Source: an uncultured Gemmatimonadota bacterium (GTDB lineage Bacteria > Gemmatimonadota > Gemmatimonadetes > Gemmatimonadales > Gemmatimonadaceae). Taken from it: 64,000 bases of DNA. The notes under the pieces are model-generated. The model was given only the letters and a program-made list of their open reading frames with translations, had not been told where the DNA came from and made no database searches. A program made the translations under genes and the position numbers. The stretch spans positions 496,001 to 560,000 of the forward strand of contig CADEFN010000001.1 in assembly GCA_902826615.1 (NCBI GenBank), in the 5' to 3' direction. Below, in pieces: positions 1 to 64,000 of this stretch. Each line of letters begins with the position of its first letter. Positions within the stretch are counted from its first letter, which is position 1.

Positions 1-224
1 TGGCCTGGCGTCTCACGGGACGCACCTTCTGGGGGCGAGGTGGCATTGGCAGTGATCCCGCCACCACACTGCTCGATGTGCCGCTCGTCGATCGGCTTGC
101 CCTCGAGATGGCGGCGCACGAGGAGTCAGAACGCCGCGCACTCGATGGCGAACTCGCAGCACTGGCAGCGGCGTGGCGCGAAGCTGACGAAATCGCCACC
201 ATCGCCGACGCGTTGCTGGGTTAG
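1..224 (+). CDS. C-terminal end of an unknown protein (5' truncated)
   Basis: Only the last 73 codons are in the window; the frame opens at base 3 and stops at TAG 222-224. The function is not recognised. The final 45 residues, from LALEMAAHEESERRALDGEL through the alternating Ala/Glu helix AWREADEIATIADALL, match closely the C-terminus of the 350-residue protein encoded at 30772-31824 (LALEMALHEEAERRALEGEL and AWRDAEEVAAIADNL). The two are therefore paralogues, and the missing N-terminus probably carries a CxxC-type zinc-binding segment and two membrane helices as in the complete copy. The preserved piece looks like an amphipathic helix or short coiled coil. The next gene is convergent, 21 nt away. 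Confidence 0.75.
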   Translation, partial: AWRLTGRTFWGRGGIGSDPATTLLDVPLVDRLALEMAAHEESERRALDGELAALAAAWREADEIATIADALLG

Positions 225-245
225 GGGTCAGCCCGCCACGGCGGC

Positions 246-1262
246 CTAACGCCGTTCCTTGAGGAAACGGACTACCCCGTCGACATACCTGCGCTGATCG
301 TCGTACATCGACATGTGGCTGCCGTTCGGGCAGAAGAGGTACTGCCCCTTGGGGAACTCCTTCGACATCCACTCCATGTGTTTGGGGTCCATCGTGTCGT
401 GGGCGCCGCCAATCACGAGGGTGGGCACCGTGATCTGCTTGAGATCGGCGCTGCGATCCCACTGCACGAGTTTGCCGCTGGCACCCAGCTCACTTGGCCC
501 CTGCATGGGGATGTAAATGTCCGTATTCACATGTGTCAGGGCGCGTGTGAGCCCGTTGGGCCACTCGGCGAACGGGGCGCGCATGACATGCAGCTCGTAG
601 TGATTGGGAATGAGCAGCTCCATGTACCGGGCATCGCTGTACTTCCCGGCAGCCTCGAGCGCCTTTACTTCGGCCAGCACCTTCTGGTCCATGGCCGGCA
701 TCAGTGTCTTCGTTGCATACTCGTTGTAGGCCGGGATGCTCGACATCATGTTCGAGATGATCAGCCCCTTGAGGTGCTGCTGATACTTGAGCGCGTACTC
801 GATTGCCAGGATGCCGCCCCACGAATGTCCCAGCAGATAGAAGTTGTCCTGCGTGAGGCCGAGTGCCTGCCGAACCTGCTCCACCTCTTCGACAAAACGC
901 GGCGTGTTCCACAGCGTGGAATCCTTCGGCTGGTCGGAATAGAAGGACCCTAACTGATCGTAGTAGTAGTACTCGATCCCCTGACCCGGGAAATACGAAT
1001 CGAAGGCCTCGAAGTACTCGTGGGTCATCCCCGGCCCGCCGTGCAGCAGGAGGAGCTTGATGGTGGGGTTGTTCCCCACCCGTTTCGTCCAGACCTTGAA
1101 CGTGCCACTCGGCGTGGTGACCGGGATGAGCCGCACGCCACCGCTCAGGGTGTCGCTCCGGCCCGTGTTGTCGAAGTAGCTGGTGGCACCCGAAGTGGCG
1201 GGGGCGCTCCCGGAACAGGCCGCGCCAATGAGGAGGGCGGCAATGGCGGCAAGGCGACGCAT
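246..1262 (-). CDS. Proline iminopeptidase-like alpha/beta hydrolase lipoprotein (S33)
   Basis: About 338 residues. The start at 1262 gives a lipoprotein-type signal (MRRLAAIAALLIGAAC); an in-frame ATG at 1316 would only add a polar 18-residue tail. The fold is S33: an oxyanion-side HGGPG motif (LLLLHGGPGMTHEYF), nucleophile elbow GHSWGG, an acid in the VIGGAHDTMDP strand and the catalytic His in GSHMSMYDD near the C-terminus. The expected activity is release of N-terminal Pro or hydrophobic residues from short peptides in the periplasm, anchored to a membrane. The substrate cannot be read from the sequence. The gene stops with CGT-TAG inside a GTTAGGC heptamer and faces the partial gene upstream. 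Confidence 0.85.
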   Translation of the reverse strand: MRRLAAIAALLIGAACSGSAPATSGATSYFDNTGRSDTLSGGVRLIPVTTPSGTFKVWTKRVGNNPTIKLLLLHGGPGMTHEYFEAFDSYFPGQGIEYYYYDQLGSFYSDQPKDSTLWNTPRFVEEVEQVRQALGLTQDNFYLLGHSWGGILAIEYALKYQQHLKGLIISNMMSSIPAYNEYATKTLMPAMDQKVLAEVKALEAAGKYSDARYMELLIPNHYELHVMRAPFAEWPNGLTRALTHVNTDIYIPMQGPSELGASGKLVQWDRSADLKQITVPTLVIGGAHDTMDPKHMEWMSKEFPKGQYLFCPNGSHMSMYDDQRRYVDGVVRFLKERR

Positions 1263-1646
1263 GTCGGCAGGGAAGTGGGGAGCGTTGATATGCGCCGCGG
1301 ACCAACGGGCCCGCAACCCCTTTTTCCCGCCTAACAGTTACGAGGCGGTGGTGGTGCGCCGGACTTCCGGCGCCGGGTTGGATGGGGTGGGGGCTCGCTC
1401 GCTCGTAACCGGTGTGGTGTCTCCGCCGTGGCCCTGGCGTGGCACCAGCCGTTCCGGTCGCAGGGTGGTAAGCCGCTCGAGTCTTGGTGCTTCGTACATC
1501 CAGGCAGGTGTCCGATAAAGTGGGGCCGCGTGCTGCTGTGTGGGGTCACAAAGCTACAGAGGGCGGGACGCCCTGTCTGTGATCTGAGAACCCTTTTCCG
1601 GCCGATTGAACCTGACAACCACTCACTCGTGAGTCCGAATCCGGAG
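1263..1646. other. Gene-free stretch with two small hairpins
   Basis: No convincing gene is seen here. A 95-codon minus-strand open frame (1331-1618) has no domain-like composition. Two inverted repeats stand out: a perfect 8-bp stem with a 2-nt loop at 1356-1373 (GCGCCGGA/TCCGGCGC) and a stem around 1556-1580 (AGGGCG-GGA-CGCCCT with flanking ACAG/CTGT). The second lies 75 nt past the stop of the ankyrin gene and could act in termination, but there is no clear T tract. A GCCTAAC heptamer at 1329-1335 is the only copy in this window outside genes and stop codons. The promoter of the S33 hydrolase should be in the left part. Confidence 0.5.
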
Positions 1647-1654
1647 TCAGGACC

Positions 1655-2647
1655 TCAGGTTCGGGACGCCTTCCGCGCACCGGCCTTCGCGGCCGCTCTC
1701 GTCAGGCGGCGAGCCACCACAGCGCACTGAGGGTTGCCGGTGACTTTCACCGCGGTCCGAGCCCAGTCGGCCGGGGTGGCATTGTGTTCGGCGTCCCTGG
1801 CCAAAGGGTCGGCTCCATGGCGCAGGAGCAGCTCAACCATGCGCCAATCACCGCGCCATGCCGCGTCATGCAAGGCCGTGCCTCGTGATCCAGCGGCCGA
1901 TCGACCGTTAGGCGACGCTCCGCGGCCAAGCCACCAGGCGGTCAGGTGGTGGCGACCTGCTTGCACCGCCGCCACAAGCACACCGGGATTCGACAGTAGG
2001 GTGGGGTCGCGTTCAAGTGCTCGCGCGAGTGCAGGGCGGTCATTCACCCGTGCCAACACGTCGGGGGGAATTGGAACACCATGGTGTTGGAGCAACTGTA
2101 GCAACGGCTTGCCACGTGCTCCCAGTTGCGAGAGGCCATCGGCGGGAGTGACGCCCCAGCGGTCGGTTTGGGTGCCGGACACGCCGAGCGCAAGCAAACG
2201 CCGCACGGCCCATGGTGTGCGCGCAAATCGCAGCCAGCTCCCGCCACTTGGGGGTGTGGCGCGATGCGCGTTGCGGGACAGGAGACGCTTCACCGCGGAG
2301 TCCCTGCCCAGTAGCAGCGCTTCTCCCAGCCCAATGCGCGCGCCACGTCGCAGCAGCATGTCACGAGCGCGAAAGCGGCCTTTGATGGTCGCCACCAGCA
2401 GCGGCGACCAGCCATCGTAGCCCTCCTTGGATCCGTTCACGTCGGCGCCATGTGCCAGCAACCACTTCACCATCTCCTGCCGGTTCATGTCGAGTGCCAC
2501 GTGCAGAGGCTGTGGCTCCCCGCCCCAGTACGGATGCGGACCCGTGGCATTCACGATGTCAGGATTCTTTGCGACCGCCCGCTCCAGGGCGCGCACGTCA
2601 CCAGAGGCGACGGCGCGCAAGAAGGCGGCAACATCCGGCTCAGCCAT
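1655..2647 (-). CDS. Ankyrin-repeat protein
   Basis: About 330 residues starting at MAEPDVAAFLRAV. This start overlaps the TGA of the upstream BNR gene by 8 nt (ATGGCTGA), indicating translational coupling; an earlier ATG at 2689 lies inside that gene. Ankyrin signatures are visible as PLHVALDMNRQEMVKWLLAH followed by GADVN, then WSPLLVATIKGRF, and near the C-terminus TALHDAAWRGDWRMVELLLR followed by HGADP. The middle part is more degenerate. There is no signal peptide, so it is probably a cytosolic binding scaffold with an unknown partner. An SPNGR stretch carries one of the GCCTAAC heptamers in the Pro-Asn frame. Confidence 0.85.
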   Translation of the reverse strand: MAEPDVAAFLRAVASGDVRALERAVAKNPDIVNATGPHPYWGGEPQPLHVALDMNRQEMVKWLLAHGADVNGSKEGYDGWSPLLVATIKGRFRARDMLLRRGARIGLGEALLLGRDSAVKRLLSRNAHRATPPSGGSWLRFARTPWAVRRLLALGVSGTQTDRWGVTPADGLSQLGARGKPLLQLLQHHGVPIPPDVLARVNDRPALARALERDPTLLSNPGVLVAAVQAGRHHLTAWWLGRGASPNGRSAAGSRGTALHDAAWRGDWRMVELLLRHGADPLARDAEHNATPADWARTAVKVTGNPQCAVVARRLTRAAAKAGARKASRT

Positions 2648-5630
2648 CGCTCTCCTGGTCGGAGGCAACACGGGAATCACCAGTGACATTCCGGAGGCGC
2701 AGGAGCAGCACGTCGAGCTCCCGCCTCAATTCGCCAAAGATGCGATACTGCGCGGACGTGGGCCGCGCGTCCCCCGATTCCACAATGCCACGCAACCCGG
2801 TCAGCCGGTCGTTGAGCTTGATGGGGAAGGCGATCTTGTCCTTGGGGCTCTGGTTGCGCACCTGATACAACTCGGCTTCGATAGTGGAGATGGCGCGTAC
2901 CAGGGCGCTGGTGTCGGCCACTGAGCGGCCGAGTGCGCCGCGACGCTCATCACGCAGACGTCTGATGCGAAGTACCGCCTCGTTTGCCTCGCTTTCGGCG
3001 TCGCGAATGCGCAGCGCGAGCTGCGCCTGCTCCACCAGTTCGGCGTCCGTGACATCATGCAACCTGGGATCGCGACGAATCGTGAGGCTCTTGTCGTCGC
3101 GCAGGAGGCCGCCAGCGGCGTACACCTGCAGCTGCACGTTGTAAGGCCCGGGGGGAGCGAGCACGCCGCGCGCGGGGTCACCTCCTTCGAGTACAATCCC
3201 CGGGAATGACGTCGCACCGGGGTATGTGCCGTCCCAGGTGCTGCGGTGAAAACCCGGCGTGCTGCGACCGGAGATTCTGCGCGCGGCCACCCCACGTCCA
3301 TCGGTAATCACCAGCGCCACACTGTCTGCCCGCGCGGGCAGGTAGTAGTCAAACGTGGGAGTGCCGGCACGGCGCTGCACACTGGCCGGTGGCAGGAGCG
3401 CCGGTGTGCGAGCAGTCCCTGCCAGCATGTCGGGCGAGGCATGGCGGAGTGGTACAAGGTTCTCCATCACCCAGAACGAGCGGCCATGGGTGGCGATCAC
3501 CAGATCCTGGTCCTTCACGACCAGGTCGGAGATCTGCACATCGGGGAGATTGCGTGAGAGTGGTTCCCACGACGCCCCATTGGTGAGCGAGACAAAGACG
3601 CCATGTTCGGTGCCGGCATAAAGGAGCCCGGCTCGCACGGGATCCTCGCGTATCACGCGCACATAGGCACCGTCGGGAATGCCATTGGCAATGGAGGTCC
3701 AGGTGCTGCCGTAGTTGTCGGTGCGCCAGGCGTGGGGTTGCCGGTCACCCAGCTGATGCCGCTCCACCGCTACATACGCACTGCCGGGCCGATGTGGTGA
3801 CGCATCAATGCGGCTCACACGTGAATGGGGTTCGAGCCCTGAGGGTGTCACGTTGCGCCAGGTCGTGCCACCATTTCGTGTGACATGGATCAGCCCGTCG
3901 TCTGAGCCGGTCCAGATGGTGCTGGTGTCATGTCGCGACGGTGAAATGGTGAAAATCGTGCCGTAGATCTCCGGCCCATCCTGATCAAAGACAATCGGGC
4001 CACCACTGTTGCCTAACGTTGATGAGTCGGCGCGGGTGAGATCGCCACTGATGCGGCGCCAGGTCCGTCCTTCGTCGCGGGTTTTCCAGAGGTGTTGCGA
4101 CCCCGCATAGAGGACGCGTGGGTCGCGCGGCGAGGTGGCGAGCGGGTAGGTCCAGTTCCAGCGTTCGGGCATGGCCGACGCCGGTTCGCCCATCACGATG
4201 CGCGGATGTGGCTGCACATCGCGTGCGTTGCCGGTGCGTCGATCAAAACGCGTGAGGGTGTTGGTAGACCCCGCAAAAAAGAGGTCGGGATTCCCGGGGA
4301 CCGTGGCGATGTCCGCGCTTTCACCGCCTCCGACGTCGTAGAACCAGTCCCCCTGAGCGGACCCCGGCGGTGCAAGCGCGCTCGCGCGTGATGGCACACA
4401 CACCGTCGTGTTGTCCTGCTGTGCCCCACAGACGTGATACGGCACCTCATCGGTGGTGGTGACGCGGTAGATCTGCGCGGTGGGATACCGTTGCGACGTC
4501 CAGCTCACGCCGCCGTTCACCGTGACGTTCGCGCCGCCATCGTTGGCCCCAACCATGCGTTGCGGGTTTCCGGGAACGATCCAGAGGTCGTGCTGGTCGG
4601 CGTGCGGGGTGCGCAGGGTGGTGAAGGTGCGTCCCCCGTCGGTGGACCGCTCCAGCTGGAAACTCAGCACATACACGGTCTCCCGATCCTTTGGGTCGGC
4701 GACAACACGCAGAAAGTAGAAGGCGCGCTGCCAAAGGTCACGTGACGCATTCACCCGCTGCCAGGTGACCCCGCCGTCGTCCGAGCGATGAAGCCCACCG
4801 TCCTCGGCTTCGATGTTGGCCCAGAGCCGCCGGCTGTCGGCGCCGCTGACCGTGATGGTCATCTTGCCGAGCACGCCACGCGGCAGTCCGGTGTTCCGCG
4901 TCAGTTCGATCCAGGTGTCGCCCCCATCGGTGGACTTGAAGAGCCCCGATCCCTCGCCGCCACTCCAGAGGATCCACGGTTTGCGATACACCTCCCACGT
5001 GGTCGCATACAGCGTCCGTGGGTTGTTGGGATCGATGATCAGATCGACAGCACCAGCTCGTGCGCTGCGATACAGGATGCGTTGCCAGGTGCGACCACCA
5101 TCGGTGGTGCGATACACGCCGCGCGCCTCGTCAGGCGCAAAGGGGTTGCCGAGTGCGGCGACATAGGCGCGGTCGGGATCAGCGGGATCTACCCGGATGC
5201 GCCCGATGCTTTGTGTGGCGGCGAGTCCCGTGTGTGCCCACGTCCGCCCGCCATCAGTGGAGCGATACACACCATCACCCTGCATGATGTTGCCCCGGAA
5301 CTGCGTCTCCCCCATCCCGAGGTAGACCACATCGGGGTTGGACGGCGCCACGGCCACGGCACCGACGGAGGAAGAGCGGATCTGTCCATCGGTGACAGGG
5401 GCCCATGTGGTGCCGCCATCGGTGGTTTTCCAGAGCCCGCCCCCGGTTGCGCCAAAGTAGTACTCGAGCGGTCGCGCACTCGAGCCGGCTACGGCGATGG
5501 ATCTCCCGCCGCGATTGGGGCCGATGTTGCGCCACCGCAGGTGCTCGGTGGGCGAGTAGGGTGCCGGCGTCTGGGCCTCGAGGGAAGAGGCGAGGACGAC
5601 GAGGGCGAGGAGGCGACGGTGTGTGATCAC
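2640..5630 (-). CDS. Secreted BNR/Asp-box beta-propeller protein (sortilin/VPS10-like)
   Basis: 996 residues with an N-terminal signal (LLALVVLASSLEA-Q) and repeated Asp-boxes of the S-x-DGG-x-TW type: WKTTDGGTTW, YRSTDGGRTW, YRTTDGGRTW, FKSTDGGDTW, HRSDDGGVTW and ERSTDGGRTF in the first half, with weaker copies later (VTRNGGTTW, WRTDNYGSTW). This is the family often labelled glycosyl hydrolase BNR repeat or VPS10-domain protein; the propeller is clear but no hydrolase activity can be inferred. The last 200 residues lack Asp-boxes and hold a helical charged region (RIRDAESEANEAVLRIRRL). It is co-transcribed with the ankyrin gene, whose ATG overlaps its stop. It is probably periplasmic or on the cell surface. 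Confidence 0.9.
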   Translation of the reverse strand: MITHRRLLALVVLASSLEAQTPAPYSPTEHLRWRNIGPNRGGRSIAVAGSSARPLEYYFGATGGGLWKTTDGGTTWAPVTDGQIRSSSVGAVAVAPSNPDVVYLGMGETQFRGNIMQGDGVYRSTDGGRTWAHTGLAATQSIGRIRVDPADPDRAYVAALGNPFAPDEARGVYRTTDGGRTWQRILYRSARAGAVDLIIDPNNPRTLYATTWEVYRKPWILWSGGEGSGLFKSTDGGDTWIELTRNTGLPRGVLGKMTITVSGADSRRLWANIEAEDGGLHRSDDGGVTWQRVNASRDLWQRAFYFLRVVADPKDRETVYVLSFQLERSTDGGRTFTTLRTPHADQHDLWIVPGNPQRMVGANDGGANVTVNGGVSWTSQRYPTAQIYRVTTTDEVPYHVCGAQQDNTTVCVPSRASALAPPGSAQGDWFYDVGGGESADIATVPGNPDLFFAGSTNTLTRFDRRTGNARDVQPHPRIVMGEPASAMPERWNWTYPLATSPRDPRVLYAGSQHLWKTRDEGRTWRRISGDLTRADSSTLGNSGGPIVFDQDGPEIYGTIFTISPSRHDTSTIWTGSDDGLIHVTRNGGTTWRNVTPSGLEPHSRVSRIDASPHRPGSAYVAVERHQLGDRQPHAWRTDNYGSTWTSIANGIPDGAYVRVIREDPVRAGLLYAGTEHGVFVSLTNGASWEPLSRNLPDVQISDLVVKDQDLVIATHGRSFWVMENLVPLRHASPDMLAGTARTPALLPPASVQRRAGTPTFDYYLPARADSVALVITDGRGVAARRISGRSTPGFHRSTWDGTYPGATSFPGIVLEGGDPARGVLAPPGPYNVQLQVYAAGGLLRDDKSLTIRRDPRLHDVTDAELVEQAQLALRIRDAESEANEAVLRIRRLRDERRGALGRSVADTSALVRAISTIEAELYQVRNQSPKDKIAFPIKLNDRLTGLRGIVESGDARPTSAQYRIFGELRRELDVLLLRLRNVTGDSRVASDQESDG

Positions 5631-5711
5631 CTCAAAATCATGGCGCCTGAGCTGCGATGTGGCGAGTAGCCCCTCTCCATCGCCTACTCGCTCACCTCCG
5701 TCCGACCCCCA

Positions 5712-6731
5712 TCACCGATGCGCTGAGAGATTGTAGCGCATGATGCGCCCATGCCGGCCCTCCCGGTCCCGCTCCAGCTCGTACACATCACCCGGCGGCA
5801 CCGGGGTCTCCGCCAGAAAGGCGCCGATGCGAGCGTGTGCTTCGCTGCTGAGTTCGAGCGTGAGCGCGGCCAGGGTGCTGCCGAGGTGTGACGTATTGCG
5901 CGCGCCCGCGATCACGGCGGCGACCCCGGGTTGATCGAGGACCCACCGTATCGCCACCGATCCAATCGACACACCATGTTCGGCACCAACCACAGACAGC
6001 AGGCGGAGCAGCCGCTGAAACCGCTCCCACCCGCCGCACTCGTCGATAATGAGTTTGTACTTGGTGAGTGAACGGTTTTCGAGGGGCTCGGTTGGCTCGG
6101 CGGCTCCAAGCCAGCGCTCGTGGAAGAAGCCACCGGCCAGTGCACCGTAACACAGCAACCCAACGCCGTGTGTGGCACAGAGTGCCTGCATCGCCCCGGC
6201 GGGCCGGCGATCGAGCAGGGAATACTGCACCTGATGTGACACGACGGGGACGCCGGCTTCAATGATCTTCTGCAGCTGTACGGACCCGAAGTTGGTGACG
6301 CCGATGTGCCGGATGAGCCCCTGATCCCGAAGTTGCCGGAGCGCGAGGGCCGCCTGGACAAAGTCACCGGCGTTGTAGTCCCACCAGTGAAACTGCACCA
6401 GATCTATCGATGGCACGCCAAGCCGATCGCGTGAACGTGTGATGATCCGTTCCGCATCGTTGGCGGTATGCGAGCTCAGCACGTCGAGATCGGGGACGTA
6501 CTTGGTATGCACGCGGATCTCGCCGGGTCGTCGGGTGCGGACAAAGTCGCCGATCAGCGACTCGACACCAGTGTAGATGTCGGCACAATCGAAGGTGGTC
6601 ACCCCGGCGTCGGCAAAGGCGGCCATGTCGGCCAGCGCCGCCGCGCGTTCGATGGAGCCGTGGCCCCCGGCCAGCTGCCATCCCCCCTTGATGACCCGGG
6701 AGATGGTGTAGCCGGGAGCGAGTTCAGTCAT
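5712..6731 (-). CDS. Aldo/keto reductase
   Basis: 339 residues from ATG 6731; a TTG four codons earlier is the less likely start. The NADPH-dependent TIM-barrel tetrad is visible: Asp in TTFDCADIYTG (about 48), Tyr 53 of the same segment, Lys in VHTKYVPD (about 77) and His in VQFHWWD (about 115). The later segments HIGVTNFG, GLLCYGALAGG and VAAVIAGARN are also typical. It probably reduces an aldehyde or ketone in the cytoplasm; the substrate is unknown. It lies 28 nt downstream of the exported DinB gene on the same strand. Confidence 0.9.
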   Translation of the reverse strand: MTELAPGYTISRVIKGGWQLAGGHGSIERAAALADMAAFADAGVTTFDCADIYTGVESLIGDFVRTRRPGEIRVHTKYVPDLDVLSSHTANDAERIITRSRDRLGVPSIDLVQFHWWDYNAGDFVQAALALRQLRDQGLIRHIGVTNFGSVQLQKIIEAGVPVVSHQVQYSLLDRRPAGAMQALCATHGVGLLCYGALAGGFFHERWLGAAEPTEPLENRSLTKYKLIIDECGGWERFQRLLRLLSVVGAEHGVSIGSVAIRWVLDQPGVAAVIAGARNTSHLGSTLAALTLELSSEAHARIGAFLAETPVPPGDVYELERDREGRHGRIMRYNLSAHR

Positions 6732-6758
6732 ATCATGCGACAACTATCGCGTCTCGCC

Positions 6759-7316
6759 TTACTTGCTCCAGGGCGGCGTGATGTTGTTGGCGCGCGCGTA
6801 GGCAATCATCTGGCCGAGGTGCTCGTGCAAGTGCGTGGTGGCCATCACCCACATCTTCTGACCCGTGAACTCCTGGCCGAACATCGACTTCTTCTGCGTC
6901 ATGCTGGCCTCGGTTTGTGCAGCCATCACCTGCTTGAGGAACGTGAACGATGCCTGCAGCTGCGCCGCGGCCTCGGCGGGTGTGACCTTGCGGGCTTCGT
7001 AGCCGGTGACGGTCTTGTAGTCCTCAGGCTTGATCCCGGTCGATGCGGGCGCGGCGGTGCCGGTGACGGCGCCGAAGAAGTAGTTGTCGCTGGCGACGTG
7101 CATCACGACATCGTTCACCGAGCGGGTGCCGGCCGACGGACGGTAGCCGAACTTGTCGGCTGGAATCGCCTTGGCCAGATCCACCATCTTCTTCTCGACT
7201 TCGCTGACATCGCTCAGGAGATCAGCCATCAGCGAGCCGGGCTTTTGCGCGGTCACGCTTTGTGGCACGACGAGGGCAAGTGCGACAAGGGGGACAAAGA
7301 GACGAAAGGCCTTCAT
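6759..7316 (-). CDS. Exported DinB-fold protein
   Basis: 185 residues with a cleavable signal peptide (FVPLVALALVVPQSVTA-Q). The mature part is a DinB/YfiT four-helix bundle with the usual His spacing: His in DVVMHVASDNYFF, then two in TTHLHEHLGQMIAYAR. Members of this fold bind a divalent metal through three His and often act as thiol-dependent transferases. Export to the periplasm is less usual. An SD-like GGAGA lies just upstream. It is followed by the aldo/keto reductase, and a second DinB-type gene lies immediately upstream on the same strand. Confidence 0.88.
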   Translation of the reverse strand: MKAFRLFVPLVALALVVPQSVTAQKPGSLMADLLSDVSEVEKKMVDLAKAIPADKFGYRPSAGTRSVNDVVMHVASDNYFFGAVTGTAAPASTGIKPEDYKTVTGYEARKVTPAEAAAQLQASFTFLKQVMAAQTEASMTQKKSMFGQEFTGQKMWVMATTHLHEHLGQMIAYARANNITPPWSK

Positions 7317-7359
7317 GTCATGTTCTCCAGTTGGGGGACGAATGTGGAATGGAACGAGG

Positions 7360-7911
7360 TCAGCTCTTGAGCCTGCTCGCGTGCGCGGCCGGCTTTTCGT
7401 GCGTGGGGTTCAGGTTGTACGCCGCCGACTGACCGGGCGGAATGCTCAGGTACGTCCAGGTGTCACCCTTGAGCACCTTGCCCCAGAAAACTATCTGGCC
7501 CACGTGTGAGACGATATGCGCAAGGGACCGATGGAGCGCATCGATGACGGACAGCTCCTGACGGCGGACGACGACCGTTTTGGAGAGGTGGGCATCCGTG
7601 AGTGTACCGAGGGTATCGAAGAGGACGGTCCAGCCTGCATTCCACTTGGCAAGCACTTCCTCCTTTGTCACCGGCCGCTCGTTGAACTCCTCGTCACGCA
7701 TGCGCCACGGTTTTTCGCCATCGGTCGTGAGGAAGTCGGTAAAGCGCGACGCCAGGTTGCCGGACATGTGCCAGACCAGGGTGGCGATGGAGTTGGAAGT
7801 GCCGCCGGCGCGGCGCGAGAGCTCTTCGTCGTTGAGTTGCGCGAAGGTGCCCTCGGCCATGGCCTTGTAGCGGAGGTATTCGGCTTCGATGGATGAGATG
7901 ACGAGGCGCAT
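7360..7911 (-). CDS. DUF1572/DinB-superfamily protein
   Basis: 183 residues without a signal peptide. DinB-superfamily features are SIATLVWHMSGNLASRF (first His) and SLAHIVSHVGQIVFWGK (paired His), the three-His metal site typical of DUF1572. FNERPVTKEEVLAKWNAGW between them is characteristic of the family. It is cytosolic, probably metal-binding, with unknown substrate. It is transcribed in the same direction as the exported DinB protein 43 nt downstream, and the TIGR04076 gene lies 16 nt upstream, suggesting a small operon. Confidence 0.85.
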   Translation of the reverse strand: MRLVISSIEAEYLRYKAMAEGTFAQLNDEELSRRAGGTSNSIATLVWHMSGNLASRFTDFLTTDGEKPWRMRDEEFNERPVTKEEVLAKWNAGWTVLFDTLGTLTDAHLSKTVVVRRQELSVIDALHRSLAHIVSHVGQIVFWGKVLKGDTWTYLSIPPGQSAAYNLNPTHEKPAAHASRLKS

Positions 7912-7927
7912 GAGGATGAGGGAGAGG

Positions 7928-8254
7928 CTACTTCATGGGCACAACCGAGACTTCGTCGTGCCGAAATGTACGAGTGCCGGTGCGCGTAATGCGAAAGCGG
8001 CCTCCGCAATGCGGGTCGGGGCAGGCGATATCGGTATCGGTGGTCATCCAGTCCGCCGGGTCGGTCATGCGCTGCTTGGCCGGGAGAATCGGGAGGAGGG
8101 CAGCGAGGGGGTAGAGGGGGAAACTCTGCCCATCGGGGAACCGGAGGTTCTCGCCCTGCAGCTCGAACCAGGCCCCTGCCGGGTGATTGCAGACCATCGG
8201 CTTGTCCGAGGCGACGACGTCGACGCGGAGATCGTAGAGGGTGAAGGAGTCCAT
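7928..8254 (-). CDS. TIGR04076 family protein
   Basis: 108 residues from MDSFTLYDLRV. The frame stays open upstream to 8659, but that part is low-complexity Arg/Pro/Thr and overlaps the divergent antiporter gene, so the internal ATG is preferred. The pattern DLRVDVVASDKPMVCNHPAG, FELQGENLRFPDG, LYPLAALLPILP and DIACPDPHCGGRFRI matches TIGR04076, a small conserved family of unknown function with conserved Cys residues (CNHPAG and CPDP). The C-terminus adds about 15 residues. It may form an operon with the two DinB genes downstream. Confidence 0.75.
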   Translation of the reverse strand: MDSFTLYDLRVDVVASDKPMVCNHPAGAWFELQGENLRFPDGQSFPLYPLAALLPILPAKQRMTDPADWMTTDTDIACPDPHCGGRFRITRTGTRTFRHDEVSVVPMK

Positions 8255-8369
8255 GGGATTGGAGAGTAAAGCGGGTGTGACGCCGAGGCGAGGGCGCTGG
8301 GCCAGGGCGTGAGACGCCATCGAGCTGTGGAGGCGCACAGGTGCAAAAGCGCGTAGGTTGCCCTCGCTC

Positions 8370-9755
8370 ATGACATCGCTCACTCCTCCAGAGCCGCACC
8401 TCACCTTTCGTGGGGGCACCGCGGGTGCACTGGCTCCATTCCTGGTCTTCCTTGGCGGCGTGGTGTGGCTCGCCCTGGCCGGGGCGCCGGACGAACGTGG
8501 TTTCTGGCCCGTGTTGCTTGCCGCGCTGGCGGTTGGTGTCGTTCTGGCGCGCGAACCGGGGCGATACGCCGACACGGTGATCGCGGCGATGGGGCAGCCG
8601 ATTGTGGCCCTGATGATTGTTGCGTGGCTTCTCTCCGGGGTGCTGGGGACGTTGCTCACCGAGTCGGGGCTGGTGCAGTCGCTGGTTTGGGGGGCGCGTC
8701 AGCTGCATTTGGGCCCGGCGTTGTTCACCGGCGCGGCCTTTGTGGTCTGCGCCCTCGTGTCCACCTCGACGGGGACATCGTTCGGAACCATCCTCGTGGC
8801 CGGACCGCTACTCTACCCCGCAGGCGGCGCGTTAGGCGCACCGCCTGCGGTGCTGATGGGCGCCATCCTCGCCGGAGCGACGTGGGGTGATTCCATCTCA
8901 CCGGTGTCTGATACCTCCATTGCCAGCGCGGGCTCGCAGGGCACCGATGTCCCGGGCACGGTGCGCAGCCGGCTCAAATACGTGGTGCCCGCAGGGCTGA
9001 TGGCGCTGATTGCCAGTGTGCTCCTCGCCGCGCGCGGGGCCGCCATGACCGTGCCGGTAACCGCCACCGAGGGCTCGGCGCGCGCTCTTCCGATGTTGCT
9101 GGTGCCGGTGCTGGTGATTGCGCTGATGGTGCGCAAGCGGCATCTGCTCGAAGGACTTCTCGCAGGCATCGTTTTGGCACTCGCGTTAGGCCTGTCGTTC
9201 GGACTTCTGGCGGCCTCGCGGGTCATGTACATCGATCACGACGCCTTCGGCGCCCGCGGGCTCATCATCGATGGACTCGGCCGAGGCGTTGGGGTGTCGG
9301 TGTTCACCCTGTTGCTGATGGGGCTTGTTGGCGGTGTGCAGGCGTCTGGCGTGATCGAACGTCTGACTGCGGGGCTGCGCACGACCACGACGGGGCCGCG
9401 TGCCAGCGAGGGATGGATCGTCGCGCTCGTGCTCATCGCCGCCCTGCTTACCACGCACTCGGTGGTGGCGATGCTCAGTGTCGGGGCCCTGGTGCAGCAG
9501 ATCGGTGCGCGTGCTGGCATTCATGCCTATCGACGGGCGAATCTACTGGACATGACGGTGTGTACGTGGCCCTTCATACTCCCGTACTTTCTGCCGACGA
9601 TACTGGCGTCGAGTGCCACCGCACAGGCGGTGTCGTCAGGCATGCCGCGGTTGTCGCCCTTCACGATCGGGTTGTCGAACACCTACGCCTGGTCGCTGAT
9701 GGCCATGATCATCTTTGCGATTCTCACGGGGTACGGTCGCGGGACGGACCGATAG
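8370..9755 (+). CDS. NhaC-type Na+/H+ antiporter family membrane protein
   Basis: 461 residues from ATG 8370 (a TTG lies four codons upstream). About eleven hydrophobic segments are visible, including the conserved core FVVCALVSTSTGTSFGTILV, then ILAGATWGDSISPVSDTSI, the signature of the NhaC family, where polar and charged residues line the ion path. The second half contains FTLLLMGLVGGVQASGV and the final helix set ending MAMIIFAILTGYGRG. It is expected to exchange Na+ or an organic cation such as malate-lactate for protons across the inner membrane; the substrate is not determinable. It carries two GTTAGGC heptamers (8831 and 9185), both read as Leu-Gly. Confidence 0.88.
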   Translation: MTSLTPPEPHLTFRGGTAGALAPFLVFLGGVVWLALAGAPDERGFWPVLLAALAVGVVLAREPGRYADTVIAAMGQPIVALMIVAWLLSGVLGTLLTESGLVQSLVWGARQLHLGPALFTGAAFVVCALVSTSTGTSFGTILVAGPLLYPAGGALGAPPAVLMGAILAGATWGDSISPVSDTSIASAGSQGTDVPGTVRSRLKYVVPAGLMALIASVLLAARGAAMTVPVTATEGSARALPMLLVPVLVIALMVRKRHLLEGLLAGIVLALALGLSFGLLAASRVMYIDHDAFGARGLIIDGLGRGVGVSVFTLLLMGLVGGVQASGVIERLTAGLRTTTTGPRASEGWIVALVLIAALLTTHSVVAMLSVGALVQQIGARAGIHAYRRANLLDMTVCTWPFILPYFLPTILASSATAQAVSSGMPRLSPFTIGLSNTYAWSLMAMIIFAILTGYGRGTDR

Positions 9756-9784
9756 AGGAGTCCCTCGCGCGACGACGTGTCATC

Positions 9785-11554
9785 TCATGGCACTTCGAGG
9801 TATCGCATGTCCAACCGCTCAGCGAGTGTGCGATCGGCGGCGGAGTGGCCCGCGTAGATACTCTGCGCGAAGTCCACGCCGCTTTCCATGGCGAACGCTG
9901 AAATGAGCCCGGGCAGCGGCTTGCGACACCAGCACACCGGTGGCCCCGCATCATGCGGGCACCAGGCCACGTGAACGTCGGCGCCGACGGCCTCCCGCAG
10001 ACGCCACGCCAGTCGCGTCATCGACGTGTTTGGGAGTGTGCCTCTCGCGATCTGTGGACGCCAGAACTGCACCATTAATCGTCTACCCAGCTTTCCATAC
10101 CGCGTGAGGATCTCGAGTGCCGCAGGGTGCAGGGCGCCGTCATCTCCGTCCCGAAGGAGAACATCGCCCTCCATCACCAGGGCACGTTCCGACATGACCG
10201 GCATCGGCTCACGAACAAACGACACCGCGTCGATGTGTTCGAACCCTTCGTCAAGCTCGGGCGCCTCCAGTGTTCGTTCGTACTTGAACAAGGCGTCGGG
10301 ACTCAGAAAGCGCGGATCGGTGCGCCCGAGTTCGCGAATCTCTTCGGGCGACGGGAGATGTCCAAGTGCGCGCAGCATGCGATCCACGGCATTACGCTGT
10401 GCATCGGCGAGTGTGGTCTGCATCCAGATACAACGGACGGGCACCCCATGGCGCCACGCACACTCGATGACATCATTGCGCGCTGCACGAGATGGGTAGG
10501 TGTTGTCGAGCACCCAACGTCGTTCCCCCGCTGCCAGACCGGCATCGAGGAGGGGCACGAGATCGGCCAGCGACCCTCCCGTGGCGTCGCGATTGAGGCG
10601 CCGGTACCCCTCGCTGGCCAGCGCCGCCGAATGGGTGGACTTTCCCGCGCCGGGGATCCCCATGACCAGCACCACATCTCCGGTGGCATCGTCCGCCGGA
10701 CGACGTGCGGCCTGAGGCGTCCGCAGCAACTGCCCATTCGCCGAGCGGTCCAACTGCTGTAGCTCGTTTGTTGTAAGCGTCAGGTGTGCAAGGTCACCGA
10801 GTGAGCGAGCACTTTCAGGGCGAGTGGCGCCTGGAATGGGCACCACACCCGCACCAAAACTTGCAAGCCAGGCGAGTGCGACGAGTGGTGGGGTGGTCTG
10901 GTGTGCGTCGGCAATGGCGCGCAGCGCCACACGCTTCTCCAGCTGCCAGATCTTGTCGCCTCCCAGTGGGCGATGGGCAATGAGCTGGATGCCGTGTGCG
11001 AGACAGAAGGCCGCAACACCGTTGCGAAGGATGGTGTCATCGAGCAGCGACCAGCTCACCTGCACTGATGCCACCTCCACCATCTCCATGGCCTCCTTCA
11101 GCTGGCCGAGTGTGACGTTGGAGAGTCCGACCCGCTGCACCAGTCCGTTCTTTCGCAGGGCAGCCAGGGCGCGAATGCCGGTCGTGAAGGGTGTTCGCGG
11201 ATCGGGTGTGTGCCACTGATAGAGATCGATGCACGAGACGCCCAGCCGCTTGAGTGACGCCTCACAGGCGCCACGCAGATACGAGGCTTTGCCGTTAGGC
11301 GTCCACTCGCCACGTGGCCGGGTGAGCCCACCCTTGGTGGCCACCACCACCCCACTCCGGTCACCCGACCATGTGCGCAGCGCCTCGGCGACGAGGAGTT
11401 CGTTATGTCCGAAGTCGGCGTCGGAATGACAGTAGGCGTCGGCGGTATCGAGCAGGGTGACACCGGCGTCGAGGGCCGCATGTATCGTGGCAATGCCACG
11501 GTCGTGGTCGCGGTCCTTTGCCGTGGAGAGTCGCATGCAGCCCATTCCGATCAT
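9785..11554 (-). CDS. Three-module fusion: aldo/keto reductase, P-loop kinase, HAD-like domain
   Basis: 589 residues from MIGMGCMRLST; the frame is open to 11689 but that part runs into the divergent gene. Residues 1-275 are an aldo/keto reductase with tetrad Asp36, Tyr41, Lys74 and His115. Residues 293-450 are a polynucleotide-kinase-like P-loop domain: GIPGAGKST (299-307), RLNRDATGG, and LDNTYPSRAARNDV followed by RCIWMQT. Residues 455-589 resemble HisB/GmhB-type HAD phosphatases, with the Cys/His zinc-like segment CPHDAGPPVCWCRKPLPGL. The expected DxD near the start reads MEGD and the GDS-xx-D motif reads GHSAAD, so phosphatase activity is doubtful. The kinase-HAD pair occurs elsewhere as an independent unit; its fusion to a reductase is the oddity. 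Confidence 0.8.
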   Translation of the reverse strand: MIGMGCMRLSTAKDRDHDRGIATIHAALDAGVTLLDTADAYCHSDADFGHNELLVAEALRTWSGDRSGVVVATKGGLTRPRGEWTPNGKASYLRGACEASLKRLGVSCIDLYQWHTPDPRTPFTTGIRALAALRKNGLVQRVGLSNVTLGQLKEAMEMVEVASVQVSWSLLDDTILRNGVAAFCLAHGIQLIAHRPLGGDKIWQLEKRVALRAIADAHQTTPPLVALAWLASFGAGVVPIPGATRPESARSLGDLAHLTLTTNELQQLDRSANGQLLRTPQAARRPADDATGDVVLVMGIPGAGKSTHSAALASEGYRRLNRDATGGSLADLVPLLDAGLAAGERRWVLDNTYPSRAARNDVIECAWRHGVPVRCIWMQTTLADAQRNAVDRMLRALGHLPSPEEIRELGRTDPRFLSPDALFKYERTLEAPELDEGFEHIDAVSFVREPMPVMSERALVMEGDVLLRDGDDGALHPAALEILTRYGKLGRRLMVQFWRPQIARGTLPNTSMTRLAWRLREAVGADVHVAWCPHDAGPPVCWCRKPLPGLISAFAMESGVDFAQSIYAGHSAADRTLAERLDMRYLEVP

Positions 11555-11651
11555 CCCGGAATCATGGCACGAAGGCGGTGGTCGGGAAACGGGGACTCGT
11601 TGCATTTCGGGTGGCCGAGCGCGACACTCCAGTGACCCTCTCCCCACACGC

Positions 11652-12434
11652 ATGCGCCTCGTTGTGCTGCTCGCCCTGATTGCGCCCACGCTTGGTGCTC
11701 AGGCCATCGACCTCACGCGGTACCGTGTGGTCGACCTCACACACAGCTTCAACGCCAGAACGCTCTATTGGCCGACAGCAACAACCGGGTTCAAGCTCGA
11801 CCAGCTGTCGTATGGGCCCACACCCGGCGGGTGGTTCTATTCGTCGTATGCCTACGCCGCGCCTGAGCATGGCGGCACACATCTCGACGCCCCTATCCAC
11901 TTCGCCAAGGACGGCCTGACCGCGGACCGTATTCCGGTGGAACAGTTCATCGGACCGGCGGTGGTCATCGACATCTCGGCGCAGTCCGCAAAGTCGGCTG
12001 ACTACCGGCTCACACGGGCCGATGTCACGGCATGGGAGCGGGCCAACGGCGCAATCCCGCGTGGCGCCATGGTAATCCTGCGCACCGGGTGGTCCATGCG
12101 CTGGCCCGACGCGAAGAGTTACCTGGGCGACAACAAGCCCGGTGATGCCTCCAACCTGCACTTCCCGAGTTATGGCGAAGAAGCGGCGCGCTATCTGGTG
12201 ACCGACCGCAAGGTGGCAGCGTTAGGCGCTGACGTGGCGTCGATTGACTACGGTGCGTCGAAGGACTTCATCGTGCATCAGGTGGCGGGGCGGGCTGGGG
12301 TGCTGGGGCTCGAGAACCTCGCCAATCTGGGAGTCTTGCCACCAAAAGGGGCCACGATCATCGCGCTGCCGATGAAAATCGAAAACGGCTCGGGGGGACC
12401 ACTGCGCGCGATTGCGCTGGTGCCAAGGCGTTAG
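11652..12434 (+). CDS. Exported cyclase-family (KynB-like) hydrolase
   Basis: 260 residues. ATG 11652 gives a signal peptide (LVVLLALIAPTLGA-Q); upstream in-frame codons run into the divergent gene. The metal-binding signature HGGTHLDAPIHF is intact and VVDLTHSF marks the family N-terminus. PKGATIIALPMKIENGSGGP closes the fold, as in KynB-like arylformamidases and cyclases. These enzymes hydrolyse amides or lactones with a divalent metal. Periplasmic location argues against tryptophan catabolism as the main role. It ends CGT-TAG inside a GTTAGGC heptamer and is divergent from the fusion gene. Confidence 0.88.
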   Translation: MRLVVLLALIAPTLGAQAIDLTRYRVVDLTHSFNARTLYWPTATTGFKLDQLSYGPTPGGWFYSSYAYAAPEHGGTHLDAPIHFAKDGLTADRIPVEQFIGPAVVIDISAQSAKSADYRLTRADVTAWERANGAIPRGAMVILRTGWSMRWPDAKSYLGDNKPGDASNLHFPSYGEEAARYLVTDRKVAALGADVASIDYGASKDFIVHQVAGRAGVLGLENLANLGVLPPKGATIIALPMKIENGSGGPLRAIALVPRR

Positions 12435-12463
12435 GCGTCAGAGGCTCGCGCCTTCGCAGACGA

Positions 12464-12868
12464 TTACTGCCCCTCCACGCGTGCGGCGAGGGCGGCGGTG
12501 AAGGCCTTCACCTCGTCCGACAACTCGGCGTTGCGCCGCTGGAGCTCCCGCATCACTTCCAGGGCACGTTGTCGCGAACGCGCGGCCCCCGCAGGCTGAC
12601 CAAGCGCCTCCTGCAGCTCGGCGTCGGCGTCGAGGAGCCGCGCGTACATGGTGATACGGTCCGGGTCCGAGAGCAGGTCAGCGGCGGTGCGCGAGTCAAC
12701 CATCCGCACCATCGCCCCGGCGGGTCCCAGCACGTCAATCATGCCCTCCGCGATATCCTGCCGCGCACCCACCAGATCGCCCTCCGTGCGCTTCTTGAGC
12801 ACACGCGCCAGAACGGCGGCAATGCGCTCGATCATGCGGAGGATGTAGTCGCGCTGGTGGAGACTCAT
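12464..12868 (-). CDS. Small helical protein, possibly DUF6483-like
   Basis: 134 residues from MSLHQRDYILRMIERIAAVL; upstream codons are low-complexity and are left out. The segment QRDYILRMI-x-RIAAVLARVLKKR resembles the start of DUF6483-type proteins, a weak recollection only. The rest is almost entirely helical with TPR-like periodicity (AADLLSDPDRITMYARLLDA and ELQEALGQPAGAARSRQRAL). There is no signal peptide or membrane segment. It is convergent with the cyclase gene. Function unknown. Confidence 0.6.
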   Translation of the reverse strand: MSLHQRDYILRMIERIAAVLARVLKKRTEGDLVGARQDIAEGMIDVLGPAGAMVRMVDSRTAADLLSDPDRITMYARLLDADAELQEALGQPAGAARSRQRALEVMRELQRRNAELSDEVKAFTAALAARVEGQ

Positions 12869-13060
12869 ACGACTCGCGGTCCGAAACCTGGTGTCTCCGG
12901 AAGGTAGCCCAGGGACACGCCCCGGGGTGATTTGGCCAGTTCGCCCGGATCCAGGCGAGGTGGTGAGAATTCCCCCGCTCTGCACGCGTTACTGCAGAAG
13001 GGCCGGTGTCGCGTGCACGTGCGCCGGTCGCAGCACAACTCTTTCGAAGGAGACTTTCAC

Positions 13061-13471
13061 ATGAAGGGCATGGCACGGTGGTCGGCAATGGCGATGGTCG
13101 CGGTGTTCACGACCGGGTGTTACCACGCGGTTATCGAAACGGGAGCAACGGCGGGAACGGACAAACTCACCGTTCCGTGGGCGCACAGCTTTGTCTACGG
13201 ACTTGTCCCGCCCGCGGTCGTGAACGCAGCGCAAAAGTGTCCGCGTGGTGTGGCGAAGGTGGAGACGCAGCACACCTTTGTGCATGGCTTGGTCGCCTTC
13301 CTCACGTTCGCCCTCTACACCCCAATGCAAATTGACGTGACCTGCTCGACGGGTGCGCGCGCTGATGATGCGGCGGCGACGCTCCCCGCTGGCAGCGACC
13401 CGGCGGCAGCCATGCAGCAGGCGGTGGAGCTGTCGAAGGAAAGCGGGAAGCCGGTGCTGGTGCAGTTCTAG
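13061..13471 (+). CDS. Bor/Iss-family lipoprotein
   Basis: 136 residues. ATG 13061 is preceded by a good SD (GAAGGAGA, 8 nt spacing). The signal ends in a lipobox (VFTTGC-Y), so the mature protein is lipid-anchored. The body aligns by eye with phage lambda Bor: WAHSFVYGLVPP, NAAQKCPRGVAKVETQHTFV and GLVAFLTFALYTPMQIDVTC, with the two conserved Cys. Bor-type proteins are small outer-membrane lipoproteins linked to serum resistance in enterobacteria; here the role is unknown. About 35 extra residues follow, ending ELSKESGKPVLVQF, which looks like the first strand of a thioredoxin-like domain that then stops. A perfect terminator hairpin follows 14 nt later. Confidence 0.82.
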   Translation: MKGMARWSAMAMVAVFTTGCYHAVIETGATAGTDKLTVPWAHSFVYGLVPPAVVNAAQKCPRGVAKVETQHTFVHGLVAFLTFALYTPMQIDVTCSTGARADDAAATLPAGSDPAAAMQQAVELSKESGKPVLVQF

Positions 13472-13484
13472 GTTCGCTGGGAGG

Positions 13485-13526
13485 CGACGAAGCCCCGTTC
13501 TGCTGTGGCAGGGCGGGGCTTCGTCG
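13485..13526 (+). terminator. Strong terminator hairpin after the Bor-like gene
   Basis: A perfect 13-bp inverted repeat (CGACGAAGCCCCG at 13485-13497 and CGGGGCTTCGTCG at 13514-13526) with a 16-nt loop, starting 14 nt after the stop codon. The following TGTCTGG is only weakly T-rich, as is common in GC-rich genomes. Confidence 0.75.
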
Positions 13527-13624
13527 TGTCTGGCCCCGACATGAGCGGCTCGGTGATCGGGCTTCTGGCGCAGCGTTGTCCGGCGGTGTACTTCCCGCAG
13601 GTCCCGCCGCCGCCGAGTCTCAGC

Positions 13625-15346
13625 ATGTTTGCCTTCGTTTTCGCGCTCCTCGTCTCCGTAGCCCCGGCCGATTCCACTGCCAGCGCGCGCACCCTCGCGC
13701 GGATGGTGGCCGAACATGAACAACATCGATTGGCCAAGGTGGGAGGCATTCTCAACCCGGGTGGCGGACTCCCCGATCTCTCGGCCGCCCGCGTGATGCG
13801 CGACGCGGAGCGGGCGCGCGGGATCGTCAGGCAACTCGACCTGCTCGTGCCCAAGGAGCTGACGGCGGAGGAATGGACCACCTCACGGATGATCCGGTTC
13901 GACCTGGTCGCGGAGATCGAAGATGCCCGGTTCTACGACCTGTCGTTCGCCTTCATCACGCCCTACCTCTCCCCGCTCGCCGGTATTCCACTGATCCTCG
14001 GGGCACGTCCGCTGGCAACCGCACAGGACGTGGCGCGCTATCTGGCGATGATCGATTCTCTCCCGGCGATCGCCGACACCATTCGTGGAGCCCTGGAGTC
14101 TCGGCGGGCGCGGAAGGTGCTTCTGCCCAAAGACGAGGTGCGTTTGGTGGTGCCACTACTCCGGAACCTGGGGGCACTAGCCGGGCAGAGCCCGTTTGCG
14201 GTTGCACCTGCGCGTCTTTCCGGTCTGGCACCTGACGAACAGACCCGCTTTCTGGAGGCGTTGGCCGCGCGACTGAACGACAAGGTGCGACCCGCCTTTC
14301 AGCGCCTCGCTGACTGGGTGGAGGGCCCCTACCTGGCCGAAGCACCTGACGCAGTCGGGCTCGGTCAGTACCAGGGTGGTGCGGCGTATTATCGCGCACT
14401 GGTCAAACGACACACCACGCTCGATGTGACACCGGAACAGGTACATGCCATCGGGCTGGCCGAGGTGGCTCGGCTCGACAGTGCGATGGCGCAGGTGCGC
14501 GGCGAGCTGGGGTTCACGGGGACGAAGGCCGAATTCCACGCGCGGCTGGCAAAAGACCCGCGCTTCTTCGCCAAAACCCCCGAAGAGTTCGGCGAGAAGC
14601 TGATGTACCACGATGCACGCATTCGTCCGCGTGTGGGCGACTACTTCTCCACCATGCCGCGAGCGCAGGGTGATGTGCAACGTCTCGACCCGCGACTCGA
14701 AGCCTCGATGACGTTCGGGTACTACCAGGTGCCGACGCCCGGCGACACGATGGGGCACTACATGTTCAATGGCTCCGATCTCCCCGATCGCAGCATGCTT
14801 GGGGCGGCCGCGCTCATCTTTCATGAGTTGGTGCCAGGGCATCACTTTCAGATCGCGTTGCAGCGTGAGCAAACGACGATGCCGGGGTTCAGGCGTCAGG
14901 CCACGGGCACGGCCTTTGTGGAAGGGTGGGGTGAGTATGCGTCGACGCTCGCCGGGGAGATAGGGATGTACAGCGATCCCTGGGACCGGTATGGTCGGCT
15001 CTCAATGGACATCTTTCTGGCCTGCCGGCTGGTGGTGGACACCGGCATGAACGCGTTAGGGTGGTCGCGCGCGCGAGCGCAGGCATACATGAAGGAGTAC
15101 ACCCTGCACAGCGACCGGCAGATCGACACCGAGACGCTGCGCTACTCGGCGGACATGCCCGGGCAGGCGCTGGCATATAAGATGGGGAGCCGGGAGTTTT
15201 TGCGGATGCGGGAGGAGGCGCGCCGCCGGCTGGGGTCGCGTTTTGATATCAAGCGCTTTCACGCGTTTGTACTCTCGGGCGGGGCCATGCCCTTCACCCT
15301 CCTGCGGCAGCGTCTGGAGCAGTGGATTGTGGGTGGGGGCGTGTAA
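13625..15346 (+). CDS. DUF885 family exported metallopeptidase-like protein
   Basis: 573 residues. ATG 13625 gives a short signal (FAFVFALLVSVAPA); longer in-frame starts read through the terminator. The DUF885 zinc site is intact: FHELVPGHHFQIAL (about 398-411; HE-xxx-GHH) and EGWGEYASTLAGEIG (about 433), followed by the C-terminal helix pattern MPGQALAYKMGSREFLRMRE. These proteins are gluzincin-like peptidases or carboxypeptidases of uncertain specificity, working outside the cytoplasm. Uup begins 52 nt downstream on the same strand, with a candidate promoter between. Confidence 0.88.
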   Translation: MFAFVFALLVSVAPADSTASARTLARMVAEHEQHRLAKVGGILNPGGGLPDLSAARVMRDAERARGIVRQLDLLVPKELTAEEWTTSRMIRFDLVAEIEDARFYDLSFAFITPYLSPLAGIPLILGARPLATAQDVARYLAMIDSLPAIADTIRGALESRRARKVLLPKDEVRLVVPLLRNLGALAGQSPFAVAPARLSGLAPDEQTRFLEALAARLNDKVRPAFQRLADWVEGPYLAEAPDAVGLGQYQGGAAYYRALVKRHTTLDVTPEQVHAIGLAEVARLDSAMAQVRGELGFTGTKAEFHARLAKDPRFFAKTPEEFGEKLMYHDARIRPRVGDYFSTMPRAQGDVQRLDPRLEASMTFGYYQVPTPGDTMGHYMFNGSDLPDRSMLGAAALIFHELVPGHHFQIALQREQTTMPGFRRQATGTAFVEGWGEYASTLAGEIGMYSDPWDRYGRLSMDIFLACRLVVDTGMNALGWSRARAQAYMKEYTLHSDRQIDTETLRYSADMPGQALAYKMGSREFLRMREEARRRLGSRFDIKRFHAFVLSGGAMPFTLLRQRLEQWIVGGGV

Positions 15347-15397
15347 CGCGATTCACCCGATCGCTTACATTGCCCGTTCCCACCCCGCTCAACCTCG

Positions 15398-17290
15398 ATG
15401 GCCCTGCTCGGCTTCAAAGACCTTTCCATCGCGTTCGGCGGACCCCCGATTCTCGATCGTACCGGCTTTGCCATCGAACGTGGCGAGCGTCTCTGTCTGC
15501 TGGGCCGCAACGGCGCCGGCAAGAGTACGGTCATGAAGCTGCTGGATGGCACCATCCGTCCCGACTCGGGCGAAGTGGTGCGCCAGACCGGTGTGACCGT
15601 GGCCCGCCTCGAGCAGGAAGTGCCCAGCAACCTCGTGGGCACCACCTACGACGTGGTGGCTGCGGGACTCGGTGAGGTGGGCCAGCTCGTCGCGCGATAC
15701 CACGAAGCCAGTCATCGTGTGGCGACACAACACAACGACAGCGCCCTGCGCGAGCTCGACCGGCTGCATCACGCGCTCGACGCGGCAGGCGCCTGGCAGG
15801 TGCAGACCCGGGTAGAGACGGTGCTCGAGCACCTCTCACTCGACCCTGACGCCCCATTCGATCAGGCCTCCGGGGGACGAAAACGACAGACACTCCTGGC
15901 GCGCGCTCTCGTCAGGCAGCCCGATGTCCTTCTGCTCGATGAACCCACCAACCATCTCGATACCGATACCATCGAGTGGATGGAGAACTTTCTCATCGAG
16001 AGTGGCACCACACTCCTCTTTGTCACGCACGATCGCGCCTTTCTGCGCCGGGTGGCCACACGGATCGCCGAGCTGGACCGAGGCGTGCTGCGGGACTGGG
16101 GTGGCGACTACGATACCTATCTGACACGCAAGGAAGGCGCACTCGACGCCGAGGCGAAGGAGTGGGCCGAGTTCGACAAGAAGCTGGCAAAAGAGGAAGT
16201 GTGGATTCGCACCGGCATCCAGGCGCGACGCACGCGCAATGAGGGACGGGTCCGTGCACTCGAAGCACTGCGCGTGGAGCGTTCGGCGCGGCGTGAGCGA
16301 TCGGGCACGGCCCGGTTGCAGGCGCAGGAAGCGGAGCGATCGGGGCGTCTGGTGGTCGAGGCCAACGCGGTGAGCTTCGCGCGTGGCGACCGGCCCATCG
16401 TGCGTGACCTTACCACGACCATCATGCGCGGCGATCGGGTTGGTCTCATCGGGCCTAACGGTTCGGGGAAGACAACGCTGATTCGACTGCTGCTGGGTGA
16501 GCTGCCGCCGGATGCGGGCACCATACGGATGGGCACGGGGCTCGAAGTGGCATACTTCGACCAGCTGCGAGAGCAACTCGACCCCGAACGCACCGTGTTC
16601 GACAGCATCGCGGACGGTGCCGACTTCGTGGAGATCGGCGGTTCGCGACGTCATGTGCATGGCTACCTGCAGGATTTTCTCTTTCCTCCCGATCGCGCAG
16701 GGACGCCGGTGGGCACCCTGTCCGGCGGCGAACGGAATCGTCTCCTCCTCGCTCGGCTCTTTACGCGCTCGTTCAATCTCCTGGTCCTCGACGAACCCAC
16801 CAACGATCTGGATATCGAAACGCTCGACCTGCTGGAGGATCTCCTGGTGGAGTTCTCGGGCACCCTGATTGTGGTGAGCCACGACCGTGCCTTTCTCGAC
16901 AACGTCGTGACATCGACGCTGGTGTTCGAAGGCAAGGGGCGGGTCGGCGAGTATGCGGGCGGCTACTCCGACTGGGCGCGTGTGCGCCGCGCGGCAGTGA
17001 TGGCCGCCCCAAAGGCGGCACCACCAAAGCCGGTGTCACCCGTGGCGCCTAACACGAAGAAGAAGAAGCTCTCGTTCAAGGAGACGCAGGAGCTCGCGTC
17101 ACTGCCTGACAAGATCGATGCCCTGGAGCAGGAACGTGAGGGCATCTACGCTTCGCTCGCCGACCCGGCAGTTGCCCGCGACGGGCAGGCCGTGACGCAA
17201 ATGAAGGCGCGCCTCGTCACCATCGACAGCGAGCTCGCTACGCTGATGGGCCGATGGGAAGTGCTGGAAGGGATGGCGGCCGAGGGCTGA
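15398..17290 (+). CDS. uup: ABC-F family ATPase Uup
   Basis: 630 residues with two ABC ATPase domains and no membrane segment. Domain 1 has Walker A GRNGAGKST and Walker B LLLDEPTNHLD; its signature reads ASGGRKRQTLLARAL rather than LSGGE. The linker is rich in Arg/Glu (ABC-F tower/arm). Domain 2 has GPNGSGKTT, LSGGERNRLLLARLF and LLVLDEPTNDLD. The C-terminal region KKLSFKETQELASLPDKID plus heptads is the Uup-type coiled coil that binds branched DNA. ABC-F proteins act on ribosomes; Uup also affects replication-fork repair and transposon excision. GPNGSG and APNTKK carry GCCTAAC heptamers in the Pro-Asn frame. Confidence 0.93.
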   Translation: MALLGFKDLSIAFGGPPILDRTGFAIERGERLCLLGRNGAGKSTVMKLLDGTIRPDSGEVVRQTGVTVARLEQEVPSNLVGTTYDVVAAGLGEVGQLVARYHEASHRVATQHNDSALRELDRLHHALDAAGAWQVQTRVETVLEHLSLDPDAPFDQASGGRKRQTLLARALVRQPDVLLLDEPTNHLDTDTIEWMENFLIESGTTLLFVTHDRAFLRRVATRIAELDRGVLRDWGGDYDTYLTRKEGALDAEAKEWAEFDKKLAKEEVWIRTGIQARRTRNEGRVRALEALRVERSARRERSGTARLQAQEAERSGRLVVEANAVSFARGDRPIVRDLTTTIMRGDRVGLIGPNGSGKTTLIRLLLGELPPDAGTIRMGTGLEVAYFDQLREQLDPERTVFDSIADGADFVEIGGSRRHVHGYLQDFLFPPDRAGTPVGTLSGGERNRLLLARLFTRSFNLLVLDEPTNDLDIETLDLLEDLLVEFSGTLIVVSHDRAFLDNVVTSTLVFEGKGRVGEYAGGYSDWARVRRAAVMAAPKAAPPKPVSPVAPNTKKKKLSFKETQELASLPDKIDALEQEREGIYASLADPAVARDGQAVTQMKARLVTIDSELATLMGRWEVLEGMAAEG

Positions 17291-17315
17291 GCGTCAGCCG
17301 AGTCGACGCCTTCGC

Positions 17316-17954
17316 CTAACGGCGGCCCCGCGAGGAGAGATAGTGATGCCAGAGAATGCGCGCGGCCACGGAACGCCAGGGCGCCCACTGCCGCGCCATC
17401 TTCGTGAGGCGGTCCTGGTCAGGCCGTGCGCGCAGACCCTTGACCTGATGCACCGCATCGGCCAGTGCGACATCGCCATGTGGCCAAACATCGGCGTGCC
17501 GCAGCGCAAAAATCCGGTACACATCAGCCGTCCACGGTCCGATCCCCCGAATGGCCAGCAATGCGGCGCGGCCTTCTTCCTCTGAAGCCGACGCAATCCG
17601 GCCGAGGCTCACCTTGCCCGCCACGATGTCCAGTGCGAGGTCGTGGCAATACCCGGCCTTCTGTCGCGTGAAGCCCACCTCGCGCAGTCCCTGCGCACCC
17701 AACTCCACCACACGCGCGGCACTTACACCGCCAGCGTGGGCACGCAGTCGCCGGTACACGGCGCGTGCGGAGTCGAGCGACACCTGCTGCTCGAGGATCA
17801 TGCGGACGAGGGTCGCAAAGCCGGGTTGCCGCGGCCAGAGGGGCGGTGGCCCGAAACGCTCGACGACACCGGCCAGCGCGGCGTCCTGCGCCGCGAGAGC
17901 GGCGGTGGCCACCTCGAGCGTGGCAGGTGAGACGAGAGAAGACTCCTTCAACAT
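17316..17954 (-). CDS. AlkA-like DNA-3-methyladenine glycosylase (HhH-GPD)
   Basis: 212 residues. The helix-hairpin-helix LLAIRGIGPWTADVYRIFAL and the catalytic Asp in WPHGDVALADAV define the HhH-GPD superfamily; MILEQQVSLDSARAVYRRL is the typical first helix pair. There is no C-terminal Cys cluster, so it is not an EndoIII/MutY type. It should excise alkylated purines in base-excision repair. Only 6 nt separate its ATG from the stop of the DUF5916 gene upstream. It ends CGT-TAG in a GTTAGGC heptamer, convergent with uup. Confidence 0.9.
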   Translation of the reverse strand: MLKESSLVSPATLEVATAALAAQDAALAGVVERFGPPPLWPRQPGFATLVRMILEQQVSLDSARAVYRRLRAHAGGVSAARVVELGAQGLREVGFTRQKAGYCHDLALDIVAGKVSLGRIASASEEEGRAALLAIRGIGPWTADVYRIFALRHADVWPHGDVALADAVHQVKGLRARPDQDRLTKMARQWAPWRSVAARILWHHYLSSRGRR

Positions 17955-17960
17955 GGTGGC

Positions 17961-20432
17961 CTACGGATTCAGCCAGTACGACAGCTTGAGCAGGATCGTG
18001 TTGTCGGGATGGGCGCGGAAGAGATCGCGGTAGTCACGCGCCGCTTCGAAGGAGCCGAGGTTCCGGTCGCTTTGCTGTCGCCCTTGCTGCCACACCACAA
18101 ACAGTGTCGAGCCGGGCCGGTACTCCCATCGCACCACCGCGTTGGAATTGAACTGCTTCACATTAAAGCCGGCCGGATCACTGGCGCGCCAGGGACGATA
18201 CCGCTCGGCGTACGATCGGGAGCGGGGCCGGTCGAGTTCACGCCAGTTGCTGAAGGATCCGGTGCTGATGAATGGCTGAGCGTAGAACTGCACGGAAAGG
18301 TTTGGCGTCGCCGTCCAGTTGGCGCGTGTGGTGAGGGCGGTGATCTTCTGGTCGAGATGTGCGAAGGTGAAGTGGGTCGTATCGCTGAGCGCCGAACCGA
18401 AGTTGGCGATCCACTGCTGGTCGTCGTTGCGGTGCACGAAGTCAGGGCCAACACTCATGGAAAAACGGCTCGCCACCCGCACCTCGACCTCGCCCGCCAC
18501 CTGGTATCCGTACGAGCGGCCGTCATCGCCGCCGCCAATCGCGACATTCATGCGTGGTACGATGTTCTGGCGGGCATCTCCCGAGAGGTCAAACCGTATG
18601 TCCTGTTTACTGGACTGACGGATGGCCGGTCCGCCGCGTGCGCACGACACGCAGTGAGAGATGCCGACATCACTCGCTGACATGGTGATGGCGCCACCCC
18701 AGAAGTTCATGAACTCGCCGCTGAAGTGCGCCGTCAGGCGAGAGCCCGAGGGGAGCCCACCCGAGGTCCAGTGCTGTTCCGACGTGATCTGGTTGAAGCC
18801 GCGACGGATGATCCCCATCGGACGGAGCGGCTGGAATGACAACGTGTTGCGAATGGAGGCGTCGTTGACCAGCGGCACAAAGCCGAAGTCGTTCAGCTCC
18901 ATGCCGGGACCCGAGTTGCGGATGAACGAATTGAAGCGCACCGCACCAGCGAGTTTGGTAAGCGACGCTCCAACGACGCCTCCGGTGAGGGAGGTTAGGG
19001 TAGGGTCGAAGCTCTTCTCGTGATCGGGGCGCTGATAGAAATGCACCGAGCTGAGCTGGGTGGCGGCAATCGCCGACTCCGAGCCGCGCACGATGTTGCG
19101 GCCGCCGTACCCCATCACTTCCCAGCGATCCCGCGCGAAGCGGTGAATCACCTGGCCGATCGCCGTATAGGCCTCACGCCGCAGCAGGCGGTCGGTTGCC
19201 GGATCGAGGTCGCGGTTCACGGCGGTGAACATGGTACCGATCTGTGAGCGACCCCCGCGGAACTCCTTGATGGCGCGACCGACGAAGTAGTTGGTACGCG
19301 GTTCGATGGTCGCCCCGCTGGCGCCAAGTTCCCGTCGTGTGACGGCTTCGACGACACCCACCGAGATGCCATGTTGCAGTCGCCCCGTGAGTTTGGCGGC
19401 GCCAAGGATGGTCGTGGAGGCGGGATCGGCGCTCGAGGTGCGGAGCTGCGGCGATCGCCCTATGCGCCGAGTGTAGAAAATCCCGTCACAGGGCCCGCCG
19501 CAACGAAAGAGGCCAGCGCCCTCGAGAAAGAAGGGGCGTCGTTCCTCAAAGCGCACTTCAAACGCCGTGAGATTGAGTACCGCCGGGTCGAGCTCCACCT
19601 GGCCAAAGTCAGGATTGACCGTGGCGTCGAAGGTGAGGTTGGGAGTGACCCTCCACTTGAGATCGAGACCCCCGGCCATCTTCTGTGGATGCTCCCACGA
19701 GCCGGTCTTGAGCTCGGTCACATTCTTGGTCACGGCATAGGGGAGCACCTCCAGCCGGCTCCCGCCGCCAATCCCCTCGATCCCCTCGAGCACACCAAGC
19801 TGTGACGCAAGGCGCTGCTGCGACTGCCGATAGATAGGCCAGGCCACACGCTCAGACATGCGGGCGATATCGCGCCAGACCCCGAAGCCAAACTGCAACA
19901 TGCCGGGATTGAACCGGATCTGGCTGAACGGTACGCGAAATTCGGCGGTCCAGCCTGACGAGTCGATCGAGGTGGCGGCATCCCAGACGCCATCCCAGGT
20001 CATGTCCTCGGTGATGTCTCCATAGATGGAGGCATCACGTTTGACGCCCGCCGGATTCACGATCAGCTCGATGCCGGTCCGGCGGTCGCGATAGCCGTCG
20101 ATGAGGATCTTGATCTGGTCGCTGTTGGTGCGAACATCGCGCCGGCTCAGCAGCGGCAGGATGCTATCGGGGCTTGGGTCGAACGCGCGAACGATGACGT
20201 AGAGGTTGCGGTCGTCGTAGGCGGCGCGGACCTCGGTTCGAAAGGAAGGGTCGCCATCTTCGATGGGGGCGAACTGCCGGAACTCATGCATGACCGGAGC
20301 GCTGCGCCACACGTCGTCGGTGTCGCGCCCATCAATTGAAAGAGGGCGCTCCGCGCGTACTGCGCGACCGACTCCTGTGGGACTTTGCGAACCCTGGGCA
20401 GAGGCGATGACGCTGCAAGTCGTTGCCAACAA
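17961..20432 (-). CDS. DUF5916 outer-membrane barrel with N-terminal CBM9-like domain
   Basis: About 823 residues. The N-terminal domain after the signal (RPLSIDGRDTDDVWRSAPV, then DRNLYVIVRAFDPSP, RTGIELIVNPAGVKRDASIY and GWTAEFRVPFSQIRF) is the carbohydrate-binding family 9-like module that precedes DUF5916. The rest is a DUF5916 beta-barrel (FEERRPFFLEGAGLF, FYTRRIGRSPQL) ending in aromatic-rich strands (FVVWQQGR, LLKLSYWLNP). The start is uncertain: no in-frame ATG exists, and TTG 20432 lies inside an apparent signal peptide (VLTCLLATTCSVIASAQ) that begins about 5-10 codons earlier, perhaps at a non-canonical codon. The operon continues into the AlkA-like gene. A second, frameshifted DUF5916 gene is at 43.4-45.6 kb. 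Confidence 0.88.
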   Translation of the reverse strand: MLATTCSVIASAQGSQSPTGVGRAVRAERPLSIDGRDTDDVWRSAPVMHEFRQFAPIEDGDPSFRTEVRAAYDDRNLYVIVRAFDPSPDSILPLLSRRDVRTNSDQIKILIDGYRDRRTGIELIVNPAGVKRDASIYGDITEDMTWDGVWDAATSIDSSGWTAEFRVPFSQIRFNPGMLQFGFGVWRDIARMSERVAWPIYRQSQQRLASQLGVLEGIEGIGGGSRLEVLPYAVTKNVTELKTGSWEHPQKMAGGLDLKWRVTPNLTFDATVNPDFGQVELDPAVLNLTAFEVRFEERRPFFLEGAGLFRCGGPCDGIFYTRRIGRSPQLRTSSADPASTTILGAAKLTGRLQHGISVGVVEAVTRRELGASGATIEPRTNYFVGRAIKEFRGGRSQIGTMFTAVNRDLDPATDRLLRREAYTAIGQVIHRFARDRWEVMGYGGRNIVRGSESAIAATQLSSVHFYQRPDHEKSFDPTLTSLTGGVVGASLTKLAGAVRFNSFIRNSGPGMELNDFGFVPLVNDASIRNTLSFQPLRPMGIIRRGFNQITSEQHWTSGGLPSGSRLTAHFSGEFMNFWGGAITMSASDVGISHCVSCARGGPAIRQSSKQDIRFDLSGDARQNIVPRMNVAIGGGDDGRSYGYQVAGEVEVRVASRFSMSVGPDFVHRNDDQQWIANFGSALSDTTHFTFAHLDQKITALTTRANWTATPNLSVQFYAQPFISTGSFSNWRELDRPRSRSYAERYRPWRASDPAGFNVKQFNSNAVVRWEYRPGSTLFVVWQQGRQQSDRNLGSFEAARDYRDLFRAHPDNTILLKLSYWLNP

Positions 20433-20636
20433 GCACGTTAGGACAGCGCGTGCGCCGTCTCTTCTGGAAAGGCGGAACTGCAGACGAATGTTGGCTGAGG
20501 GAATCGCTTCGGACGTCGGTACAAAGTAACGGCCGAGTGTGCGTGCTCGCTGAACTCAGCCACGCCCGAGCGACGAGGCCACGGCGGCCACCGGAGCGGG
20601 GTTACACGAGCGCGGGTCCAGCGCCAACTTGCCACA

Positions 20637-21311
20637 ATGACCTTGCCGAGACCTCTGATTCTCGCCGCTTCGGCCGCGCTGGCATGTCGAGGTGGACTCC
20701 GCACCGCACCAGACGCCGCGCGCGAGCTCTGGCTCGATCCCGCACATAGCGAGTGGACCCGCCCCGCCCCGGAGACCTCGCGGTTGCGCTTTGAAACCAG
20801 CAAGGGCGTTTTCACGCTCGAGCTCCATCGCAGCTGGGGGCCCATCGGGGTTGACCGGCTCTACAACCTCGCCAGGCTCGGGTACTACAACGACACCCGT
20901 TTCCACCGGGTCAACGCCGGATACATCGCTCAGTTTGGCCTTCATGGCGACTCGGCGGTGAACGCGGCATGGAAGGGGCGTTATCTGGCCGATGATCCGC
21001 CACGCTCCACCAACCGACGTGGCACCTTTGCCTTCTCCTACGAGGGGCCGGGCAAGCCACACACACGCAATACCCAGATCTACATCAATCTTGCAGACAA
21101 CCCCCGCAACGATCCCGAGCCCTTCACCATCCTGGGCACCGTGATCGACGGGATGGACGTGCTCGACCGACTTTACGCCGGGTACGGCGAGAACTCGGGG
21201 AGTGGTGTCCGGCAGGGACGGCAGGGACCACTGGAACGAGGCGGCAATGCCTGGGTGGATCGTCAGTACCCATTGCTCGACCGCATCCTCCGGGTGACGA
21301 TCACCCGTTAG
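20637..21311 (+). CDS. Cyclophilin-type peptidyl-prolyl isomerase lipoprotein
   Basis: 224 residues with a lipoprotein signal (LILAASAALAC-R). Cyclophilin features are KGVFTLELHRSWGPIGVDRLY, YNDTRFHRVNAGYIAQFG (catalytic Arg in FHRV) and GTFAFSYEG, then NTQIYINLADNP and FTILGTVIDGMDVLDRL. It probably assists folding of exported proteins at the periplasmic face. It ends CGT-TAG (21309-21311), and the convergent creatininase-type gene ends TAA on the other strand at 21308-21310, so both stops share one GTTAGGC heptamer. Confidence 0.9.
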   Translation: MTLPRPLILAASAALACRGGLRTAPDAARELWLDPAHSEWTRPAPETSRLRFETSKGVFTLELHRSWGPIGVDRLYNLARLGYYNDTRFHRVNAGYIAQFGLHGDSAVNAAWKGRYLADDPPRSTNRRGTFAFSYEGPGKPHTRNTQIYINLADNPRNDPEPFTILGTVIDGMDVLDRLYAGYGENSGSGVRQGRQGPLERGGNAWVDRQYPLLDRILRVTITR

Positions 21312-22078
21312 GCGCTGCTCTCCTGCGACCGCAGCCACGTCACCATGTGGCGCGCCACGGCATCCACCACCGCTTCACCGAGGGCAGCCGTCGCGCCCCG
21401 CGGGTCACCGATGATACCGTTCGGGCTGAAGGCCCGGAGCCCCTGCGCAAAGAGTTCGTCGGTGTCGATGTGCCCCATACGCCCCGGCACCCAGGGCGCG
21501 GGATGCACCAGCTCCGGATGGCGGGCCAGCATCACCGAGGTTTCGGTGAGGTCGGCATGTAGTGCATCGACATCCTGGGTGAGCCCAGCGGCCATCGCCG
21601 TGTCGTTCTGGACTCGCATCATCTCGTGCAAACACTGCGCACCCGCGAAGGCGTCAATCCGCACGCCACCCGCGCTGAACTCCTCCCGCAATCGGCGCCC
21701 TGCCTCGGCAAGGGCGGTGAAGTTGCCGCCATGCGAGGAGAGCAGGACAAACCGCGTAAAGCCGTGCGGGGCGAGCGACCGCACACAGGCAATCACCGTC
21801 TCGATGAAGATCGGGGCCGGAATGGAAAAACTTCCCGGAAAAGAGAGATGATGGTCGGAACATCCCGGGCGGATGACCGGGGCCAGGAGCGCATCACCCA
21901 GGAGTTGCGCGACACGTTCGCCGACCGCATAGCCGATGGCCGTGTCCGTAATGGTCGGGAGGTGCGGACCATGCTGCTCGACTGACGCCGTCATGATGAT
22001 GGCGGTGCGGTAGCCGCTGGCGATACGCGCCTGCACGTCGGGCCAGGCCAGGTCTTCGATTCGAATGGACTGAGGCAT
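21308..22078 (-). CDS. Creatininase-fold amidohydrolase
   Basis: 256 residues from MPQSIRIEDLAWPDV; the preceding in-frame stretch lacks domain features. The creatininase metal-site motifs are present: EQHGPHLPTITDT (Glu and His), SDHHLSFPGSFSI, the SSHGGNFTALAEAG loop, and a late Glu in HADLTETSVMLARHPE. The family hydrolyses cyclic or linear amide bonds with two metals (creatinine amidohydrolase, MftE, FAPy deformylase); neighbours do not reveal which. It is cytosolic and overlaps the convergent cyclophilin gene by 4 nt. Confidence 0.85.
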   Translation of the reverse strand: MPQSIRIEDLAWPDVQARIASGYRTAIIMTASVEQHGPHLPTITDTAIGYAVGERVAQLLGDALLAPVIRPGCSDHHLSFPGSFSIPAPIFIETVIACVRSLAPHGFTRFVLLSSHGGNFTALAEAGRRLREEFSAGGVRIDAFAGAQCLHEMMRVQNDTAMAAGLTQDVDALHADLTETSVMLARHPELVHPAPWVPGRMGHIDTDELFAQGLRAFSPNGIIGDPRGATAALGEAVVDAVARHMVTWLRSQESSA

Positions 22079-22267
22079 GACGGAAATCAGCCCGCCATCC
22101 GGAGCGACGCAAGAGACGCCAAGCAACAGCCTCCCTGCGCCACATGACGCTGGTCCGGCCGTTCGCTGGGGCACGTCAATCAGGCACGGGCCAGTCCAGC
22201 ACCGCGGGATCACTTACCACGCGTACGGCGCAACAGCTACCTTCGAGCCGACTCAGCCGAACCCACG

Positions 22268-23941
22268 ATGCTTCGCACCCGTCTTGTCATTGCCACCGCC
22301 TATCTCGCGTGTGCCTCGTTGGCTCAGGCGCAGGGCCGCACTTACGACCAGCTCGTCACCCTCTTCAACGAGTGGCGCACCTTCGAGGATGCGCCGCGTC
22401 TGGCCAGCGGTATTCCCGACTACTCCACGCCGACCAACCTGCGGCGGCTCGCCGGACTCAAGCGCTTCCAGGCGCGTCTCAAGGCGTTCGACACCACGGG
22501 GTGGTCGATCAAGGAGCAGATCGACGCACATCTGGTCCGCGCCGAGATGAATGGGATGGAGTACTTCCTCACGGTACTCAAGCCGTGGAATCGCGATCCG
22601 GCCTACTACGTATCGGTTGTCACGGAGGAGAGTGACACCCCGGACAAGGAGGGGCCGATCATTCATGGTGCCATCCGGCTGTACAACTATCCCGTCTGGC
22701 CACGCACGCGGCTCGACACGTCCAAGGCACTGACGAGTGCGCAGGCCGCTGACCTCGCCGCCAAGCTCCGCACAATCCCGCCGCTCCTGCAGACTGCCCG
22801 GCGTAACCTCGCCGGCGCGAATGCCAAGGACATCTGGAATGGTTCGTTCCGCGCCTTCGAGGAGCAGAGCGAAGCCTTGCACGAGTTGGGCACCAAGGTG
22901 GGCAATTCCGACGCCGCCCTTGCTACCGCGATCGTCGAGGCACGCAAGGCATCAGACGACTTTGCGGCCTGGCTCAAGGCTGAAGGCCCCAGGAAGACCG
23001 GCCCCTCGGGCATCGGCAAGGCCAACTATACGTGGTATCTGCGCAACGTACTGTTAGTCCCGCTGTCGTGGGAAGACGAAGTCACCATCACCCGGCGTGA
23101 ACTCGCACGCGCCAACGCTTCGCTGCGCCTGGAAGAAACACGCAACCGTGGCCTCCCCGAACTTCCCGTCGCCAATACCCCGGCAGACTACGAGGCGCTG
23201 CAGAACCGGGCGATCCCGAAGTACCTGAAGTTTGTGCAGGACAAGAAGATGCTGACGTACGAGCCGTGGATGGAGCGCGCCCTGCGCGAACGCACGGCCG
23301 GCTTTGCGCCCGAAGCCTCGCGCAACTTCTTCATGCAGGCCACACAGCGCGACCCGATTCCCCTCTGGACCCACCTCTATCACTGGTGGGACAACATGCG
23401 CATCCGCGTCTCGCCGCACGCCAGCCCGATCCGCAAGGGTCCGCTGCGCTACAACGTCTGGATGAGCCGAGCCGAGGGAATGGCCACATCCATGGAAGAG
23501 TGGATGATGCAGGCGGGATTGTATGACGACTCGCCGCGCTCGCGTGAGATTGTCTGGATCATGCTGATGAATCGTGCAGCCCGCGGACTCGGCAACCTCT
23601 ACGCCCACTCCAACGAACTCGACATGGAGAAGGCTGGCGACATCCATGTGAACTGGACCCCGCGCGGCTGGATGCGCCGCGATCCCCTGCTGGGATTCGA
23701 GCAGCATCTCTACCTGCGTCAGCCGGGATACGGCGCCTCCTACATCACCGGTGGCCGCCTGATGGAAGAAACCATCGGCTTGCGTGCTCGGCAGTTAGGT
23801 GACCGATTTACCATGCAGCAGGTGATGGATGAGATCAACGCAGCCGGGATGATTCCGGCGTCGCTCATCTACTGGGAGGTCACGGGCGACGACCGGATGG
23901 TGCGCGAACTGAAGGAAGGGCGTCCGTTGCCGCTGAAGTAA
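22268..23941 (+). CDS. Exported DUF885-like protein lacking the canonical zinc motif
   Basis: 557 residues with a clear signal peptide (TRLVIATAYLACASLAQA-Q). Overall layout and C-terminal pattern (LGFEQHLYLRQPGYGASYIT then GGRLMEETIGLRARQLGD) resemble DUF885 proteins. In the region where HE-xx-GHH would be expected there is only LWTHLYHWWDNMRIRVSPH (around residue 370), followed by RAEGMATSMEEWMMQAG in place of EGWA-x-Y. It may be a divergent subfamily with another metal site or an inactive relative. DRFTMQQVMDEINAAGMIP near the end is intact and well ordered. A terminator follows at 23973. Confidence 0.65.
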   Translation: MLRTRLVIATAYLACASLAQAQGRTYDQLVTLFNEWRTFEDAPRLASGIPDYSTPTNLRRLAGLKRFQARLKAFDTTGWSIKEQIDAHLVRAEMNGMEYFLTVLKPWNRDPAYYVSVVTEESDTPDKEGPIIHGAIRLYNYPVWPRTRLDTSKALTSAQAADLAAKLRTIPPLLQTARRNLAGANAKDIWNGSFRAFEEQSEALHELGTKVGNSDAALATAIVEARKASDDFAAWLKAEGPRKTGPSGIGKANYTWYLRNVLLVPLSWEDEVTITRRELARANASLRLEETRNRGLPELPVANTPADYEALQNRAIPKYLKFVQDKKMLTYEPWMERALRERTAGFAPEASRNFFMQATQRDPIPLWTHLYHWWDNMRIRVSPHASPIRKGPLRYNVWMSRAEGMATSMEEWMMQAGLYDDSPRSREIVWIMLMNRAARGLGNLYAHSNELDMEKAGDIHVNWTPRGWMRRDPLLGFEQHLYLRQPGYGASYITGGRLMEETIGLRARQLGDRFTMQQVMDEINAAGMIPASLIYWEVTGDDRMVRELKEGRPLPLK

Positions 23942-23972
23942 ACGGGTTCGCGTGGCCGGAACCGGGGGATGA

Positions 23973-24003
23973 CGGGGCGCGCACCATTCGGTGCGGCGCC
24001 CCG
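23973..24003. terminator. Bidirectional terminator hairpin between convergent genes
   Basis: Stem CGGGGCGC-GCACC, loop ATTC, GGTGC-(G)-GCGCCCCG: 13 bp with one bulged base, centred between the DUF885-like gene and the convergent ABC ATPase gene. On the plus strand it is followed by CTTTCG. Confidence 0.7.
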
Positions 24004-24019
24004 CTTTCGCTGGGACACC

Positions 24020-24703
24020 TCAGGAAGACACGACCCGCCCATCCAGAATCCGCACCGTCCGGTCGCTGCGTCGAGCGATTTCCTCGTCATGGGTGCTGAT
24101 CAGGAACATGGTGCCGTGCTCCACGCATAACTCACGCATGAGGGCGAGCACTTCTTCCCCCGTGTCGCGATCCAGGTTGCCGGTGGGTTCGTCGGCAAAG
24201 ACGATCTCCGGTGCGTTCATCAGGGCTCGCGCGACGGCCACACGCTGCTTCTGCCCGCCGGAGAGCTTCGTCGCGCGAAAGTTCATCCGATCGCTGAGCC
24301 CAACCCGTCGCAGCAACTCTATCGCTCGTGCGCGCTCGGTGCGCGGGTCATCCACGCGGCGCGGCAGGGTGGGAAAGAGCACGTTCTCGAGCGCGGTAAA
24401 GTCGGGGAGCAGGTGATGGAACTGGAACACGAAGCCGATGTGGAGATTGCGAAAGCGCGTCACATCACCGTCATCGAGCGTGCTGAGCTTGTTGCCCACC
24501 AGCTCCACTTCACCTGAGGTGGGGCGGAGCAGGGTGCCAAGAATGGAGAGCAGTGTGCTCTTGCCGCTCCCCGAGGGACCCATGAGGGAGACAAACTCGC
24601 CGCGATGGAACTCGAGATTGATTCCCTTGAGTACGGGGGTCTCGACATCACCGTCGACATAGGTCTTGCGCAGATCGCTCACGCGAAGCACGACGGGGTT
24701 CAT
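24020..24703 (-). CDS. LolD/MacB-type ABC transporter ATP-binding subunit
   Basis: 227 residues. Walker A GPSGSGKST, signature LSGGQKQRVAVARAL, Walker B EIVFADEPTGNLD and the switch His in ISTHDEEIA are all present; FVFQFHHLLPDFTALENVLF is typical of the MacB/LolD/FtsE class. It is the last gene of an adaptor-permease-ATPase operon and its ATG overlaps the permease stop by 4 nt. It energises the FtsX-fold permease upstream. Whether the system moves lipoproteins (Lol-like) or exports substrates through an adaptor (Mac-like) is not fixed by sequence; the adaptor favours efflux. Confidence 0.92.
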   Translation of the reverse strand: MNPVVLRVSDLRKTYVDGDVETPVLKGINLEFHRGEFVSLMGPSGSGKSTLLSILGTLLRPTSGEVELVGNKLSTLDDGDVTRFRNLHIGFVFQFHHLLPDFTALENVLFPTLPRRVDDPRTERARAIELLRRVGLSDRMNFRATKLSGGQKQRVAVARALMNAPEIVFADEPTGNLDRDTGEEVLALMRELCVEHGTMFLISTHDEEIARRSDRTVRILDGRVVSS

Positions 24704-25914
24704 TGGGTCATCACCTCCACCGGGTCGGTGCGCGAGGCCACGCGGGCGGGGAGAATGGCGGCCAGGGTCGACGCGACGGTCGCGATGCCGATGGCAAGCC
24801 CATACTCGCCTAACGCGGGGTCGATGGGCAGTCCCTGTGTGCCGTCGGGACGGAGCGTGACCCGCGCGAGAAAGTTGGCGAAACCATACCCCAGGCCTGC
24901 GCCAAGCAACGAGCCGAAGAGACCGATGAACAACCCCTGGCAGAGGAAGATCCAGGTGACACTCGCGCGCGACACACCCATGCTGCGCATGATCCCGATT
25001 TCCCCGCGCCGCCGCACCGCTGACAGCAGCAGCTGACTGGCTACGGCAATGATGATGAGGAGAACCGAGAAGAACTTCACGAGGTCACCCGTGTTCCCCT
25101 GCGCGCTCAGCGCGTCCTGAAGCCGTGCATTTTCCCGGATCCAATCGACGGCCTGGAGCCCGGTCATCCCCGCCAGCCGTTCGGCGACCGCCGGGGCCGA
25201 GAAGATGTCGGCCAGCTTGATCTCGATGCGCGACACTGCGCCGGCGACATCAAAGAGACTCTGGGCGGTGGCAAGGTCGGTGAAGGCAAGCCGCTCGTTC
25301 ACACTGGCGCTGCGCACGTCAAAGATGCCCTTGATGAGCAGCGCACGTTCACGCCCACGATCGCTGCGTACACGCAGCCGCTGACCAGTGGTCACACCAA
25401 GCTGTTCGGCGATGATGACCCCGATGAGTACATCGCCCGGGCCTAACGCGGCAGTGCCCCGGACGATGCCCGCCGAGAGATCGATCATCGCGCTCTCCTT
25501 GCCAGGTTCGTACCCTGTCACGGAGACCGGGAGAATTTTCTCCCCACGCTGGATGAACCCCGAGCCCGATACTGACGCAGCCGATGCCGTGACACCCGGC
25601 ATCTCCTCCACCATCCGGACAAAATTGCGCCATCCATTGATCTCGGCGCGGGGTTCGTTGCCACGCTGCACGGCCACGAGGGCGCGCACGTCACCCTCGC
25701 CACCGAGTGTGCGCGGGAGCCTCGGTGGTGGCTCGAGACGCACATGCGCGATGTTGCCGATGACGTTGTTGGTGAGACTCACCGCCAGACCGTTGATGAG
25801 GGCGGCCATGAAGGTGAACACCACGATGCCCACGGCCACACCCGAGAAGATCAGGACCGTTTGCAACCGCCCGCTGCGGATGTACCGCAGCGCGACCGAC
25901 AGCTCAAAGGGCAT
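24700..25914 (-). CDS. FtsX/MacB-family ABC transporter permease
   Basis: 404 residues from MPFELSVALRYIRSGRLQTV. There are four membrane helices in the FtsX layout: one at the N-terminus (VLIFSGVAVGIVVFTFMAAL), a large periplasmic domain of about 230 residues, then three helices (VKFFSVLLIIIAVASQLLL, FLCQGLFIGLFGSLLGAGLG and YGLAIGIATVASTLAAILPA). RRRGEIGIMRSMGVSRASV after the second helix is the classic coupling segment. It overlaps the adaptor gene by 11 nt and the ATPase gene by 4 nt. The C-terminus ASRTDPVEVMTQ is characteristic. LGEYG and LGPGD contain GTTAGGC heptamers. Confidence 0.92.
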   Translation of the reverse strand: MPFELSVALRYIRSGRLQTVLIFSGVAVGIVVFTFMAALINGLAVSLTNNVIGNIAHVRLEPPPRLPRTLGGEGDVRALVAVQRGNEPRAEINGWRNFVRMVEEMPGVTASAASVSGSGFIQRGEKILPVSVTGYEPGKESAMIDLSAGIVRGTAALGPGDVLIGVIIAEQLGVTTGQRLRVRSDRGRERALLIKGIFDVRSASVNERLAFTDLATAQSLFDVAGAVSRIEIKLADIFSAPAVAERLAGMTGLQAVDWIRENARLQDALSAQGNTGDLVKFFSVLLIIIAVASQLLLSAVRRRGEIGIMRSMGVSRASVTWIFLCQGLFIGLFGSLLGAGLGYGFANFLARVTLRPDGTQGLPIDPALGEYGLAIGIATVASTLAAILPARVASRTDPVEVMTQ

Positions 25915-26983
25915 CGGGCGCAAGTCTGGTGCGGACGACCACGCCGGCGCGGACGCCCTTGGGGCTGAGCGCGAGCGTATCACCACTCTTCACACCAGCG
26001 GTGACCACAATCCGCTCCGACGGCCAGTCAATGACCGTCACGTTCTGCTTCACCACCGTATCACCTCGCACCAGCATCACGAACGGGGCAACACCCAAAC
26101 CGGCAACAGCTGCCCGCGGCACCGTGGTCGCGCCTGGGTGCCTGGCGATCTCGAGGTTCACATCCACCGAGAGTCCCACGGGGAGCCGTGGCGCCGTGCC
26201 CTTGAAGGCCAGCCGCACCGGCACCGCGCCACTGGTCTCACTCACTCGGCGGCCGATGTAGTCGATGACCGCGTCGTACTCGGTGCGCGCCCCCGTGAGT
26301 GGCGAGACACGTGCCGTGAGTCCTTCGCGCAACTCACCCAGATACTGCTCGTCAATCTCCACCTCGATTTCGGAGCCACTCCCCGTCGCAATTTCGTAGA
26401 GGACGGTTTGCGGTGTCACGTTCTGGCCGGGATCCACCGGACGGGAGAGCACATAGCCGTCGATGGGTGAGCGGAGGGTGTAGTCACGCAGACGCGACTG
26501 GGACTCATTGATGAGCGCCTGGAACTGGCGCACACTCTCTTTCGCGGCATCGAGGGCGAAGCGGGCCTCCTCCGCGTCGCGTTCGGGAACACCGCCGGCT
26601 GCAACAAGTCGTTGAAGCCGATCATACTCACGCTGCCGCTGTTCCACGTCCACTCGGCGCGATGCCAGCTGCGAGCTGGCCTGATCGATCGAGGCTCTCG
26701 TGCCCTGCGCATCGAGAGTGGCCAGTACATCACCCCGGCGGACCGCATCTCCCTCGTCTCGGCCGAGCCGAAGGATGGTGCCCGAGACCAGCGGCTGAAC
26801 GGTGTTGGCAAGCCTAGCGCGGATGCGCCCCGTCACGGCCAGGACCCGGACCACGTCTTCAGACTTCGCCAGGCCTACTTCAATTGATGGGGGTCGTGAA
26901 GCGAAGCGACGGTACCCGACAAAGAGTCCGGCAGCAACGAGCACCGTGATCAGAAGAGGAAGCAGCTTTCGTAAGAGTCGCAT
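25904..26983 (-). CDS. HlyD/MacA-type efflux adaptor (membrane fusion protein)
   Basis: 359 residues. Start ATG 26983 opens with a membrane anchor (LLRKLLPLLITVLVAAGLFV). Layout: lipoyl half-motif VSGTILRLGRDEGDAVRRGD, an alpha-hairpin coiled coil (QLASRRVDVEQRQREYDRLQ with AEEARFALDAAKESVRQFQ), second lipoyl half YTLRSPIDGYVLSRPVDPGQ, a beta-barrel domain and a membrane-proximal domain. It bridges the FtsX-type permease to an outer-membrane channel; no TolC-like gene lies in the operon. It is the first gene of a three-gene operon. Confidence 0.92.
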   Translation of the reverse strand: MRLLRKLLPLLITVLVAAGLFVGYRRFASRPPSIEVGLAKSEDVVRVLAVTGRIRARLANTVQPLVSGTILRLGRDEGDAVRRGDVLATLDAQGTRASIDQASSQLASRRVDVEQRQREYDRLQRLVAAGGVPERDAEEARFALDAAKESVRQFQALINESQSRLRDYTLRSPIDGYVLSRPVDPGQNVTPQTVLYEIATGSGSEIEVEIDEQYLGELREGLTARVSPLTGARTEYDAVIDYIGRRVSETSGAVPVRLAFKGTAPRLPVGLSVDVNLEIARHPGATTVPRAAVAGLGVAPFVMLVRGDTVVKQNVTVIDWPSERIVVTAGVKSGDTLALSPKGVRAGVVVRTRLAPDAL

Positions 26984-27137
26984 TACCAGGGAGTTAGGAC
27001 CCCGGCAGGCGGAAGAGCTCGGCAACTCCGCCGGGTGTAGGTAAACGTCCGGGTAGTCGGAATCGGTTCCAGTTCCTTCACGTGCGCGCCACGGGACAAC
27101 GACAGTCTACCGCGTGAGAGGTATTGACACCCTGAGC

Positions 27138-29651
27138 TCATGTCCCACGCGGCTTCGCACGCCGCGTGGGCTCGGCCACGAGTGGATCGTCGGGCCAGTA
27201 ATGTCGCGGATACCGACCTTTCCCGTCCTTCCTCACGTCCAGATATGAGGAGCGCCAGAACCCGGCAAGATCCTGCGTGACCTGCAAGGGACGATGCGCC
27301 GGCGACAGCAGATGCAGCGTGACCGGCACTCGTCCATCGAGCACACGAGGCCCCTGGGCAAGCCCGAACATTTCCTGAATGCGCACTCTCAGAACCGGTG
27401 CTGCAGGATCGGCGTAGTCAATCGGAAGCCGGGAGCCGGTGGGTGCGGTGTAGTGTGTGGGCGCAAGCACATCGAGCGCGCTTCGCTGCTTCCACTCGAG
27501 CATGCCGAGCAGGTGCCCGCCGAGGTCGATGGCGGCGAGCTGCGTTGCATTCCGCACGCCGGTGAGATGTGGCACCAGCCAGTGGTCGATGGTGGCGATG
27601 AGGGCCTCATCACCGACGTCAGGCCAGTCCGTCAGATGACGATGCACAAACACGAGTCGCTCGCGGACCGCACGTGCCGAGTCGCTCCAGGTGAGCGCGG
27701 CGAGTCGGGTGGCGATGAGGTGATCGCGGACGCAGTCACGCACGAGGTCAGCGTCAGGCTGTGTGACACGGACTTCTCTCAATGTCAGCGCGCCTAACAA
27801 CTCGCGACGCACGGCCTTCACTGAACCCGTGGCATCGTCCCACGCGACACGTTCTTCGTTGACAAGTTGTGAGCCGAAGTCGTCGCGGATGTCGTCGAGG
27901 GACAGGTCGGCGGCGAGATACACACCGGCTTCAGGCGACCGGCCATCCGTTTCGGCGATGACCAGCCAGGGTTCACGCGCGAGCGCTGGCGAGTCGCGGA
28001 ACGACACCCCGCCACCTGAGCGCATCACAAAGCGGGAGGTGTCACCACGGCGCTGGGCCACACGATCGGGAAAGGCGAGCGCGAGCACGCGGCCGATCGA
28101 CACATCGTCTGCCCACTCGGCATCGGGATGAATGCGAAGCTCACGACGCCATGCCCTGGCCGACTCGGCGATACGCATCACCGCGTCGCGTCGCACGCGC
28201 ATTTCCCCCGCGCGGTCCGGAAGTCGTTCTCCGCGGCGGGCACGTCGCACCAGCTCCGCGCGCAATCGCAGGTCTGCGTCGTGGGTGAAGCCTTCACCCT
28301 GCAGCGGGTCCCGCTCCTCGAGCAGAGCCGCCAGGTCGCACGCGAGGGCGCCATGCCCCTGGGTGTGCGCCCGCACCAGCATGTGGGCCAGACGCGGGTG
28401 CGCACCTAACGATGCGACCTCGCGTCCATGAGCGGTGACATGGCCTGAAGCGTCGAGGACGTCGAGCCATTGCAGGAGGGTGCGCCCCTGCTGGAGCGCA
28501 CCAGCAGGGGGTGCGTCGAGCCAGGGGAGCTCGCCGGCATCCACACCTGCTGCTGCGAGTTCGAGTGCGAGTGGCGCGAGATCGGCGTCGAGGATTTCGG
28601 GGGAGCTGAAGGCGCGGAGGTGTGCGTCCTCTTCCGGTGCCCAGAGTCGGTAACACATTCCCGGCGCCTGACGTCCGGCACGACCGGCGCGCTGGTCGGC
28701 GGAGGCACGTGACACGCGTACCGTCTCGAGGCGTTCCATCCCCGAACGCGGCGAAAAGCGCGGAATACGCGACAACCCGCTATCGACCACCACCCGCACG
28801 CCGTCGATGGTCAGGCTCGACTCGGCGATGCTCGTGGCCAGGATCACCTTGCGTCGGCCCGATGGTGACGGCCGCAACGCAGCATCCTGCTGATCGAAGG
28901 TGAGATTGCCAAAGAGTGGATGCAGCTCGACGGCGTCCGCCGATTCACGAAGTAGTTCCAGCACACGTCCGATTTCACCCTGACCGGGCAGGAACGCGAG
29001 AATGTCGCCGCTGGTCTCGCGCAAGGCACGTTGTACGGCGGATGCCATGGCGCCCTCGAGACGCTGATCGTCGCGACGCGCGAGATGGCGCATCTCGACC
29101 GGAAAGGAGCGCCCTTCGCTGCGCACGATCGGGGCGCCGCCTAACAGGCGCGCGAGGGGTTCCCCGGCGAGTGTGGCCGACATGACCAGAAGACGAAGGT
29201 CGTCGCGCACCAGGCGCTGCGAGTGCAACGCGAGTGCGAGGCCGAGGTCCGCGTGAATGGAGCGTTCGTGGAATTCGTCGAAGATGAGCAGCCCGACCCC
29301 GTCCAGCGTCGGGTCGCTGTTGAGCATGCGCGTCAGCACACCCTCGGTGACCACTTCGATGCGCGTGCGTGCGGAAACTTTCGTGTCGCGACGCACGCGA
29401 TATCCCACCGTCTCGCCCACACGCTCGTTGCGCAGTGCCGCCATGCGATGGGCCGCGGCGCGTGTCGCAAGGCGTCGCGGTTCGAGCATGACGATCTTGC
29501 GCCCCTGGAGCCATGACTCGTCGACGAGCGCCAGTGGCACCAGCGTGGTTTTACCCGCACCCGGTGGCGCCTGAAGCACGACGTTGGTCGCGTCTCGCAA
29601 GGCAGCGACCAGCTGGGGGAGGACCGGGGTGATCGGAAGGGAAGGGGGCAA
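27138..29651 (-). CDS. hrpB: ATP-dependent helicase HrpB
   Basis: About 837 residues if TTG 29651 is used. No ATG fits: the frame is open to 29960 but then overlaps the divergent glycosylase gene. TTG codons at 29660 and 29678 are alternatives in a Pro/Ser/Leu-rich lead-in. DEAH-helicase motifs: QAPPGAGKTT, LEPRRLATRAAAHRMA, LLIFDEFHERS (DE-x-H), MSATLAGEPLA, ATSIAESSLTIDGV and QRAGRAGRQAPG. The C-terminal HrpB domain follows (LVVHL-type segments, IQEMFGLAQGPRV, RYPRHYWPDDPL). It unwinds nucleic acid with unclear cellular role. The last codons encode a 10-bp hairpin. Confidence 0.92.
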   Translation of the reverse strand: MPPSLPITPVLPQLVAALRDATNVVLQAPPGAGKTTLVPLALVDESWLQGRKIVMLEPRRLATRAAAHRMAALRNERVGETVGYRVRRDTKVSARTRIEVVTEGVLTRMLNSDPTLDGVGLLIFDEFHERSIHADLGLALALHSQRLVRDDLRLLVMSATLAGEPLARLLGGAPIVRSEGRSFPVEMRHLARRDDQRLEGAMASAVQRALRETSGDILAFLPGQGEIGRVLELLRESADAVELHPLFGNLTFDQQDAALRPSPSGRRKVILATSIAESSLTIDGVRVVVDSGLSRIPRFSPRSGMERLETVRVSRASADQRAGRAGRQAPGMCYRLWAPEEDAHLRAFSSPEILDADLAPLALELAAAGVDAGELPWLDAPPAGALQQGRTLLQWLDVLDASGHVTAHGREVASLGAHPRLAHMLVRAHTQGHGALACDLAALLEERDPLQGEGFTHDADLRLRAELVRRARRGERLPDRAGEMRVRRDAVMRIAESARAWRRELRIHPDAEWADDVSIGRVLALAFPDRVAQRRGDTSRFVMRSGGGVSFRDSPALAREPWLVIAETDGRSPEAGVYLAADLSLDDIRDDFGSQLVNEERVAWDDATGSVKAVRRELLGALTLREVRVTQPDADLVRDCVRDHLIATRLAALTWSDSARAVRERLVFVHRHLTDWPDVGDEALIATIDHWLVPHLTGVRNATQLAAIDLGGHLLGMLEWKQRSALDVLAPTHYTAPTGSRLPIDYADPAAPVLRVRIQEMFGLAQGPRVLDGRVPVTLHLLSPAHRPLQVTQDLAGFWRSSYLDVRKDGKGRYPRHYWPDDPLVAEPTRRAKPRGT
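27144..27170 (-). terminator. Hairpin inside the last codons of hrpB
   Basis: A perfect 10-bp inverted repeat (CCCACGCGGC and GCCGCGTGGG, 7-nt loop) covers codons for PTRRAKPRG just before the stop. No T tract follows on the minus strand, so a role in termination or transcript end protection is only possible. Confidence 0.4.
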
Positions 29652-29773
29652 CGAAGGCAACGAAGGCGACGCGTGCAACAAAGGGCACAGAAGCCAAGGT
29701 TTGCAATGCCTTGACGCCAGCTGCCACCCTTTCAACCTTGGTCTGCCGTCCGCCGTCTCCCACCTGGTCTCAA

Positions 29774-30658
29774 GTGCCAGAACTCCCCGACATCGTCGCC
29801 TACGTGGAAGGCCTGGAGCGTCACGCTCTCGGGCACGAGCTGCGTGCGCTGCGGCTGGCGAATCCCTTTCTCGTCCGTTCCGTCGAGCCCCCAATCGCAA
29901 CACTGGTTGGGCGTCGAGTTCAGGCAGTCGCGCGTATTGGCAAACGCCTCGTGCTCTCATTCGACGAGGAGCTGCACCTCGTCATCCACCTCATGATCGC
30001 GGGTCGCCTTCGCTGGCGAGCCGTTGGCGCCAAAGGACTGGGCAAACCACTTGCCATCCTCGAGTTCGAAGATGGTCAGCTCCTCTTCACCGAGGCGGGC
30101 ACCAAGCGCCGCGCGTCGTTCACCGTGGTGCGTGGAACGGCGGCGCTCGAAGCCATCCATCGTGGCGGAGTCGAACCACTGACCGCGACCTTCGAGGAGT
30201 TTGCGCATCAACTCAAGCGTGAGAGTCACACACTCAAACGTTCGCTTACCGATCCTCGGCTCTTCAGCGGCATTGGCAATGCCTACTCCGACGAGATTCT
30301 CCATCACGCGCGCATGTCACCACTGCTGACCACGGCGCGGATGAGCGATGCACAGATGCAGACATTGCACAACTCGACACAGCAGGTGCTGACCGAGTGG
30401 ATCGACCGGATGCGCGACGAGATCGGCGCAGGATTCCCGGAGACGGTGACCGCCTTTCGGCCCGAGATGAAGGTCCACGGCAAATACGGGCAGCCCTGCG
30501 CTGACTGCGGCACCCCCGTGCAACGCATCCGGTACGCGGACAACGAGACCAACTACTGCGCCCGCTGCCAAACCGAAGGACGGCTCCTGGCGGACCGATC
30601 CATGTCGCGGCTGCTCAAGGGGGATTGGCCGAAGTCGATCGACGAACTGGACGCGTAA
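29774..30658 (+). CDS. Fpg/Nei-family DNA glycosylase
   Basis: 294 residues from GTG 29774, which places the catalytic Pro immediately after the initiator (PELPDIVAYVEGL), as required for this family. The next residue Glu3 is intact, GKRLVLSF supplies the conserved Lys region, and the H2TH motif is in DPRLFSGIGNAYSDEILHHA. A C4 zinc finger closes the protein (CADCGTPVQ and NYCARCQ). It excises oxidised bases and cleaves the abasic site by beta/delta elimination. Assignment between MutM (8-oxoG) and Nei is left open. It is divergent from hrpB. Confidence 0.9.
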   Translation: MPELPDIVAYVEGLERHALGHELRALRLANPFLVRSVEPPIATLVGRRVQAVARIGKRLVLSFDEELHLVIHLMIAGRLRWRAVGAKGLGKPLAILEFEDGQLLFTEAGTKRRASFTVVRGTAALEAIHRGGVEPLTATFEEFAHQLKRESHTLKRSLTDPRLFSGIGNAYSDEILHHARMSPLLTTARMSDAQMQTLHNSTQQVLTEWIDRMRDEIGAGFPETVTAFRPEMKVHGKYGQPCADCGTPVQRIRYADNETNYCARCQTEGRLLADRSMSRLLKGDWPKSIDELDA

Positions 30659-30667
30659 GACCTGAGT

Positions 30668-30695
30668 CCCTGGCCACGCGGGGCGCCGGCCAGGG
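30668..30695 (+). terminator. Hairpin after the Fpg/Nei gene
   Basis: A perfect 8-bp stem (CCCTGGCC at 30668-30675 and GGCCAGGG at 30688-30695) with a 12-nt GC-rich loop, 10 nt after the stop codon. It lacks a T tract. Confidence 0.5.
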
Positions 30696-30771
30696 GTGGG
30701 CGACGGTCAAATCACCTGAACCCACCGGGCGACGTCCTGCGTAAGACAGATGTCGTCCACCCCGCGCCCAG

Positions 30772-31824
30772 ATGTACTCCACCTGCATCTTCTGTAACAA
30801 GCCACTCGGCAGCAACGAATCGATCGAGGCCTTTCCGGTCGGTGAGCGCCTGGCGTTCGACCCGGCGCGCGGGCGCCTCTGGGTGGTCTGCCGCTCCTGC
30901 GAGCGCTGGAACCTCTCACCGCTCGAAGAGCGCTGGGAGGCCATCGAGCAGGCGGAGAAGCTCTACCGCGACACCCGGCGCCGTGTCTCCACAGACAACA
31001 TCGGGCTTGCCAGACTCGCCGAGGGCACGACCCTGGTGCGCATCGGCGAACCCCAGCGCCCGGAGTTTGCGGCGTGGCGGTACGGCGATCAGTTCGGTCG
31101 CCGCCGGACCCGCGCACTGGCCATGGCTGGCGGGGGAATCGCCGGAGTCGTCGCCGTCATCGCCGGTGGCGCCGCCGCAGGTATGGCGATGGGTGGATTC
31201 GGCTATCTCATCTTCCACGCCGGGCACTCCATGGTGTTTGGTCGCGCGGAGTCGGTGGTGGCGCGCATCCGCACGGAGCAACACGGGGTGATCGATGTGC
31301 GTCGTCGGCACCTCGCCGAGTCAACGATCATGACGGAAGGCGACGGTTCGTTAGGTCTGCAGCTGCGATTCAAGAACGGCCAGGGGCACTTCACAGGCCC
31401 CGAGGCCGAACGCATCGCATCAATTGTCCTGCCTCAGGTGAATCGCTTTGGTGGCGCGAAGAGCGCGGTCGCAGATGCGGTGCGCTCGATTGAACAGGCT
31501 GGGGACTCCAGCCGCTTCCTGCAGGTGGCGGGTCAGCGGGCGCACTCACTGATCAAGCCGCTCGCCGACCCCGCGAAGCTCCGAAAGCCCGGGACCCGGC
31601 AGATGGAGTTCAACAAGTACGGGCTCTTCAGCCTCCCGTCGGCTCAGCGCCTCGCCTTGGAGATGGCACTACACGAGGAAGCCGAACGTCGTGCCCTCGA
31701 AGGTGAATTGGCCACACTCGAGCAGGCATGGCGAGATGCGGAAGAAGTCGCGGCGATTGCCGACAACCTCTTTGTGCCCGCCGGAGTAGAGGCAGACTTG
31801 CGTCGGCTGAAGGGAGATGGCTGA
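30772..31824 (+). CDS. Unknown protein with N-terminal CxxC pairs and glycine-rich membrane segment
   Basis: 350 residues, function not recognised. The N-terminus has two Cys pairs 40 residues apart (YSTCIFCNKPLGSNE and VVCRSCERWNLSP), a likely zinc ribbon. A hydrophobic glycine-rich stretch around residues 117-147 (AGGGIAGVVAVIAGGAAAGM and GGFGYLIFHAG) may form one or two membrane helices. The C-terminal third is helical (LALEMALHEEAERRALEGEL, EQAWRDAEEVAAIADNL) and nearly matches the partial gene at the left edge of the window. Both copies end shortly after this helix. A short gap and PadR follow. Confidence 0.7.
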   Translation: MYSTCIFCNKPLGSNESIEAFPVGERLAFDPARGRLWVVCRSCERWNLSPLEERWEAIEQAEKLYRDTRRRVSTDNIGLARLAEGTTLVRIGEPQRPEFAAWRYGDQFGRRRTRALAMAGGGIAGVVAVIAGGAAAGMAMGGFGYLIFHAGHSMVFGRAESVVARIRTEQHGVIDVRRRHLAESTIMTEGDGSLGLQLRFKNGQGHFTGPEAERIASIVLPQVNRFGGAKSAVADAVRSIEQAGDSSRFLQVAGQRAHSLIKPLADPAKLRKPGTRQMEFNKYGLFSLPSAQRLALEMALHEEAERRALEGELATLEQAWRDAEEVAAIADNLFVPAGVEADLRRLKGDG

Positions 31825-31871
31825 TCACCCATCGCTGGCGGTGAGAGACGGCGCGTCCCGACTCCACTTGC

Positions 31872-31882
31872 CATTCTACAGG
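31872..31882 (+). promoter_or_regulatory. Candidate PadR-associated site, copy 1
   Basis: CATTCTACAGG, 38 nt before the PadR start. The same 11-mer occurs in inverted orientation before the ADOP permease gene (32278-32288). A shared operator is an inference; in the second copy the sequence also contains a TAGAAT -10-like box. Confidence 0.3.
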
Positions 31883-31920
31883 TGCGACGCCATCCTTGAC
31901 CGGACCAACCGACCGTCCCC

Positions 31921-32244
31921 ATGCAGACCGACGTCCTCCAGGGCACCCTCGACATGCTCGTCCTCAAGGCGCTGAGCCTCGAGTCGACGCATGGATGGGG
32001 CATTGCCCAGCACATCCAGCGCCTCTCCCGCGACGTCCTGCAGATCAACCAGGGCTCCCTCTATCCCGCTCTCCAGCGCCTGGAGCGAAAGGGTCTCGTG
32101 AGTGCGGAGTGGGGAGAGTCGGAGAACAACCGGCGGGCCAAGTTCTACTCGCTTACGGCGGCGGGGCGCAAACACCTTGGCCAGGAGTCACAGGACTGGC
32201 AGCGGTTTTCGGCGGCCGTACAAATGGTGATGTCGAGCGCCTGA
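31921..32244 (+). CDS. PadR-family transcriptional regulator
   Basis: 107 residues. QGTLDMLVLKALSLESTHGW and then GIAQHIQRLS, QINQGSLYPALQRLERKGLV and RRAKFYSLTAAGRKHLGQE form the PadR winged helix with its short C-terminal dimerisation helix. PadR genes of this short form commonly sit directly before ADOP-type permeases, as here. It most likely represses the downstream gene and itself. No ligand can be inferred. Confidence 0.92.
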   Translation: MQTDVLQGTLDMLVLKALSLESTHGWGIAQHIQRLSRDVLQINQGSLYPALQRLERKGLVSAEWGESENNRRAKFYSLTAAGRKHLGQESQDWQRFSAAVQMVMSSA

Positions 32245-32277
32245 CCTGACGGAGTGTGAAACTGAATCACGGGCCTT

Positions 32278-32288
32278 CCTGTAGAATG
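32278..32288 (-). promoter_or_regulatory. Candidate PadR-associated site, copy 2 (inverted)
   Basis: CCTGTAGAATG on the plus strand, the exact reverse complement of the 11-mer at 31872-31882. It lies between PadR and the ADOP permease, about 40 nt before the permease ATG, and includes TAGAAT, which could be a -10 element. Confidence 0.3.
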
Positions 32289-32329
32289 ACATGGGGGCCG
32301 AGCAAAATCCACGTGAACCGAAACGCCAC

Positions 32330-35011
32330 ATGTCTCTCCTTTCCGAGCTTCGGATGCGGGCGCGCTCACTCTTTCGCCGCGACGCCATCGAACGCGAGAT
32401 GAACGAAGAGCTGCGCGATCATCTCGAGCGTCAGACCGAAGCGTTGCGCGCACGGGGATTGAGCGCGGCCGAAGCGACTCGACGCGCGCGAGCGACCTTT
32501 GGTGGTGTCGATCAGGCGAGAGAGGGGATGCGCGATGAGCGGGGAGTGCGCTGGCTCGAGGATCTCTTTCGCGACCTGCGACTTGGCGCACGCACGCTGA
32601 TTCGGCGTCCGCTCTTTCTCGTCACCTCCGCCGTCACACTCGGACTCGGTATTGCCGCAGCTACGTCGATCTTCAGCGTTGTCAGCCTGGTGTTGCTGCG
32701 ACCACTGGACGTGTCCGATCCCGACGAACTGGTGGCCTTCGGGCACCACGCCCGAGGGTCAGACGGGCCGTCACCTTCGTTGTCCTTTCCCATGGTGCGT
32801 GGTTTGCGGCAGCTCGATGTGTTCTCGGGCGTGCTCGCGCAGGCGAATGAAGAAGTAAGCCTGGCGGACGTCGGCCGTGTGGAGGCGGAGGTGTTGTACG
32901 GCAACGCGGTCACGGGCAACTACTTCACCATGCTTGGCGTGCGCCCGGTTCTTGGTCGCTTCTTCACGGAAGGCGAAGACGACCGCCAGGAACCGGTGAT
33001 CGTCCTCTCCAATCGCACCTGGCGCACGCGGTATGCGGAGGACTCATCGGTCATCGGGCGGAGTGTCTCGGTCAACGGGCTCACGTTCACCGTGATCGGT
33101 GTCACGCCTCCCGAATTTCATGGACTTGAACACCTCATCGACGCGCAGTTCTTCTACCCACTCGGACTCAGGCAGCGGGTGGCTGGGGCTGCGGAGAATG
33201 ACCTCGACACGCACCGCACCTTTCTCCGGGTGCTGGCACGCCTCGCGCCGGGACGCACGCTGAACGACGCCAAGCCTCAGCTGGCGGCGCTGGCCACACG
33301 GATTGCGGCCGAACGCGGGCTCAAACCGGGTGACCTTTCATTCCTCAGCGAATATGAGCGGCGCGCACGTCCGGTGATCGTGATTGCAAAGATGATCCCG
33401 GCAATCGCGGGTACCTTTCTTGGCCTGGCCGTGCTGGCGTTGTGCATTGCCTGCATCAACGTGGGGAATCTTGTGCTCGCGCGCACGATGGCCAGGAGTG
33501 GTGAACTGGCCGTACGCCGATCGTTAGGCGCATCGCGGGCCCGTGTCGCCCGGCAACTCATGGCGGAGTCGCTGCTGCTTGGCGCCGCCGCGTTACTGGT
33601 GGCGATTCCGGTTGCCTGGTGGGTGGTCCAGTGGATTTCGGGGATCCGGCTCGCCGCCGACATTCCGTTGCTGATTGATGTGCGGCTCGACTGGGGCGTG
33701 CTGGGGTTCGCCGCGGCCATCGCGATTCTGGCCGGTCTGGTGACTGGACTTGCTCCGGTGCTGCGAGGATCGGCGGACGGCGTCGCGACGACACTACGCG
33801 AGGAATCGCGCGGGTCGACCGAGACCCGAGGGCGCAAGCGCGCCGGGGCTGTGCTGCTAAGTGGCCAGCTCGCTTTTTCGCTGGTGCTTGTCATTGCGGG
33901 CGCGCTTTTCACACGCTCGCTCCGGTCGGTCACCGGGATGGATCTCGGTCTCGATCCCGATGGTGTGGCCATGGCGAGTGTGGATCTTTCCCTCAACCAC
34001 TACACATCGGCACAGGCGCGTGACTACTTCCGGCGCGCTACCGAGGCGATCGCAGCCCTTCCCGGTGTCGAAGGTGTGGCCACCCTGCGTGATGCGCCAA
34101 TGGGATTCAACCAGAGCTTCATGCGATTCGAGCACATGGACAAGCGGTTAATTGCCGACGCACCGTGGCTCTCCGCTCACACCAACGACTTCACCCCGGA
34201 AGCCCTCGCGGCACTCAAGTTCCGCCTGATCGAGGGTCGGAGCTTTGACCAGTTCGATGACTCGACGGCACCGCGACGGGCGATCGTAACACCGGAGTTC
34301 GTGCGGCGCTTCTGGCCTGGCGAGCGCTCAGTCATCGGGCAGCGCTTTCAGATGGTGAACGATAGCACGCCGATCGAGGTCATCGGCGTGATGACCGGAC
34401 TCAAGTCGGAGTTCCCGACGGAAGTACCGGTGCCGCAGGTGTTCATGCCGTACGCGCAGCGCGGAGGGAGTGCTCGCACCTTTTATGTGCGGATGCGGGA
34501 CAATCCGGCCGACGCGTTGCCAGCTGTCGGCCGGGTGCTGCGGGCACTCGACCCAGCCGTTGCCGTGAGCAACCTCCGGACCATGCATGCCTTTCTCCAC
34601 AACGGAAAAGCATTCTTCCTCTATCGGCTGGCGTCCGCACTGACCCTGGCCCTCGGCTTGCTGGGTGTCCTGCAGACACTTGTTGGGCTGTACGGGGTGA
34701 TTGCCTACGGCGTCAGCCAGCGTGCGCAGGAGTTCGGGATCCGGGTGGCCCTCGGCGCGGCCCGCGGGCAGCTGGTGCGGCAGGCCATGCGGCCAGGAGT
34801 GCTGCAGATCGGAGCTGGCGGGATACTGGGCGTGGTGCTCGCCGCACTGGCACTGCCAGCCGCTGGCAACGTCCTGGCCATCTCTCCACGTGATCCCGTT
34901 ACCTATGCTGCGTGTGCCGGGGCGCTCATCGCCCTCGCGCTCATGGCGCTCTACCTCCCGGTGCGTCGTGCCGCCGCCGCGGAGCCCATGCGCGCCCTGC
35001 GGCGCGAGTAG
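32330..35011 (+). CDS. ADOP-type ABC transporter permease (MacB-like, no ATPase)
   Basis: 893 residues from MSLLSELRMRARSLFRRDA (an ATG at 32291 would add 13 residues). The N-terminal 80 residues have the ADOP signature (IEREMNEELRDHLERQTEAL, GLSAAEATRRARATFGGVDQ) before the first MacB core (PLFLVTSAVTLGLGIAAATS). Two FtsX units follow, each with a periplasmic MacB_PCD region; ELAVRRSLGASRARVARQLM and QEFGIRVALGAARGQLVRQA are the two coupling motifs. Acidobacterial duplicated orphan permeases lack a dedicated ATPase and are paired with PadR, as here. Substrate unknown. Confidence 0.9.
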   Translation: MSLLSELRMRARSLFRRDAIEREMNEELRDHLERQTEALRARGLSAAEATRRARATFGGVDQAREGMRDERGVRWLEDLFRDLRLGARTLIRRPLFLVTSAVTLGLGIAAATSIFSVVSLVLLRPLDVSDPDELVAFGHHARGSDGPSPSLSFPMVRGLRQLDVFSGVLAQANEEVSLADVGRVEAEVLYGNAVTGNYFTMLGVRPVLGRFFTEGEDDRQEPVIVLSNRTWRTRYAEDSSVIGRSVSVNGLTFTVIGVTPPEFHGLEHLIDAQFFYPLGLRQRVAGAAENDLDTHRTFLRVLARLAPGRTLNDAKPQLAALATRIAAERGLKPGDLSFLSEYERRARPVIVIAKMIPAIAGTFLGLAVLALCIACINVGNLVLARTMARSGELAVRRSLGASRARVARQLMAESLLLGAAALLVAIPVAWWVVQWISGIRLAADIPLLIDVRLDWGVLGFAAAIAILAGLVTGLAPVLRGSADGVATTLREESRGSTETRGRKRAGAVLLSGQLAFSLVLVIAGALFTRSLRSVTGMDLGLDPDGVAMASVDLSLNHYTSAQARDYFRRATEAIAALPGVEGVATLRDAPMGFNQSFMRFEHMDKRLIADAPWLSAHTNDFTPEALAALKFRLIEGRSFDQFDDSTAPRRAIVTPEFVRRFWPGERSVIGQRFQMVNDSTPIEVIGVMTGLKSEFPTEVPVPQVFMPYAQRGGSARTFYVRMRDNPADALPAVGRVLRALDPAVAVSNLRTMHAFLHNGKAFFLYRLASALTLALGLLGVLQTLVGLYGVIAYGVSQRAQEFGIRVALGAARGQLVRQAMRPGVLQIGAGGILGVVLAALALPAAGNVLAISPRDPVTYAACAGALIALALMALYLPVRRAAAAEPMRALRRE

Positions 35012-35075
35012 CGCTCGCAGCGACTGTGGCGGGGCCGGAGTTCCCTCTTGACGTACGAGCGGCTGCGTCCAATAG

Positions 35076-35091
35076 TTAACCATATGGTAAA
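35076..35091. promoter_or_regulatory. Likely ArsR operator overlapping the start codon
   Basis: TTAACCATATGGTAAA is an imperfect palindrome (one mismatch, core CCATATGG) that contains the ATG at 35084-35086. It is markedly AT-rich against its surroundings. ArsR regulators paired with SRPBCC proteins often have a TTAACCAT-type palindrome at this place, so autoregulation is likely. Confidence 0.6.
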
Positions 35092-35518
35092 GTATGTAGC
35101 TCTCGACCAGACCTTCGCCGCGTTGAGTGACCCCATCCGGCGCACGATGGTGGAGCAGTTGTCCCGTGGTGAGGCCACCGTGGGTGAACTGGCGGCGCCG
35201 CACCGGATTTCGTTGCCGGCAGTCCTCAAACATGTGCGGACGCTCGAGCGCGCCGGGCTTGTACGTGCGCGCAAGGAAGGACGCACCCGGACGTGTCAGC
35301 TCGCTCCCGAACCGCTGGCACAGGCGAGTCAGTGGCTCGCGCACTACCGTCGCTTCTGGCAGGGCCAGCTCGACTCCCTCGACCGCTATCTGCGAAGCAC
35401 TTCCAACTCGGAGCCTACATGGACACCACCACCCAGGACATCGCCCTCGAAATCAGACGCACCTACGCGGCCACGCCGACGCGCGTCTTCGAAGCGTGGA
35501 CCAAAGCGGAAGGGCTGA
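35084..35518 (+). CDS. ArsR-family winged-helix regulator
   Basis: 144 residues from ATG 35084 inside the palindrome. Winged-helix segments: FAALSDPIRRTMVEQLSRGE, ATVGELAAPHRISLPAVLKH, VRTLERAGLVRARKEGRTR. No metal-binding Cys pair is present, as expected for the subgroup linked to SRPBCC/AHSA1 proteins. The last 33 codons overlap the next gene by 100 nt in another frame and give a Pro/Ser/Arg-rich tail (TSPSKSDAPTRPRRRASSKR), which may be a fortuitous extension. Confidence 0.88.
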   Translation: MVKYVALDQTFAALSDPIRRTMVEQLSRGEATVGELAAPHRISLPAVLKHVRTLERAGLVRARKEGRTRTCQLAPEPLAQASQWLAHYRRFWQGQLDSLDRYLRSTSNSEPTWTPPPRTSPSKSDAPTRPRRRASSKRGPKRKG

Positions 35519-35862
35519 GCGCCTGGTTCGCTCCAACTGCAGAGATGTCCACCATCGTCCACGAACTCGATGTGCGCATCGGTGGCGCGTACCGGATCGA
35601 AATGCGACACATCAGTGGCAAGCAGCACATCGTGCGCGGGACCTACACCGAAGTCGAATCTCCCACTCGCCTCTCGTTCACCTGGTCGTGGGAGGACAAG
35701 CAGGAAGAAGAGAGCCTGGTCGCGCTCGAGTTCCGTGCGGTTGCAGACGGGACCGAGGTGGTCCTTCGGCACACACGATTCCTCAGCGCCGAAAGCCGCG
35801 CAGGACACAACCAAGGGTGGGAGGCGTGCCTTGCCCGACTTGCACCCGCACTCACTACCTGA
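35419..35862 (+). CDS. SRPBCC/AHSA1-domain protein
   Basis: 147 residues. IRRTYAATPTRVFEAWTKAE, LSAWFAP, MSTIVHELDVRIGGAYRIEM, GTYTEVESPTRLSFTWSWED and the final helix HNQGWEACLARLAPAL are typical of the AHSA1 START-like fold, a hydrophobic-cavity ligand binder. It starts inside the ArsR gene (100-nt overlap) and is followed 11 nt later by a DinB gene, so the three form an operon. Confidence 0.9.
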   Translation: MDTTTQDIALEIRRTYAATPTRVFEAWTKAEGLSAWFAPTAEMSTIVHELDVRIGGAYRIEMRHISGKQHIVRGTYTEVESPTRLSFTWSWEDKQEEESLVALEFRAVADGTEVVLRHTRFLSAESRAGHNQGWEACLARLAPALTT

Positions 35863-35873
35863 CGGAGATAGTC

Positions 35874-36380
35874 ATGAGCATCGGTCAGCAACTCCTTGCC
35901 GAATTCGAGCAGGAACTCCACGCCACACGCCGTGTGCTGGAGCGGCTGCCAGAAGACAAATACAGCTGGCGCGCACATCCGACGTCGATGTCGGTGGGGC
36001 AACTCGCGCTGCACATCGCCGCCACACCGGCCGGCGTCACACAAATGATTCAGATGGACCAGATCGACACACCGGCATTTGGGGAACAGCCGGCGGCGAG
36101 CAACCTGAGCGAGGTGATGTCGGCGCTGGACCAGAGTTCAGCGGCCATGCGCCAGACGCTTTCGAGCGCCGCCGACAGTTGGCTGACGGCGCCGTGGGTC
36201 ATGATGGCCGGGGACAAAGAGGTGTTACGCGTGCCGCGCGTCGCCATGATCCGCTCCGTCGGGATGAACCACATCTACCATCATCGCGGTCAGCTCGCGA
36301 TGTGTCTGCGAATGCTCGGGGTTCCAGTGCCGTCGGTGTACGGCGCGAGCCGTGACGAGAATCCCTTTGTGCAGAACTGA
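35874..36380 (+). CDS. DinB-fold protein
   Basis: 168 residues with an SD (GGAGA) 8 nt upstream. DinB features: SMSVGQLALHIAATPAGVTQ (first His) and MNHIYHHRGQLAMCLRMLG (paired His), with IRSVGMNH before them; the end VPSVYGASRDENPF is a common DinB finish. It probably binds one divalent metal through three His. It is the third gene of the ArsR-SRPBCC operon, a combination that suggests response to a small organic compound, but the ligand is unknown. Confidence 0.9.
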   Translation: MSIGQQLLAEFEQELHATRRVLERLPEDKYSWRAHPTSMSVGQLALHIAATPAGVTQMIQMDQIDTPAFGEQPAASNLSEVMSALDQSSAAMRQTLSSAADSWLTAPWVMMAGDKEVLRVPRVAMIRSVGMNHIYHHRGQLAMCLRMLGVPVPSVYGASRDENPFVQN

Positions 36381-36512
36381 CAGGGCTTGCCGTAACAAAG
36401 GGGCGGGGCTGAAGCAGACGATTGAGATAGTCCAACGTTTGCCTGCAGGTGTGTGACGGGCTACGTTTGGCGCGCCCACCGTGCGCGTACGTCAACGCGA
36501 GCCCCCACCCCG

Positions 36513-38435
36513 ATGTTCACGACAGTACCCGCCCTCCTCGGCGTTGCGTTGCACGCGCAATTGGTGGCACCCTTGCCTCGGGTGCCCCTGCCACGACCCG
36601 ATCCCGGCGTAGCCCGCGCAGTCACACATTCGAATCGTGAACGTGCGGGCACACTCACCGGGCGCACGCTCACACTTGCGCTCGACCTTCAGGAGAGCGC
36701 CTGGCGGCCGGAAGGCGTCGACGATCCCGAGGTGCCCATCATCGCGTTCAGCGAACGCGGCAAGGCACCCTCGGTGCCGGGCCCCCTCATCCGCGTGCCA
36801 CGCGGAACCGAAGTGCACCTGACGCTGCGCAATCTGACCGACTCCAATGTGACGGTTCATGGCCTGCGCCCGCCAAGTGATGACCCGGAGCAGGACACCG
36901 TCCAGCTGGCTCCACGCACTACACGCGAGTTGCGATACCGGCTGGGTGTGGCGGGCACCTATCTCTACTACGGTGCCTTTGCGAGCAACTCCTTCCTCGA
37001 CGCACTCTGGAAAGACAGCCAGATGCTGGGGGCTCTCGTGGTAGACGAGCCCGGCGCCTCCACGTCGGATCATGTGCTCGTCTTGAGTGAGTGGTTCCAC
37101 CCGTACGACGACAACCGCCCTTTCGAGGTGGTATCGGTCATCAACGGCAAGGGATGGCCACACACCGAAACCATGCAGCTCAAGCAGGGTGACTCCACGC
37201 GCTTTCGTGTGCTGAATGGCATTCCTCTGCATCATCCACTGCACCTGCACGGCTTCTACTACCGCATCGAGTCGCGCGGCACCGGAACGCGAGACACTCC
37301 TGTGCCACGTGGGGCACAACATCTGAGCAACACCGACGTCATCGATCCGGGGCACACCTACACGCTGAGTTTTGTCCCGTCGACCCCCGGCAACTGGCTC
37401 TACCACTGCCACCTGGCCTTTCACGCTGATGAGACGGTGTCGCTGTCGGGATCGCCTCGTGATTCGGCAGCCGCTGCCCAACTGGCTGCACACACCGGAG
37501 ATCACGGGGCGTCGAGAGCGGAGCACTCCATGCGCGGCCTCGTGATTGGCATCAAGGTGACACCGGCCGCCGGATACACGGAGCCGGTGATAGCCAATGC
37601 CCGGCGCATGGATCTGTTTGTGCAGAAGAGCCCGAATCGGCTGGTCACGGGGGCGCCGGCCATCGGCTTCGCCCTCCAGAAAGGCGACACACCGCCAGCA
37701 CGTGACTCCGTGGTGCTACCAGGGCCCGTGCTCGAACTGCGGCGCGGTGAGCCCGTCGCCATCAACGTGCACAACAGTCTCGACGAACCGACGTCCGTAC
37801 ACTGGCACGGCCTCGAGATCGAGAGCTTTCCGGATGGTGTACCCCACTGGAGTGGACTGGAACAGAAGCTCTACACACAGATTGCACCCGGTGAGACTTT
37901 TGTGGCCGCCTTCACTCCGCCACGTGCGGGGACGTATCCCTACCACTCACATCTCAACGATCGCCGGCACATCCAGTCGGGGATGTATGGTGCCATCGTC
38001 GTCACCGACGGACCACGTGACGTCACGCGTGATCACCTGATTGTCGTCGGAGGAGGAGGCCCCGAAATCGAGCCCAAGATCGAAAGTCCGTATGCATTGG
38101 TGAATGGGCGCCGGAGTCCCCGCGCACTCCGGCTCAAGGCGGGGGTGACACACCGGCTGCGCATCGTGGCGATTCACCCCGACTGGCGTGTGGCCCTCAC
38201 GCTTCGAAACGACTCCACCATCGCCCGCTGGCGTGCGCTCGCCACGGATGGGGCAGACCTGCCCGCGTCGCTCGCTACGCGGCGTGCCGCGCACATCGAG
38301 ATGGGGCCGGGACAAACGGCCGACTTCGAGTTCCTTGCGGCCACACCCGGAACATGGCGTATGGAAGTGCGGTCCGTCGAATCGGGCTTTTACATACCGC
38401 TCGAGGTGATCGTGGAGCCGGCCACAAAGCGCTGA
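36513..38435 (+). CDS. Multicopper oxidase with rearranged copper motifs
   Basis: 640 residues, possibly exported. Four cupredoxin-like segments can be traced. The first has only VHGL (115-118) and YLYYGAF where HWHG and HSH would be. The second has the type-1/trinuclear motifs HPLHLHG (241-247) and YHCHLAFH (297-304). The third has VHWHG (429-433) and YPYHSH (475-480). The last (TWRMEVRSVESGFYIPLEV) lacks ligands. Thus motifs usually at the C-terminus precede those usually at the N-terminus. All eight His and the Cys are present, so an oxidase of phenols, metals or similar substrates is plausible. No Met axial ligand is seen after the HCH motif. Confidence 0.85.
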   Translation: MFTTVPALLGVALHAQLVAPLPRVPLPRPDPGVARAVTHSNRERAGTLTGRTLTLALDLQESAWRPEGVDDPEVPIIAFSERGKAPSVPGPLIRVPRGTEVHLTLRNLTDSNVTVHGLRPPSDDPEQDTVQLAPRTTRELRYRLGVAGTYLYYGAFASNSFLDALWKDSQMLGALVVDEPGASTSDHVLVLSEWFHPYDDNRPFEVVSVINGKGWPHTETMQLKQGDSTRFRVLNGIPLHHPLHLHGFYYRIESRGTGTRDTPVPRGAQHLSNTDVIDPGHTYTLSFVPSTPGNWLYHCHLAFHADETVSLSGSPRDSAAAAQLAAHTGDHGASRAEHSMRGLVIGIKVTPAAGYTEPVIANARRMDLFVQKSPNRLVTGAPAIGFALQKGDTPPARDSVVLPGPVLELRRGEPVAINVHNSLDEPTSVHWHGLEIESFPDGVPHWSGLEQKLYTQIAPGETFVAAFTPPRAGTYPYHSHLNDRRHIQSGMYGAIVVTDGPRDVTRDHLIVVGGGGPEIEPKIESPYALVNGRRSPRALRLKAGVTHRLRIVAIHPDWRVALTLRNDSTIARWRALATDGADLPASLATRRAAHIEMGPGQTADFEFLAATPGTWRMEVRSVESGFYIPLEVIVEPATKR

Positions 38436-38498
38436 CAAGACGGGGATGTGAGTGGCGGTGCCGCGCGATACATTCGCCAGACCGCCACCCTCCAGGTC

Positions 38499-40094
38499 AT
38501 GTCCCGCTCTCGCCTGTCGCTTCCCGTTGTCTTTGGAGCCCTCGTCGCATTCGCTCCCTTCCTTTCCGCGCAAACGCCTGAGCGGCTCGACTACGCCACC
38601 CTCGGGCGCATCCGCGAAGAGGGACTGCAGCGCTCGCAGGTGATGGAAACACTCTCCTGGCTGGCCGACGTGCATGGGCCGCGCCTCACGGGAAGTCCCG
38701 GCTTCAAGGGGGCCGGGCAGTGGGCCGCCGATCAGCTGAAGAAGTGGGGTCTCGCGAACGTGGCATTCGAACCATGGCGCATGGGTCGCTCCTGGTCACT
38801 GGAGCGTTTCAGCGGCCACATGATCGAACCGCAAGTGCAGCCATTGATCGGGTATCCGAAAGCCTGGACACCCGGGACTAACGGCGTGGTGACGGGCGAG
38901 GTGGTGCAGGTGCTGATCAACACACCCGCCGACTTCGAAAAGTTCAAGGGAAAGCTGCGCGGCAAGATCGTGCTGCCACAACGGGAACGCGAAGTCCGTC
39001 TCCTCGAGGGAGACATCGTGCTGCGGATGGGCGAAAAGGAGAAGGCCGAAGCCGAGTCGACACCCGTAACGGGCAACACACCCGGGGGTCGTCCACAGCC
39101 AGCGGCGGTTTCACAGGCGCAGCTGAACAAGTTCTATCTTGACGAAGGGGTCGTGGCAGTGCTCGACCGCGGTTCTGACAGCGATATGTCGGCAGGCGGC
39201 AGTGACATGTCGTGGCAGACACAACGTGTCGATGGCGGCACCGTGTTTGTCGGCGCGGGGGGCGGTCGCGAGGCCGATGCGGCGCCGGTGCCCGTGCAGA
39301 TCACGCTGGCGGTGGAGCACTACAACCGGATGGTGCGCATCCTCCAGAAGGGGGTGCCGGTGAAGGTGGAGCTCGACGTGCGCGTGAAGTTCCACGACGA
39401 AGCAACGCCGAACGCCTTCAACCTCATTGCCGAAATCCCCGGGACCGACCCCGCCCTCAAGGACGAGGTGGTGATGATCGGCGCGCACTTCGATTCATGG
39501 CATGCCGGGACCGGTGCGACCGATAATGCGTCGGGGAGTGCGGCCATGATGGAGGCGATGCGCATCCTGAAAACACTCGGCGTCAAGCCGAGACGCACCA
39601 TTCGAGTGGCGCTGTGGGGTGGCGAAGAGCAGGGACTGATGGGCGCGCGGGAATACGTGAAGCAACACTTCGGCGACGCCGCCACCATGCAAACCAAACC
39701 TGATCACGCGAAAATCTCGGCCTACTACAACATCGACAACGGGACGGGAAAAATTCGTGGCATCTGGATGCAGCAGAACTTTGGGGTGGAGCCGGTGTTC
39801 CGTGACTGGATTGCACCGCTCAAGGATCTCGACGTCAACACCCTGGGTCCGCGCTCCGTCACCAGCACCGATCACCTGGCCTTTGACGCACTGGGCATTC
39901 CCGGCTTCCAGTTCATTCAGGAGCGCCTGGAGTACAACTCCCGCACGCATCACAGCAACATGGACACGGTAGACCACGTCCAGGCGGCGGATATGAAACA
40001 GATGGCGACGGTGGTGGCCTGGTTTGCCTTCAACACGGCCATGCGAGACCAGCTCTTGCCGCGCAAAGCAATGCCGAGCCGAGTGGCGCAGTAG
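38499..40094 (+). CDS. Exported M28 family aminopeptidase
   Basis: 531 residues with a signal peptide (LSLPVVFGALVAFAPFLSA-Q). The two-zinc M28 site is visible: GAHFDSWHAGTGATDNASG (His and Asp around 329-342), WGGEEQGLMGAREYV (catalytic Glu-Glu around 374), NIDNGTG (Asp, about 411) and THHSNMDTVDHV (His, about 483). A PA-like domain insert of about 150 residues sits before the peptidase core. It should trim N-terminal residues from peptides in the periplasm. Two small hairpins follow the stop. Confidence 0.92.
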   Translation: MSRSRLSLPVVFGALVAFAPFLSAQTPERLDYATLGRIREEGLQRSQVMETLSWLADVHGPRLTGSPGFKGAGQWAADQLKKWGLANVAFEPWRMGRSWSLERFSGHMIEPQVQPLIGYPKAWTPGTNGVVTGEVVQVLINTPADFEKFKGKLRGKIVLPQREREVRLLEGDIVLRMGEKEKAEAESTPVTGNTPGGRPQPAAVSQAQLNKFYLDEGVVAVLDRGSDSDMSAGGSDMSWQTQRVDGGTVFVGAGGGREADAAPVPVQITLAVEHYNRMVRILQKGVPVKVELDVRVKFHDEATPNAFNLIAEIPGTDPALKDEVVMIGAHFDSWHAGTGATDNASGSAAMMEAMRILKTLGVKPRRTIRVALWGGEEQGLMGAREYVKQHFGDAATMQTKPDHAKISAYYNIDNGTGKIRGIWMQQNFGVEPVFRDWIAPLKDLDVNTLGPRSVTSTDHLAFDALGIPGFQFIQERLEYNSRTHHSNMDTVDHVQAADMKQMATVVAWFAFNTAMRDQLLPRKAMPSRVAQ

Positions 40095-40108
40095 CCGCCA
40101 GGGTGGTG

Positions 40109-40122
40109 CCCGCGAAAGCGGG
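40109..40122 (+). terminator. GAAA-tetraloop hairpin after the M28 gene
   Basis: Perfect 5-bp stem CCCGC-GAAA-GCGGG with a GNRA loop, 14 nt after the stop codon. There is no T tract. It could stabilise or end the transcript. Confidence 0.35.
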
Positions 40123-40151
40123 TATCGACTCCGCAACACAACTCAACTTGC

Positions 40152-40169
40152 GCGGACCCCACGGTCCGC
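40152..40169 (+). other. Hairpin in the leader of the FmdB-like gene
   Basis: Perfect 7-bp stem GCGGACC-CCAC-GGTCCGC ending 14 nt before ATG 40184, so it would sit just in front of the ribosome-binding region of the next gene. Confidence 0.4.
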
Positions 40170-40183
40170 ACGAGGTTCAATAG

Positions 40184-40411
40184 ATGCCGACCTACACCTA
40201 CCAGACCATCCCGGCCAGCGACGCCCAGCCGGAACAGTTCGAGTGGCGCCAGTCGATGAGCGAGCCCGCGCTGACCAGGCACCCCGTGACCGGTGAGCCC
40301 GTGCAGCGCGTGATTTCCGGTGGGCTGGGGCTCATGGGTTTGGGCGAGAAGTCCCTCCCCGAAGCTGGCCCGGGGTGTGGCCCGGGTTCCTGCGGCTGCG
40401 GGCGCTTTTGA
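40184..40411 (+). CDS. Small FmdB-like protein without ribbon cysteines
   Basis: 75 residues. MPTYTYQTIPAS, FEWRQSMSEPALTRHPVTGE and PVQRVISGGLGLMG follow the FmdB/zinc-ribbon pattern (MPTYEY..., QSM, VxRVISGG) residue by residue, but the four Cys of the ribbon are absent. Cys occur only in the tail (GCGPGSCGCGRF). It is likely a cytosolic small protein that keeps the fold without zinc, or uses the tail for metal. Function unknown; the start is clear, and a 7-bp hairpin lies just upstream. Confidence 0.75.
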   Translation: MPTYTYQTIPASDAQPEQFEWRQSMSEPALTRHPVTGEPVQRVISGGLGLMGLGEKSLPEAGPGCGPGSCGCGRF

Positions 40412-40455
40412 CCACTCCGGTGGATCCCGTGGTCGCCCTGCGCGCCGACTAACCG

Positions 40456-41736
40456 CTACGGCACAGCCTTGGCTGGGGCCGTGGTGTCGCTGGCGGCCTG
40501 CGTGCGTCGGTCGCGTGAGACAATCACTTTGCTGAGCCGCTCTCGCGGCAGTGGCCAGTTTGGGGCCTTCCAGCCACTGCGCTCGACCGGTGATGCGCCA
40601 CCCGATGCGGGCCGAAGTGCCCCTTCGTACTCGGCATACTTGGAGCCGGGATTCCACAAGGCCCAGCTCTTCGCGCCCGCGTCATACGTTCCCTGAATCT
40701 GAGCGCGCAACTGCGCGGGGCCGTAGGTCAAACCGCGAATGCTCATCGCCTCCAGCCAGGGCATGACTTCACCAACCTTCACCTTGGCGGAGTCGCGCAG
40801 GAAGTTGGTGCGCTCCACGGCATCAGTCACTGAGAGCCGCAGCACTTCGTACGGATTGGCGTGCGGGCGCTCAAAGCCGTACAGCCCGCGGTAGTAGTGC
40901 GATGGATAGGTCATGGGCAGCACCACGTCGGCCGAGGAAATCACCCGCTCCCAATTCTGCCCGATGCCGACATCGTCGGCGAGGTGTGTGACAAGACCGA
41001 AGACGTCCGCCGTGATCGGCACCTTGTACGACTTGAGCTCCTCTTTGGAGTAGAGAATGAAGTCCCGGATGTTATCTGCCCGCGTTTTGCCATTGCTGCC
41101 CGGGAAGGACATGGTGGAACGCAGGCGGTCGGACACGTCGGGAAAGCGAACGTAATCCCACTGCACCTCGCGAAACCCCATGTCGAGTGCCTCGCGCGCG
41201 ATGGCGATGTTGTAATCCCACACGCGCTTGTCGTACGGGTTGACCCAGGCACCTCGCTTGTTGTCGCGCCAGAGACCGCCATTCACATGCTGAATGGCCA
41301 GCTCCGGCTTTTTCTCGGCGAGCATGCGGTCCTTGAAGACCACGATCCGTGCGATGGGGTAGATGTTGTGCGCCAGCAGGGTGTCGACCAGCTCGGGCAA
41401 CCAGTTGGTGGCCGGGCGTTTGTCGGCGCCGATCTCGCGTGCCAATGCGATCCTGGTGCCGGCATGCGAGAGGTAGGTGTCCGACTCCTTGATGTCGACG
41501 ATGACGGCGTTGATCTCCGTGGCGTCGGCGATGCGGATGAGGTCGGCCATGCGGCTGCGCGATCCGGCGGCCCAGGCATTCACATAGAGCGCACGAGTGC
41601 TGTCCGGGCGCGCCATCCCGCCCGTGCTGACGGTGGACGTGGCGGGAGCGGTGGCCGCTTGGGCCGCAACGGGACGAGGCGCGTCCTTGCTGGTGCAGGC
41701 GGCGGCAATACTGACGAGCAGGAAAAAACGAAACAC
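40456..41736 (-). CDS. DUF4015 putative glycoside hydrolase lipoprotein
   Basis: 426 residues with a lipoprotein signal (FFLLVSIAAAC-T). The TIM-barrel family DUF4015 (COG1306) is recognised by TRALYVNAWAAGS, INAVIVDIKESD, IYPIARIVVFKD, GFREVQWDYVRFPD, VPITADVFGLV and VVLPMTYPSHY. The Asp/Glu in these strand ends are the probable catalytic acids. It acts on a carbohydrate in the periplasm; the substrate is unknown. It is convergent with the FmdB-like gene and separated by 78 nt from the aldolase-like gene upstream. Confidence 0.85.
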   Translation of the reverse strand: MFRFFLLVSIAAACTSKDAPRPVAAQAATAPATSTVSTGGMARPDSTRALYVNAWAAGSRSRMADLIRIADATEINAVIVDIKESDTYLSHAGTRIALAREIGADKRPATNWLPELVDTLLAHNIYPIARIVVFKDRMLAEKKPELAIQHVNGGLWRDNKRGAWVNPYDKRVWDYNIAIAREALDMGFREVQWDYVRFPDVSDRLRSTMSFPGSNGKTRADNIRDFILYSKEELKSYKVPITADVFGLVTHLADDVGIGQNWERVISSADVVLPMTYPSHYYRGLYGFERPHANPYEVLRLSVTDAVERTNFLRDSAKVKVGEVMPWLEAMSIRGLTYGPAQLRAQIQGTYDAGAKSWALWNPGSKYAEYEGALRPASGGASPVERSGWKAPNWPLPRERLSKVIVSRDRRTQAASDTTAPAKAVP

Positions 41737-41814
41737 GGGAGGGGGTGCAAGGGGAGTGCTGAAGTTAGTGCACTCCCCCTCGAGAAAACGCCCCCCGCGA
41801 ATGTGGCGAGACGT

Positions 41815-42780
41815 CTAGCGGCCCGCGAGTTTGCGGCCGAGCTCGACGGTCTTCATTCCGGGCTCACCCCACCCGATGACAAACACACTGAAGCCCTGCT
41901 TCATGCGCATCTCGATGTCGTTGAGGCCGGCCGGGTACCCACACGGAACGTTGAATTCCTTGCACGCCGCCAGCACCGACTGAATGGCGGCTTCCCAGCC
42001 CGCCTCATCAAACACGCGTTTGCCAGATGCGTCGGTGGAAGAGAACACACCGCGGAGTGTTCCGGCGCCTGGGAAGAGCACACCGATGCCCTTCACGGCG
42101 GCAATCTCGCGGATCTTCGCCAGACCTTCCTTGCTCTCGACGATCGTCCAGTTGACGAGCTCACCCTTCGGGTTGAGCGGCCAGAGGTCTGCCTTCTCCT
42201 TGTAGGTCTTCTCGTTCATTCCCCACATCGCCGGCGCGCCACCCACGTCGTCGGGTCGCGTGCCGCCCTGTGACTGGAATCGCATCATGTCGAGCCCCAT
42301 CTTCACTTCCGCAGCGCTCTGCACATCCACAAACACAATCCCGTGCACGCCCAGATTGAGCTGTTTGGCGATGCGCTCACGGGCGAGCGCGGGGTTGGCG
42401 GCAATCTCCGGGGTCTTCACCATCAGGGGATGACTGCGCTTGAGCGATCCACCGGACGCCAATCCCTTCACGAACTCCGTGAACGTCGAATACCCGGCGT
42501 CGAAGTTGCCCTCCATGGTGCCGTCGAAGATGTAGTCGGCGCCGGTGTATCCCAGCGCGTCCGCGGCCAGTTGAGCCTGCGTTTTGTCAGGCCCAGCGTT
42601 CGCCGGGGCTTCTGTGCCGGGACGCCGCCGCGGATTGGCGGGCGCGTATAGCCCGAAGATGGGCTTCTTGGCCGCCAGCAGCTCCACGACCTGGTTGTGA
42701 CGCTGGGCGTGGGCCGGCGCTGCCACCAGGGCGGCGACGGTCGTGACAACAGTCAGGGTCCAACGCTGATTGAGGGGCAT
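41815..42780 (-). CDS. Exported HpcH/HpaI aldolase-family protein
   Basis: 321 residues from MPLNQRWTLTVVTTVAALVA with cleavage after AHA; an ATG at 42828 would add 16 residues before the signal. HpcH/HpaI features: GIVFVDVQSAAEVKMGLDMM, NWTIVESKEGLAKIREIAAV and GIGVLFPGAGTLRGVFSS, then FVIGWGEPGMKTVELGRKL. Family members are metal-dependent class II pyruvate aldolases in the cytoplasm; an export signal is unusual. The metal-binding Glu and Asp cannot be placed with certainty. It is probably co-transcribed with the DUF4015 gene downstream. Confidence 0.82.
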   Translation of the reverse strand: MPLNQRWTLTVVTTVAALVAAPAHAQRHNQVVELLAAKKPIFGLYAPANPRRRPGTEAPANAGPDKTQAQLAADALGYTGADYIFDGTMEGNFDAGYSTFTEFVKGLASGGSLKRSHPLMVKTPEIAANPALARERIAKQLNLGVHGIVFVDVQSAAEVKMGLDMMRFQSQGGTRPDDVGGAPAMWGMNEKTYKEKADLWPLNPKGELVNWTIVESKEGLAKIREIAAVKGIGVLFPGAGTLRGVFSSTDASGKRVFDEAGWEAAIQSVLAACKEFNVPCGYPAGLNDIEMRMKQGFSVFVIGWGEPGMKTVELGRKLAGR

Positions 42781-42934
42781 CAGAAGGGGTTCCGGCGGCG
42801 GTTCGGGGAGGAGCGAGTATGGGAGCATGCGCCTGCCGCGGCAAGCGCCATGAAGGAACGCGCGGGTGCCCCGTCTCCGTTGTATTCTCCAGTCGTCCCC
42901 GCCCCGCCGTCTTTCAAGCGGGTGTCATGAACCC

Positions 42935-43402
42935 ATGGAGAACCCCGTGTTTCGAGCCTCGCTGCTGGTTGCTGCCGTCTTCGCTGGAACTGCGTGTGCC
43001 CCCGCCGAGAAGGCGCCTTCAACCGATACCGCCTCCACTTCCGTGACTGCCACCACCACGGGAGGCGCCTCCGCCGAAATCCTCAGTCCTGCCGAGGGAG
43101 ATTCCGTGACGCTCCCGGTAGTCATTCGGCTCGGCGCGACGGGCGTGGAGGTTATCCCCGCCAGCGGGCAGGTCGAGCCGGGGAAGGGCCACCACCATTT
43201 GATCGTGGATGGCGACGTGCCCACCGATACCATGCCCCTGCCCAAGCCGCCGGTGGCCATCCATCTGGGCAACGGGGCGACCGAGTTCACGCTGGACTCG
43301 CTGACGCCCGGCTCACACCGTGTGATCGCGGTGTTTGCGTCGGGTGACCACGTACCGATGAAAGAAGTCCGGCGCGACACGGTGACCTTCATCGTTCGTT
43401 AG
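42935..43402 (+). CDS. DUF4399 lipoprotein
   Basis: 155 residues with signal and lipobox (SLLVAAVFAGTAC-A). The segment GKGHHHLIVDGDVP followed by PPVAIHLGNGATEFTLDSL, SHRVIAVFASGDHVPM and VTFIVR is the DUF4399 pattern, a small beta-sandwich of unknown function. After the lipobox there is a Thr/Ser-rich linker of about 30 residues. It ends CGT-TAG in a GTTAGGC heptamer. It is divergent from the aldolase-like gene, so a shared promoter region lies between 42781 and 42934. Confidence 0.85.
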   Translation: MENPVFRASLLVAAVFAGTACAPAEKAPSTDTASTSVTATTTGGASAEILSPAEGDSVTLPVVIRLGATGVEVIPASGQVEPGKGHHHLIVDGDVPTDTMPLPKPPVAIHLGNGATEFTLDSLTPGSHRVIAVFASGDHVPMKEVRRDTVTFIVR

Positions 43403-43442
43403 GCAGCGGTCCTCGTCACTTCCGCGCCAGCGGACAATCGCA

Positions 43443-45612
43443 CTACCAGCGCAGGTACTGTATGTACTTCACCACCAGCGCGCCACGAGACGGCCGACGC
43501 CAGGGAATACCGGCGTCGAGCCCGCTCGGCCATAGCGAGTTCCAGACCACGTAGAGGTCGGAGCCGGGGGAACGCGTCCAGCGCGTGCGCAGGTTGAAAG
43601 TGATGCGTTCCGACTCGTTGTCGTACTGGGCGAACCCCGTCACGTTGAGACGCGGCGAAAAGGCGTAGTCGGTGCGGAGTCTCACGGTGCTCGCCGTAAA
43701 ACTCTCGGTGCCACGCTCGATGGCTGATCGCGCGAACTCGGCGCGCAGCAGCACATGTGGCTCCCGTCGCATACTGACGGAGGCGCTGAGTTCGCGGGCT
43801 GTGCCGTCATAGAAATCCCCGGCGCTGAACTCGAGTTCGGGAACCACCGCGCGGCGTCGCGAGCCCTGAAAACTCACCTCGGCACGATTCCAGGCATATC
43901 GCGCGGCGGGAATAGTGGATCCGGGAAAAATCTCAAACGCTGCGGGTGGCACGTCCCAGCGGCGTTGCAGGTTGAACTCGAAGGTGTCGCCGCTCTCGAA
44001 CTGGGCGCCTAACGGGCGCACTTCCAGCGAAGCGTTGTCGAGATCGCCGTTGAGCCGCGTTACCAGGTCCCACGAGCCGAGATTGAAGTCAAAGCGGCGA
44101 ATGCCCCAGCGTCGCGGGCGCGGTGTAATCGCGGCCTGGCCGGAAAAACGGTAGATCCCCGATTGCTGAACGAAGCCGAGGGCTGGCTCGAAGCCTTCGC
44201 CAACGCGATCGAACCGGAACACGATGTCGGCATGATCGTTGGGATAATCGAGCATGATCCGCGAATGGTTGGAGAGGTTGCCCTCCACGTCGCGATTCCA
44301 CGCGGTGTTTCCCAGGACCACAAAGTTCTGGCCCTTTGATGATATAGGGGAAATTGAAGTCGAGGCCACCGGCCCCCGACACTTCACCCGACTTCTCCTG
44401 ACCTGTGAGCATGGCGCCCACGTAACCGCGCCCGAGCACGTCCCGTTTGACGCGGGTCGCAAAGTCGGTGGCGTCTTCGTCGCCCCCCGTGCGGACGAGG
44501 AGGGCGCCCACCTGCTGACGCCCGGCACGTCCCGCGAGCCGCGCCCCTCCGAGAATGGGGATCGGTGTCCCGTCGCCACGCAGCCCGATGCGCCGGCTGT
44601 AGAAGAGCTGCGTTTGACGCAGTCGCCCAAAGTCGAAAATGCCGGCGCTTTCGTTGAAGAACTGACGCGTTTCCGGAAAGAAGATCGGGAAACGTGTGAG
44701 GTTGACGATCTGCCGGTCGACCTCGGCCTGCGCGAAGTCCGTGTTGTAGGTGAGATCGAGGGTGAGGGTGTTGGAGACCGCGAACTTGGCGTCGAGCCCG
44801 ACTTCGCCAGTGAGTGCCTGCGGCGCAGTGACCGAGTCCCGGCCGCTGCCGAGAAAGGTCCGATCGGCGAGCCGTTCGTTGGCGAGGAGGTAGGGTCGCA
44901 CTTCGGCACGTGCGCGATCGGGGAGATCACCAAGTCCCTCCAGGCGACCTTCGCGTTCCAGAAAGCGAATGCCTTCGCCACGACGCCAGGCCTTCCACAA
45001 GGCAAACTCGTTCTTGCGCCTGATGAACCGCTGCATGTTGAGCCCCCAGCTCGTGGCACCGTCGGGATACCGGAGGGTTTGCCAGGGAATGAAGAGCTCC
45101 GCCACCCAGCCCTCGGCGGTAATACGGGCCCGGGCATCCCAGATGCCGTCCCACTCATTGTTCTGCTGCTCGAACGTCAGGATCTCGGCGTCTTGCAGAG
45201 CGCCATTAGGGTTGACCGAGAAGAGAAATCCCGAGCGACGGTCACTCTGCGAATCGAGGGCGAGCGTGAAGGAGTCGTCGGTGTTGAGGTCGGCATCACG
45301 TCGGAGCTGGGCATGCCGGATGCCCGAGGGGTCGCGATCGTAGGCCCACACCCCGACCCAGAAGCCGGCGTCGGTGGCGAGGAAGCGGACGACGGTTCGC
45401 TCGGAACCGGGCTCGCCCTGCACGGGATCACGCTGCGTGAACTCCCACACACTGTCGGCGCGGCTCCAGGCGGGTTCGTTCAGCTGGCCGTCGAGCACCA
45501 GGCTGGTCCCGGCCGGCACCCGTGTCACGTGTGGGGCGGGAGACTCCTGGGCCGCCACAGAAGACGCCGCCATGACGGTCATCACGCACAGCTGAACGTT
45601 CCGGGAGATCAT
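43443..45612 (-). pseudogene. DUF5916 outer-membrane protein gene with one-base frameshift
   Basis: Two overlapping frames together make one DUF5916 protein of about 720 residues. Frame A (from ATG 45612) has the signal, the CBM9-like module (SLVLDGQLNEPAWSRADSVW, FLFSVNPNGALQDAE, GWVAELFIPWQTLRY) and the barrel start (FFPETRQFFNESAGIFDFG). It leaves the family pattern after GGLDFNFP. Frame B resumes with SKGQNFVVLGNTAWNRD and runs to the aromatic C-terminus (VVKYIQYLRW) at 43443. Deleting one C from the CCCC run (GGGG at 44347-44350 on the plus strand) joins the frames as FNFPISSKGQNF. It may be a sequencing error, a real mutation, or a slippery tract. Its ATG overlaps the chrA stop (ATGA). 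Confidence 0.85.
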
Positions 45613-46805
45613 GCCATGAAGTGTAGGAGCAACCCGGCGGTCCCGGCGGCGAGGACGATTCCGGCGACAGCAAACTTTGACCGCCAGCGGAATGCCAGAA
45701 GCAGAGCGAGCGCGAAGATAGCGATGGGGAGAGGCGATGTGAGCGCTGCACGTGCGAGCCCGATGGCCGTGACCGCGATCAGCCCGACCACACCCGCCGT
45801 CACGCCGTCGAGAAAAGCGTGTGCCGGCCGATATTCCACCAGTCGCTCGACATACTCATGCCCGATGAGTGTGAAGGCAAAGGCCGGCAGAAAGACCCCG
45901 GCCGTCATGGCAATTGCGCCAGCAAACCCCGCTCCCAGAAATCCGACGAAGGTGGCAATGATCACCGCGGGGGCGGGGAGGATTCCGCCGAGTGCCAGCC
46001 CGTCGAGGAACTGCGCATTGGTGAGCCATGCGCCGCGCACCACCGCATCCTGCTGCAAAAACGAGATCACCGTATAGGCGCCACCAAAGGTGAGGAGCCC
46101 GCTGCGCAATCCATAGAAGAGGAGGAGCGTCGGCGTCGGGAGGAGGTGAGCGGCCGTTTGCAGTGCGGTCGGCAGCAGAGGAAGGAGGCCGAGGTGCGCG
46201 ACTCCCGCTCCGTCACGCCGAAAGGCGATGTGGGCGATGCCGGCGAGTGGGAGCGTCACGAAGAAGCTCACCCCACTGAGTGTGGCAGCCGCCACTGCCA
46301 GGGCAATGCCCGAGAGCGCAGGGCTTGTCAGCGCGTGAGAGCCGATGCGGTGAACGGCTCGGACAATGATCGCCACCACGGCGGGCTGGCACCCGGCGAG
46401 GAGGGCACCAAACCAGGCATTGCTCCCACCCATGACGACATATGTCCACGACAGCGCCAGCATCAGGACAAAGCCCGGCAGCATGAAACCAAGCCCGGCC
46501 AGCGCTCCGCCCAGCCGGCCCCCTGCAACCATGCCGAAGTAGACACAGAGTTCGTGGGCCTCCGGGCCGGGCAGGGCCTGGTACACGGCCAGCACCCGAT
46601 TGAAGCGTTCGGGCGGGATCCAGCGTTCGCGGTCCACCAGCTCCTCGCGAATCATCGCGATCTGTGCCACCGGCCCGCCCCATGCCAGCAGGCCAAACCT
46701 CAAAAAGCGGCCGAAAATTCGGCCGGGCGATTCACGAGGCGATTGCACGCTGGAGTTTGTGACGCGAGGAAAGGTGTCAGGGTCTTCCCGCCTACCGGGG
46801 GTCAT
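45609..46805 (-). CDS. chrA: Chromate transporter ChrA
   Basis: 398 residues, long-chain CHR form with two homologous halves. Half 1 has the CHR signature FGLLAWGGPVAQIAMIREEL and ALPGPEAHELCVYFGMVAGG; half 2 has RSGLLTFGGAYTVISFLQQD and GLALGGILPAPAVIIATFVG. Ten or so membrane helices are visible. It expels chromate, using proton motive force or sulfate antiport in known members. The following DUF5916 gene starts within its stop codon (ATGA), an unexpected partner. The upstream region on the other strand holds the candidate structured RNA. Confidence 0.92.
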   Translation of the reverse strand: MTPGRREDPDTFPRVTNSSVQSPRESPGRIFGRFLRFGLLAWGGPVAQIAMIREELVDRERWIPPERFNRVLAVYQALPGPEAHELCVYFGMVAGGRLGGALAGLGFMLPGFVLMLALSWTYVVMGGSNAWFGALLAGCQPAVVAIIVRAVHRIGSHALTSPALSGIALAVAAATLSGVSFFVTLPLAGIAHIAFRRDGAGVAHLGLLPLLPTALQTAAHLLPTPTLLLFYGLRSGLLTFGGAYTVISFLQQDAVVRGAWLTNAQFLDGLALGGILPAPAVIIATFVGFLGAGFAGAIAMTAGVFLPAFAFTLIGHEYVERLVEYRPAHAFLDGVTAGVVGLIAVTAIGLARAALTSPLPIAIFALALLLAFRWRSKFAVAGIVLAAGTAGLLLHFMA

Positions 46806-46866
46806 CCCCGGACGACTGTCCCGAACCGCAACGTATGAATCTCACTCTCAATCCCCCGTGTGGTCA

Positions 46867-47029
46867 GGTCGCTGGCGACGTGCTGTCGCCGCGGACCTCG
46901 AGCGCGGCAAGCGCCCCCACTGGGAGGGGGGCGGTATTCCACGAGTGCGTGACATAGCGGCCCCGTAGGTCCACCATGTGTGGTCCGGCGCGCCCCGTCA
47001 CGAGCTCTCGTGACGGGGCGTCTGCTTTT
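46867..47029 (+). ncRNA. Candidate structured leader RNA or small RNA
   Basis: Consecutive stems can be drawn: 46867-46897 (GGTCGC-T-GGCGAC, loop GTGCT, GTCGCC-GCG-GACC), 46912-46933 (CGCCCCC/GGGGGCG), and a final 14-bp terminator at 46991-47020 followed by a T-rich tract. No family was recognised. A 40-codon open frame (46835-46957) overlaps it but has no SD. The position just before the ATG at 47055 suggests an attenuator or riboswitch-like leader; an independent small RNA is the alternative. The 5' end is unknown. Confidence 0.35.
46991..47029 (+). terminator. Intrinsic terminator with no protein gene upstream on its strand
   Basis: A perfect 14-bp inverted repeat (CGCCCCGTCACGAG, 2-nt loop, CTCGTGACGGGGCG) followed by TCTGCTTTT. 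The T tract is on the plus strand only. The nearest plus-strand gene upstream ends at 43402, so it must end an unannotated transcript. Confidence 0.75.
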
Positions 47030-47054
47030 CCCGGCAACCGGAACCGATGTGGTG

Positions 47055-47360
47055 ATGACGATGATGACATTTCTGAAACGCGTCGCGCGCGAGCCGACCC
47101 GCTCCTGGTCCGCGGACGAGGAGTTTGTGGTGGTGTTTGGCGAGTTCGGATCGGTGCGGGTCTCGCGTGCAGTCGGGGCCTGGATCGCCGAGCGTACCGC
47201 GCGGCGTCTGCAGCCACGCTGGCTGGAGTTTGTCGACGCGGCCGGACGGCTCATCCGTGTCCAGACAAAACAGGTGCAGGGTGTGGTGGACTCTACACCT
47301 CGGCAGCGTGAGCGTATCCGGGCGCTCAACAAGGCCCTGGAGGAGGAGGACGAGTGGTGA
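47055..47360 (+). CDS. Small protein of unknown function
   Basis: 101 residues if ATG 47055 is used (ATGs at 47061 and 47064 are alternatives; no clear SD). No family recognised. EEFVVVFGEFGSVRVSRAV followed by GAWIAERTAR and LEFVDAAGRLIRVQTKQVQG suggest a small alpha/beta domain with a beta-hairpin; the C-terminus is a charged helix (RQRERIRALNKALEEEDEW). Coding character is supported by its regular composition. A strong terminator lies 35 nt upstream, so expression may depend on read-through or on a promoter in that short gap. Confidence 0.55.
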   Translation: MTMMTFLKRVAREPTRSWSADEEFVVVFGEFGSVRVSRAVGAWIAERTARRLQPRWLEFVDAAGRLIRVQTKQVQGVVDSTPRQRERIRALNKALEEEDEW

Positions 47361-47468
47361 GCAGGAGATGGCGTACAGTGGAGCCCGGCAAGTCAGGACG
47401 TCCGGCACTCCGTCGCGATGTGATCTCCTGTCTTGCCCTCGTGCTTCTGTTGCACGACTATTGGTCGC

Positions 47469-48149
47469 ATGAGGGACTACGCCCGCCACGGAGTCATCAC
47501 GCCACCCGCGTCATCCACGGTGGATGGTTCGCATGAGCCTGGCCTCGCGCACCTCATCCCGGCACCGGTTGAGGCCTACCATCGCAACGAAATCGCCAAC
47601 GGCTTGCGCCGTCTGTGCTCTGCAAGCGAGCTGTACTGGAACTCGATGTCCGGGGAGGAATTCGTCGCCCCGTTAGGCTCGGCCTGGTCGCCGGCGGAAC
47701 ATGTGCGGCATCTCACCAAGTCCGTCCGGGCGGTGTCGCGTGCCATGTCACTGCCCAAACCACTGCTGCGCCTGCTGTTCTGGGGACGCCGACGCGGCGT
47801 GTCGCGCCGCTCCGAGCTGCTGATCGAGCAGTATCATGCCGCCCTGCGGGCTGGTGGGCAGGCGGGGCGCTTTACGCCATCACGGCATCTCGTCCCGGGC
47901 AGCCCCGACGACTACCGTCGTGAGATTGTGGGTGCGCATCGCGCCACGATCGATCTCCTGGCACGGGAAGTCATGATGTGGACACGGCGTCAGGTGGACG
48001 GGATTCTCCTGCCCCATCCGCTGCTGGGGAAACTCACCGTGCGCGAGATGCTGCTCTTCACCTTGTACCACAACCTGCATCATGTGCAGGTCGTGGCTCG
48101 GCGGCGTGGGGAGTACTTCACCGACAGCACGCCGCTCAGCGGCGGCTGA
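47469..48149 (+). CDS. DinB-fold protein
   Basis: 226 residues. The DinB bundle is shown by SAWSPAEHVRHLTKSVRAVS (first His), a Trp/Arg-rich insert (LLFWGRRRGVSRRSELLI), and REMLLFTLYHNLHHVQVVAR with the paired His. The first 35 residues have no counterpart in the fold and the true start may be further in. There is no signal peptide. It is the fourth DinB-type protein in the window. PLGSAW contains a GTTAGGC heptamer in the Leu-Gly frame. Confidence 0.82.
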   Translation: MRDYARHGVITPPASSTVDGSHEPGLAHLIPAPVEAYHRNEIANGLRRLCSASELYWNSMSGEEFVAPLGSAWSPAEHVRHLTKSVRAVSRAMSLPKPLLRLLFWGRRRGVSRRSELLIEQYHAALRAGGQAGRFTPSRHLVPGSPDDYRREIVGAHRATIDLLAREVMMWTRRQVDGILLPHPLLGKLTVREMLLFTLYHNLHHVQVVARRRGEYFTDSTPLSGG

Positions 48150-48317
48150 CACCTCCGATTGGCGCCCCACCAGGGATGGCAGCGCCGACGGTAGCTGCGT
48201 CATCGGCCCACACCTGCACTCTACGGTTGTGCTGTGACTCGCAGCGACTGCAGATTGAAGCGACAAACGACCTCCTCCCGCTGGGAGGGCGTGTCTGCTT
48301 CTCCTGGAGGGCTCCCA

Positions 48318-49271
48318 ATGTCTCGGTTGCCGTACTGCTTCTCAGTCATCGCGCTACTTGGCTCTCTCACCTCGTGCGCCGTTGGACCGGACAGTGATCG
48401 TTTGGTGGCCCCAGCTGAGGCGCTCCCGGCGGTTGGTGCAGCTGGCACCTTGCTCTCGAACGTCATCGTCTACAGCAAGGGAGTTGTGGGCGGCTACGAG
48501 CTCGCCACCACGAATCCAGCTGGGACGCAGGGGCAGTTCCTTACCACGGACGTTTGGGGTCGAGCGCTACTGGACGTGTCGCCGGACGGACGACTGGTGT
48601 CATGGGTCTACACGGGCCACCCGTTCAAGACCATTTCGGTGTCGGCGCCTGATGGAAGCAACGCGCGCATGCTCCCCGCGAACACCTTTGGCTTTGAGCC
48701 CGCGCTCTTTTCCCCGGATGGGAAGGAGCTGCTGTATGTCGGCCACGTCCTGACGCCTCGTGGCGCCGAGTGGCGCCTTTTTCGTCTGGATCTCGCCACC
48801 TGGGTGTCGCGCCAGCTGATCCCCGAGACGGGACAGGTCGACGATCAGCGGGCCGCCGACTGGTCTCCCGATGGTCGCGAAGTCGTGTTCCACGGACTCA
48901 AGGGACTCGAGCGCGTGCGAATCGATGGGACTGGACGAACCCCCATTCCGACTCAAGGGCACACCTGCTGGGAAACACGCTGGTCGCCTAACGGGTTGCG
49001 CATCGCCTGTCTTGCCATCGACCCCTCAACCCACATCTCCACCATCATCACATTTTCGCCCACGGGGCGTGAGCTGTTTGAGGTTATCTCGGGTCAGGTG
49101 GGCGGGATCGAATGGTCGCCGAACGGGCGAGCCCTTGTGTTCAGCATGGATGTTTCTGGATACTCGCAGATCTTCAGGATCCAGGCCAACGGACGCGAGT
49201 TGAAGCAGATCACCAGCGGCTTCTCGAACAACTCCGGACCGGTCTGGGCCCCTGTGCTCATTGTGCCCTGA
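48318..49271 (+). CDS. TolB-like (PD40) beta-propeller lipoprotein
   Basis: 317 residues from ATG 48318 with SD GGAGGG upstream. Lipoprotein signal ends LGSLTSC-A. Repeated PD40/WD40-like blades: LLDVSPDGRLVSWVY, PALFSPDGKELLYVG, AADWSPDGREVVFHG, ETRWSPNGLRIACLA, GIEWSPNGRALVFSM, plus NSGPVWAP at the end, giving a six-bladed propeller as in TolB. It lacks the TolB N-terminal domain, so it is not TolB itself. It probably mediates binding in the periplasm. A CCTCCC-GCT-GGGAGG hairpin at 48274-48288 lies in the leader. Confidence 0.85.
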   Translation: MSRLPYCFSVIALLGSLTSCAVGPDSDRLVAPAEALPAVGAAGTLLSNVIVYSKGVVGGYELATTNPAGTQGQFLTTDVWGRALLDVSPDGRLVSWVYTGHPFKTISVSAPDGSNARMLPANTFGFEPALFSPDGKELLYVGHVLTPRGAEWRLFRLDLATWVSRQLIPETGQVDDQRAADWSPDGREVVFHGLKGLERVRIDGTGRTPIPTQGHTCWETRWSPNGLRIACLAIDPSTHISTIITFSPTGRELFEVISGQVGGIEWSPNGRALVFSMDVSGYSQIFRIQANGRELKQITSGFSNNSGPVWAPVLIVP

Positions 49272-49359
49272 GAGTTCTGATACCGCACTGAACTCGGCGC
49301 CGTACAATGGAGGGGCGAATCGTGGCGTTCATTCCATCGTGGCCGCGCGACAACGCGGG

Positions 49360-51153
49360 CTAGAACTGCTCCTTCGGGAAATCGAGAATCGCGCCCGACC
49401 CCGCCGAAATGGACGCAAACAACGAGTGGGTCATCGGCATCATCCGCTCGAAGTAGAAGCGCGCTGTCGCCAGTTTAGTGTCGTAGAACGAGGCATCGAG
49501 TGACCCTCCGCTGGCCTTCTTCTCCAGCGCCACCCGGCAGGTGCGCAGCCACATGTGCCCGAGCGCCACATAGCCAAAGAGCCGCAGATACTCACTCGCC
49601 GCACCCCCGGCTTCGTCGCCGTTGGCCATCCCGCGTTGCATGATCAGCATCGTGGCATCCTGCAGCTGTTTGGCCGCGCCACCCACTGTGGTCGCAAAGG
49701 CGGAGAGCTGCGGTACCTGTCCCGACGCGGCCAGCTCCTCGGCGACAAGGGCCGCGTAGCGCTTGAGCAGGCGGCCGCCTCCCTCGGGGAGTTTGCGCCC
49801 CACGAGATCGAGCGCCTGGATATGGTTGGTGCCTTCGTAGATCTGCCCGATCCGGGCGTCGCGGACAAACTGCTCCATCCCGTACTCGCGGATGTACCCG
49901 TGTCCGCCCAGCGTTTGCAGCCCGATGTTGGTGCTCTCGAAGGCGAGGTCGGTGAAGAAGGCCTTGATGACCGGTGTGAGCAACGCCACGAGGTCAGCGG
50001 CGGCTTCCCGGGTCGGGGCGTCGGGGGCTCGGAATTCGTCGTCGATGTGGAGACCGCAAAACACCGACAAGGCCCGAGCGCCTTCGGTGAAGGCGCGCAT
50101 GAACAACAATCCGCGCCGGATGTCGGCGTGATGGATGATCTGGTCAGCCGGACCATCGGGATTCTTTACGCCCGAGAGTGAGCGCCCCTGCACGCGATCG
50201 CGTGCGTAGGCCACCGCACTGTGGTAGCTGGCGTCGGCGAGGCCGAGTCCCTGCAGTCCCACGCCAAGACGGGCGCCATTCATCATGGTAAACATGGCGC
50301 GCAGTCCCTTGTGTGCCTCACCCACCAGCCAGCCCTTGGCGTTGTCGAAGTTGATGACACAGGTGGCCGACCCCTTGATCCCCATCTTGTGCTCGATCGA
50401 CCCGCAGGTCACGCCATTCCGCGTACCTAACGAGCCATCGGGGTTCACCAGGAACTTGGGCACCAGGAACATGGAGATGCCCCGTGATCCGGCAGGCGCA
50501 TCGGGAAGTTTGGCAAGGACCAGGTGGATGATGTTGTCCGTGAGGTCGTGTTCGCCGGCCGTGATGAAGATCTTGGTGCCCGACACGCTGGCACTGCCAT
50601 CGTCCATCGGCTCCGCGCGGGTACGGATCATCCCCAGATCGGTGCCGGCATGGGCCTCGGTGAGACACATCGTTGCCGTCCATTCACCCGAGGCGAGTTT
50701 CGGCATGTACTTCGTCTTGAGCTCCTCGCTCCCATGCAGATGGATGGTCTCGAATGCACCCTGCGTCAGTCCGGGGTACATCGCGAGGGAGAGATTGGAG
50801 CCGCAGACCATTTCGTCCACGACATAGCGGAGCAACGCAGGAAGACCCTGCCCGCCGTACGCGGGATCGCCTGCCAGACCGATCCAGCCTCCCCCGGCGT
50901 ACGCCTTGTAGGCTTCCTTGAAACCCTTTGGTGTGCGCACGACACCGTTTTCCCAGGTGCATCCCTCGGCGTCACCGCTCATGTTGAGCGGAAAGAGGAG
51001 GTCCTCGCAGAGCTTGCCAGCCTCCTCGGCGACACTGGCCAGAAGATCGGGAGTGACTTCCTCGTACCCGGCATATGCCGACAGGCGCGAAGTGTCGAAG
51101 AGCTCCGTGAGCAGGAACCGGTAGTCGGTAATGGGTGCGCGGTACGTCGGCAC
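49360..51153 (-). CDS. Acyl-CoA dehydrogenase, FadE-type with C-terminal domain
   Basis: 597 residues from GTG 51153 (VPTYRAPITDYRFLLTELFD), the standard family start; the open frame upstream crosses the divergent gene's promoter. Conserved parts: GWIGLAGDPAYGGQGLP, TATMCLTEAHAGTDLGMIRT (FAD contact), VSGTKIFITAGEHD, GSIEHKMGIKGSATCVINFD, GLQTLGGHGYIREYGMEQFV, and QIYEGTNHIQALDLVGRKL with the catalytic Glu. It belongs to the 600-residue class with an extra C-terminal helical domain, close to DmdC-type and long-chain FadE enzymes. It carries out the first oxidation step of beta-oxidation in the cytoplasm; chain length is not determinable. Confidence 0.92.
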   Translation of the reverse strand: MPTYRAPITDYRFLLTELFDTSRLSAYAGYEEVTPDLLASVAEEAGKLCEDLLFPLNMSGDAEGCTWENGVVRTPKGFKEAYKAYAGGGWIGLAGDPAYGGQGLPALLRYVVDEMVCGSNLSLAMYPGLTQGAFETIHLHGSEELKTKYMPKLASGEWTATMCLTEAHAGTDLGMIRTRAEPMDDGSASVSGTKIFITAGEHDLTDNIIHLVLAKLPDAPAGSRGISMFLVPKFLVNPDGSLGTRNGVTCGSIEHKMGIKGSATCVINFDNAKGWLVGEAHKGLRAMFTMMNGARLGVGLQGLGLADASYHSAVAYARDRVQGRSLSGVKNPDGPADQIIHHADIRRGLLFMRAFTEGARALSVFCGLHIDDEFRAPDAPTREAAADLVALLTPVIKAFFTDLAFESTNIGLQTLGGHGYIREYGMEQFVRDARIGQIYEGTNHIQALDLVGRKLPEGGGRLLKRYAALVAEELAASGQVPQLSAFATTVGGAAKQLQDATMLIMQRGMANGDEAGGAASEYLRLFGYVALGHMWLRTCRVALEKKASGGSLDASFYDTKLATARFYFERMMPMTHSLFASISAGSGAILDFPKEQF

Positions 51154-51304
51154 AAGCGAGTCCGGTGTAGGGTGAGCGGCGGCTGACAGGTAATACCAGA
51201 AACAGAACAGAAGTTCATCGGCGCGACACCAGCGCCCGATAAGACCAAAGCTACTATTCCAGGGAATGATCGGCGTCGGTGGATTGTATGACAGAGGGAA
51301 ACAG

Positions 51305-52957
51305 GTGACACGACTCGCGGTCCGGTTTTTTCTGATGGCCGCGGTGGGCAGCGCATTGGCCTGCATCCAGTACGTCTCGCCACCCACGGAAGCCACTGTC
51401 TCGCAACAACTTGCCGCAGTAGAAGGTTTGTACGCCGACGCCCGCGACCTCTACTTTGCGCTCACCGTGGCCGAGGCGGGCGGAAGTGGCAGAAGCGGCA
51501 AAGGGGTGTCTGTTACAGAACTGCGCGGGAGCTGGGAGGCGCTGCGGGACCGCGCCAGCGAACGCCTGGCCGCGATCGATCCTGAGGCATTGGGCGGCGA
51601 GGATCGGCGAGCGTGGGAGACCATGCGCCAGAACCTCACGGCTGATTCGCCGCCACCTGCCCCCGAGCCGGAGCCCTGCCCGGGAGAAAAGGTGGCCTGG
51701 CCTGGCGATGCCGCATCGCTGGCCGGAGTGCTCCACCGATGCCGGGAACGGGCGGCGTCGGCGCTTGTGGTCGGACGCGACCCGGCGCAACTCGGGACCA
51801 TCCTCACGCGGCTGGGAAGTGACACGTCGCGGACGCAACGCAAGGCGTTGTTCGAGGCACTGCGGCCGCTGTGGGAAGAGGCGAATGGTGCGAATACACC
51901 ACTTGGGCCATGGCGTCAGCTGCAGCGACTGCAGGCGACGCGATGGCGGGCGGAGGGGCTTCCATCGGAGCTGGCGGCCCGCTCGTCAGGGATGACGTCC
52001 GCGCAGCTGGAGCCGGCGCTGGTGGCCATGCTCGAGGCGTGGCGTCGGCAGATCCCGGACTCGCTCGTGGAGCCATGGGACTGGTGGTTCGTTCACGGTG
52101 TGGCCGGGCGCCGTCTGTCGCGCGGGCTCACGGTCCGTGAGCTGGACCGGATCACTGAAGCCTACTACGCGTCGTTTGGGGCGTCGCCCATGACGCTTGG
52201 GGTGCGATTCGATCTCACACCACGTGCCGGCAAGTCGCTCGAGACAGAAGCGTACTTCGGCGGATTGTCGCGCCGCACGCGCGACGGTCCCCAGGGCGCG
52301 GAGCCGGTGGTGCTGGCGTCGTTTCGGGAGGGTGGCTTTGCGCACCTGGCCGAACTGCTCGGCGCCACGGGACGCGCTATTCACATGATGGCGATCGACA
52401 CACGGCCGGCCTTTGCCGATTTGCCGGACAGCAGAGCGTTCAGCGAGGCATTGGCTCAGCTCTCGGCGATGGAGGCGTACGAGGGGGCGTGGCAGGTGAA
52501 GTTCCTCGGCGACTCGGCGCAGCTGGGCGAGTCCCTGCGGCTGAAGTACAGCCACGTGATGTTCGATGTGAGCCTGGCGCTCTTCGAGCTTCGCCTGCAG
52601 CGCGACCCGTCGCGCGACCCCAACGCGGAATGGGCTTCCATCGCCGAGCGGTACCTGCGGATTGTTCCGCACCCCGAGTGGTCGTGGTGGGCGATGGACG
52701 GCAGTGTCGTCTCACATCCGGGTGTGGCCACCAGTCGCGCGTTAGGCGCCATGGTGGCAGCAGACCTGCGGGCGGAGGTACTGACGAGGCGCAAAGGCTT
52801 TGTTGCTGGCGGGCCAGCTCTCTACGATTGGTTGGCGAAGGAGCTGTATCAGTATGGACGTTCGCGCCCGTCGCGCGAGGTGCTGGAGCGATTCACCGGG
52901 CACACGGCAGGGCCAGGCGCGCTGATTCAGGAGGTGACGCGCATCCGCCAGCCGTGA
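51305..52957 (+). CDS. Metallopeptidase-like lipoprotein with destroyed HExxH
   Basis: 550 residues from GTG 51305 (SD AGAGGG 6 nt upstream; ATG 51266 is an alternative). Lipoprotein signal ends AAVGSALAC-I. The C-terminal half looks like an M2/M3-type gluzincin: FREGGFAHLAELLGATGRAI followed by HMMAI, where LLHExGHAIH is expected but reads LLGATGRAIH, so both His and the Glu are replaced. AMEAYEGAWQVKFLG and VVSHPGVATSRALGAMVAAD match the conserved post-catalytic helices. It is therefore probably an inactive peptidase fold used for binding. The N-terminal 200 residues are helical and unassigned. Confidence 0.6.
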   Translation: MTRLAVRFFLMAAVGSALACIQYVSPPTEATVSQQLAAVEGLYADARDLYFALTVAEAGGSGRSGKGVSVTELRGSWEALRDRASERLAAIDPEALGGEDRRAWETMRQNLTADSPPPAPEPEPCPGEKVAWPGDAASLAGVLHRCRERAASALVVGRDPAQLGTILTRLGSDTSRTQRKALFEALRPLWEEANGANTPLGPWRQLQRLQATRWRAEGLPSELAARSSGMTSAQLEPALVAMLEAWRRQIPDSLVEPWDWWFVHGVAGRRLSRGLTVRELDRITEAYYASFGASPMTLGVRFDLTPRAGKSLETEAYFGGLSRRTRDGPQGAEPVVLASFREGGFAHLAELLGATGRAIHMMAIDTRPAFADLPDSRAFSEALAQLSAMEAYEGAWQVKFLGDSAQLGESLRLKYSHVMFDVSLALFELRLQRDPSRDPNAEWASIAERYLRIVPHPEWSWWAMDGSVVSHPGVATSRALGAMVAADLRAEVLTRRKGFVAGGPALYDWLAKELYQYGRSRPSREVLERFTGHTAGPGALIQEVTRIRQP

Positions 52958-52969
52958 GGATCACTCGGC

Positions 52970-53806
52970 CTAACGAATGCGCGCCACGTTGCTCCCGGCC
53001 GATCCGAACCGGGCAAGGACCGCAGGATCATGCCCTGGCACCACCAGATCGGGCCGCGACGCGAGGGCGAGCATGCGGGCCTGCGCCGCGAGGTTGCTGA
53101 GGGAGTCGAGCGTCTGCGCAATCGGGCGTCGACCGGCCAGGTTTTCGTAGAGATACGCGTTGTCCGACGCGATGACGGCCGTGCCACCGGCGATGCGGAC
53201 GGAGACAAACTGCGACGCCCATGTGTGCTTGCCCCCGGTGTGGACACGGATACCGGGGCGAATCTCCGTGCCGTCACCCTCGGCAAAGCGAATTCTGCCG
53301 GCGGTGTGCAGCCGCCGGTACAGGGCGGCCACCTCGGGGTCGATGGCGGGTTGCTTTGCCTCACCAGAAGGCCCCACGTAGTAGTCAAACTCCTCACGCT
53401 GCAGCCACACACGCGCGGCAGGAAAACGCTCGACACCATCGGCATGGTCCCAGTGGATGTGTGAGACGATGATGTCAGTCACGCGACCGGGGTCGAATCC
53501 CGCAACACGCAGCGCCGAATCGGGCGTCATGTATCCAGTGGGCTTCCACTGCGTGATGAACTTCTCGCGTGTGAAGCCGGCGTCGACGAGGATGATGTCG
53601 CCATTTGGAGCGCTGAGTGGCCACACCATCATGGCAATATCGAGACGGCGACTGGTGTCGGCCCCGGCAATGAGGCCCCGTACGCGAAAGCCGGGAATGG
53701 TGGCAAACCGGACGGCTGCCACTTCCCAGGTTGCCGGCTCGGGAGAGCGCGTTCGTCCAGCACAGGCCGCGAAGGCGAGGACAACGACAGCAATGAGAGT
53801 GCGCAT
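52970..53806 (-). CDS. Metallo-beta-lactamase-fold hydrolase lipoprotein
   Basis: 278 residues from MRTLIAVVVLAFAACAG (lipobox FAAC-A); the longer open frame upstream has no domain features. The MBL zinc motif is intact: IIVSHIHWDHADGVERF (HxHxDH), HTGGKHTWASQFV (His), VIASDNAYLYENL (Asp) and VVPGHDPAVL (His). The layout is close to N-acyl-homoserine lactonase-like and lactonase-type MBL proteins. It acts in the periplasm, and the substrate is open. It ends CGT-TAG in a GTTAGGC heptamer, convergent with the peptidase-like gene. Confidence 0.88.
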   Translation of the reverse strand: MRTLIAVVVLAFAACAGRTRSPEPATWEVAAVRFATIPGFRVRGLIAGADTSRRLDIAMMVWPLSAPNGDIILVDAGFTREKFITQWKPTGYMTPDSALRVAGFDPGRVTDIIVSHIHWDHADGVERFPAARVWLQREEFDYYVGPSGEAKQPAIDPEVAALYRRLHTAGRIRFAEGDGTEIRPGIRVHTGGKHTWASQFVSVRIAGGTAVIASDNAYLYENLAGRRPIAQTLDSLSNLAAQARMLALASRPDLVVPGHDPAVLARFGSAGSNVARIR

Positions 53807-54060
53807 AACGAGTCCGGGGAGTGGGCTCCCACAATGTGCGTTCCGCCGCGCAATACAGCTACCAGACCGATGGCTCAGCACCGCGGGCCGGTGCCCGTGC
53901 AGCTCACGCGACTGCCGTCGGCCGAGAGCTTGTTGCGCCATCGCGATAGACGACATTGCCGCCGTTGTTTCGGAGCACCTTGTTGTAAAGGGCGCCAGCT
54001 CCGGATAACACTTGTGGCAGTTGTGCATCCCTCTCCCGAATGCCCAACCAAAGAACACAA

Positions 54061-55383
54061 ATGCCGAATCACGTTGCCGTTGTCGCGCTGCTGGCTATCC
54101 CATCTCTGAACGCCCCTCGGCTGGAGGCACAACCTCAAGCCACAACGGTGTTGGTGGGGGCCACCGTCATTGATGGGACCGGTGCGCCGGGGAAAGCCGG
54201 TCAGACGATCGTCATGACGGGCGGGAAGGTCGCAGCACTCTTTGCTGACGGCCGTGGACGCTTACCTGTGGGGGCGGTCGTGCACGATCTGCGCGGCAAG
54301 TTCGTCATCCCGGGACTCATCGACGGTCATGTGCATGTCGCCACCGATCCGTCCGGGCGTGACGCCAGCGCGCGGGCGCGACTCGGACAGGCCCTGAGCG
54401 GAGGGGTGACGACGGTTCGCGATATGGCGGGGGACGCCGTCGCACTCGCGGAGCTGGCCGCAGAATGCCGCGACGCCACCCACACCTGCCCGCGCCTCTT
54501 TTACGCTGCCCTGTTTGCCGGTCCCACTTTCTTCACGGACCCGCGGGCGAAGGCATCGGCGCACGGAGGCACTCCGGGAGGGCAGCCATGGCAACGGGCC
54601 ATCACGCCGTCCACGGACCTCGTCAGCGCCATCAGGGAGGCGAAGGCCACGGGAGCCACGGGCATCAAGATGTACGCTGACCTCAACGCAGACCTTGCGA
54701 CGGCCCTCACGCGAGAGGCACACAAGCAGGGGATGCAAGTGTGGGCGCACGCGACGCTGTATCCCGCGCGCCCCAGTGAGCTGGCGCGGGCTGGCGTGCA
54801 GGGACTCTCACACACCATGCTCCTGGCGTGGGACGTCGATCCCGACATGCCAGCGCGCTACGCCGATCGCACTCCACGCGCCCCATATGAGAACGTTCCG
54901 GCCGACAGTCCTGCACTTATCAGTTTGTTCGGCACGATGAAGACGCACAATACCATTCTTGACGCCACGTTGTGGGTGACACAGCAGATCGAAGGCGCAC
55001 CGGCCGGTGCTGGTGGCTTTGCGGAGCCGCGACGTGCCGCGGCATGGGCCTTCGATGTCACCGGTCGTGCGCACGCCACAGGCGTGAAAGTGGGGGCAGG
55101 CACGGACGGTTTGGTCGACCGCTCCCCGGACGGGCTGCCGAACATCCACACGGAAATGGAGCTCCTCGTCACGCGGGCGGGACTCACGCCCCTCGAAGCC
55201 ATTCGTTCGGCCACGTCCATCAACGCCGAACTCCTCGGTCGTTCGGCAGACCTTGGCCGGATTGCTCCGGGCATGTGGGCCGACCTGGTGGTGCTCGACG
55301 CAGATCCGGCGCGCGACATTCGCAACAGCCGACGGATCGCAGCGGTGTACAAGGCTGGCGTGCGCCACCAGGCAAGCCGTTAG
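54061..55383 (+). CDS. Exported imidazolonepropionase-like amidohydrolase
   Basis: 440 residues from ATG 54061, with a weak signal (HVAVVALLAIPSLNAPRLEA-Q). Amidohydrolase superfamily: LVGATVIDGTGAP, FVIPGLIDGHVHVATD (HxH), SGGVTTVRDMAGD, GIKMYADLN (Lys), VWAHATLYP and LSHTML (His), GAGTDGLVDR (Asp) and LGRIAPGMWADLVVLDADP. It is a TIM-barrel metal-dependent hydrolase, probably cleaving a cyclic amide or dipeptide outside the cytoplasm. It ends CGT-TAG in a GTTAGGC heptamer. The sigma-factor gene begins 34 nt later. Confidence 0.9.
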   Translation: MPNHVAVVALLAIPSLNAPRLEAQPQATTVLVGATVIDGTGAPGKAGQTIVMTGGKVAALFADGRGRLPVGAVVHDLRGKFVIPGLIDGHVHVATDPSGRDASARARLGQALSGGVTTVRDMAGDAVALAELAAECRDATHTCPRLFYAALFAGPTFFTDPRAKASAHGGTPGGQPWQRAITPSTDLVSAIREAKATGATGIKMYADLNADLATALTREAHKQGMQVWAHATLYPARPSELARAGVQGLSHTMLLAWDVDPDMPARYADRTPRAPYENVPADSPALISLFGTMKTHNTILDATLWVTQQIEGAPAGAGGFAEPRRAAAWAFDVTGRAHATGVKVGAGTDGLVDRSPDGLPNIHTEMELLVTRAGLTPLEAIRSATSINAELLGRSADLGRIAPGMWADLVVLDADPARDIRNSRRIAAVYKAGVRHQASR

Positions 55384-55417
55384 GCATGTACGGCACCAAT
55401 GACCGCGCCACGCTTTC

Positions 55418-55954
55418 GTGACCGACACCTCTCATCCGGTCCGCTCAGTTGCCCACGAGGTCGTCGCGGCCCAGGGGGGCGATCGCGACGCCTTCGGGCG
55501 TCTGTACCAGCATTATCAGCCCATGGTGCACGCCGTGATCCTCGCCCACGCCGACCGTGCCGATGTGGACGACCTGGTGCACGAGGTGTTTGCCCGCGCG
55601 CTCGTCGCCATCCGCTCCGTTCGCGATCCGGACGCAATCGGCGGATGGTTGTGCAGCATGGCACGCAATGAGGCCCGCATGCGGGGCCGCGTCGTGAAGC
55701 GCCTGGCGCCCCTGGAGGACAACACACCAGCAGCTACTCCGCATCCCGAGGTGCAGCTGGACGCCGACCGTGCGTTGCAGGCGATTCGGACGCTGCCGGA
55801 GGCGTACAAGGAGCCCCTCCTGCTGCGGCTGGTGTATGGCATGTCCGGGCCGGAAATCGCCGAGCGCATGGGGATGACCCACGGCGCCCTGCGGGTCAAC
55901 CTGCATCGCGGCATGAGCCTGCTGCGATCGACGCTCGGGGTGGAGTTACCATGA
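55418..55954 (+). CDS. ECF-type RNA polymerase sigma factor
   Basis: 178 residues from GTG 55418. Region 2: DAFGRLYQHYQPMVHAVIL and DVDDLVHEVFARALVAIRSV; region 4: LRLVYGMSGPEIAERMGMTH followed by GALRVNLHRGMSLLRSTL. It directs RNA polymerase to a specific regulon. The next gene starts within its stop codon (ATGA) and encodes a membrane FecR-like protein, the likely regulator. Target genes are not obvious nearby. Confidence 0.92.
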   Translation: MTDTSHPVRSVAHEVVAAQGGDRDAFGRLYQHYQPMVHAVILAHADRADVDDLVHEVFARALVAIRSVRDPDAIGGWLCSMARNEARMRGRVVKRLAPLEDNTPAATPHPEVQLDADRALQAIRTLPEAYKEPLLLRLVYGMSGPEIAERMGMTHGALRVNLHRGMSLLRSTLGVELP

Positions 55955-57024
55955 CGAGCCCCGAGAAAGAGGACTATCTGTGGGACCGGAAGGGCGCCGC
56001 TGACCCCGTCGTGCACCAGCTCGAGCAGGCGCTGCGTCCCATGCGACAAGCGGCGGACGCCCAGCAGGCGATCGAGCGTCGTGCGCGCCGGCTTCGCCCC
56101 GTGCGTTGGTGGATCCCGGCCGGAATCGCTGCGACCCTGCTGCTGGCGCTCGGCACCGCGTGGGTGGCTACCGCACCCGTGCCCTGGTCGACTCAAACGA
56201 TCCGCGGCAGGCCACGGATCGACGTGGTGCAGCAGTCAACCGAAGGAGTCGTCACGGAACGACGCACCATCGAGACCCCAGCCGGGTCGGAGGTTCGCGT
56301 CCACGTGGGTCGTATCGGCCAGGTTTTGGTTGGACCCGGCTCGCGGTTGTACATCGATGGCGCCGGTGCGGGCGCTCGCACGCTTCTACTCGAGCGTGGA
56401 TCCCTTGTGGCACGCATCAGTGCAGCGCCTGGCGACTTTGTGGTCAACACTCCGTCTGCAAAAGCCGTCGACCTGGGATGTGTGTATCGCCTCACGGTCG
56501 ACAGCGCGGGGAATGGATCCCTGGTGGTGGTGGAAGGGGCGGTGCGACTCGAGGCGCACGGGATCACGGTCACGGCGCCTGCCGGGCACGAGGCGTCGAT
56601 CCTGAATGGGGGCCGGCTCGGCTTGCCGCGATCGCTCGATGCGACAATGGAGCAGCGTGCCGTGGTTAACGAGATCGACACACTGGGGGTAACCCCGGCA
56701 CGAGTGGCGCATTTGCTGCGGCTCGCGGACGCATCGAGCGTTGTCACGCTCTGGCATCTCCTGCAACGAGTCACTGGCGATGAACGCCGCAATGTCGTGG
56801 AACGCCTGGTGCGATATGTACCTGCGCCACCCGGAGTGTTACCCGAGTCGCTGTGGAGCAACGACGGCCCGTCGATGAAACGGTGGGAGGCGCTGGTGAT
56901 GCCGGGTTCGACCAACGCCAGCACCTGGTGGCGCCGTGAAATGGCGCGGCGTGGCTTCGGCACAAAGCCGACCCTGCCGCTGGACGTGCCGAGCCTGCCC
57001 GTTCAGGGAAGCATCAGGCGATGA
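55951..57024 (+). CDS. FecR-like membrane regulator of the ECF sigma factor
   Basis: 357 residues. The N-terminus (DYLWDRKGAADPVVHQLEQA) replaces a classic anti-sigma zinc domain. One membrane helix near residues 52-73 (PAGIAATLLLALGTAWVATA) is followed by a periplasmic FecR domain (IETPAGSEVRVHVGRIGQVL, LLLERGSLVARISAAPGDFV and SLVVVEGAVRLEAHGITVTA). About 120 C-terminal residues form an extra helical part (VNEIDTLGVTPARVAHLLRL) ending in a Pro-rich tail. It probably restrains the sigma factor until a periplasmic signal arrives. No TonB receptor gene is adjacent. Its end overlaps the convergent methyltransferase gene by 11 nt. Confidence 0.85.
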   Translation: MTSPEKEDYLWDRKGAADPVVHQLEQALRPMRQAADAQQAIERRARRLRPVRWWIPAGIAATLLLALGTAWVATAPVPWSTQTIRGRPRIDVVQQSTEGVVTERRTIETPAGSEVRVHVGRIGQVLVGPGSRLYIDGAGAGARTLLLERGSLVARISAAPGDFVVNTPSAKAVDLGCVYRLTVDSAGNGSLVVVEGAVRLEAHGITVTAPAGHEASILNGGRLGLPRSLDATMEQRAVVNEIDTLGVTPARVAHLLRLADASSVVTLWHLLQRVTGDERRNVVERLVRYVPAPPGVLPESLWSNDGPSMKRWEALVMPGSTNASTWWRREMARRGFGTKPTLPLDVPSLPVQGSIRR

Positions 57025-57685
57025 CGAGTGCCAATGTCACGCCGTCGTACCCTTTGCTTCCCACCATCTGGATGGTCGTCGCCTGCACCCGAGGCTCCTT
57101 GGCGACGAGCGCATGAAAGGCGCGCACCCCTTGCACGTTCGCGTCGGGACTCGCGGGATCGACCACCGCTCCTTCACGTACGGTGTTGTCGGCGACGATG
57201 AGTGTGCCCGGCGCGGAGAGTGCGATCGCGTGTTCCCAGTAGGCCGGATAGCCCACCTTGTCGGCATCAATGAAAACCAGGTCAAAGGGGCCGGCCCCCT
57301 GACGACGGAGCTCGGCCAGCGATTCCGCCGCCGGCCCGACGCACACGTCGACGCGATCGGCGAGCCCTGCATCAGCAAGGTTGGCCCGCGCCACCTCGGC
57401 ATGATGAGCGCTCAGTTCGAGCGTCACCACCCGTCCCCCGGGCTGGAGCCCCCGAGTCAGCCAGGTCGTGCTGTATCCGCCTAACGTGCCGACTTCGAGC
57501 ACGCGTTGTGCGCGCCTGAGTCGTACCAACATCTCCAGCAAACGACCCAGCGGAGGTGTGACGGCAATCTCCGGCAGCCCGGCCGACCGACTGCGCACGA
57601 CTCCGGCCTCGAGCGCAACATCCGGCGGGAAAAAGAGCGCCGCGATGTAGTCGTCAACCTGCGACCAGCGCGCCGTATCACTCAT
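57014..57685 (-). CDS. SAM-dependent O-methyltransferase (class I, family 3)
   Basis: 223 residues. LLEMLVRLRRAQRVLEVGTL and GGYSTTWLTRGLQPG form motif I, VVTLELSAHHAEVARANLAD holds the acidic residue that binds SAM ribose, and PFDLVFIDADKVGYPAYWEH carries the metal-binding Asp, with NTVREGAVVD as the second ligand region. It is the catechol/caffeoyl-CoA O-methyltransferase-like family. The substrate is unknown. Its ATG overlaps the stop of the M14 gene by one base (TGATG), so the two are translationally coupled. Confidence 0.9.
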   Translation of the reverse strand: MSDTARWSQVDDYIAALFFPPDVALEAGVVRSRSAGLPEIAVTPPLGRLLEMLVRLRRAQRVLEVGTLGGYSTTWLTRGLQPGGRVVTLELSAHHAEVARANLADAGLADRVDVCVGPAAESLAELRRQGAGPFDLVFIDADKVGYPAYWEHAIALSAPGTLIVADNTVREGAVVDPASPDANVQGVRAFHALVAKEPRVQATTIQMVGSKGYDGVTLALVIA

Positions 57686-60294
57686 CAGAAGCTTCCACCG
57701 AGCAAGACAGCGTTGCCAAAGATGGGCAGCAATCCACGGAAGAGGTCGCGAAAGTTGACGTCGTGCGCAAAGGCAATCACACGCCCACGTCCCACCCGTT
57801 CGGTCCAGAGCCAGGGTGACAACGCAATCTTCTCCGGCATCTCCGGCCAGAAGTAACCAGCGAGCCGCACGCGCTCCTTGGGCGCAAAACGAATCACGGC
57901 TTCACCCGCTGTGAGATCCTTCGGTACGGTGAGGATCCGGTCGGAGTTGGCGTAGACCGGAATCTCGCTCTCCATCACGCCGGCAAGCAGCGGAGACAAT
58001 GTGTCCACGGTCGCGCGAGCGATGACGCCGGGAAGTCCCGCTTGGAGTGGCGCACCGCCAGCACTGTCGGCGCGTGTGGAGTCACGACGCACGCGAACAC
58101 GCACAAGACGGGTACTCTCCTGCGCCAGCCAGCTGGTGGCGGCATCGAGCGTGATCAGGACACCACCGTTGCGCACCCAGGTGGCTAACGCGGCCTTGCC
58201 CCCCTCGCCGAGCACGCGATCGAGCGCTCCACCCTGCACGGCCGGCATGATGAGCACATCAAACCCCTCGAGCCCACTCGCCACGAAGCTCGCGTCGACC
58301 AGCGTGGTCGGGTAGCCCAGGCGCTGATCCATGGCGTACCAGGCAAACCCCCACGAACCGCCGCTCACAGGAGCGCCCGAAAGCAGCGCCACTTTAGGTG
58401 GCGCGAGGTAACGCACCGAGTTGGAGCCGAGGTCGGTGCCTTCGTCCACACCCGCCGAGGCGATCGTGTACACCGCCGCTCCGGCCTGGGTTGCCCGCTC
58501 GGCGACCACGTCATGAATGGACGAATCGTTCATCGCCACGCGTACCAGAAAGGCGCCCTTGGGAAAGCGCTTTCCGCCTGACGAGAACGCACGAGGCGCG
58601 TGCCAGACCTTGACCGAGTCCTTGAGCAGCGACGCGAGGAGGCGGTTGGACGCCTCCGAGCCGGGCTCAAAGGCGTAGCCATACTGCGCACGGCGCGTGG
58701 GAGGCATGGCCTCACGCGCCAATTCGCCTAACGGCGTGAGGCCGCCGGGCACCGTGCGGGTGTGCCAGGCCTTCACCCGATGGGCGTATGGCATGGACCA
58801 GGCCGTGATGTCATAGAAGCGGTTGCCTTGCCCGGTTCGGCGCAGCTCGAGTTCGGTGCGAATGAAGGCGGAGTCGAGTTCGGCGTCGGGTTCGAGGAGC
58901 GCCTTGGCCAGGTGTCCCTGCGGCTGCGCGAGGTCTACCACGAACGAACCGGCGCGGACGCGTGTGCTCACCGCCGCCGTCTTCTCACCGAACAGGGTGG
59001 CATCACGAAGGTCGGCATCACTCGTCAGGCGCTGCACATCAATGCCGTTGGCCTTGAGCTTGAGCGCGAGCGAGTCGGCGCGGCCCTGCAGGTCACGCTC
59101 CAGCACAATGGCCCGCATGGGTCCGGCGGCGTGAATGGTGATCGCGTCGCGTCGTGACTTGGCGTAGTCGCTCACCAGCTCCGTGCGTCGTCGCGCCGAG
59201 GTGCGCACCGTGGCCCATTCGGCGCTGTAGTGCTCCCATGCGGCCTGGCGGAGTGTGCGCAGTGTGCCGTCGTTGCGGCGAACACCTCCGCCTGACGAGG
59301 AGGCCGATTCGAACAACATGCCGATGGAGCCTGTCAGCATCGGCCAGCCTTCGCCGTAGCCCGGATAGAACGAGTCGTAGCCCTCACGCCGGAAGTATGA
59401 CCACCCATGTTTGTCGAACTCGGCGCCATGGGCGGCGGCGAAGATGTCAAACCATTTGAAGAGGTGGCGCGGGTTGTTCTTGTTGTCGGGCTCGCGTGGC
59501 GGTGCAAAGTAGAAGGTGGCGCTCGATCCCTGCTCATGCAGGTCGACCGCGACGTGCGGCATCCACTTGAGATAACTGGCCACACGTCCGCGTGTTTCGG
59601 GGTGCGACATGATGAACCAGTCGCGATTGAGATCAAACGAGTAGTGACTGGTGCGCGGGCCGGGCCATGAGCCGGCGTTGTTGAGCGCATTGCCTTCACT
59701 CGGCAGGCTCTGGAAACTCCAGGTGCGTTCGATGTCGTGGGTGTGCCGCTCGCGCCCGTCGGGGTTCTGGTTGGGGTCGATGAGGACGATGGTGCTGTCG
59801 AGTGCCATGCGTGTTTCGGCGTCGGTGCCTGCTGCGAGCTGGTAGAGCAGCGCCAGCCCCGCCTCCACGCCCGAGGCCTCACCACCATGCACCGAGTGGG
59901 CGAGCCAGACCACCGCCGGAAGGCGTTGTGTGGACGCGGCAACGTCAGCCGCCGAGGCGCTTCGTGGATCGGCCACGCGCTGGGCGTCGCGCTGCAACTC
60001 GGCGAGGCGGGCGTGATTGGCCTCGGAGGTGACCGTGAGGAGGAACATCTCGCGTCCCTCGAACGACCGGGCAACGGTGTCCACCTTTACCCGACGAGAC
60101 GCAGCGGCGACGCGCTCGATGTATCGCGTCATGGCCCGATGCGACGTGAACCGCTGACCGATGTCGTAGCCGAGTACGGCCCGTGGCGTAGGCACGGCCG
60201 GATCGTACGTTCGGCCAGCCTCGGTAAAGGCATGTTGCGCCGCACATGGGGAGGCGCAGAGCACCACGGCAGCAACGGAGCGCAGGAAGCTCAT
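57685..60294 (-). CDS. Exported M14 zinc carboxypeptidase with long C-terminal part
   Basis: 869 residues with a signal (LRSVAAVVLCASPCAA-Q). Zinc ligands: HSVHGGE (His136-xx-Glu139) and VAVDLHEQG (His253); LIDPNQNPDGRERHTHD and SFDLNRDWF are substrate-side motifs. The catalytic Glu is probably in GMLFESASSSGGG. The C-terminal half (VALLSGAPVSGGSWGFAWYA, EGFDVLIMPAVQGGALDRVL, GGVLITLDAATSWLA) has a glutamine-amidotransferase-like Rossmann character, seen in large bacterial M14 proteins. It acts on peptides in the periplasm. The coupled methyltransferase gene follows. Confidence 0.9.
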   Translation of the reverse strand: MSFLRSVAAVVLCASPCAAQHAFTEAGRTYDPAVPTPRAVLGYDIGQRFTSHRAMTRYIERVAAASRRVKVDTVARSFEGREMFLLTVTSEANHARLAELQRDAQRVADPRSASAADVAASTQRLPAVVWLAHSVHGGEASGVEAGLALLYQLAAGTDAETRMALDSTIVLIDPNQNPDGRERHTHDIERTWSFQSLPSEGNALNNAGSWPGPRTSHYSFDLNRDWFIMSHPETRGRVASYLKWMPHVAVDLHEQGSSATFYFAPPREPDNKNNPRHLFKWFDIFAAAHGAEFDKHGWSYFRREGYDSFYPGYGEGWPMLTGSIGMLFESASSSGGGVRRNDGTLRTLRQAAWEHYSAEWATVRTSARRRTELVSDYAKSRRDAITIHAAGPMRAIVLERDLQGRADSLALKLKANGIDVQRLTSDADLRDATLFGEKTAAVSTRVRAGSFVVDLAQPQGHLAKALLEPDAELDSAFIRTELELRRTGQGNRFYDITAWSMPYAHRVKAWHTRTVPGGLTPLGELAREAMPPTRRAQYGYAFEPGSEASNRLLASLLKDSVKVWHAPRAFSSGGKRFPKGAFLVRVAMNDSSIHDVVAERATQAGAAVYTIASAGVDEGTDLGSNSVRYLAPPKVALLSGAPVSGGSWGFAWYAMDQRLGYPTTLVDASFVASGLEGFDVLIMPAVQGGALDRVLGEGGKAALATWVRNGGVLITLDAATSWLAQESTRLVRVRVRRDSTRADSAGGAPLQAGLPGVIARATVDTLSPLLAGVMESEIPVYANSDRILTVPKDLTAGEAVIRFAPKERVRLAGYFWPEMPEKIALSPWLWTERVGRGRVIAFAHDVNFRDLFRGLLPIFGNAVLLGGSF

Positions 60295-60443
60295 CGAATC
60301 GAAGGTTGCAGTGAAGTGAGCAAGCTATCGGGCGACAGGAGCGTCGACCATCCAGAGTTGCGTCTCTAGGGCCCAGGCGTAGGTTGCCATTGTAGGCTCT
60401 TGCGTCGCGTCTCGCGTCCCCGCCCTCGCTGCCCTCATAAACA

Positions 60444-60887
60444 ATGTCCAACAACGTTCTACTGCTTCACAATCTCATCCGTTGGGCGGTGGTGCTCGCC
60501 GGGGTCTGGGCGGTGTTTCGCTCGTGGCGGGGCTGGATGAGTCGCGGAGTGTGGACGCCAGCCGACATGCAGGCAGGGCGGGTGTACGTGAATGTCATCT
60601 CGCTGCAGTTCGTACTTGGCCTCGTGCTCTACGCGGTGTCGCCACTCATTCGCTCGGGCATGGCTGACATGGGCAACGCGATGCGGACGCCGAGTGTGCG
60701 CTACTTCCTCGTCGAACACGTCGTGATGATGCTGGTGTCGATCGCCCTGGCACACATCGGGCTCGCCAAAGTCAAAAAGGCGACCAGCGACAGCTCACGG
60801 TTCCAGTCGGCGACAATCTGGTGGGGGATTTCGGTGGCGTCCGTCCTCGGCTTTATCCCGTGGAACAGGCCGTGGTGGCCGATGTAG
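60444..60887 (+). CDS. Small multi-pass membrane protein
   Basis: 147 residues, four hydrophobic segments (LIRWAVVLAGVWAVFRSW, VYVNVISLQFVLGLVLYAV, YFLVEHVVMMLVSIALAHIG, TIWWGISVASVLGFIPW). His residues in LLLHNLIRW, LVEHVVMM and LAHIGLAK lie within or next to helices and could bind haem or metal, but no family motif was recognised. Located between the M14 gene (divergent) and a double NTF2-like gene (convergent). It is well conserved-looking but its function is unknown. Confidence 0.7.
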   Translation: MSNNVLLLHNLIRWAVVLAGVWAVFRSWRGWMSRGVWTPADMQAGRVYVNVISLQFVLGLVLYAVSPLIRSGMADMGNAMRTPSVRYFLVEHVVMMLVSIALAHIGLAKVKKATSDSSRFQSATIWWGISVASVLGFIPWNRPWWPM

Positions 60888-60936
60888 GGTCGCGACCTAC
60901 ATCACGCCGGGTGCCGGGGATTTGCGTGTCGCCTCC

Positions 60937-61887
60937 CTACGGCACCCTCGAGCAGTACGCACTCCCCGTACAACGCTCCGGCACGTACGTCTCGCTCTCC
61001 ACAAACCACTCGCCGTTGAGCTGCCGCCATTTGGCAAAGTAGCTCCCACCGATCGTGACCTTGCCGTCCGCATCGGTCCATGATCCCGTCCAGCGCCCCG
61101 CCTCGCTGGCCATCCGCCAGGGTGCAAAGACCTTCACCTCGTCCGGGGCGCGTCGGTAGACCACATCGGGGCGAGTGCGGAACTGTTCGGCGAAACGCAG
61201 CACGTTCTCTTCGCGTCCCAGGGTCTGCGCCGACGTCGACGGCACCACCACCACGTTAGGTGCCATGATCGCTCCGAGCCCTGCGGTGTCGTGGCGGGCG
61301 ATCGCAATATTGGACGATTCGCGTCGCGTGCGGATCGCGCGCGCGTCGGGTCCTCCCGTGGTGTCGTCCGCCGGGGACCAGAGCGGTCCGGGGGTCACGT
61401 GCAACGGTACACGTCGCTGCGCTCCCGCCGGCGCCTGAAACGAGGTGTGCCGATGCACCACCACCCATTGCCCGCGCCGCCGCTCGAAGACGAGGGACTG
61501 CCTCCCCTCGTCGACTGTGGTGTCACCTGACGCCTCAACCACCTCGAGCCGGAAGTTGGCGGCCAGCCACCCCACGTTTCCGCGCGCCCCGACATCGAGC
61601 ACGTCGTAGAGCGAGCGCACTCGTCCGCGAGCGGCCGAGGCAAACATGTTCTGGTACAAAGTGTCCACACGCGGCCAGCCCTTGAGCTGGCGTCGCTCGA
61701 AGAAAAAGACGCCACCGCTGTCGTGCGCGTAGTACCGGTTGATAAATGCGGGATCACGACGCTCCCACGCAGCGTTGAACTGATGAAAGAGCGTCCGGAT
61801 TTCGCGTTCGGACTGGCGGTCGTCCGCTGTTTGCGCCCTGGCCACATGAGGCGTCAGACAGAGGAGAGCGAGGAGCAAGAATGGCAC
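60937..61887 (-). CDS. Exported protein with two NTF2-like (DUF4440/SnoaL) domains
   Basis: 316 residues with a signal (LLLALLCLTPHVARA-Q). Domain 1: REIRTLFHQFNAAWERRDPA, FINRYYAHDSGGVFFFERRQ, QSLVFERRRGQWVVVHRHTS. Domain 2: RRESSNIAIARHDTAGLGAI, MAPNVVVVPSTSAQTLGREE, GSYFAKWRQLNGEWFVESET. Both are cone-shaped NTF2-like folds, which bind small molecules or act as lyases or hydrolases; no catalytic residue set is evident. The linker between them is about 30 residues. It is divergent from the UbiB-type kinase. Confidence 0.85.
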   Translation of the reverse strand: MPFLLLALLCLTPHVARAQTADDRQSEREIRTLFHQFNAAWERRDPAFINRYYAHDSGGVFFFERRQLKGWPRVDTLYQNMFASAARGRVRSLYDVLDVGARGNVGWLAANFRLEVVEASGDTTVDEGRQSLVFERRRGQWVVVHRHTSFQAPAGAQRRVPLHVTPGPLWSPADDTTGGPDARAIRTRRESSNIAIARHDTAGLGAIMAPNVVVVPSTSAQTLGREENVLRFAEQFRTRPDVVYRRAPDEVKVFAPWRMASEAGRWTGSWTDADGKVTIGGSYFAKWRQLNGEWFVESETYVPERCTGSAYCSRVP

Positions 61888-62001
61888 GGGCGGCTGGGAA
61901 ACGGGTTGGAACGGAATAGAGCGTCATGCCGGCGACCGCGGGAGGTTCGCGTCGTTTCTCCCTCGCACCGCCATCGTGACCCTTCCCACTAGCTTCAAAC
62001 C

Positions 62002-63495
62002 ATGCGCGCGCTGGTCATAGTCTGGCTTCTGGGTCCCCTGGTCATCTCGTTTATTCGGGACTGGCGCCGCTGGATTTGGTGGGGTGGGCCGGTTCCCCGA
62101 ACCCCCGACTTCCACGAGCGCCGGGCCGAGCGGATGATCGAGACCCTCGCCAGGCTGGGGCCCTCGTTTGTGAAGATGGCCCAGGTTTTCTCATCCCGGT
62201 CTGACCTGATCCCCGAGCCATACGTCGGGGCGCTCTCGTCCCTCACCGACCAGGTGCCACCCGTTCCACTCGCCGCCATCCGGCACGAAGTGGAACACGC
62301 CTATGGGTGCCCCCCCGAGCAGCTCTTCGAACGCTTTGAAAACGAGCCCCTCGCCGCGGCCTCACTCGGTCAGGTGCATCGTGCCCGGTACAAGGGGCGC
62401 GAGGTGGTCATCAAGGTGCTGCGCCCGGGAGTCGAGGAACTGGTGCGCAAGGATCTCGCGGTCTTCAAACCACTCGTGCGCTGGTTCGAACGCCGCTTCC
62501 CCAACCCGCACGTTCGCAATGCACGCACCGTCATCGACGAGTTTGCCAAACGGGTGTGGGAAGAGATGGACTTCATGCAGGAGGCGGCGAATGCCACAGA
62601 GATTCGCGCCAACTTCCGTGGCAACCCGCGCATCATCGTGCCCGAGGTGATCCCCGAACTCACCCGGCGTCGCACTCTGGTGCTGGAGTATGTGGAAGGG
62701 ACGCGCGTGGATCGCATGCAGCCGCGCCCCGGCGGCCCATCGCACGACCCGGGTGGGGTGGTGAGCCATGTGATGGAGCTGTACCTCAAGATGATGCTGG
62801 TCGACGGCTTTTTTCACGCCGATCCGCATCCAGGCAACGTGCTCGTGGCACCTGATGGCCGCATTGTCATCCTCGACTTCGGGATGGTCATTCGCGTGCC
62901 CAAACAGCTGCGTGCCGATCTCGTGATGACAGTCTTCGCTGCCATCCGTCGAGACACCGACGGAATTCTGAACGGTTTCCGGGCACTGGGCCTGCTCGAA
63001 GCGGGATCGACCAACGACCAACTGAGGCCGATGGCCGACCGCCTCATGCTGATTGCCTACGACCCCGCCACCATGGCCGAGCGCGTGCAACTCCTGGCCC
63101 AGGAAGTGATCACCACGCTCTACGACTGGCCGGTGCGGCTCTCCGACGAGATGGTCTACTTTGCCCGCACCGCGGCGCTCATCGAAGGACTTGGTGTGCG
63201 GTACGACCCGTACTTCAACGCCATCAACTTTGCGGCGCCCATCGCCATTCGCATGCGCGGCGATATCATGCGTTCACTCGACCTGGAGAACGGCAAGTCA
63301 ATCATCGACTACCCCACGGTGGTAGGCGCTGTACTCGGCAAAGCCGCCCGTGTGGTCGCTGACTGGTGGACGGGCCTGACGAGTCCACGGTCAGTCGTTG
63401 GGAATGGCTCATCCAACGGGCATCATCATGCGCATGGCAACGGCGCCACAACGACGCGCGCGCTGCCGCGTGGCACCCCCGAAGACGTGCCTTGA
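62002..63495 (+). CDS. ABC1/UbiB-family atypical kinase
   Basis: 497 residues. The UbiB-type signature RLGPSFVKMAQVFSSRSDLI (Lys58, Gln61; KxGQ becomes KMAQ) is followed by the Ala-rich nucleotide loop LAAASLGQVHRARYKG, the Lys in VVIKVLRPG, EEMDFMQEAANATEI, FFHADPHPGNVLV (catalytic loop) and IVILDFGMV (DFG). The family supports quinone biosynthesis and lipid-linked processes. The usual C-terminal membrane helices are missing; instead there is a polar tail of Asn, Gly and His (SNGHHHAHGNG). A hydrophobic segment at the N-terminus may anchor it. Confidence 0.92.
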   Translation: MRALVIVWLLGPLVISFIRDWRRWIWWGGPVPRTPDFHERRAERMIETLARLGPSFVKMAQVFSSRSDLIPEPYVGALSSLTDQVPPVPLAAIRHEVEHAYGCPPEQLFERFENEPLAAASLGQVHRARYKGREVVIKVLRPGVEELVRKDLAVFKPLVRWFERRFPNPHVRNARTVIDEFAKRVWEEMDFMQEAANATEIRANFRGNPRIIVPEVIPELTRRRTLVLEYVEGTRVDRMQPRPGGPSHDPGGVVSHVMELYLKMMLVDGFFHADPHPGNVLVAPDGRIVILDFGMVIRVPKQLRADLVMTVFAAIRRDTDGILNGFRALGLLEAGSTNDQLRPMADRLMLIAYDPATMAERVQLLAQEVITTLYDWPVRLSDEMVYFARTAALIEGLGVRYDPYFNAINFAAPIAIRMRGDIMRSLDLENGKSIIDYPTVVGAVLGKAARVVADWWTGLTSPRSVVGNGSSNGHHHAHGNGATTTRALPRGTPEDVP

Positions 63496-63543
63496 CGCCG
63501 TGTGGCGAGGGGGCACTGTTTAGCTGTCCTACAATCCCCCCTC

Positions 63544-64000
63544 ATGACCACAACACGGCGGTCCTTCCTGGGCACCGCAGCAGGTATTGGCAGTGCAGCC
63601 GCACTTGCCGACTGGGCCCTGGTGCACGAGGCCCTGGCTCATGCCGCCGAGGCTGTGGCCCAGCAGCCGCCACCCCGTTTCACACACCTCACAGCTGACG
63701 AGGGACGCGAGCTGGCGGCCATCGCCGAACGCATTGTCCCCACCACGAATACTCCAGGGGCGCGCGAAGCGGGGGCGGTCTTTTTCATGGACAAGGCCTT
63801 CGGCACCTTCGAGAAGGCCGCACTTCCCGTCGTGAAGAAGGGGCTGGCTGAGCTCCCCGCACGGGTGGCCAAACGGCAAAAGGGTGCCAAATCGTTCGCA
63901 GCGCTCCCGGTCGCTGATCAGGACGCCATTCTCATCGACCTCGAGTCGGGCGAGTTCTTCGGTGCCGTGCGATATCTCACCATGGTCGGCGTGTTCGGCA
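63544..64000 (+). CDS. Gluconate 2-dehydrogenase gamma-type subunit (3' truncated)
   Basis: The first 152 codons; the gene runs off the right edge. A Tat signal is clear (TTTRRSFLGTAAG). FTHLTADEGRELAAIAERIV followed by PTTNTPGAREAGAVFFMDKA matches the gluconate 2-dehydrogenase subunit 3 family, a small partner of a membrane-associated GMC-type FAD dehydrogenase and a cytochrome c subunit. The GMC subunit is expected just downstream, outside the window. A TACAAT element lies 8 nt before the ATG. Confidence 0.88.
   Translation, partial: MTTTRRSFLGTAAGIGSAAALADWALVHEALAHAAEAVAQQPPPRFTHLTADEGRELAAIAERIVPTTNTPGAREAGAVFFMDKAFGTFEKAALPVVKKGLAELPARVAKRQKGAKSFAALPVADQDAILIDLESGEFFGAVRYLTMVGVFG

Follow-up and report, generated by a model that had tools for sequence, protein, structure and literature searches.

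An eight-base word spread through the genomes of some Gemmatimonadales is a candidate DNA-uptake-type signal

Why should a single seven-base word, GTTAGGC, recur so often in one stretch of a Gemmatimonadaceae genome? The stretch that raises this question, here called the window, comprises 64,000 nucleotides. An initial annotation proposed that the word is selected as DNA rather than as protein, in the manner of an uptake sequence, a Chi- or KOPS-like signal or a methylation site. We show below that the word, in its full form the asymmetric 8-mer (C/T)GTTAGGC (YGTTAGGC), constitutes a DNA signal that runs through the whole genome in some lineages of Gemmatimonadales. Of the three proposals an uptake-type signal remains the best fit, but the case for it is evenly balanced: its function is untested, functional proof is lacking and no receptor is known.

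Results and Discussion

The word in the window

An exact recount confirmed the 27 annotated copies of GTTAGGC, 12 on the plus and 15 on the minus strand, among 48 TTAG sites counted over the two strands. The annotation's independent-base estimate of about 8 copies also held (7.7 at Markov order 0). Expectations at orders 1, 2 and 3 were 2.5, 1.4 and 2.4, and at order 4 the value was 18.5. The suggested order-5 check gave 25.65 against 27, but this carries no information, since the GTTAGG and TTAGGC counts on which it rests consist of motif copies themselves. When synonymous codons were shuffled within the window's called genes, only 1.28 ± 1.10 copies were expected (maximum 5 in 500 shuffles), compared with 16 observed.

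A simple gene caller read 11 copies as TTA-GGC and 5 as CCT-AAC, found 6 overlapping a stop codon and left 5 unassigned. Once 4 of the latter were placed by hand in open reading frames that the caller had missed, the annotated split of 14 TTA-GGC, 5 CCT-AAC and 7 stops was recovered, with the minus-strand copy at 1329..1335 left over and no gene assigned to it. The further claim that most TTA codons belong to the motif was not borne out in the called genes (11 of 28).

As TTA-GGC, the word is read on the plus strand in frames 8358-9755 (copies at 8831..8837 and 9185..9191), 11457-12434 (12221..12227, hand-placed from the list of open reading frames), 32291-35011, which encodes an ADOP-family permease (33523..33529), 47433-48149 (47672..47678) and 51266-52957 (52741..52747, hand-placed). 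On the minus strand it is so read in frames 2640-5630 (4011..4017), 24700-25986 (24808..24814 and 25441..25447), the hrpB-like 27138-29960 (27792..27798 and 29139..29145), 43443-45158 (44007..44013, hand-placed), 57014-57685 (57479..57485) and 57685-60294 (58726..58732). Antisense copies, read as CCT-AAC, lie on the plus strand at 1907..1913 and 11294..11300, within minus-strand frames 1655-2689 and 9785-11689, respectively, and on the minus strand at 16453..16459 (Pro-Asn) and 17047..17053, both within the plus-strand Uup-like ABC-F gene 15398-17290, and at 48986..48992 within plus-strand frame 48234-49271. The word supplies the TAG stop of minus-strand frames 246-1316 (244..250, minus), 17316-17954 (17314..17320, minus) and 52970-54058 (52968..52974, minus), and of plus-strand frames 11457-12434 (12430..12436, plus, hand-placed), 42866-43402 (43398..43404, plus) and 54040-55383 (55379..55385, plus). 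The plus-strand copy at 21307..21313 overlaps two stops, the TAA of minus-strand frame 21308-22213 and the TAG of plus-strand frame 20637-21311.

Retention of the word between genomes

At Leu-Gly positions shared between congeners (78-80% protein identity), the motif was retained in 9 of 11 cases. CTC-GGC was retained in 12 of 29 (p 0.03), and other Leu-Gly codon pairs as a whole in 23 of 97 (p 0.0002). Across distant enriched genomes it was kept at 66 of 347 Leu-Gly positions, below CTC-GGC (332 of 1,113); lower controls were TTG-GGC (2 of 126) and non-motif TTA codons (7 of 207). The synonymous conservation of TTA-GGC that had been proposed as a check thus held clearly between congeners and more weakly at larger distance. 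An ftsZ-anchored region of relatives contained 222 copies across 12 genomes and none in 8 others.

Might the copies nevertheless be due to chance, to codon usage or to a hotspot of mutation? The fit of the order-5 counts favours this explanation, but only circularly. Against it stand the codon shuffle, the absence of copies from the ftsZ-anchored region of 8 relatives and the retention of positions; moreover, relatives mostly show CTC-GGC or CTG-GGC at such sites, from which TTA-GGC is two changes away. We therefore reject it and regard it as all but excluded. The annotation's claim of selection at the DNA level is supported by the shuffle, the use of several frames and of intergenic sequence, the 222 copies against none, and the retention between congeners. 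That the word is maintained by forces acting at the DNA level is well supported.

Distribution across the phylum

Counting through the 5.9-Mb genome to which the window belongs, another proposed check, revealed an excess genome-wide and larger than the window had hinted: 2,083 copies of GTTAGGC (1,013 and 1,070 by strand) versus 921 of the reversed word. The highest counts were 5,785 in the 4.3 Mb of genome G025 and 5,148 in the 7.5 Mb of Gemmatirosa kalamazoonensis (G020), and copy density varied more than 5-fold among enriched genomes. More than 150 copies of CGTTAGGC were present in 20 of 298 sampled Gemmatimonadota genomes, all within Gemmatimonadales, the order of the window's genome. Within the family, 41 of 59 genomes held only 7-114 copies, and the word is absent from whole lineages, sister lineages included. 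Family members without the word are likewise known among the Neisseriaceae (PMC3630211).

Such patchy presence between sister lineages resembles that of mobile methyltransferases, and the word is asymmetric and contains an adenine, as might suit the recognition or methylation site of a methyltransferase or restriction-modification system. In contrast, the published methylome of G. kalamazoonensis, with its 5,148 copies, lists only RGATCY, ATGCAC and CCAGN7TCA, each more than 99% methylated (PMC3974934); m6A at the word, one form that the annotation's methylation suggestion could take, is not reported there. Restriction also normally depletes its sites. We consider this explanation very unlikely; m6A is largely refuted in one strain, and m5C is not excluded.

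Extreme lineage-specific over-representation is shared with HIP1 (GCGATCGC) of cyanobacteria, of which GGCGATCGCC has 5,648 copies versus 5 expected in Synechocystis (PMC1939737). HIP1 GCGATCGC is a palindrome containing a methyltransferase site, whereas YGTTAGGC lacks such symmetry and is missing from the G. kalamazoonensis methylome.

Orientation, spacing and local GC content

We assessed replication polarity in 42 regions of G. kalamazoonensis, with dnaA at C2:1,209,284 and the terminus inferred as opposite. Leading and lagging copies numbered 268 and 228 (p 0.08), and intergenic ones 83 and 76. In the first 20 regions there had been a hint that copies close to the inferred terminus were polarised, as expected of a KOPS-kind segregation signal, but the hint was gone with all 42, where the leading share was 56% within 0.3 Mb of the terminus and 54% overall. 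As far as polarity defines it, a KOPS-kind signal is refuted and all but excluded.

The lack of clear polarity also counts against a Chi-type hotspot word, read by an enzyme of the RecBCD/AddAB type on incoming or broken DNA. Known Chi words follow the direction of replication. In its favour, an exact 8-bp word, as Chi of Escherichia coli is, would also accumulate at synonymous sites if it drove itself through recombination, and E. coli Chi is itself enriched (1,008 copies versus 151 expected; PMC1939737). The excess of YGTTAGGC over relatives is, however, far larger than that of Chi, and we judge this reading unlikely. The strand test thus spoke against the annotation's Chi/KOPS-like suggestion.

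Inside genes, one orientation was preferred (210 sense versus 127 antisense copies), a preference shared with known uptake sequences in reading frames (PMC2346458). Spacing was more even than chance: gaps below 200 bp numbered 35 versus 63.1 expected in G. kalamazoonensis, 24 versus 43.9 in G025 and 2 versus 6.8 in G034, and only 1 of 84 equally frequent control 7-mers of G. kalamazoonensis had so few short gaps. The effect was weak in the genome of the window and in a pooled set, with the direction for short gaps unchanged. Spacing more even than chance is typical of uptake signal sequences (USS).

The word is densest in GC-rich DNA, despite having a higher AT content than the genome. Its density correlated with local GC content in G. 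kalamazoonensis, G025, G034 and the window's genome (Spearman 0.46, 0.63, 0.47 and 0.45, respectively), and in the GC-poorest pieces of the G. kalamazoonensis chromosome the density was below half of that in the GC-richest. This trend was not seen in a pooled set of four genomes. That DNA poor in GC is of more foreign origin is our inference, GC content being only a proxy.

These properties leave room for another genome-wide DNA-bound factor, for example a protein that organises the nucleoid or chromosome, or for a word like HIP1, under ordinary selection for chromosome coverage. The even spacing, the occurrence on both strands and in genic and intergenic sequence, the positional retention and the absence from whole lineages would all fit, and the excess of HIP1 is of the same scale (PMC1939737). 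Against this explanation, strong selection would be required at each of thousands of single 8-bp sites, and the more than 5-fold spread in density and the GC-poor deficit in G. kalamazoonensis are easier to reconcile with a slow drive than with a structural requirement. It remains possible.

The uptake reading

Preferential uptake through self-labelling DNA words has been described for the Pasteurellaceae and Neisseriaceae (PMC1939737), two unrelated families from which alone such words are known so far. According to the uptake reading, the type IV pilus/ComEC transformation machinery would include a surface DNA receptor with a preference for fragments bearing the word. Import and recombination would then favour word-bearing over word-free alleles, and copies would accumulate by point mutation wherever protein or intergenic sequence allows. 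Both the recogniser, an uptake receptor, and the driver, biased transformation, are inferred.

YGTTAGGC resembles the DUS dialects of Neisseriaceae and the USS of Pasteurellaceae in its thousands of copies on both strands, genic and intergenic (PMC3630211, PMC2346458, PMC1939737). In G. kalamazoonensis the exact word stands out sharply with a small one-mismatch halo, resembling kingDUS, where one-mismatch copies add 21% (PMC3630211). It differs in being 8 rather than 9-12 bp long, in belonging to another phylum with GC-rich genomes, and in having no known receptor and only an inferred role in uptake. In G. kalamazoonensis, moreover, closely spaced inverted pairs are not in excess.

All 14 enriched genomes checked carry ComEC, PilQ-like, ComEA-like and DprA genes, although the PilQ-like matches were all below the curated cut-off and the ComEA-like ones exceeded it in only 2 of 42 genomes. 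Among 28 non-enriched genomes, 27 have ComEC, 27 PilQ-like, 23 ComEA-like and 27 DprA genes. Since nearly all non-enriched genomes possess them, the transformation genes do not predict enrichment. Nor did the GspH/FimT family separate the groups (11 of 14 enriched versus 17 of 28 non-enriched), and a ComP-like receptor may belong elsewhere. The literature searched yielded no paper on natural transformation in Gemmatimonadaceae, and to our knowledge there has been no uptake or transformation experiment for the family.

Other points also tell against the uptake reading. The even spacing and the scarcity in GC-poor DNA would also suit another slowly accumulating DNA-bound factor, the word is shorter than known uptake sequences, and a possibly phage element is dense in it. 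This 21-kb high-copy element of Gemmatirosa has 14 copies in a 15.0-kb unit and is denser in the word than the sampled genome (542 in 900 kb).

Gemmatimonadota are abundant, little-cultured soil bacteria. Should the uptake reading prove true, the phenomenon would have evolved at least once more, the sister genera without the word would constitute a natural experiment, and regular transformation would be indicated in a phylum for which genetic tools are scarce.

The integron connection

Of 12 integron stretches searched, 7 yielded pairs resembling attC sites, most often with the core box [CT]GTTAGGC. The word thus equals the commonest attC core (R box) found in these integrons, an identity that is unexplained. 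Through it, a connection between transformation and the capture of cassettes becomes open to testing. A bolder reading, which we think unlikely, is that these bacteria form a third independent lineage with a DNA-uptake label, in a different phylum, whose label coincides with the core of the sites at which integron cassettes recombine. If so, environmental gene cassettes would carry the label, transformation would preferentially import cassettes as well as kin DNA, and natural transformation would be directly coupled with the integron system.

Alternatively, the copies might simply be integron-related, as attC- or attG-like integrase sites scattered through the genome. This explanation we hold to be very unlikely. 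Integrase does not track enrichment: matches above the curated cut-off occurred in 11 of the 14 enriched genomes and in 21 of the 28 non-enriched ones, and the enriched genome G096 had only weak partial matches. Only 6 of 242 neighbouring copies in the sampled part of the G. kalamazoonensis genome were inverted within 200 bp, and the copies are therefore not attC-like pairs. Unlike integron attC sites, they mostly lack a close inverted partner, are spread through genes and do not track the integrase gene. In G. kalamazoonensis the variants GTTAAGC (0 versus 4.1 expected) and GTTAGAC (1 versus 4.0) are also below expectation. In support of an integron origin, apart from the shared 8-mer, 52 of 98 genomes contain integron integrases above the cut-off, the attC-type variant GTTAGAC is in excess in G025 (11 versus 3.6), and GTTGGGC is in excess in G. 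kalamazoonensis, G025 and G034.

Excess of the word in the window and in related genomes

The window holds 27 exact copies of GTTAGGC, 12 on the plus and 15 on the minus strand, which confirms the count of the initial annotation and makes up 27 of the 48 TTAG sites when both strands are counted. Expectation is 7.7 copies at order 0 and 1.4-2.5 under Markov models of orders 1 to 3. The annotation had suggested a heptamer test against an order-5 model; run in the window, it expects 25.65 copies against the 27 observed and cannot reveal any excess. The excess is already present in TTAGG (40 observed, 14.6 expected), and the order-5 model is therefore blind to that of GTTAGGC. We dropped this test as circular; in its place came Markov models of low order, shuffling of synonymous codons and a comparison with relatives. 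When synonymous codons were exchanged among called genes, with protein and codon usage kept, 1.28 +/- 1.10 copies were allowed, as opposed to 16 present. The annotated reading frames (14 TTA-GGC, 5 CCT-AAC and 7 stops) also held, being reproduced from the ORF list and the gene calls; our gene caller was simple and some ORFs were missed. 

The genome containing the window (5.9 Mb) carries 1,013 + 1,070 copies of GTTAGGC against 921 of the reversed control word. Copies were counted in 99 genomes, this one and 98 relatives, 59 of them in the same family. Within the family the excess is large in some members, with few copies in others: 18 genomes have 270 to 5,785 copies and 41 have 7 to 114. The highest counts are those of G025 (5,785 in 4.3 Mb) and G020 (5,148 in 7.5 Mb), followed by G032 (4,273), G024 (3,799) and G034 (3,304), while G050, of the same genus as G025, has only 9. 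G020 is Gemmatirosa kalamazoonensis, the first 20 kb of its third contig being 100% identical to NZ_CP007129.1; the genus belongs to the Gemmatimonadaceae. Contaminated at 6%, G054 entered only genome counts and family searches.

Across the phylum, 20 of 298 genomes exceed an arbitrary threshold of 150 copies of CGTTAGGC, and every one lies within the window's order (172 genomes sampled): 12 in its family, 7 in a second and 1 in a third. Among the 126 sampled genomes outside the order the maximum is 67. At least one motif copy was present in 7 of the 36 gemmatimonad loci L021-L056. One genome of another family, G064, has 168 CGTTAGGC genome-wide, yet GTTAGGC is missing from the 26.6 kb surrounding ftsZ; integron arrays or an uneven distribution are possible reasons.

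A region of 24 to 40 kb anchored on ftsZ was taken from 20 genomes of our choice, mostly ones with long contigs. The 12 genomes with a large motif excess (enriched) contain 222 copies in 448 kb. The 312 kb from the 8 relatives without it (non-enriched) contain none, where 3.6 would be expected from trinucleotides.

Exact form of the word

Over 500 kb of G020, GTTAGGC (n = 328) is preceded by C in 290 cases, T in 29, G in 6 and A in 3; the word is therefore YGTTAGGC. One-mismatch words mostly occur about as often as expected or less often, but a few do not. GTTGGGC is in excess in G020 (86 observed, 38 expected), G025 (82 and 23) and G034 (26 and 15), as are GTTAGGT in the window's genome (11 and 1.3) and GTTATGC in G024/G049 (9 and 1.8) and G030/G056 (5 and 0.8). 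In G025, GTTAGAC, GTTAGTC, GTTAGGA and TTTAGGC also each reach about threefold over expectation, and this genome tolerates more variation at the first base as well. Thus, the sharpness of the word varies from genome to genome. A substitute word, or dialect, was sought in eight non-enriched genomes (32-40 kb each), and none of comparable strength was found. In 32 kb of one genome without GTTAGGC signal (G018, loci L187-L188), the palindrome GGAATTCC is over-represented, at 10 against 0.5; this count covers both strands, that is, five places.

Reading frames and retention

Within called genes of the ftsZ region the word is read as xxG-TTA-GGC (100 copies), xxG-CCT-AAC (32), xGC-CTA-AC (19) and GTT-AGG-C (19); the remaining 52 fall outside such genes or span their ends. 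At identical amino acids, non-enriched genomes mostly use CTC-GGC or another CTN-GGC, and CCG-AAC or CCC-AAC.

We compared retention between congeners in two pairs of genus mates with 78-80% protein identity. The motif form of Leu-Gly was kept in 9 of 11 cases. The share was lower for exactly CTC-GGC, at 12 of 29 (Fisher p 0.03), for CTG-GGC, at 3 of 10, and for Leu-Gly outside the motif taken together, at 23 of 97 (p 0.0002 versus the motif). In the reverse direction the figures were 9/12 for the motif, 12/37 for CTC-GGC (p 0.02), 3/14 for CTG-GGC and 23/96 for other Leu-Gly. The higher retention of the motif than of CTC-GGC between congeners is thus a real contrast. At greater distance it does not persist: in the other enriched pairs, the motif was kept in 66 of 347 cases, below the commonest form CTC-GGC (332/1,113), and above TTG-GGC (2/126), CTT-GGC (18/258), CTG-GGC (56/488) and TTA outside the motif (7/207). 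For Pro-Asn, retention was 35/67 for the motif, 9/65 for the CCG-AAC type and 18/82 for the CCC type; these counts, and those for TTA outside the motif, take each genome pair in both directions. CCT-AAC without a preceding G, again with both directions counted, was kept in 9 of 14 cases between distant enriched genomes, for which the motif offers no explanation.

Two copies of the window lie in the gene of a Uup-like protein, whose best relatives are Gemmatimonadetes metagenome-assembled genomes (77% identity over the full length; one partial match at 82%). This places the window in phylum Gemmatimonadota, family-level group f1. The copy at 16453 is common to one of 44 other aligned loci, in G003 of the same genus, and that at 17047 to none of the 44; loci whose match lay on the minus strand are not included.

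Polarity, spacing and local GC

Replication polarity was assessed in 42 chromosome regions of G020, with dnaA at 1.209 Mb and the terminus assumed opposite. No clear polarity emerged (leading 268, lagging 228, p 0.08), and intergenic copies were split 83:76. Twenty regions had hinted at polarity close to the terminus, and with 42 this was gone. Within G020 genes, the coding-strand orientation was favored on either replication strand (141:83 and 69:44). Terminator-like inverted pairs, another candidate, show no excess in G020.

Gaps shorter than 200 bp are rarer than under uniform placement in G020 (35 versus 63.1, z -4.0), G025 (24 versus 43.9, z -3.9) and G034 (2 versus 6.8, z -2.0); the window's genome has 0 versus 3.6 and a pooled set 3 versus 6.7. 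Of 84 similarly frequent control words in G020, only 1 had as few short gaps.

Across 4-kb pieces of the sampled G020 regions, motif density is 3.6 per 10 kb in the GC-poorest and climbs to 8.3 in the GC-richest (Spearman 0.46, p 1e-11), whereas other TTAG sites drop from 3.5 to 0.85. G025, G034 and the window's genome show the same trend, which is absent from a pooled set of four genomes. Far from the inferred terminus of G020 the density is 7.7 per 10 kb; close to it, the density is 4.7, and GC declines alongside.

Methylation, transformation genes and kind of signal

The published SMRT methylome of Gemmatirosa kalamazoonensis lists three m6A motifs, RGATCY, ATGCAC and CCAGN7TCA, each more than 99% methylated (PMC3974934). 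YGTTAGGC is not among these m6A motifs despite the 5,148 GTTAGGC in that genome. Methylation of the m5C type is poorly visible to SMRT.

ComEC, a PilQ-like secretin, a ComEA-type repeat and DprA were each found in 14 of 14 enriched genomes checked, the secretin matches falling below the curated cut-off and the ComEA-type ones mostly so. Among 28 non-enriched genomes the numbers were 27, 27, 23 and 27, respectively. The GspH/FimT pilin family (11/14 versus 17/28) did not separate the groups either. None of these genes splits enriched from non-enriched genomes, and no distinguishing gene was found among the families searched. The machinery that an uptake signal requires is thus present, as far as gene presence goes.

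Comparable copy numbers are known from uptake sequences and from HIP1. The former are likewise biased in orientation within genes (PMC2346458), and they too show a small mismatch halo and family members without the word (PMC3630211). HIP1, unlike YGTTAGGC, is a palindrome with a methyltransferase site, and the excess of E. coli Chi is far weaker (PMC1939737); YGTTAGGC moreover shows no clear polarity. By analogy, we liken the behavior of the word to that of an uptake signal and stop short of calling it one, since the experiment that defines this class is lacking. Our literature searches returned no report of such a word in Gemmatimonadota (the bare-word search was swamped by primers) and nothing on natural transformation in Gemmatimonadaceae or on uptake or over-representation in Gemmatirosa, which does not prove absence from print.

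Relation to integrons

Integrons are very common in Gemmatimonadales: of 98 genomes of the order, 52 have an integrase that passes the curated cut-off. We rejected the integrase as a driver, since it occurs alike in enriched (11/14) and non-enriched (21/28) genomes; enriched G096 has no good match. Pairs resembling attC were recognized in 7 of 12 integron stretches (one of G097, two of the window's genome G000 and one each of G020, G025, G034 and G026), and none in those of G092, G273, G059, G024 and G051. Their core box is mostly [CT]GTTAGGC, the same 8-mer as the genome-wide word; the G020 array additionally includes CGTTAGAC, CGTTGGGC and CGTTAAGC.

Arrays of attC as the source of the copies are among the readings we rejected. 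Most copies in the genome have no inverted partner nearby. The attC variants GTTAAGC and GTTAGAC are not enriched in G020, while GTTGGGC is, and GTTAGAC is enriched in G025. Array-like spacing was seen in some low-copy relatives, for example G097 and G059. The match of core box and word might be coincidence or co-opted recognition, the boldest reading still open and no more than a possibility.

Gain or loss of the signal

In a tree of 20 genomes (10 genes, 4,910 columns), G019, non-enriched, groups with the enriched G034 and G020 with full support, and the likewise non-enriched G018/G045 and G013 fall among enriched lineages. The signal was either present in the ancestor of the clade, with at least three later losses, or gained several times. 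If it was lost, copies disappeared later, from which we infer that they would not be self-persisting.

Minor observations

In the "21-kb element" of Gemmatirosa (G020 contig 1, locus L009), bases 1-5003 are identical to 14998-20000; the deposited 21-kb circle is therefore apparently a unit of 15.0 kb whose ends overlap. This unit carries 14 motif copies. Of seven ORFs searched, six lack any match and one resembles phage DNA primases.

CTAG is strongly depleted across the window, with 7 places (14 when both strands are counted, where trinucleotides predict 89.5). A 634-aa ORF at 9785-11689 (minus strand) is aldo-keto-reductase-like in its N-terminal part (about 48-316), polynucleotide kinase-like at residues 330-491 and HAD-type phosphatase-like at about 509-629.

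What the first reader, a model, noticed from the sequence alone, without database searches (positions are those of the whole stretch)
9785..11554. Aldo/keto reductase fused to a polynucleotide-kinase-like and a degenerate HAD module
One frame carries a complete reductase tetrad, an intact P-loop kinase with the DNT-x-R type lid seen in polynucleotide kinases, and a GmhB/HisB-like domain whose Asp motifs are altered (MEGD, GHSAAD) while the CPH-CxC segment is kept. Joining a carbonyl reductase to a nucleic-acid or small-molecule kinase suggests a two-step modification of one substrate or a sensor-effector design not known to me.
Basis: partly seen in the sequence, partly recalled or inferred. 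Interest (0 to 1): 0.6.

Follow-up and report, generated by a model that had tools for sequence, protein, structure and literature searches.

The report
Aldehyde reductase fused to DNA-end kinase
One soil-bacterial protein joins an aldehyde-reducing enzyme to the kinase (and a worn-out copy of the phosphatase) that animals use to clean up broken DNA ends, and the same three-part gene occurs in several bacterial phyla, sometimes directly beside DNA-break repair genes, which suggests an unrecognised one-protein way of healing oxidised DNA ends.

Summary
The frame at 9785-11554 (minus strand, 589 aa) is a genuine three-domain protein: aldo/keto reductase with an intact tetrad, a PNKP-type P-loop kinase with intact catalytic residues, and a HAD-IIIA domain that has lost its nucleophile, motif II and motif IV but keeps its CxH...CxC zinc knuckle. 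It is not an assembly error. I aligned 49 members from Gemmatimonadota, Acidobacteriota, Actinomycetota, Dormibacterota and Myxococcota. Their AKR domains form one clade, so the fusion arose once. The kinase-HAD module is homologous over both domains to mammalian PNKP and has the T4 Pnkp order; jumbo phages carry it without the AKR, HAD intact. One Myxococcota clade keeps a fully intact HAD.

NHEJ polymerase genes (LigD PrimPol) lie near the fusion in 7 of 55 loci (0.30 expected); in two species they follow it directly, once overlapping by 14 bp. The window's genome has Ku and LigD, elsewhere.

Best reading: a DNA-end-healing enzyme in which the AKR reduces an aldehyde end (most economically the nucleoside-5'-aldehyde) to the 5'-OH that the kinase phosphorylates. 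Family placement and architecture are shown; a polynucleotide substrate is likely; the exact aldehyde is a hypothesis.

The parts
9785..11554 (-). whole gene: AKR - PNKP-type kinase - degenerate HAD, 589 aa, start ATG 11554, stop 9787-9785
   Evidence: open frame; full-length orthologues; AlphaFold2 model mean pLDDT 95.1, pTM 0.90
10730..11554 (-). aldo/keto reductase domain, residues 1-275
   Evidence: PF00248 3.2e-52; best structural match AKR13B2 8hnq Z 33.5, rmsd 1.6 over 255 residues
11210..11449 (-). stretch holding the AKR tetrad D36, Y41, K74, H115
   Evidence: invariant in all 49 members; residues checked
10199..10684 (-). PNKP-type P-loop kinase domain, residues about 291-452
   Evidence: TIGR01663 1e-18; profile match to mouse PNKP kinase 3.7e-24; 1yj5 Z 17.2, 38% identity over 144 residues
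10637..10660 (-). Walker A motif GIPGAGKS, residues 299-306
   Evidence: sequence; G304 invariant, K305 nearly invariant
10478..10507 (-). DNTYPSRAAR, residues 350-359 (PNKP DNTxxxxSR motif)
   Evidence: D350, T352, R359 invariant; aligned to PNKP
9788..10189 (-). HAD-IIIA (PNKP/GmhB/HisB type) domain, residues about 456-589, catalytically degenerate
   Evidence: GmhB 3l8e Z 16.0 over 136 residues; profile match to PNKP phosphatase domain 3.5e-7; motif table
10163..10174 (-). MEGD: HAD motif I with Asp nucleophile replaced by Glu462
9926..9961 (-). CPHDAGPPVCWC: CxH...CxC zinc-knuckle residues C532, H534, C541, C543
   Evidence: kept in nearly all members while catalytic Asp residues are lost
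9833..9850 (-). GHSAAD: HAD motif IV (GDxxxD) with first Asp replaced by His

Best explanation
It is a DNA-end-healing enzyme: a PNKP-like 5'-OH polynucleotide kinase, with the HAD 3'-phosphatase domain of PNKP attached, that has gained an N-terminal NADPH-dependent aldo/keto reductase. Proposed mechanism: oxidation at the sugar C5' breaks a strand and leaves a nucleoside-5'-aldehyde. The AKR reduces that aldehyde to 5'-OH, the kinase phosphorylates the 5'-OH, and the HAD domain, where intact, removes a 3'-phosphate, so a ligase (LigD in NHEJ bacteria) can seal the break. In the window's lineage the phosphatase chemistry has been lost and the zinc-knuckle HAD is probably a structural or end-binding module; LigD's own phosphoesterase can supply the 3'-cleaning. 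Shown: architecture, homology, conserved catalytic residues, single fusion origin, HAD degeneration, and proximity to NHEJ polymerase genes in part of the family. Inferred: polynucleotide substrate (about 0.65), DNA rather than RNA (about 0.55), 5'-aldehyde as AKR substrate (about 0.3; another aldehydic end such as 3'-PUA, 5'-dRP or an AP site about 0.15).
For: Kinase-HAD profile hits mouse PNKP in both domains (kinase 3.7e-24, phosphatase 3.5e-7). Top Foldseek/VIA hits are PNKP, then GmhB and T4 Pnkp over both domains. All AKR tetrad residues and kinase residues D323, D350, T352, R359, N388, R392 are invariant in 49 members. Fused AKR domains are one clade, support 0.995. One Myxococcota clade has a fully intact HAD. 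Where intact, the HAD is the most conserved domain; where degenerate, the least. LigD PrimPol lies in 7 of 55 fusion loci, expected 0.30, against 0 of 54 stand-alone AKR loci. It was the only non-trivial neighbour family found in all four lineage groups by unbiased clustering. In L185 the LigD PrimPol ATG overlaps the fusion's 3' end by 14 bp; in L044 the gap is about 107 bp; L045 runs LigD PrimPol, PolX, fusion on one strand; L069 has SRAP next to it. The window's genome has adjacent Ku and LigD (PolDom and PE). Chemistry: 5'-al-dN is a major, stable sugar-oxidation end with only non-specific long-patch repair described (PMC12564780); LigD has polymerase, phosphoesterase and ligase activities, no kinase described (PMC8656161).
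Against: No activity is known for any member. The window's copy is not next to repair genes; its neighbours are a Na+/H+ antiporter-type permease and a cyclase. Most fusion loci (48 of 55) lack a LigD gene in the flanks, and in L165 and L194 the LigD gene is 5-6 kb away with unrelated genes between. The intact-HAD clade sits in genomes without LigD, PE or Ku, so NHEJ is not required. Degenerate HADs also occur without a PE domain (G1083, G1032, G1008, G835, G304), so 'LigD replaces the HAD' is not general, and the intact/NHEJ contrast is one event on the tree. The nearest AKR structures act on small molecules. The relative geometry of the AKR and kinase sites was not examined.
Confidence: 0.5

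Rival explanations
1. Small-molecule metabolism: the AKR reduces a carbonyl metabolite (sugar, aldehyde, pyridoxal-like compound) and the fused kinase phosphorylates the resulting alcohol; the HAD remnant is structural.
For: Closest AKR structures are small-molecule reductases (AKR13B2, perakine reductase, pyridoxal reductase PdxI). Some P-loop kinases of related fold phosphorylate small molecules (gluconokinase, APS kinase and PFKFB appear lower in the lists). HAD-IIIA also holds GmhB and HisB.
Against: The kinase is closest to PNKP by sequence (33-38% identity) and keeps its NRD and DNTxxxxSR motifs; the HAD is also homologous to the PNKP phosphatase. Phage kinase-HAD proteins are filed with nucleic-acid repair. 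Recurrent neighbours are repair polymerases, not a metabolic pathway.
Confidence: 0.2
2. RNA repair: a T4 Pnkp-like enzyme that heals RNA (for example cleaved tRNA), with the AKR acting on an oxidised RNA end or on an unrelated aldehyde.
For: Kinase-HAD two-domain proteins in jumbo phages are assigned to RNA repair (PMC7824862); jumbo-phage relatives in LR756511 and LR756500 carry the module; T4 Pnkp acts on both RNA and DNA (own knowledge).
Against: Neighbours that recur are DNA repair genes (LigD PrimPol, PolX, ATP-dependent DNA ligase, SRAP); no RNA ligase was recognised among the neighbours scanned, though none was specifically searched for. The kinase is closer to the DNA repair enzyme PNKP than to T4 Pnkp.
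Confidence: 0.15
3. Sensor-effector: the AKR acts as an NADPH or aldehyde sensor (as AKR-fold Kv-beta subunits do) that switches the polynucleotide kinase.
For: Three domains are predicted as one confident unit (pTM 0.90); AKR models include Kv_beta at sub-cutoff score.
Against: All four tetrad residues are invariant in 49 divergent members, which suits catalysis better than sensing alone.
Confidence: 0.1
4. Artefact: two or three genes joined by an assembly or frame error.
For: None found; L069 and L068 have broken frames, as metagenome assemblies do.
Against: The same continuous frame occurs in dozens of separately assembled genomes of five phyla, including the 10.3 Mb single contig of G998.
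Confidence: 0.01

Closest known systems
Eukaryotic PNKP (bifunctional polynucleotide phosphatase/kinase; TIGR01663; PDB 1yj5, 3zvl)
   Same: Homologous kinase (38% identity over 144 aligned residues) with the same NRD and DNTxxxxSR motifs, and a homologous HAD-IIIA phosphatase domain.
   Different: Reverse domain order (kinase before HAD), no FHA domain, zinc knuckle in the HAD, N-terminal AKR added; HAD inactive by motif in the window's copy.
T4 Pnkp and jumbo-phage kinase-HAD proteins
   Same: Kinase then HAD order; the LR756511 phage protein aligns over 98% of the module at 30% identity with an intact HAD.
   Different: No AKR; T4 Pnkp is much more distant in sequence (12-14% in the structural alignment).
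Deinococcus DRB0098 (HD phosphatase-PNK) beside an ATP-dependent ligase
   Same: Bacterial 5'-polynucleotide kinase fused to a phosphatase domain in a putative repair operon (PMC1997131).
   Different: Phosphatase is HD, not HAD; no AKR.
Stand-alone AKRs of the PdxI/AKR13 neighbourhood
   Same: 43-48% identical AKR domain with the same tetrad.
   Different: Not fused; lack the fusion-specific Arg8 and Arg128.
GmhB and HisB N-domain
   Same: HAD-IIIA fold with CxH...CxC zinc knuckle.
   Different: Window copy lacks the Asp nucleophile, motif II and motif IV; scores below all GmhB/HisB cut-offs.

Membership tests
Aldo/keto reductase superfamily | Pfam PF00248 above gathering score; (beta/alpha)8 fold | tested here: met
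   177.8 bits vs 24; 8hnq Z 33.5, rmsd 1.6 over 255
Aldo/keto reductase superfamily | catalytic tetrad Asp, Tyr, Lys, His | tested here: met
   D36, Y41, K74, H115 invariant in 49 members
Aldo/keto reductase superfamily | NAD(P)H-dependent carbonyl reduction | not testable with these tools
   needs protein
PNKP (TIGR01663 equivalog) | whole-protein score above curated cut-off 502.8 | tested here: not met
   67 bits, kinase part only
PNKP (TIGR01663 equivalog) | kinase with Walker A, NRD general base, DNTxxxxSR and lid arginine | tested here: met
   aligned residues present and conserved
PNKP (TIGR01663 equivalog) | active HAD 3'-phosphatase residues (DxD, S/T, K, GD) | tested here: not met
   window copy E462, motif II lost, GH; met in 9 Myxococcota members
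PNKP (TIGR01663 equivalog) | FHA domain and HAD-before-kinase order | tested here: not met
   AKR-kinase-HAD order; no FHA match in Pfam scan
T4 Pnkp-type kinase-HAD | kinase followed by HAD phosphatase in one chain | tested here: met
   order and fold matched over both domains
T4 Pnkp-type kinase-HAD | 5'-OH polynucleotide kinase activity | not testable with these tools
   needs assay
GmhB/HisB phosphatases | CxH...CxC zinc knuckle | tested here: met
   C532, H534, C541, C543
GmhB/HisB phosphatases | Asp nucleophile and score above cut-off | tested here: not met
   E462; 36.6 bits vs 178
Bacterial NHEJ component | encoded with or near Ku/LigD | tested here: inconclusive
   enriched in the family (7 of 55 loci), but not adjacent in the window; Ku and LigD present elsewhere in the genome

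The most novel reading that the evidence does not exclude
A dedicated direct-repair enzyme for nucleoside-5'-aldehyde DNA ends: AKR reduces the 5'-aldehyde to 5'-OH, the fused PNKP-like kinase makes the 5'-phosphate, and the HAD (or LigD's phosphoesterase) clears the 3'-phosphate, so that one protein turns a C5'-oxidised break into ligatable ends and supplies the 5'-kinase not described for bacterial NHEJ.
Probability: 0.28. Interest if true: 0.9.

Novelty: new variant of a known kind. Interest (0 to 1): 0.68.

Why it matters
Nucleoside-5'-aldehyde is a major sugar-oxidation end for which only non-specific long-patch repair has been described (PMC12564780), and the LigD review describes no 5'-kinase among LigD's activities (PMC8656161). 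A protein that joins a carbonyl reductase to a 5'-kinase on one chain offers a concrete, easily assayed candidate for direct repair of such ends. The family also shows a phosphatase domain that has decayed in most lineages while its zinc knuckle and the other two enzymes stay conserved.

Tried and rejected
First genome-contig scan with the single protein found nothing; the alignment query worked. Viral-contig scan gave no relative. No plasmid matches. Apparent long matches in Leifsonia loci are two tandem stand-alone AKR genes, not fusions. An apparent PolX piece in L044 came from a PolX query whose 5' part overlapped the LigD PrimPol gene in another frame; with the trimmed query it vanished, so PolX is claimed for L045 only. 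The perfect-looking link 'intact HAD = no LigD' was rejected as independent evidence because the nine intact members form one clade (100/100). Papers naming AKR-PNK fusions: none held; one likely review is not in the library.

Full report
What was found. The frame at 9785-11554 on the minus strand encodes 589 aa. Residues 1-275 are an aldo/keto reductase (PF00248, 3.2e-52). Residues about 291-452 are a P-loop kinase whose best named model is the PNKP model TIGR01663 (1e-18, residues 285-446). Residues about 456-589 are a HAD-IIIA domain that matches GmhB and HisB models below cut-off. The AKR tetrad is D36, Y41, K74, H115. The HAD motif I is MEGD, with Glu462 at the nucleophile position; motif IV is GHSAAD; the zinc residues C532, H534, C541, C543 are present.

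The fusion is real. In the own family of 179 genomes, 8 carry it; a phylum sample found 3 of 298, two of them besides the window. A scan of 84,980 species genomes found about 25 full or nearly full fusions in Gemmatimonadota, Vicinamibacteria, Thermoleophilia/Solirubrobacterales, Dormibacterota and Myxococcota. Targeted searches added more: 4 of 299 Thermoleophilia, 8 of 232 in one order, 15 of 235 Myxococcota, 10 of 193 Vicinamibacteria (two of these match only over the kinase-HAD part, L170 and L171). In 49 aligned members the AKR tetrad and the kinase residues D323, D350, T352, R359, N388 and R392 are invariant. AKR domains of all 49 fusions form one clade (support 0.995) apart from 81 stand-alone AKRs, with fusion-specific Arg8 and Arg128. 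This points to a single fusion event.

Nature of the kinase-HAD module. A profile of the module finds mouse PNKP with both domains (kinase 3.7e-24; phosphatase 3.5e-7), then GmhB and HisB. An AlphaFold2 model of the module (pLDDT 92.8, pTM 0.85) matches PNKP kinase (Z 17.2, rmsd 1.9 over 144), GmhB (Z 16.0, rmsd 2.3 over 136) and T4 Pnkp over both domains (Z 13.9, rmsd 12.4 over 246, high because the domains sit differently). The full-length model has pLDDT 95.1 and pTM 0.90, so the three domains are predicted as one confident unit. Two jumbo phages (595 and 462 kb) carry the module without AKR and with intact HAD motifs.

The HAD is degenerate in most members, but not by origin. Nine Myxococcota members keep all catalytic residues (DxDGT, SNQ, K, GDxxxD); the other 40 do not, and the Actinomycetota clade has lost motif I altogether, while the zinc knuckle stays. 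In two of the nine (L201, L204) the zinc columns did not align, which was not followed up. In the intact clade the HAD is the best conserved domain (52% mean pairwise identity versus 47% AKR and 50% kinase); in Gemmatimonadota (57% versus 69% and 67%) and Actinomycetota (62% versus 69% and 69%) it is the least conserved. The intact clade sits in genomes with no LigD PrimPol above cut-off, no LigD phosphoesterase domain and no Ku. The nine form one supported clade, so this contrast is one evolutionary event and only suggestive; several degenerate members also live in genomes without a phosphoesterase domain.

Neighbourhood. Clustering all neighbouring frames without prior choice gave LigD PrimPol as the only family, apart from the fusion itself and its shadow frames, found in all four lineage groups. 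LigD PrimPol lies in the flanks of 7 of 55 loci, 0.30 expected from copy number, genome size and flank length; Poisson P about 4e-8, or 8e-7 if the two related Solirubrobacterales loci count once. This P is post hoc and not corrected for the number of families, though the clustering itself was unbiased. None of 54 stand-alone AKR loci has one. The tightest cases are L185 (LigD PrimPol ATG 14 bp inside the fusion's 3' end), L044 (about 107 bp gap) and L045 (LigD PrimPol, then PolX, then fusion). L069 has an SRAP gene next to it, and L040 an ATP-dependent ligase and LigD PrimPol nearby. In Gemmatimonadaceae all 8 fusion genomes have LigD PrimPol, against 85 of 171 others (Fisher P 0.005, not corrected for kinship or genome size). 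The window's own genome has Ku next to LigD on another contig; the gene itself is flanked by an antiporter-type permease and a cyclase gene.

Mechanism. PNKP-type kinases act on 5'-OH ends and PNKP HADs on 3'-phosphates (PMC12564780). C5' oxidation gives strands ending in nucleoside-5'-aldehyde, a stable and abundant lesion with only non-specific repair described. An AKR reducing this aldehyde yields exactly the kinase's substrate, which would explain why the two active domains are fused and conserved together. That C5' breaks also leave a 3'-phosphate is from my own knowledge; it would explain the ancestral HAD. LigD supplies polymerase, 3'-phosphoesterase and ligase but no kinase is described (PMC8656161). 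The substrate is inferred, not shown. Rivals are small-molecule chemistry, RNA repair and redox sensing; confidences are given in their sections.

Novelty. I found no paper describing an AKR-PNK fusion in the open library; subscription papers were not searchable. The parts are known; the combination and its probable role are not, so I file it as a new variant of a known kind (PNK-HAD end healing).

Noticed in passing
window 5712-6743 (-): A second, stand-alone aldo/keto reductase (PF00248 1.7e-65) lies 3 kb away on the same strand; only about 35% identical to the fused AKR.
   Followed up: partly
window 11646-12434 (+): Divergent neighbour is a putative cyclase (PF04199) with an apparent signal peptide (by eye); about 100 bp separate the two genes.
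   Followed up: no
L113 8001-8930 and L114 7983-8936: Jumbo phages LR756511 and LR756500 encode two-domain kinase-HAD proteins with intact HAD motifs and a PNKP-like kinase.
   Followed up: partly
L170 9314-10252 and L171 9487-10425: Two Vicinamibacteria genomes match only over the kinase-HAD part, which could be loss of the AKR or a pre-fusion form; the tree position was not tested.
   Followed up: no
L196/L197, L200/L201, L190/L203: Three Myxococcota genomes carry two fusion genes each; in two of them one copy has an intact HAD and the other does not.
   Followed up: partly
L069 1916-2575: An SRAP (AP-site-binding family) gene sits directly after the fusion in a Deltaproteobacterium, fitting an abasic-site or aldehyde link.
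   Followed up: no
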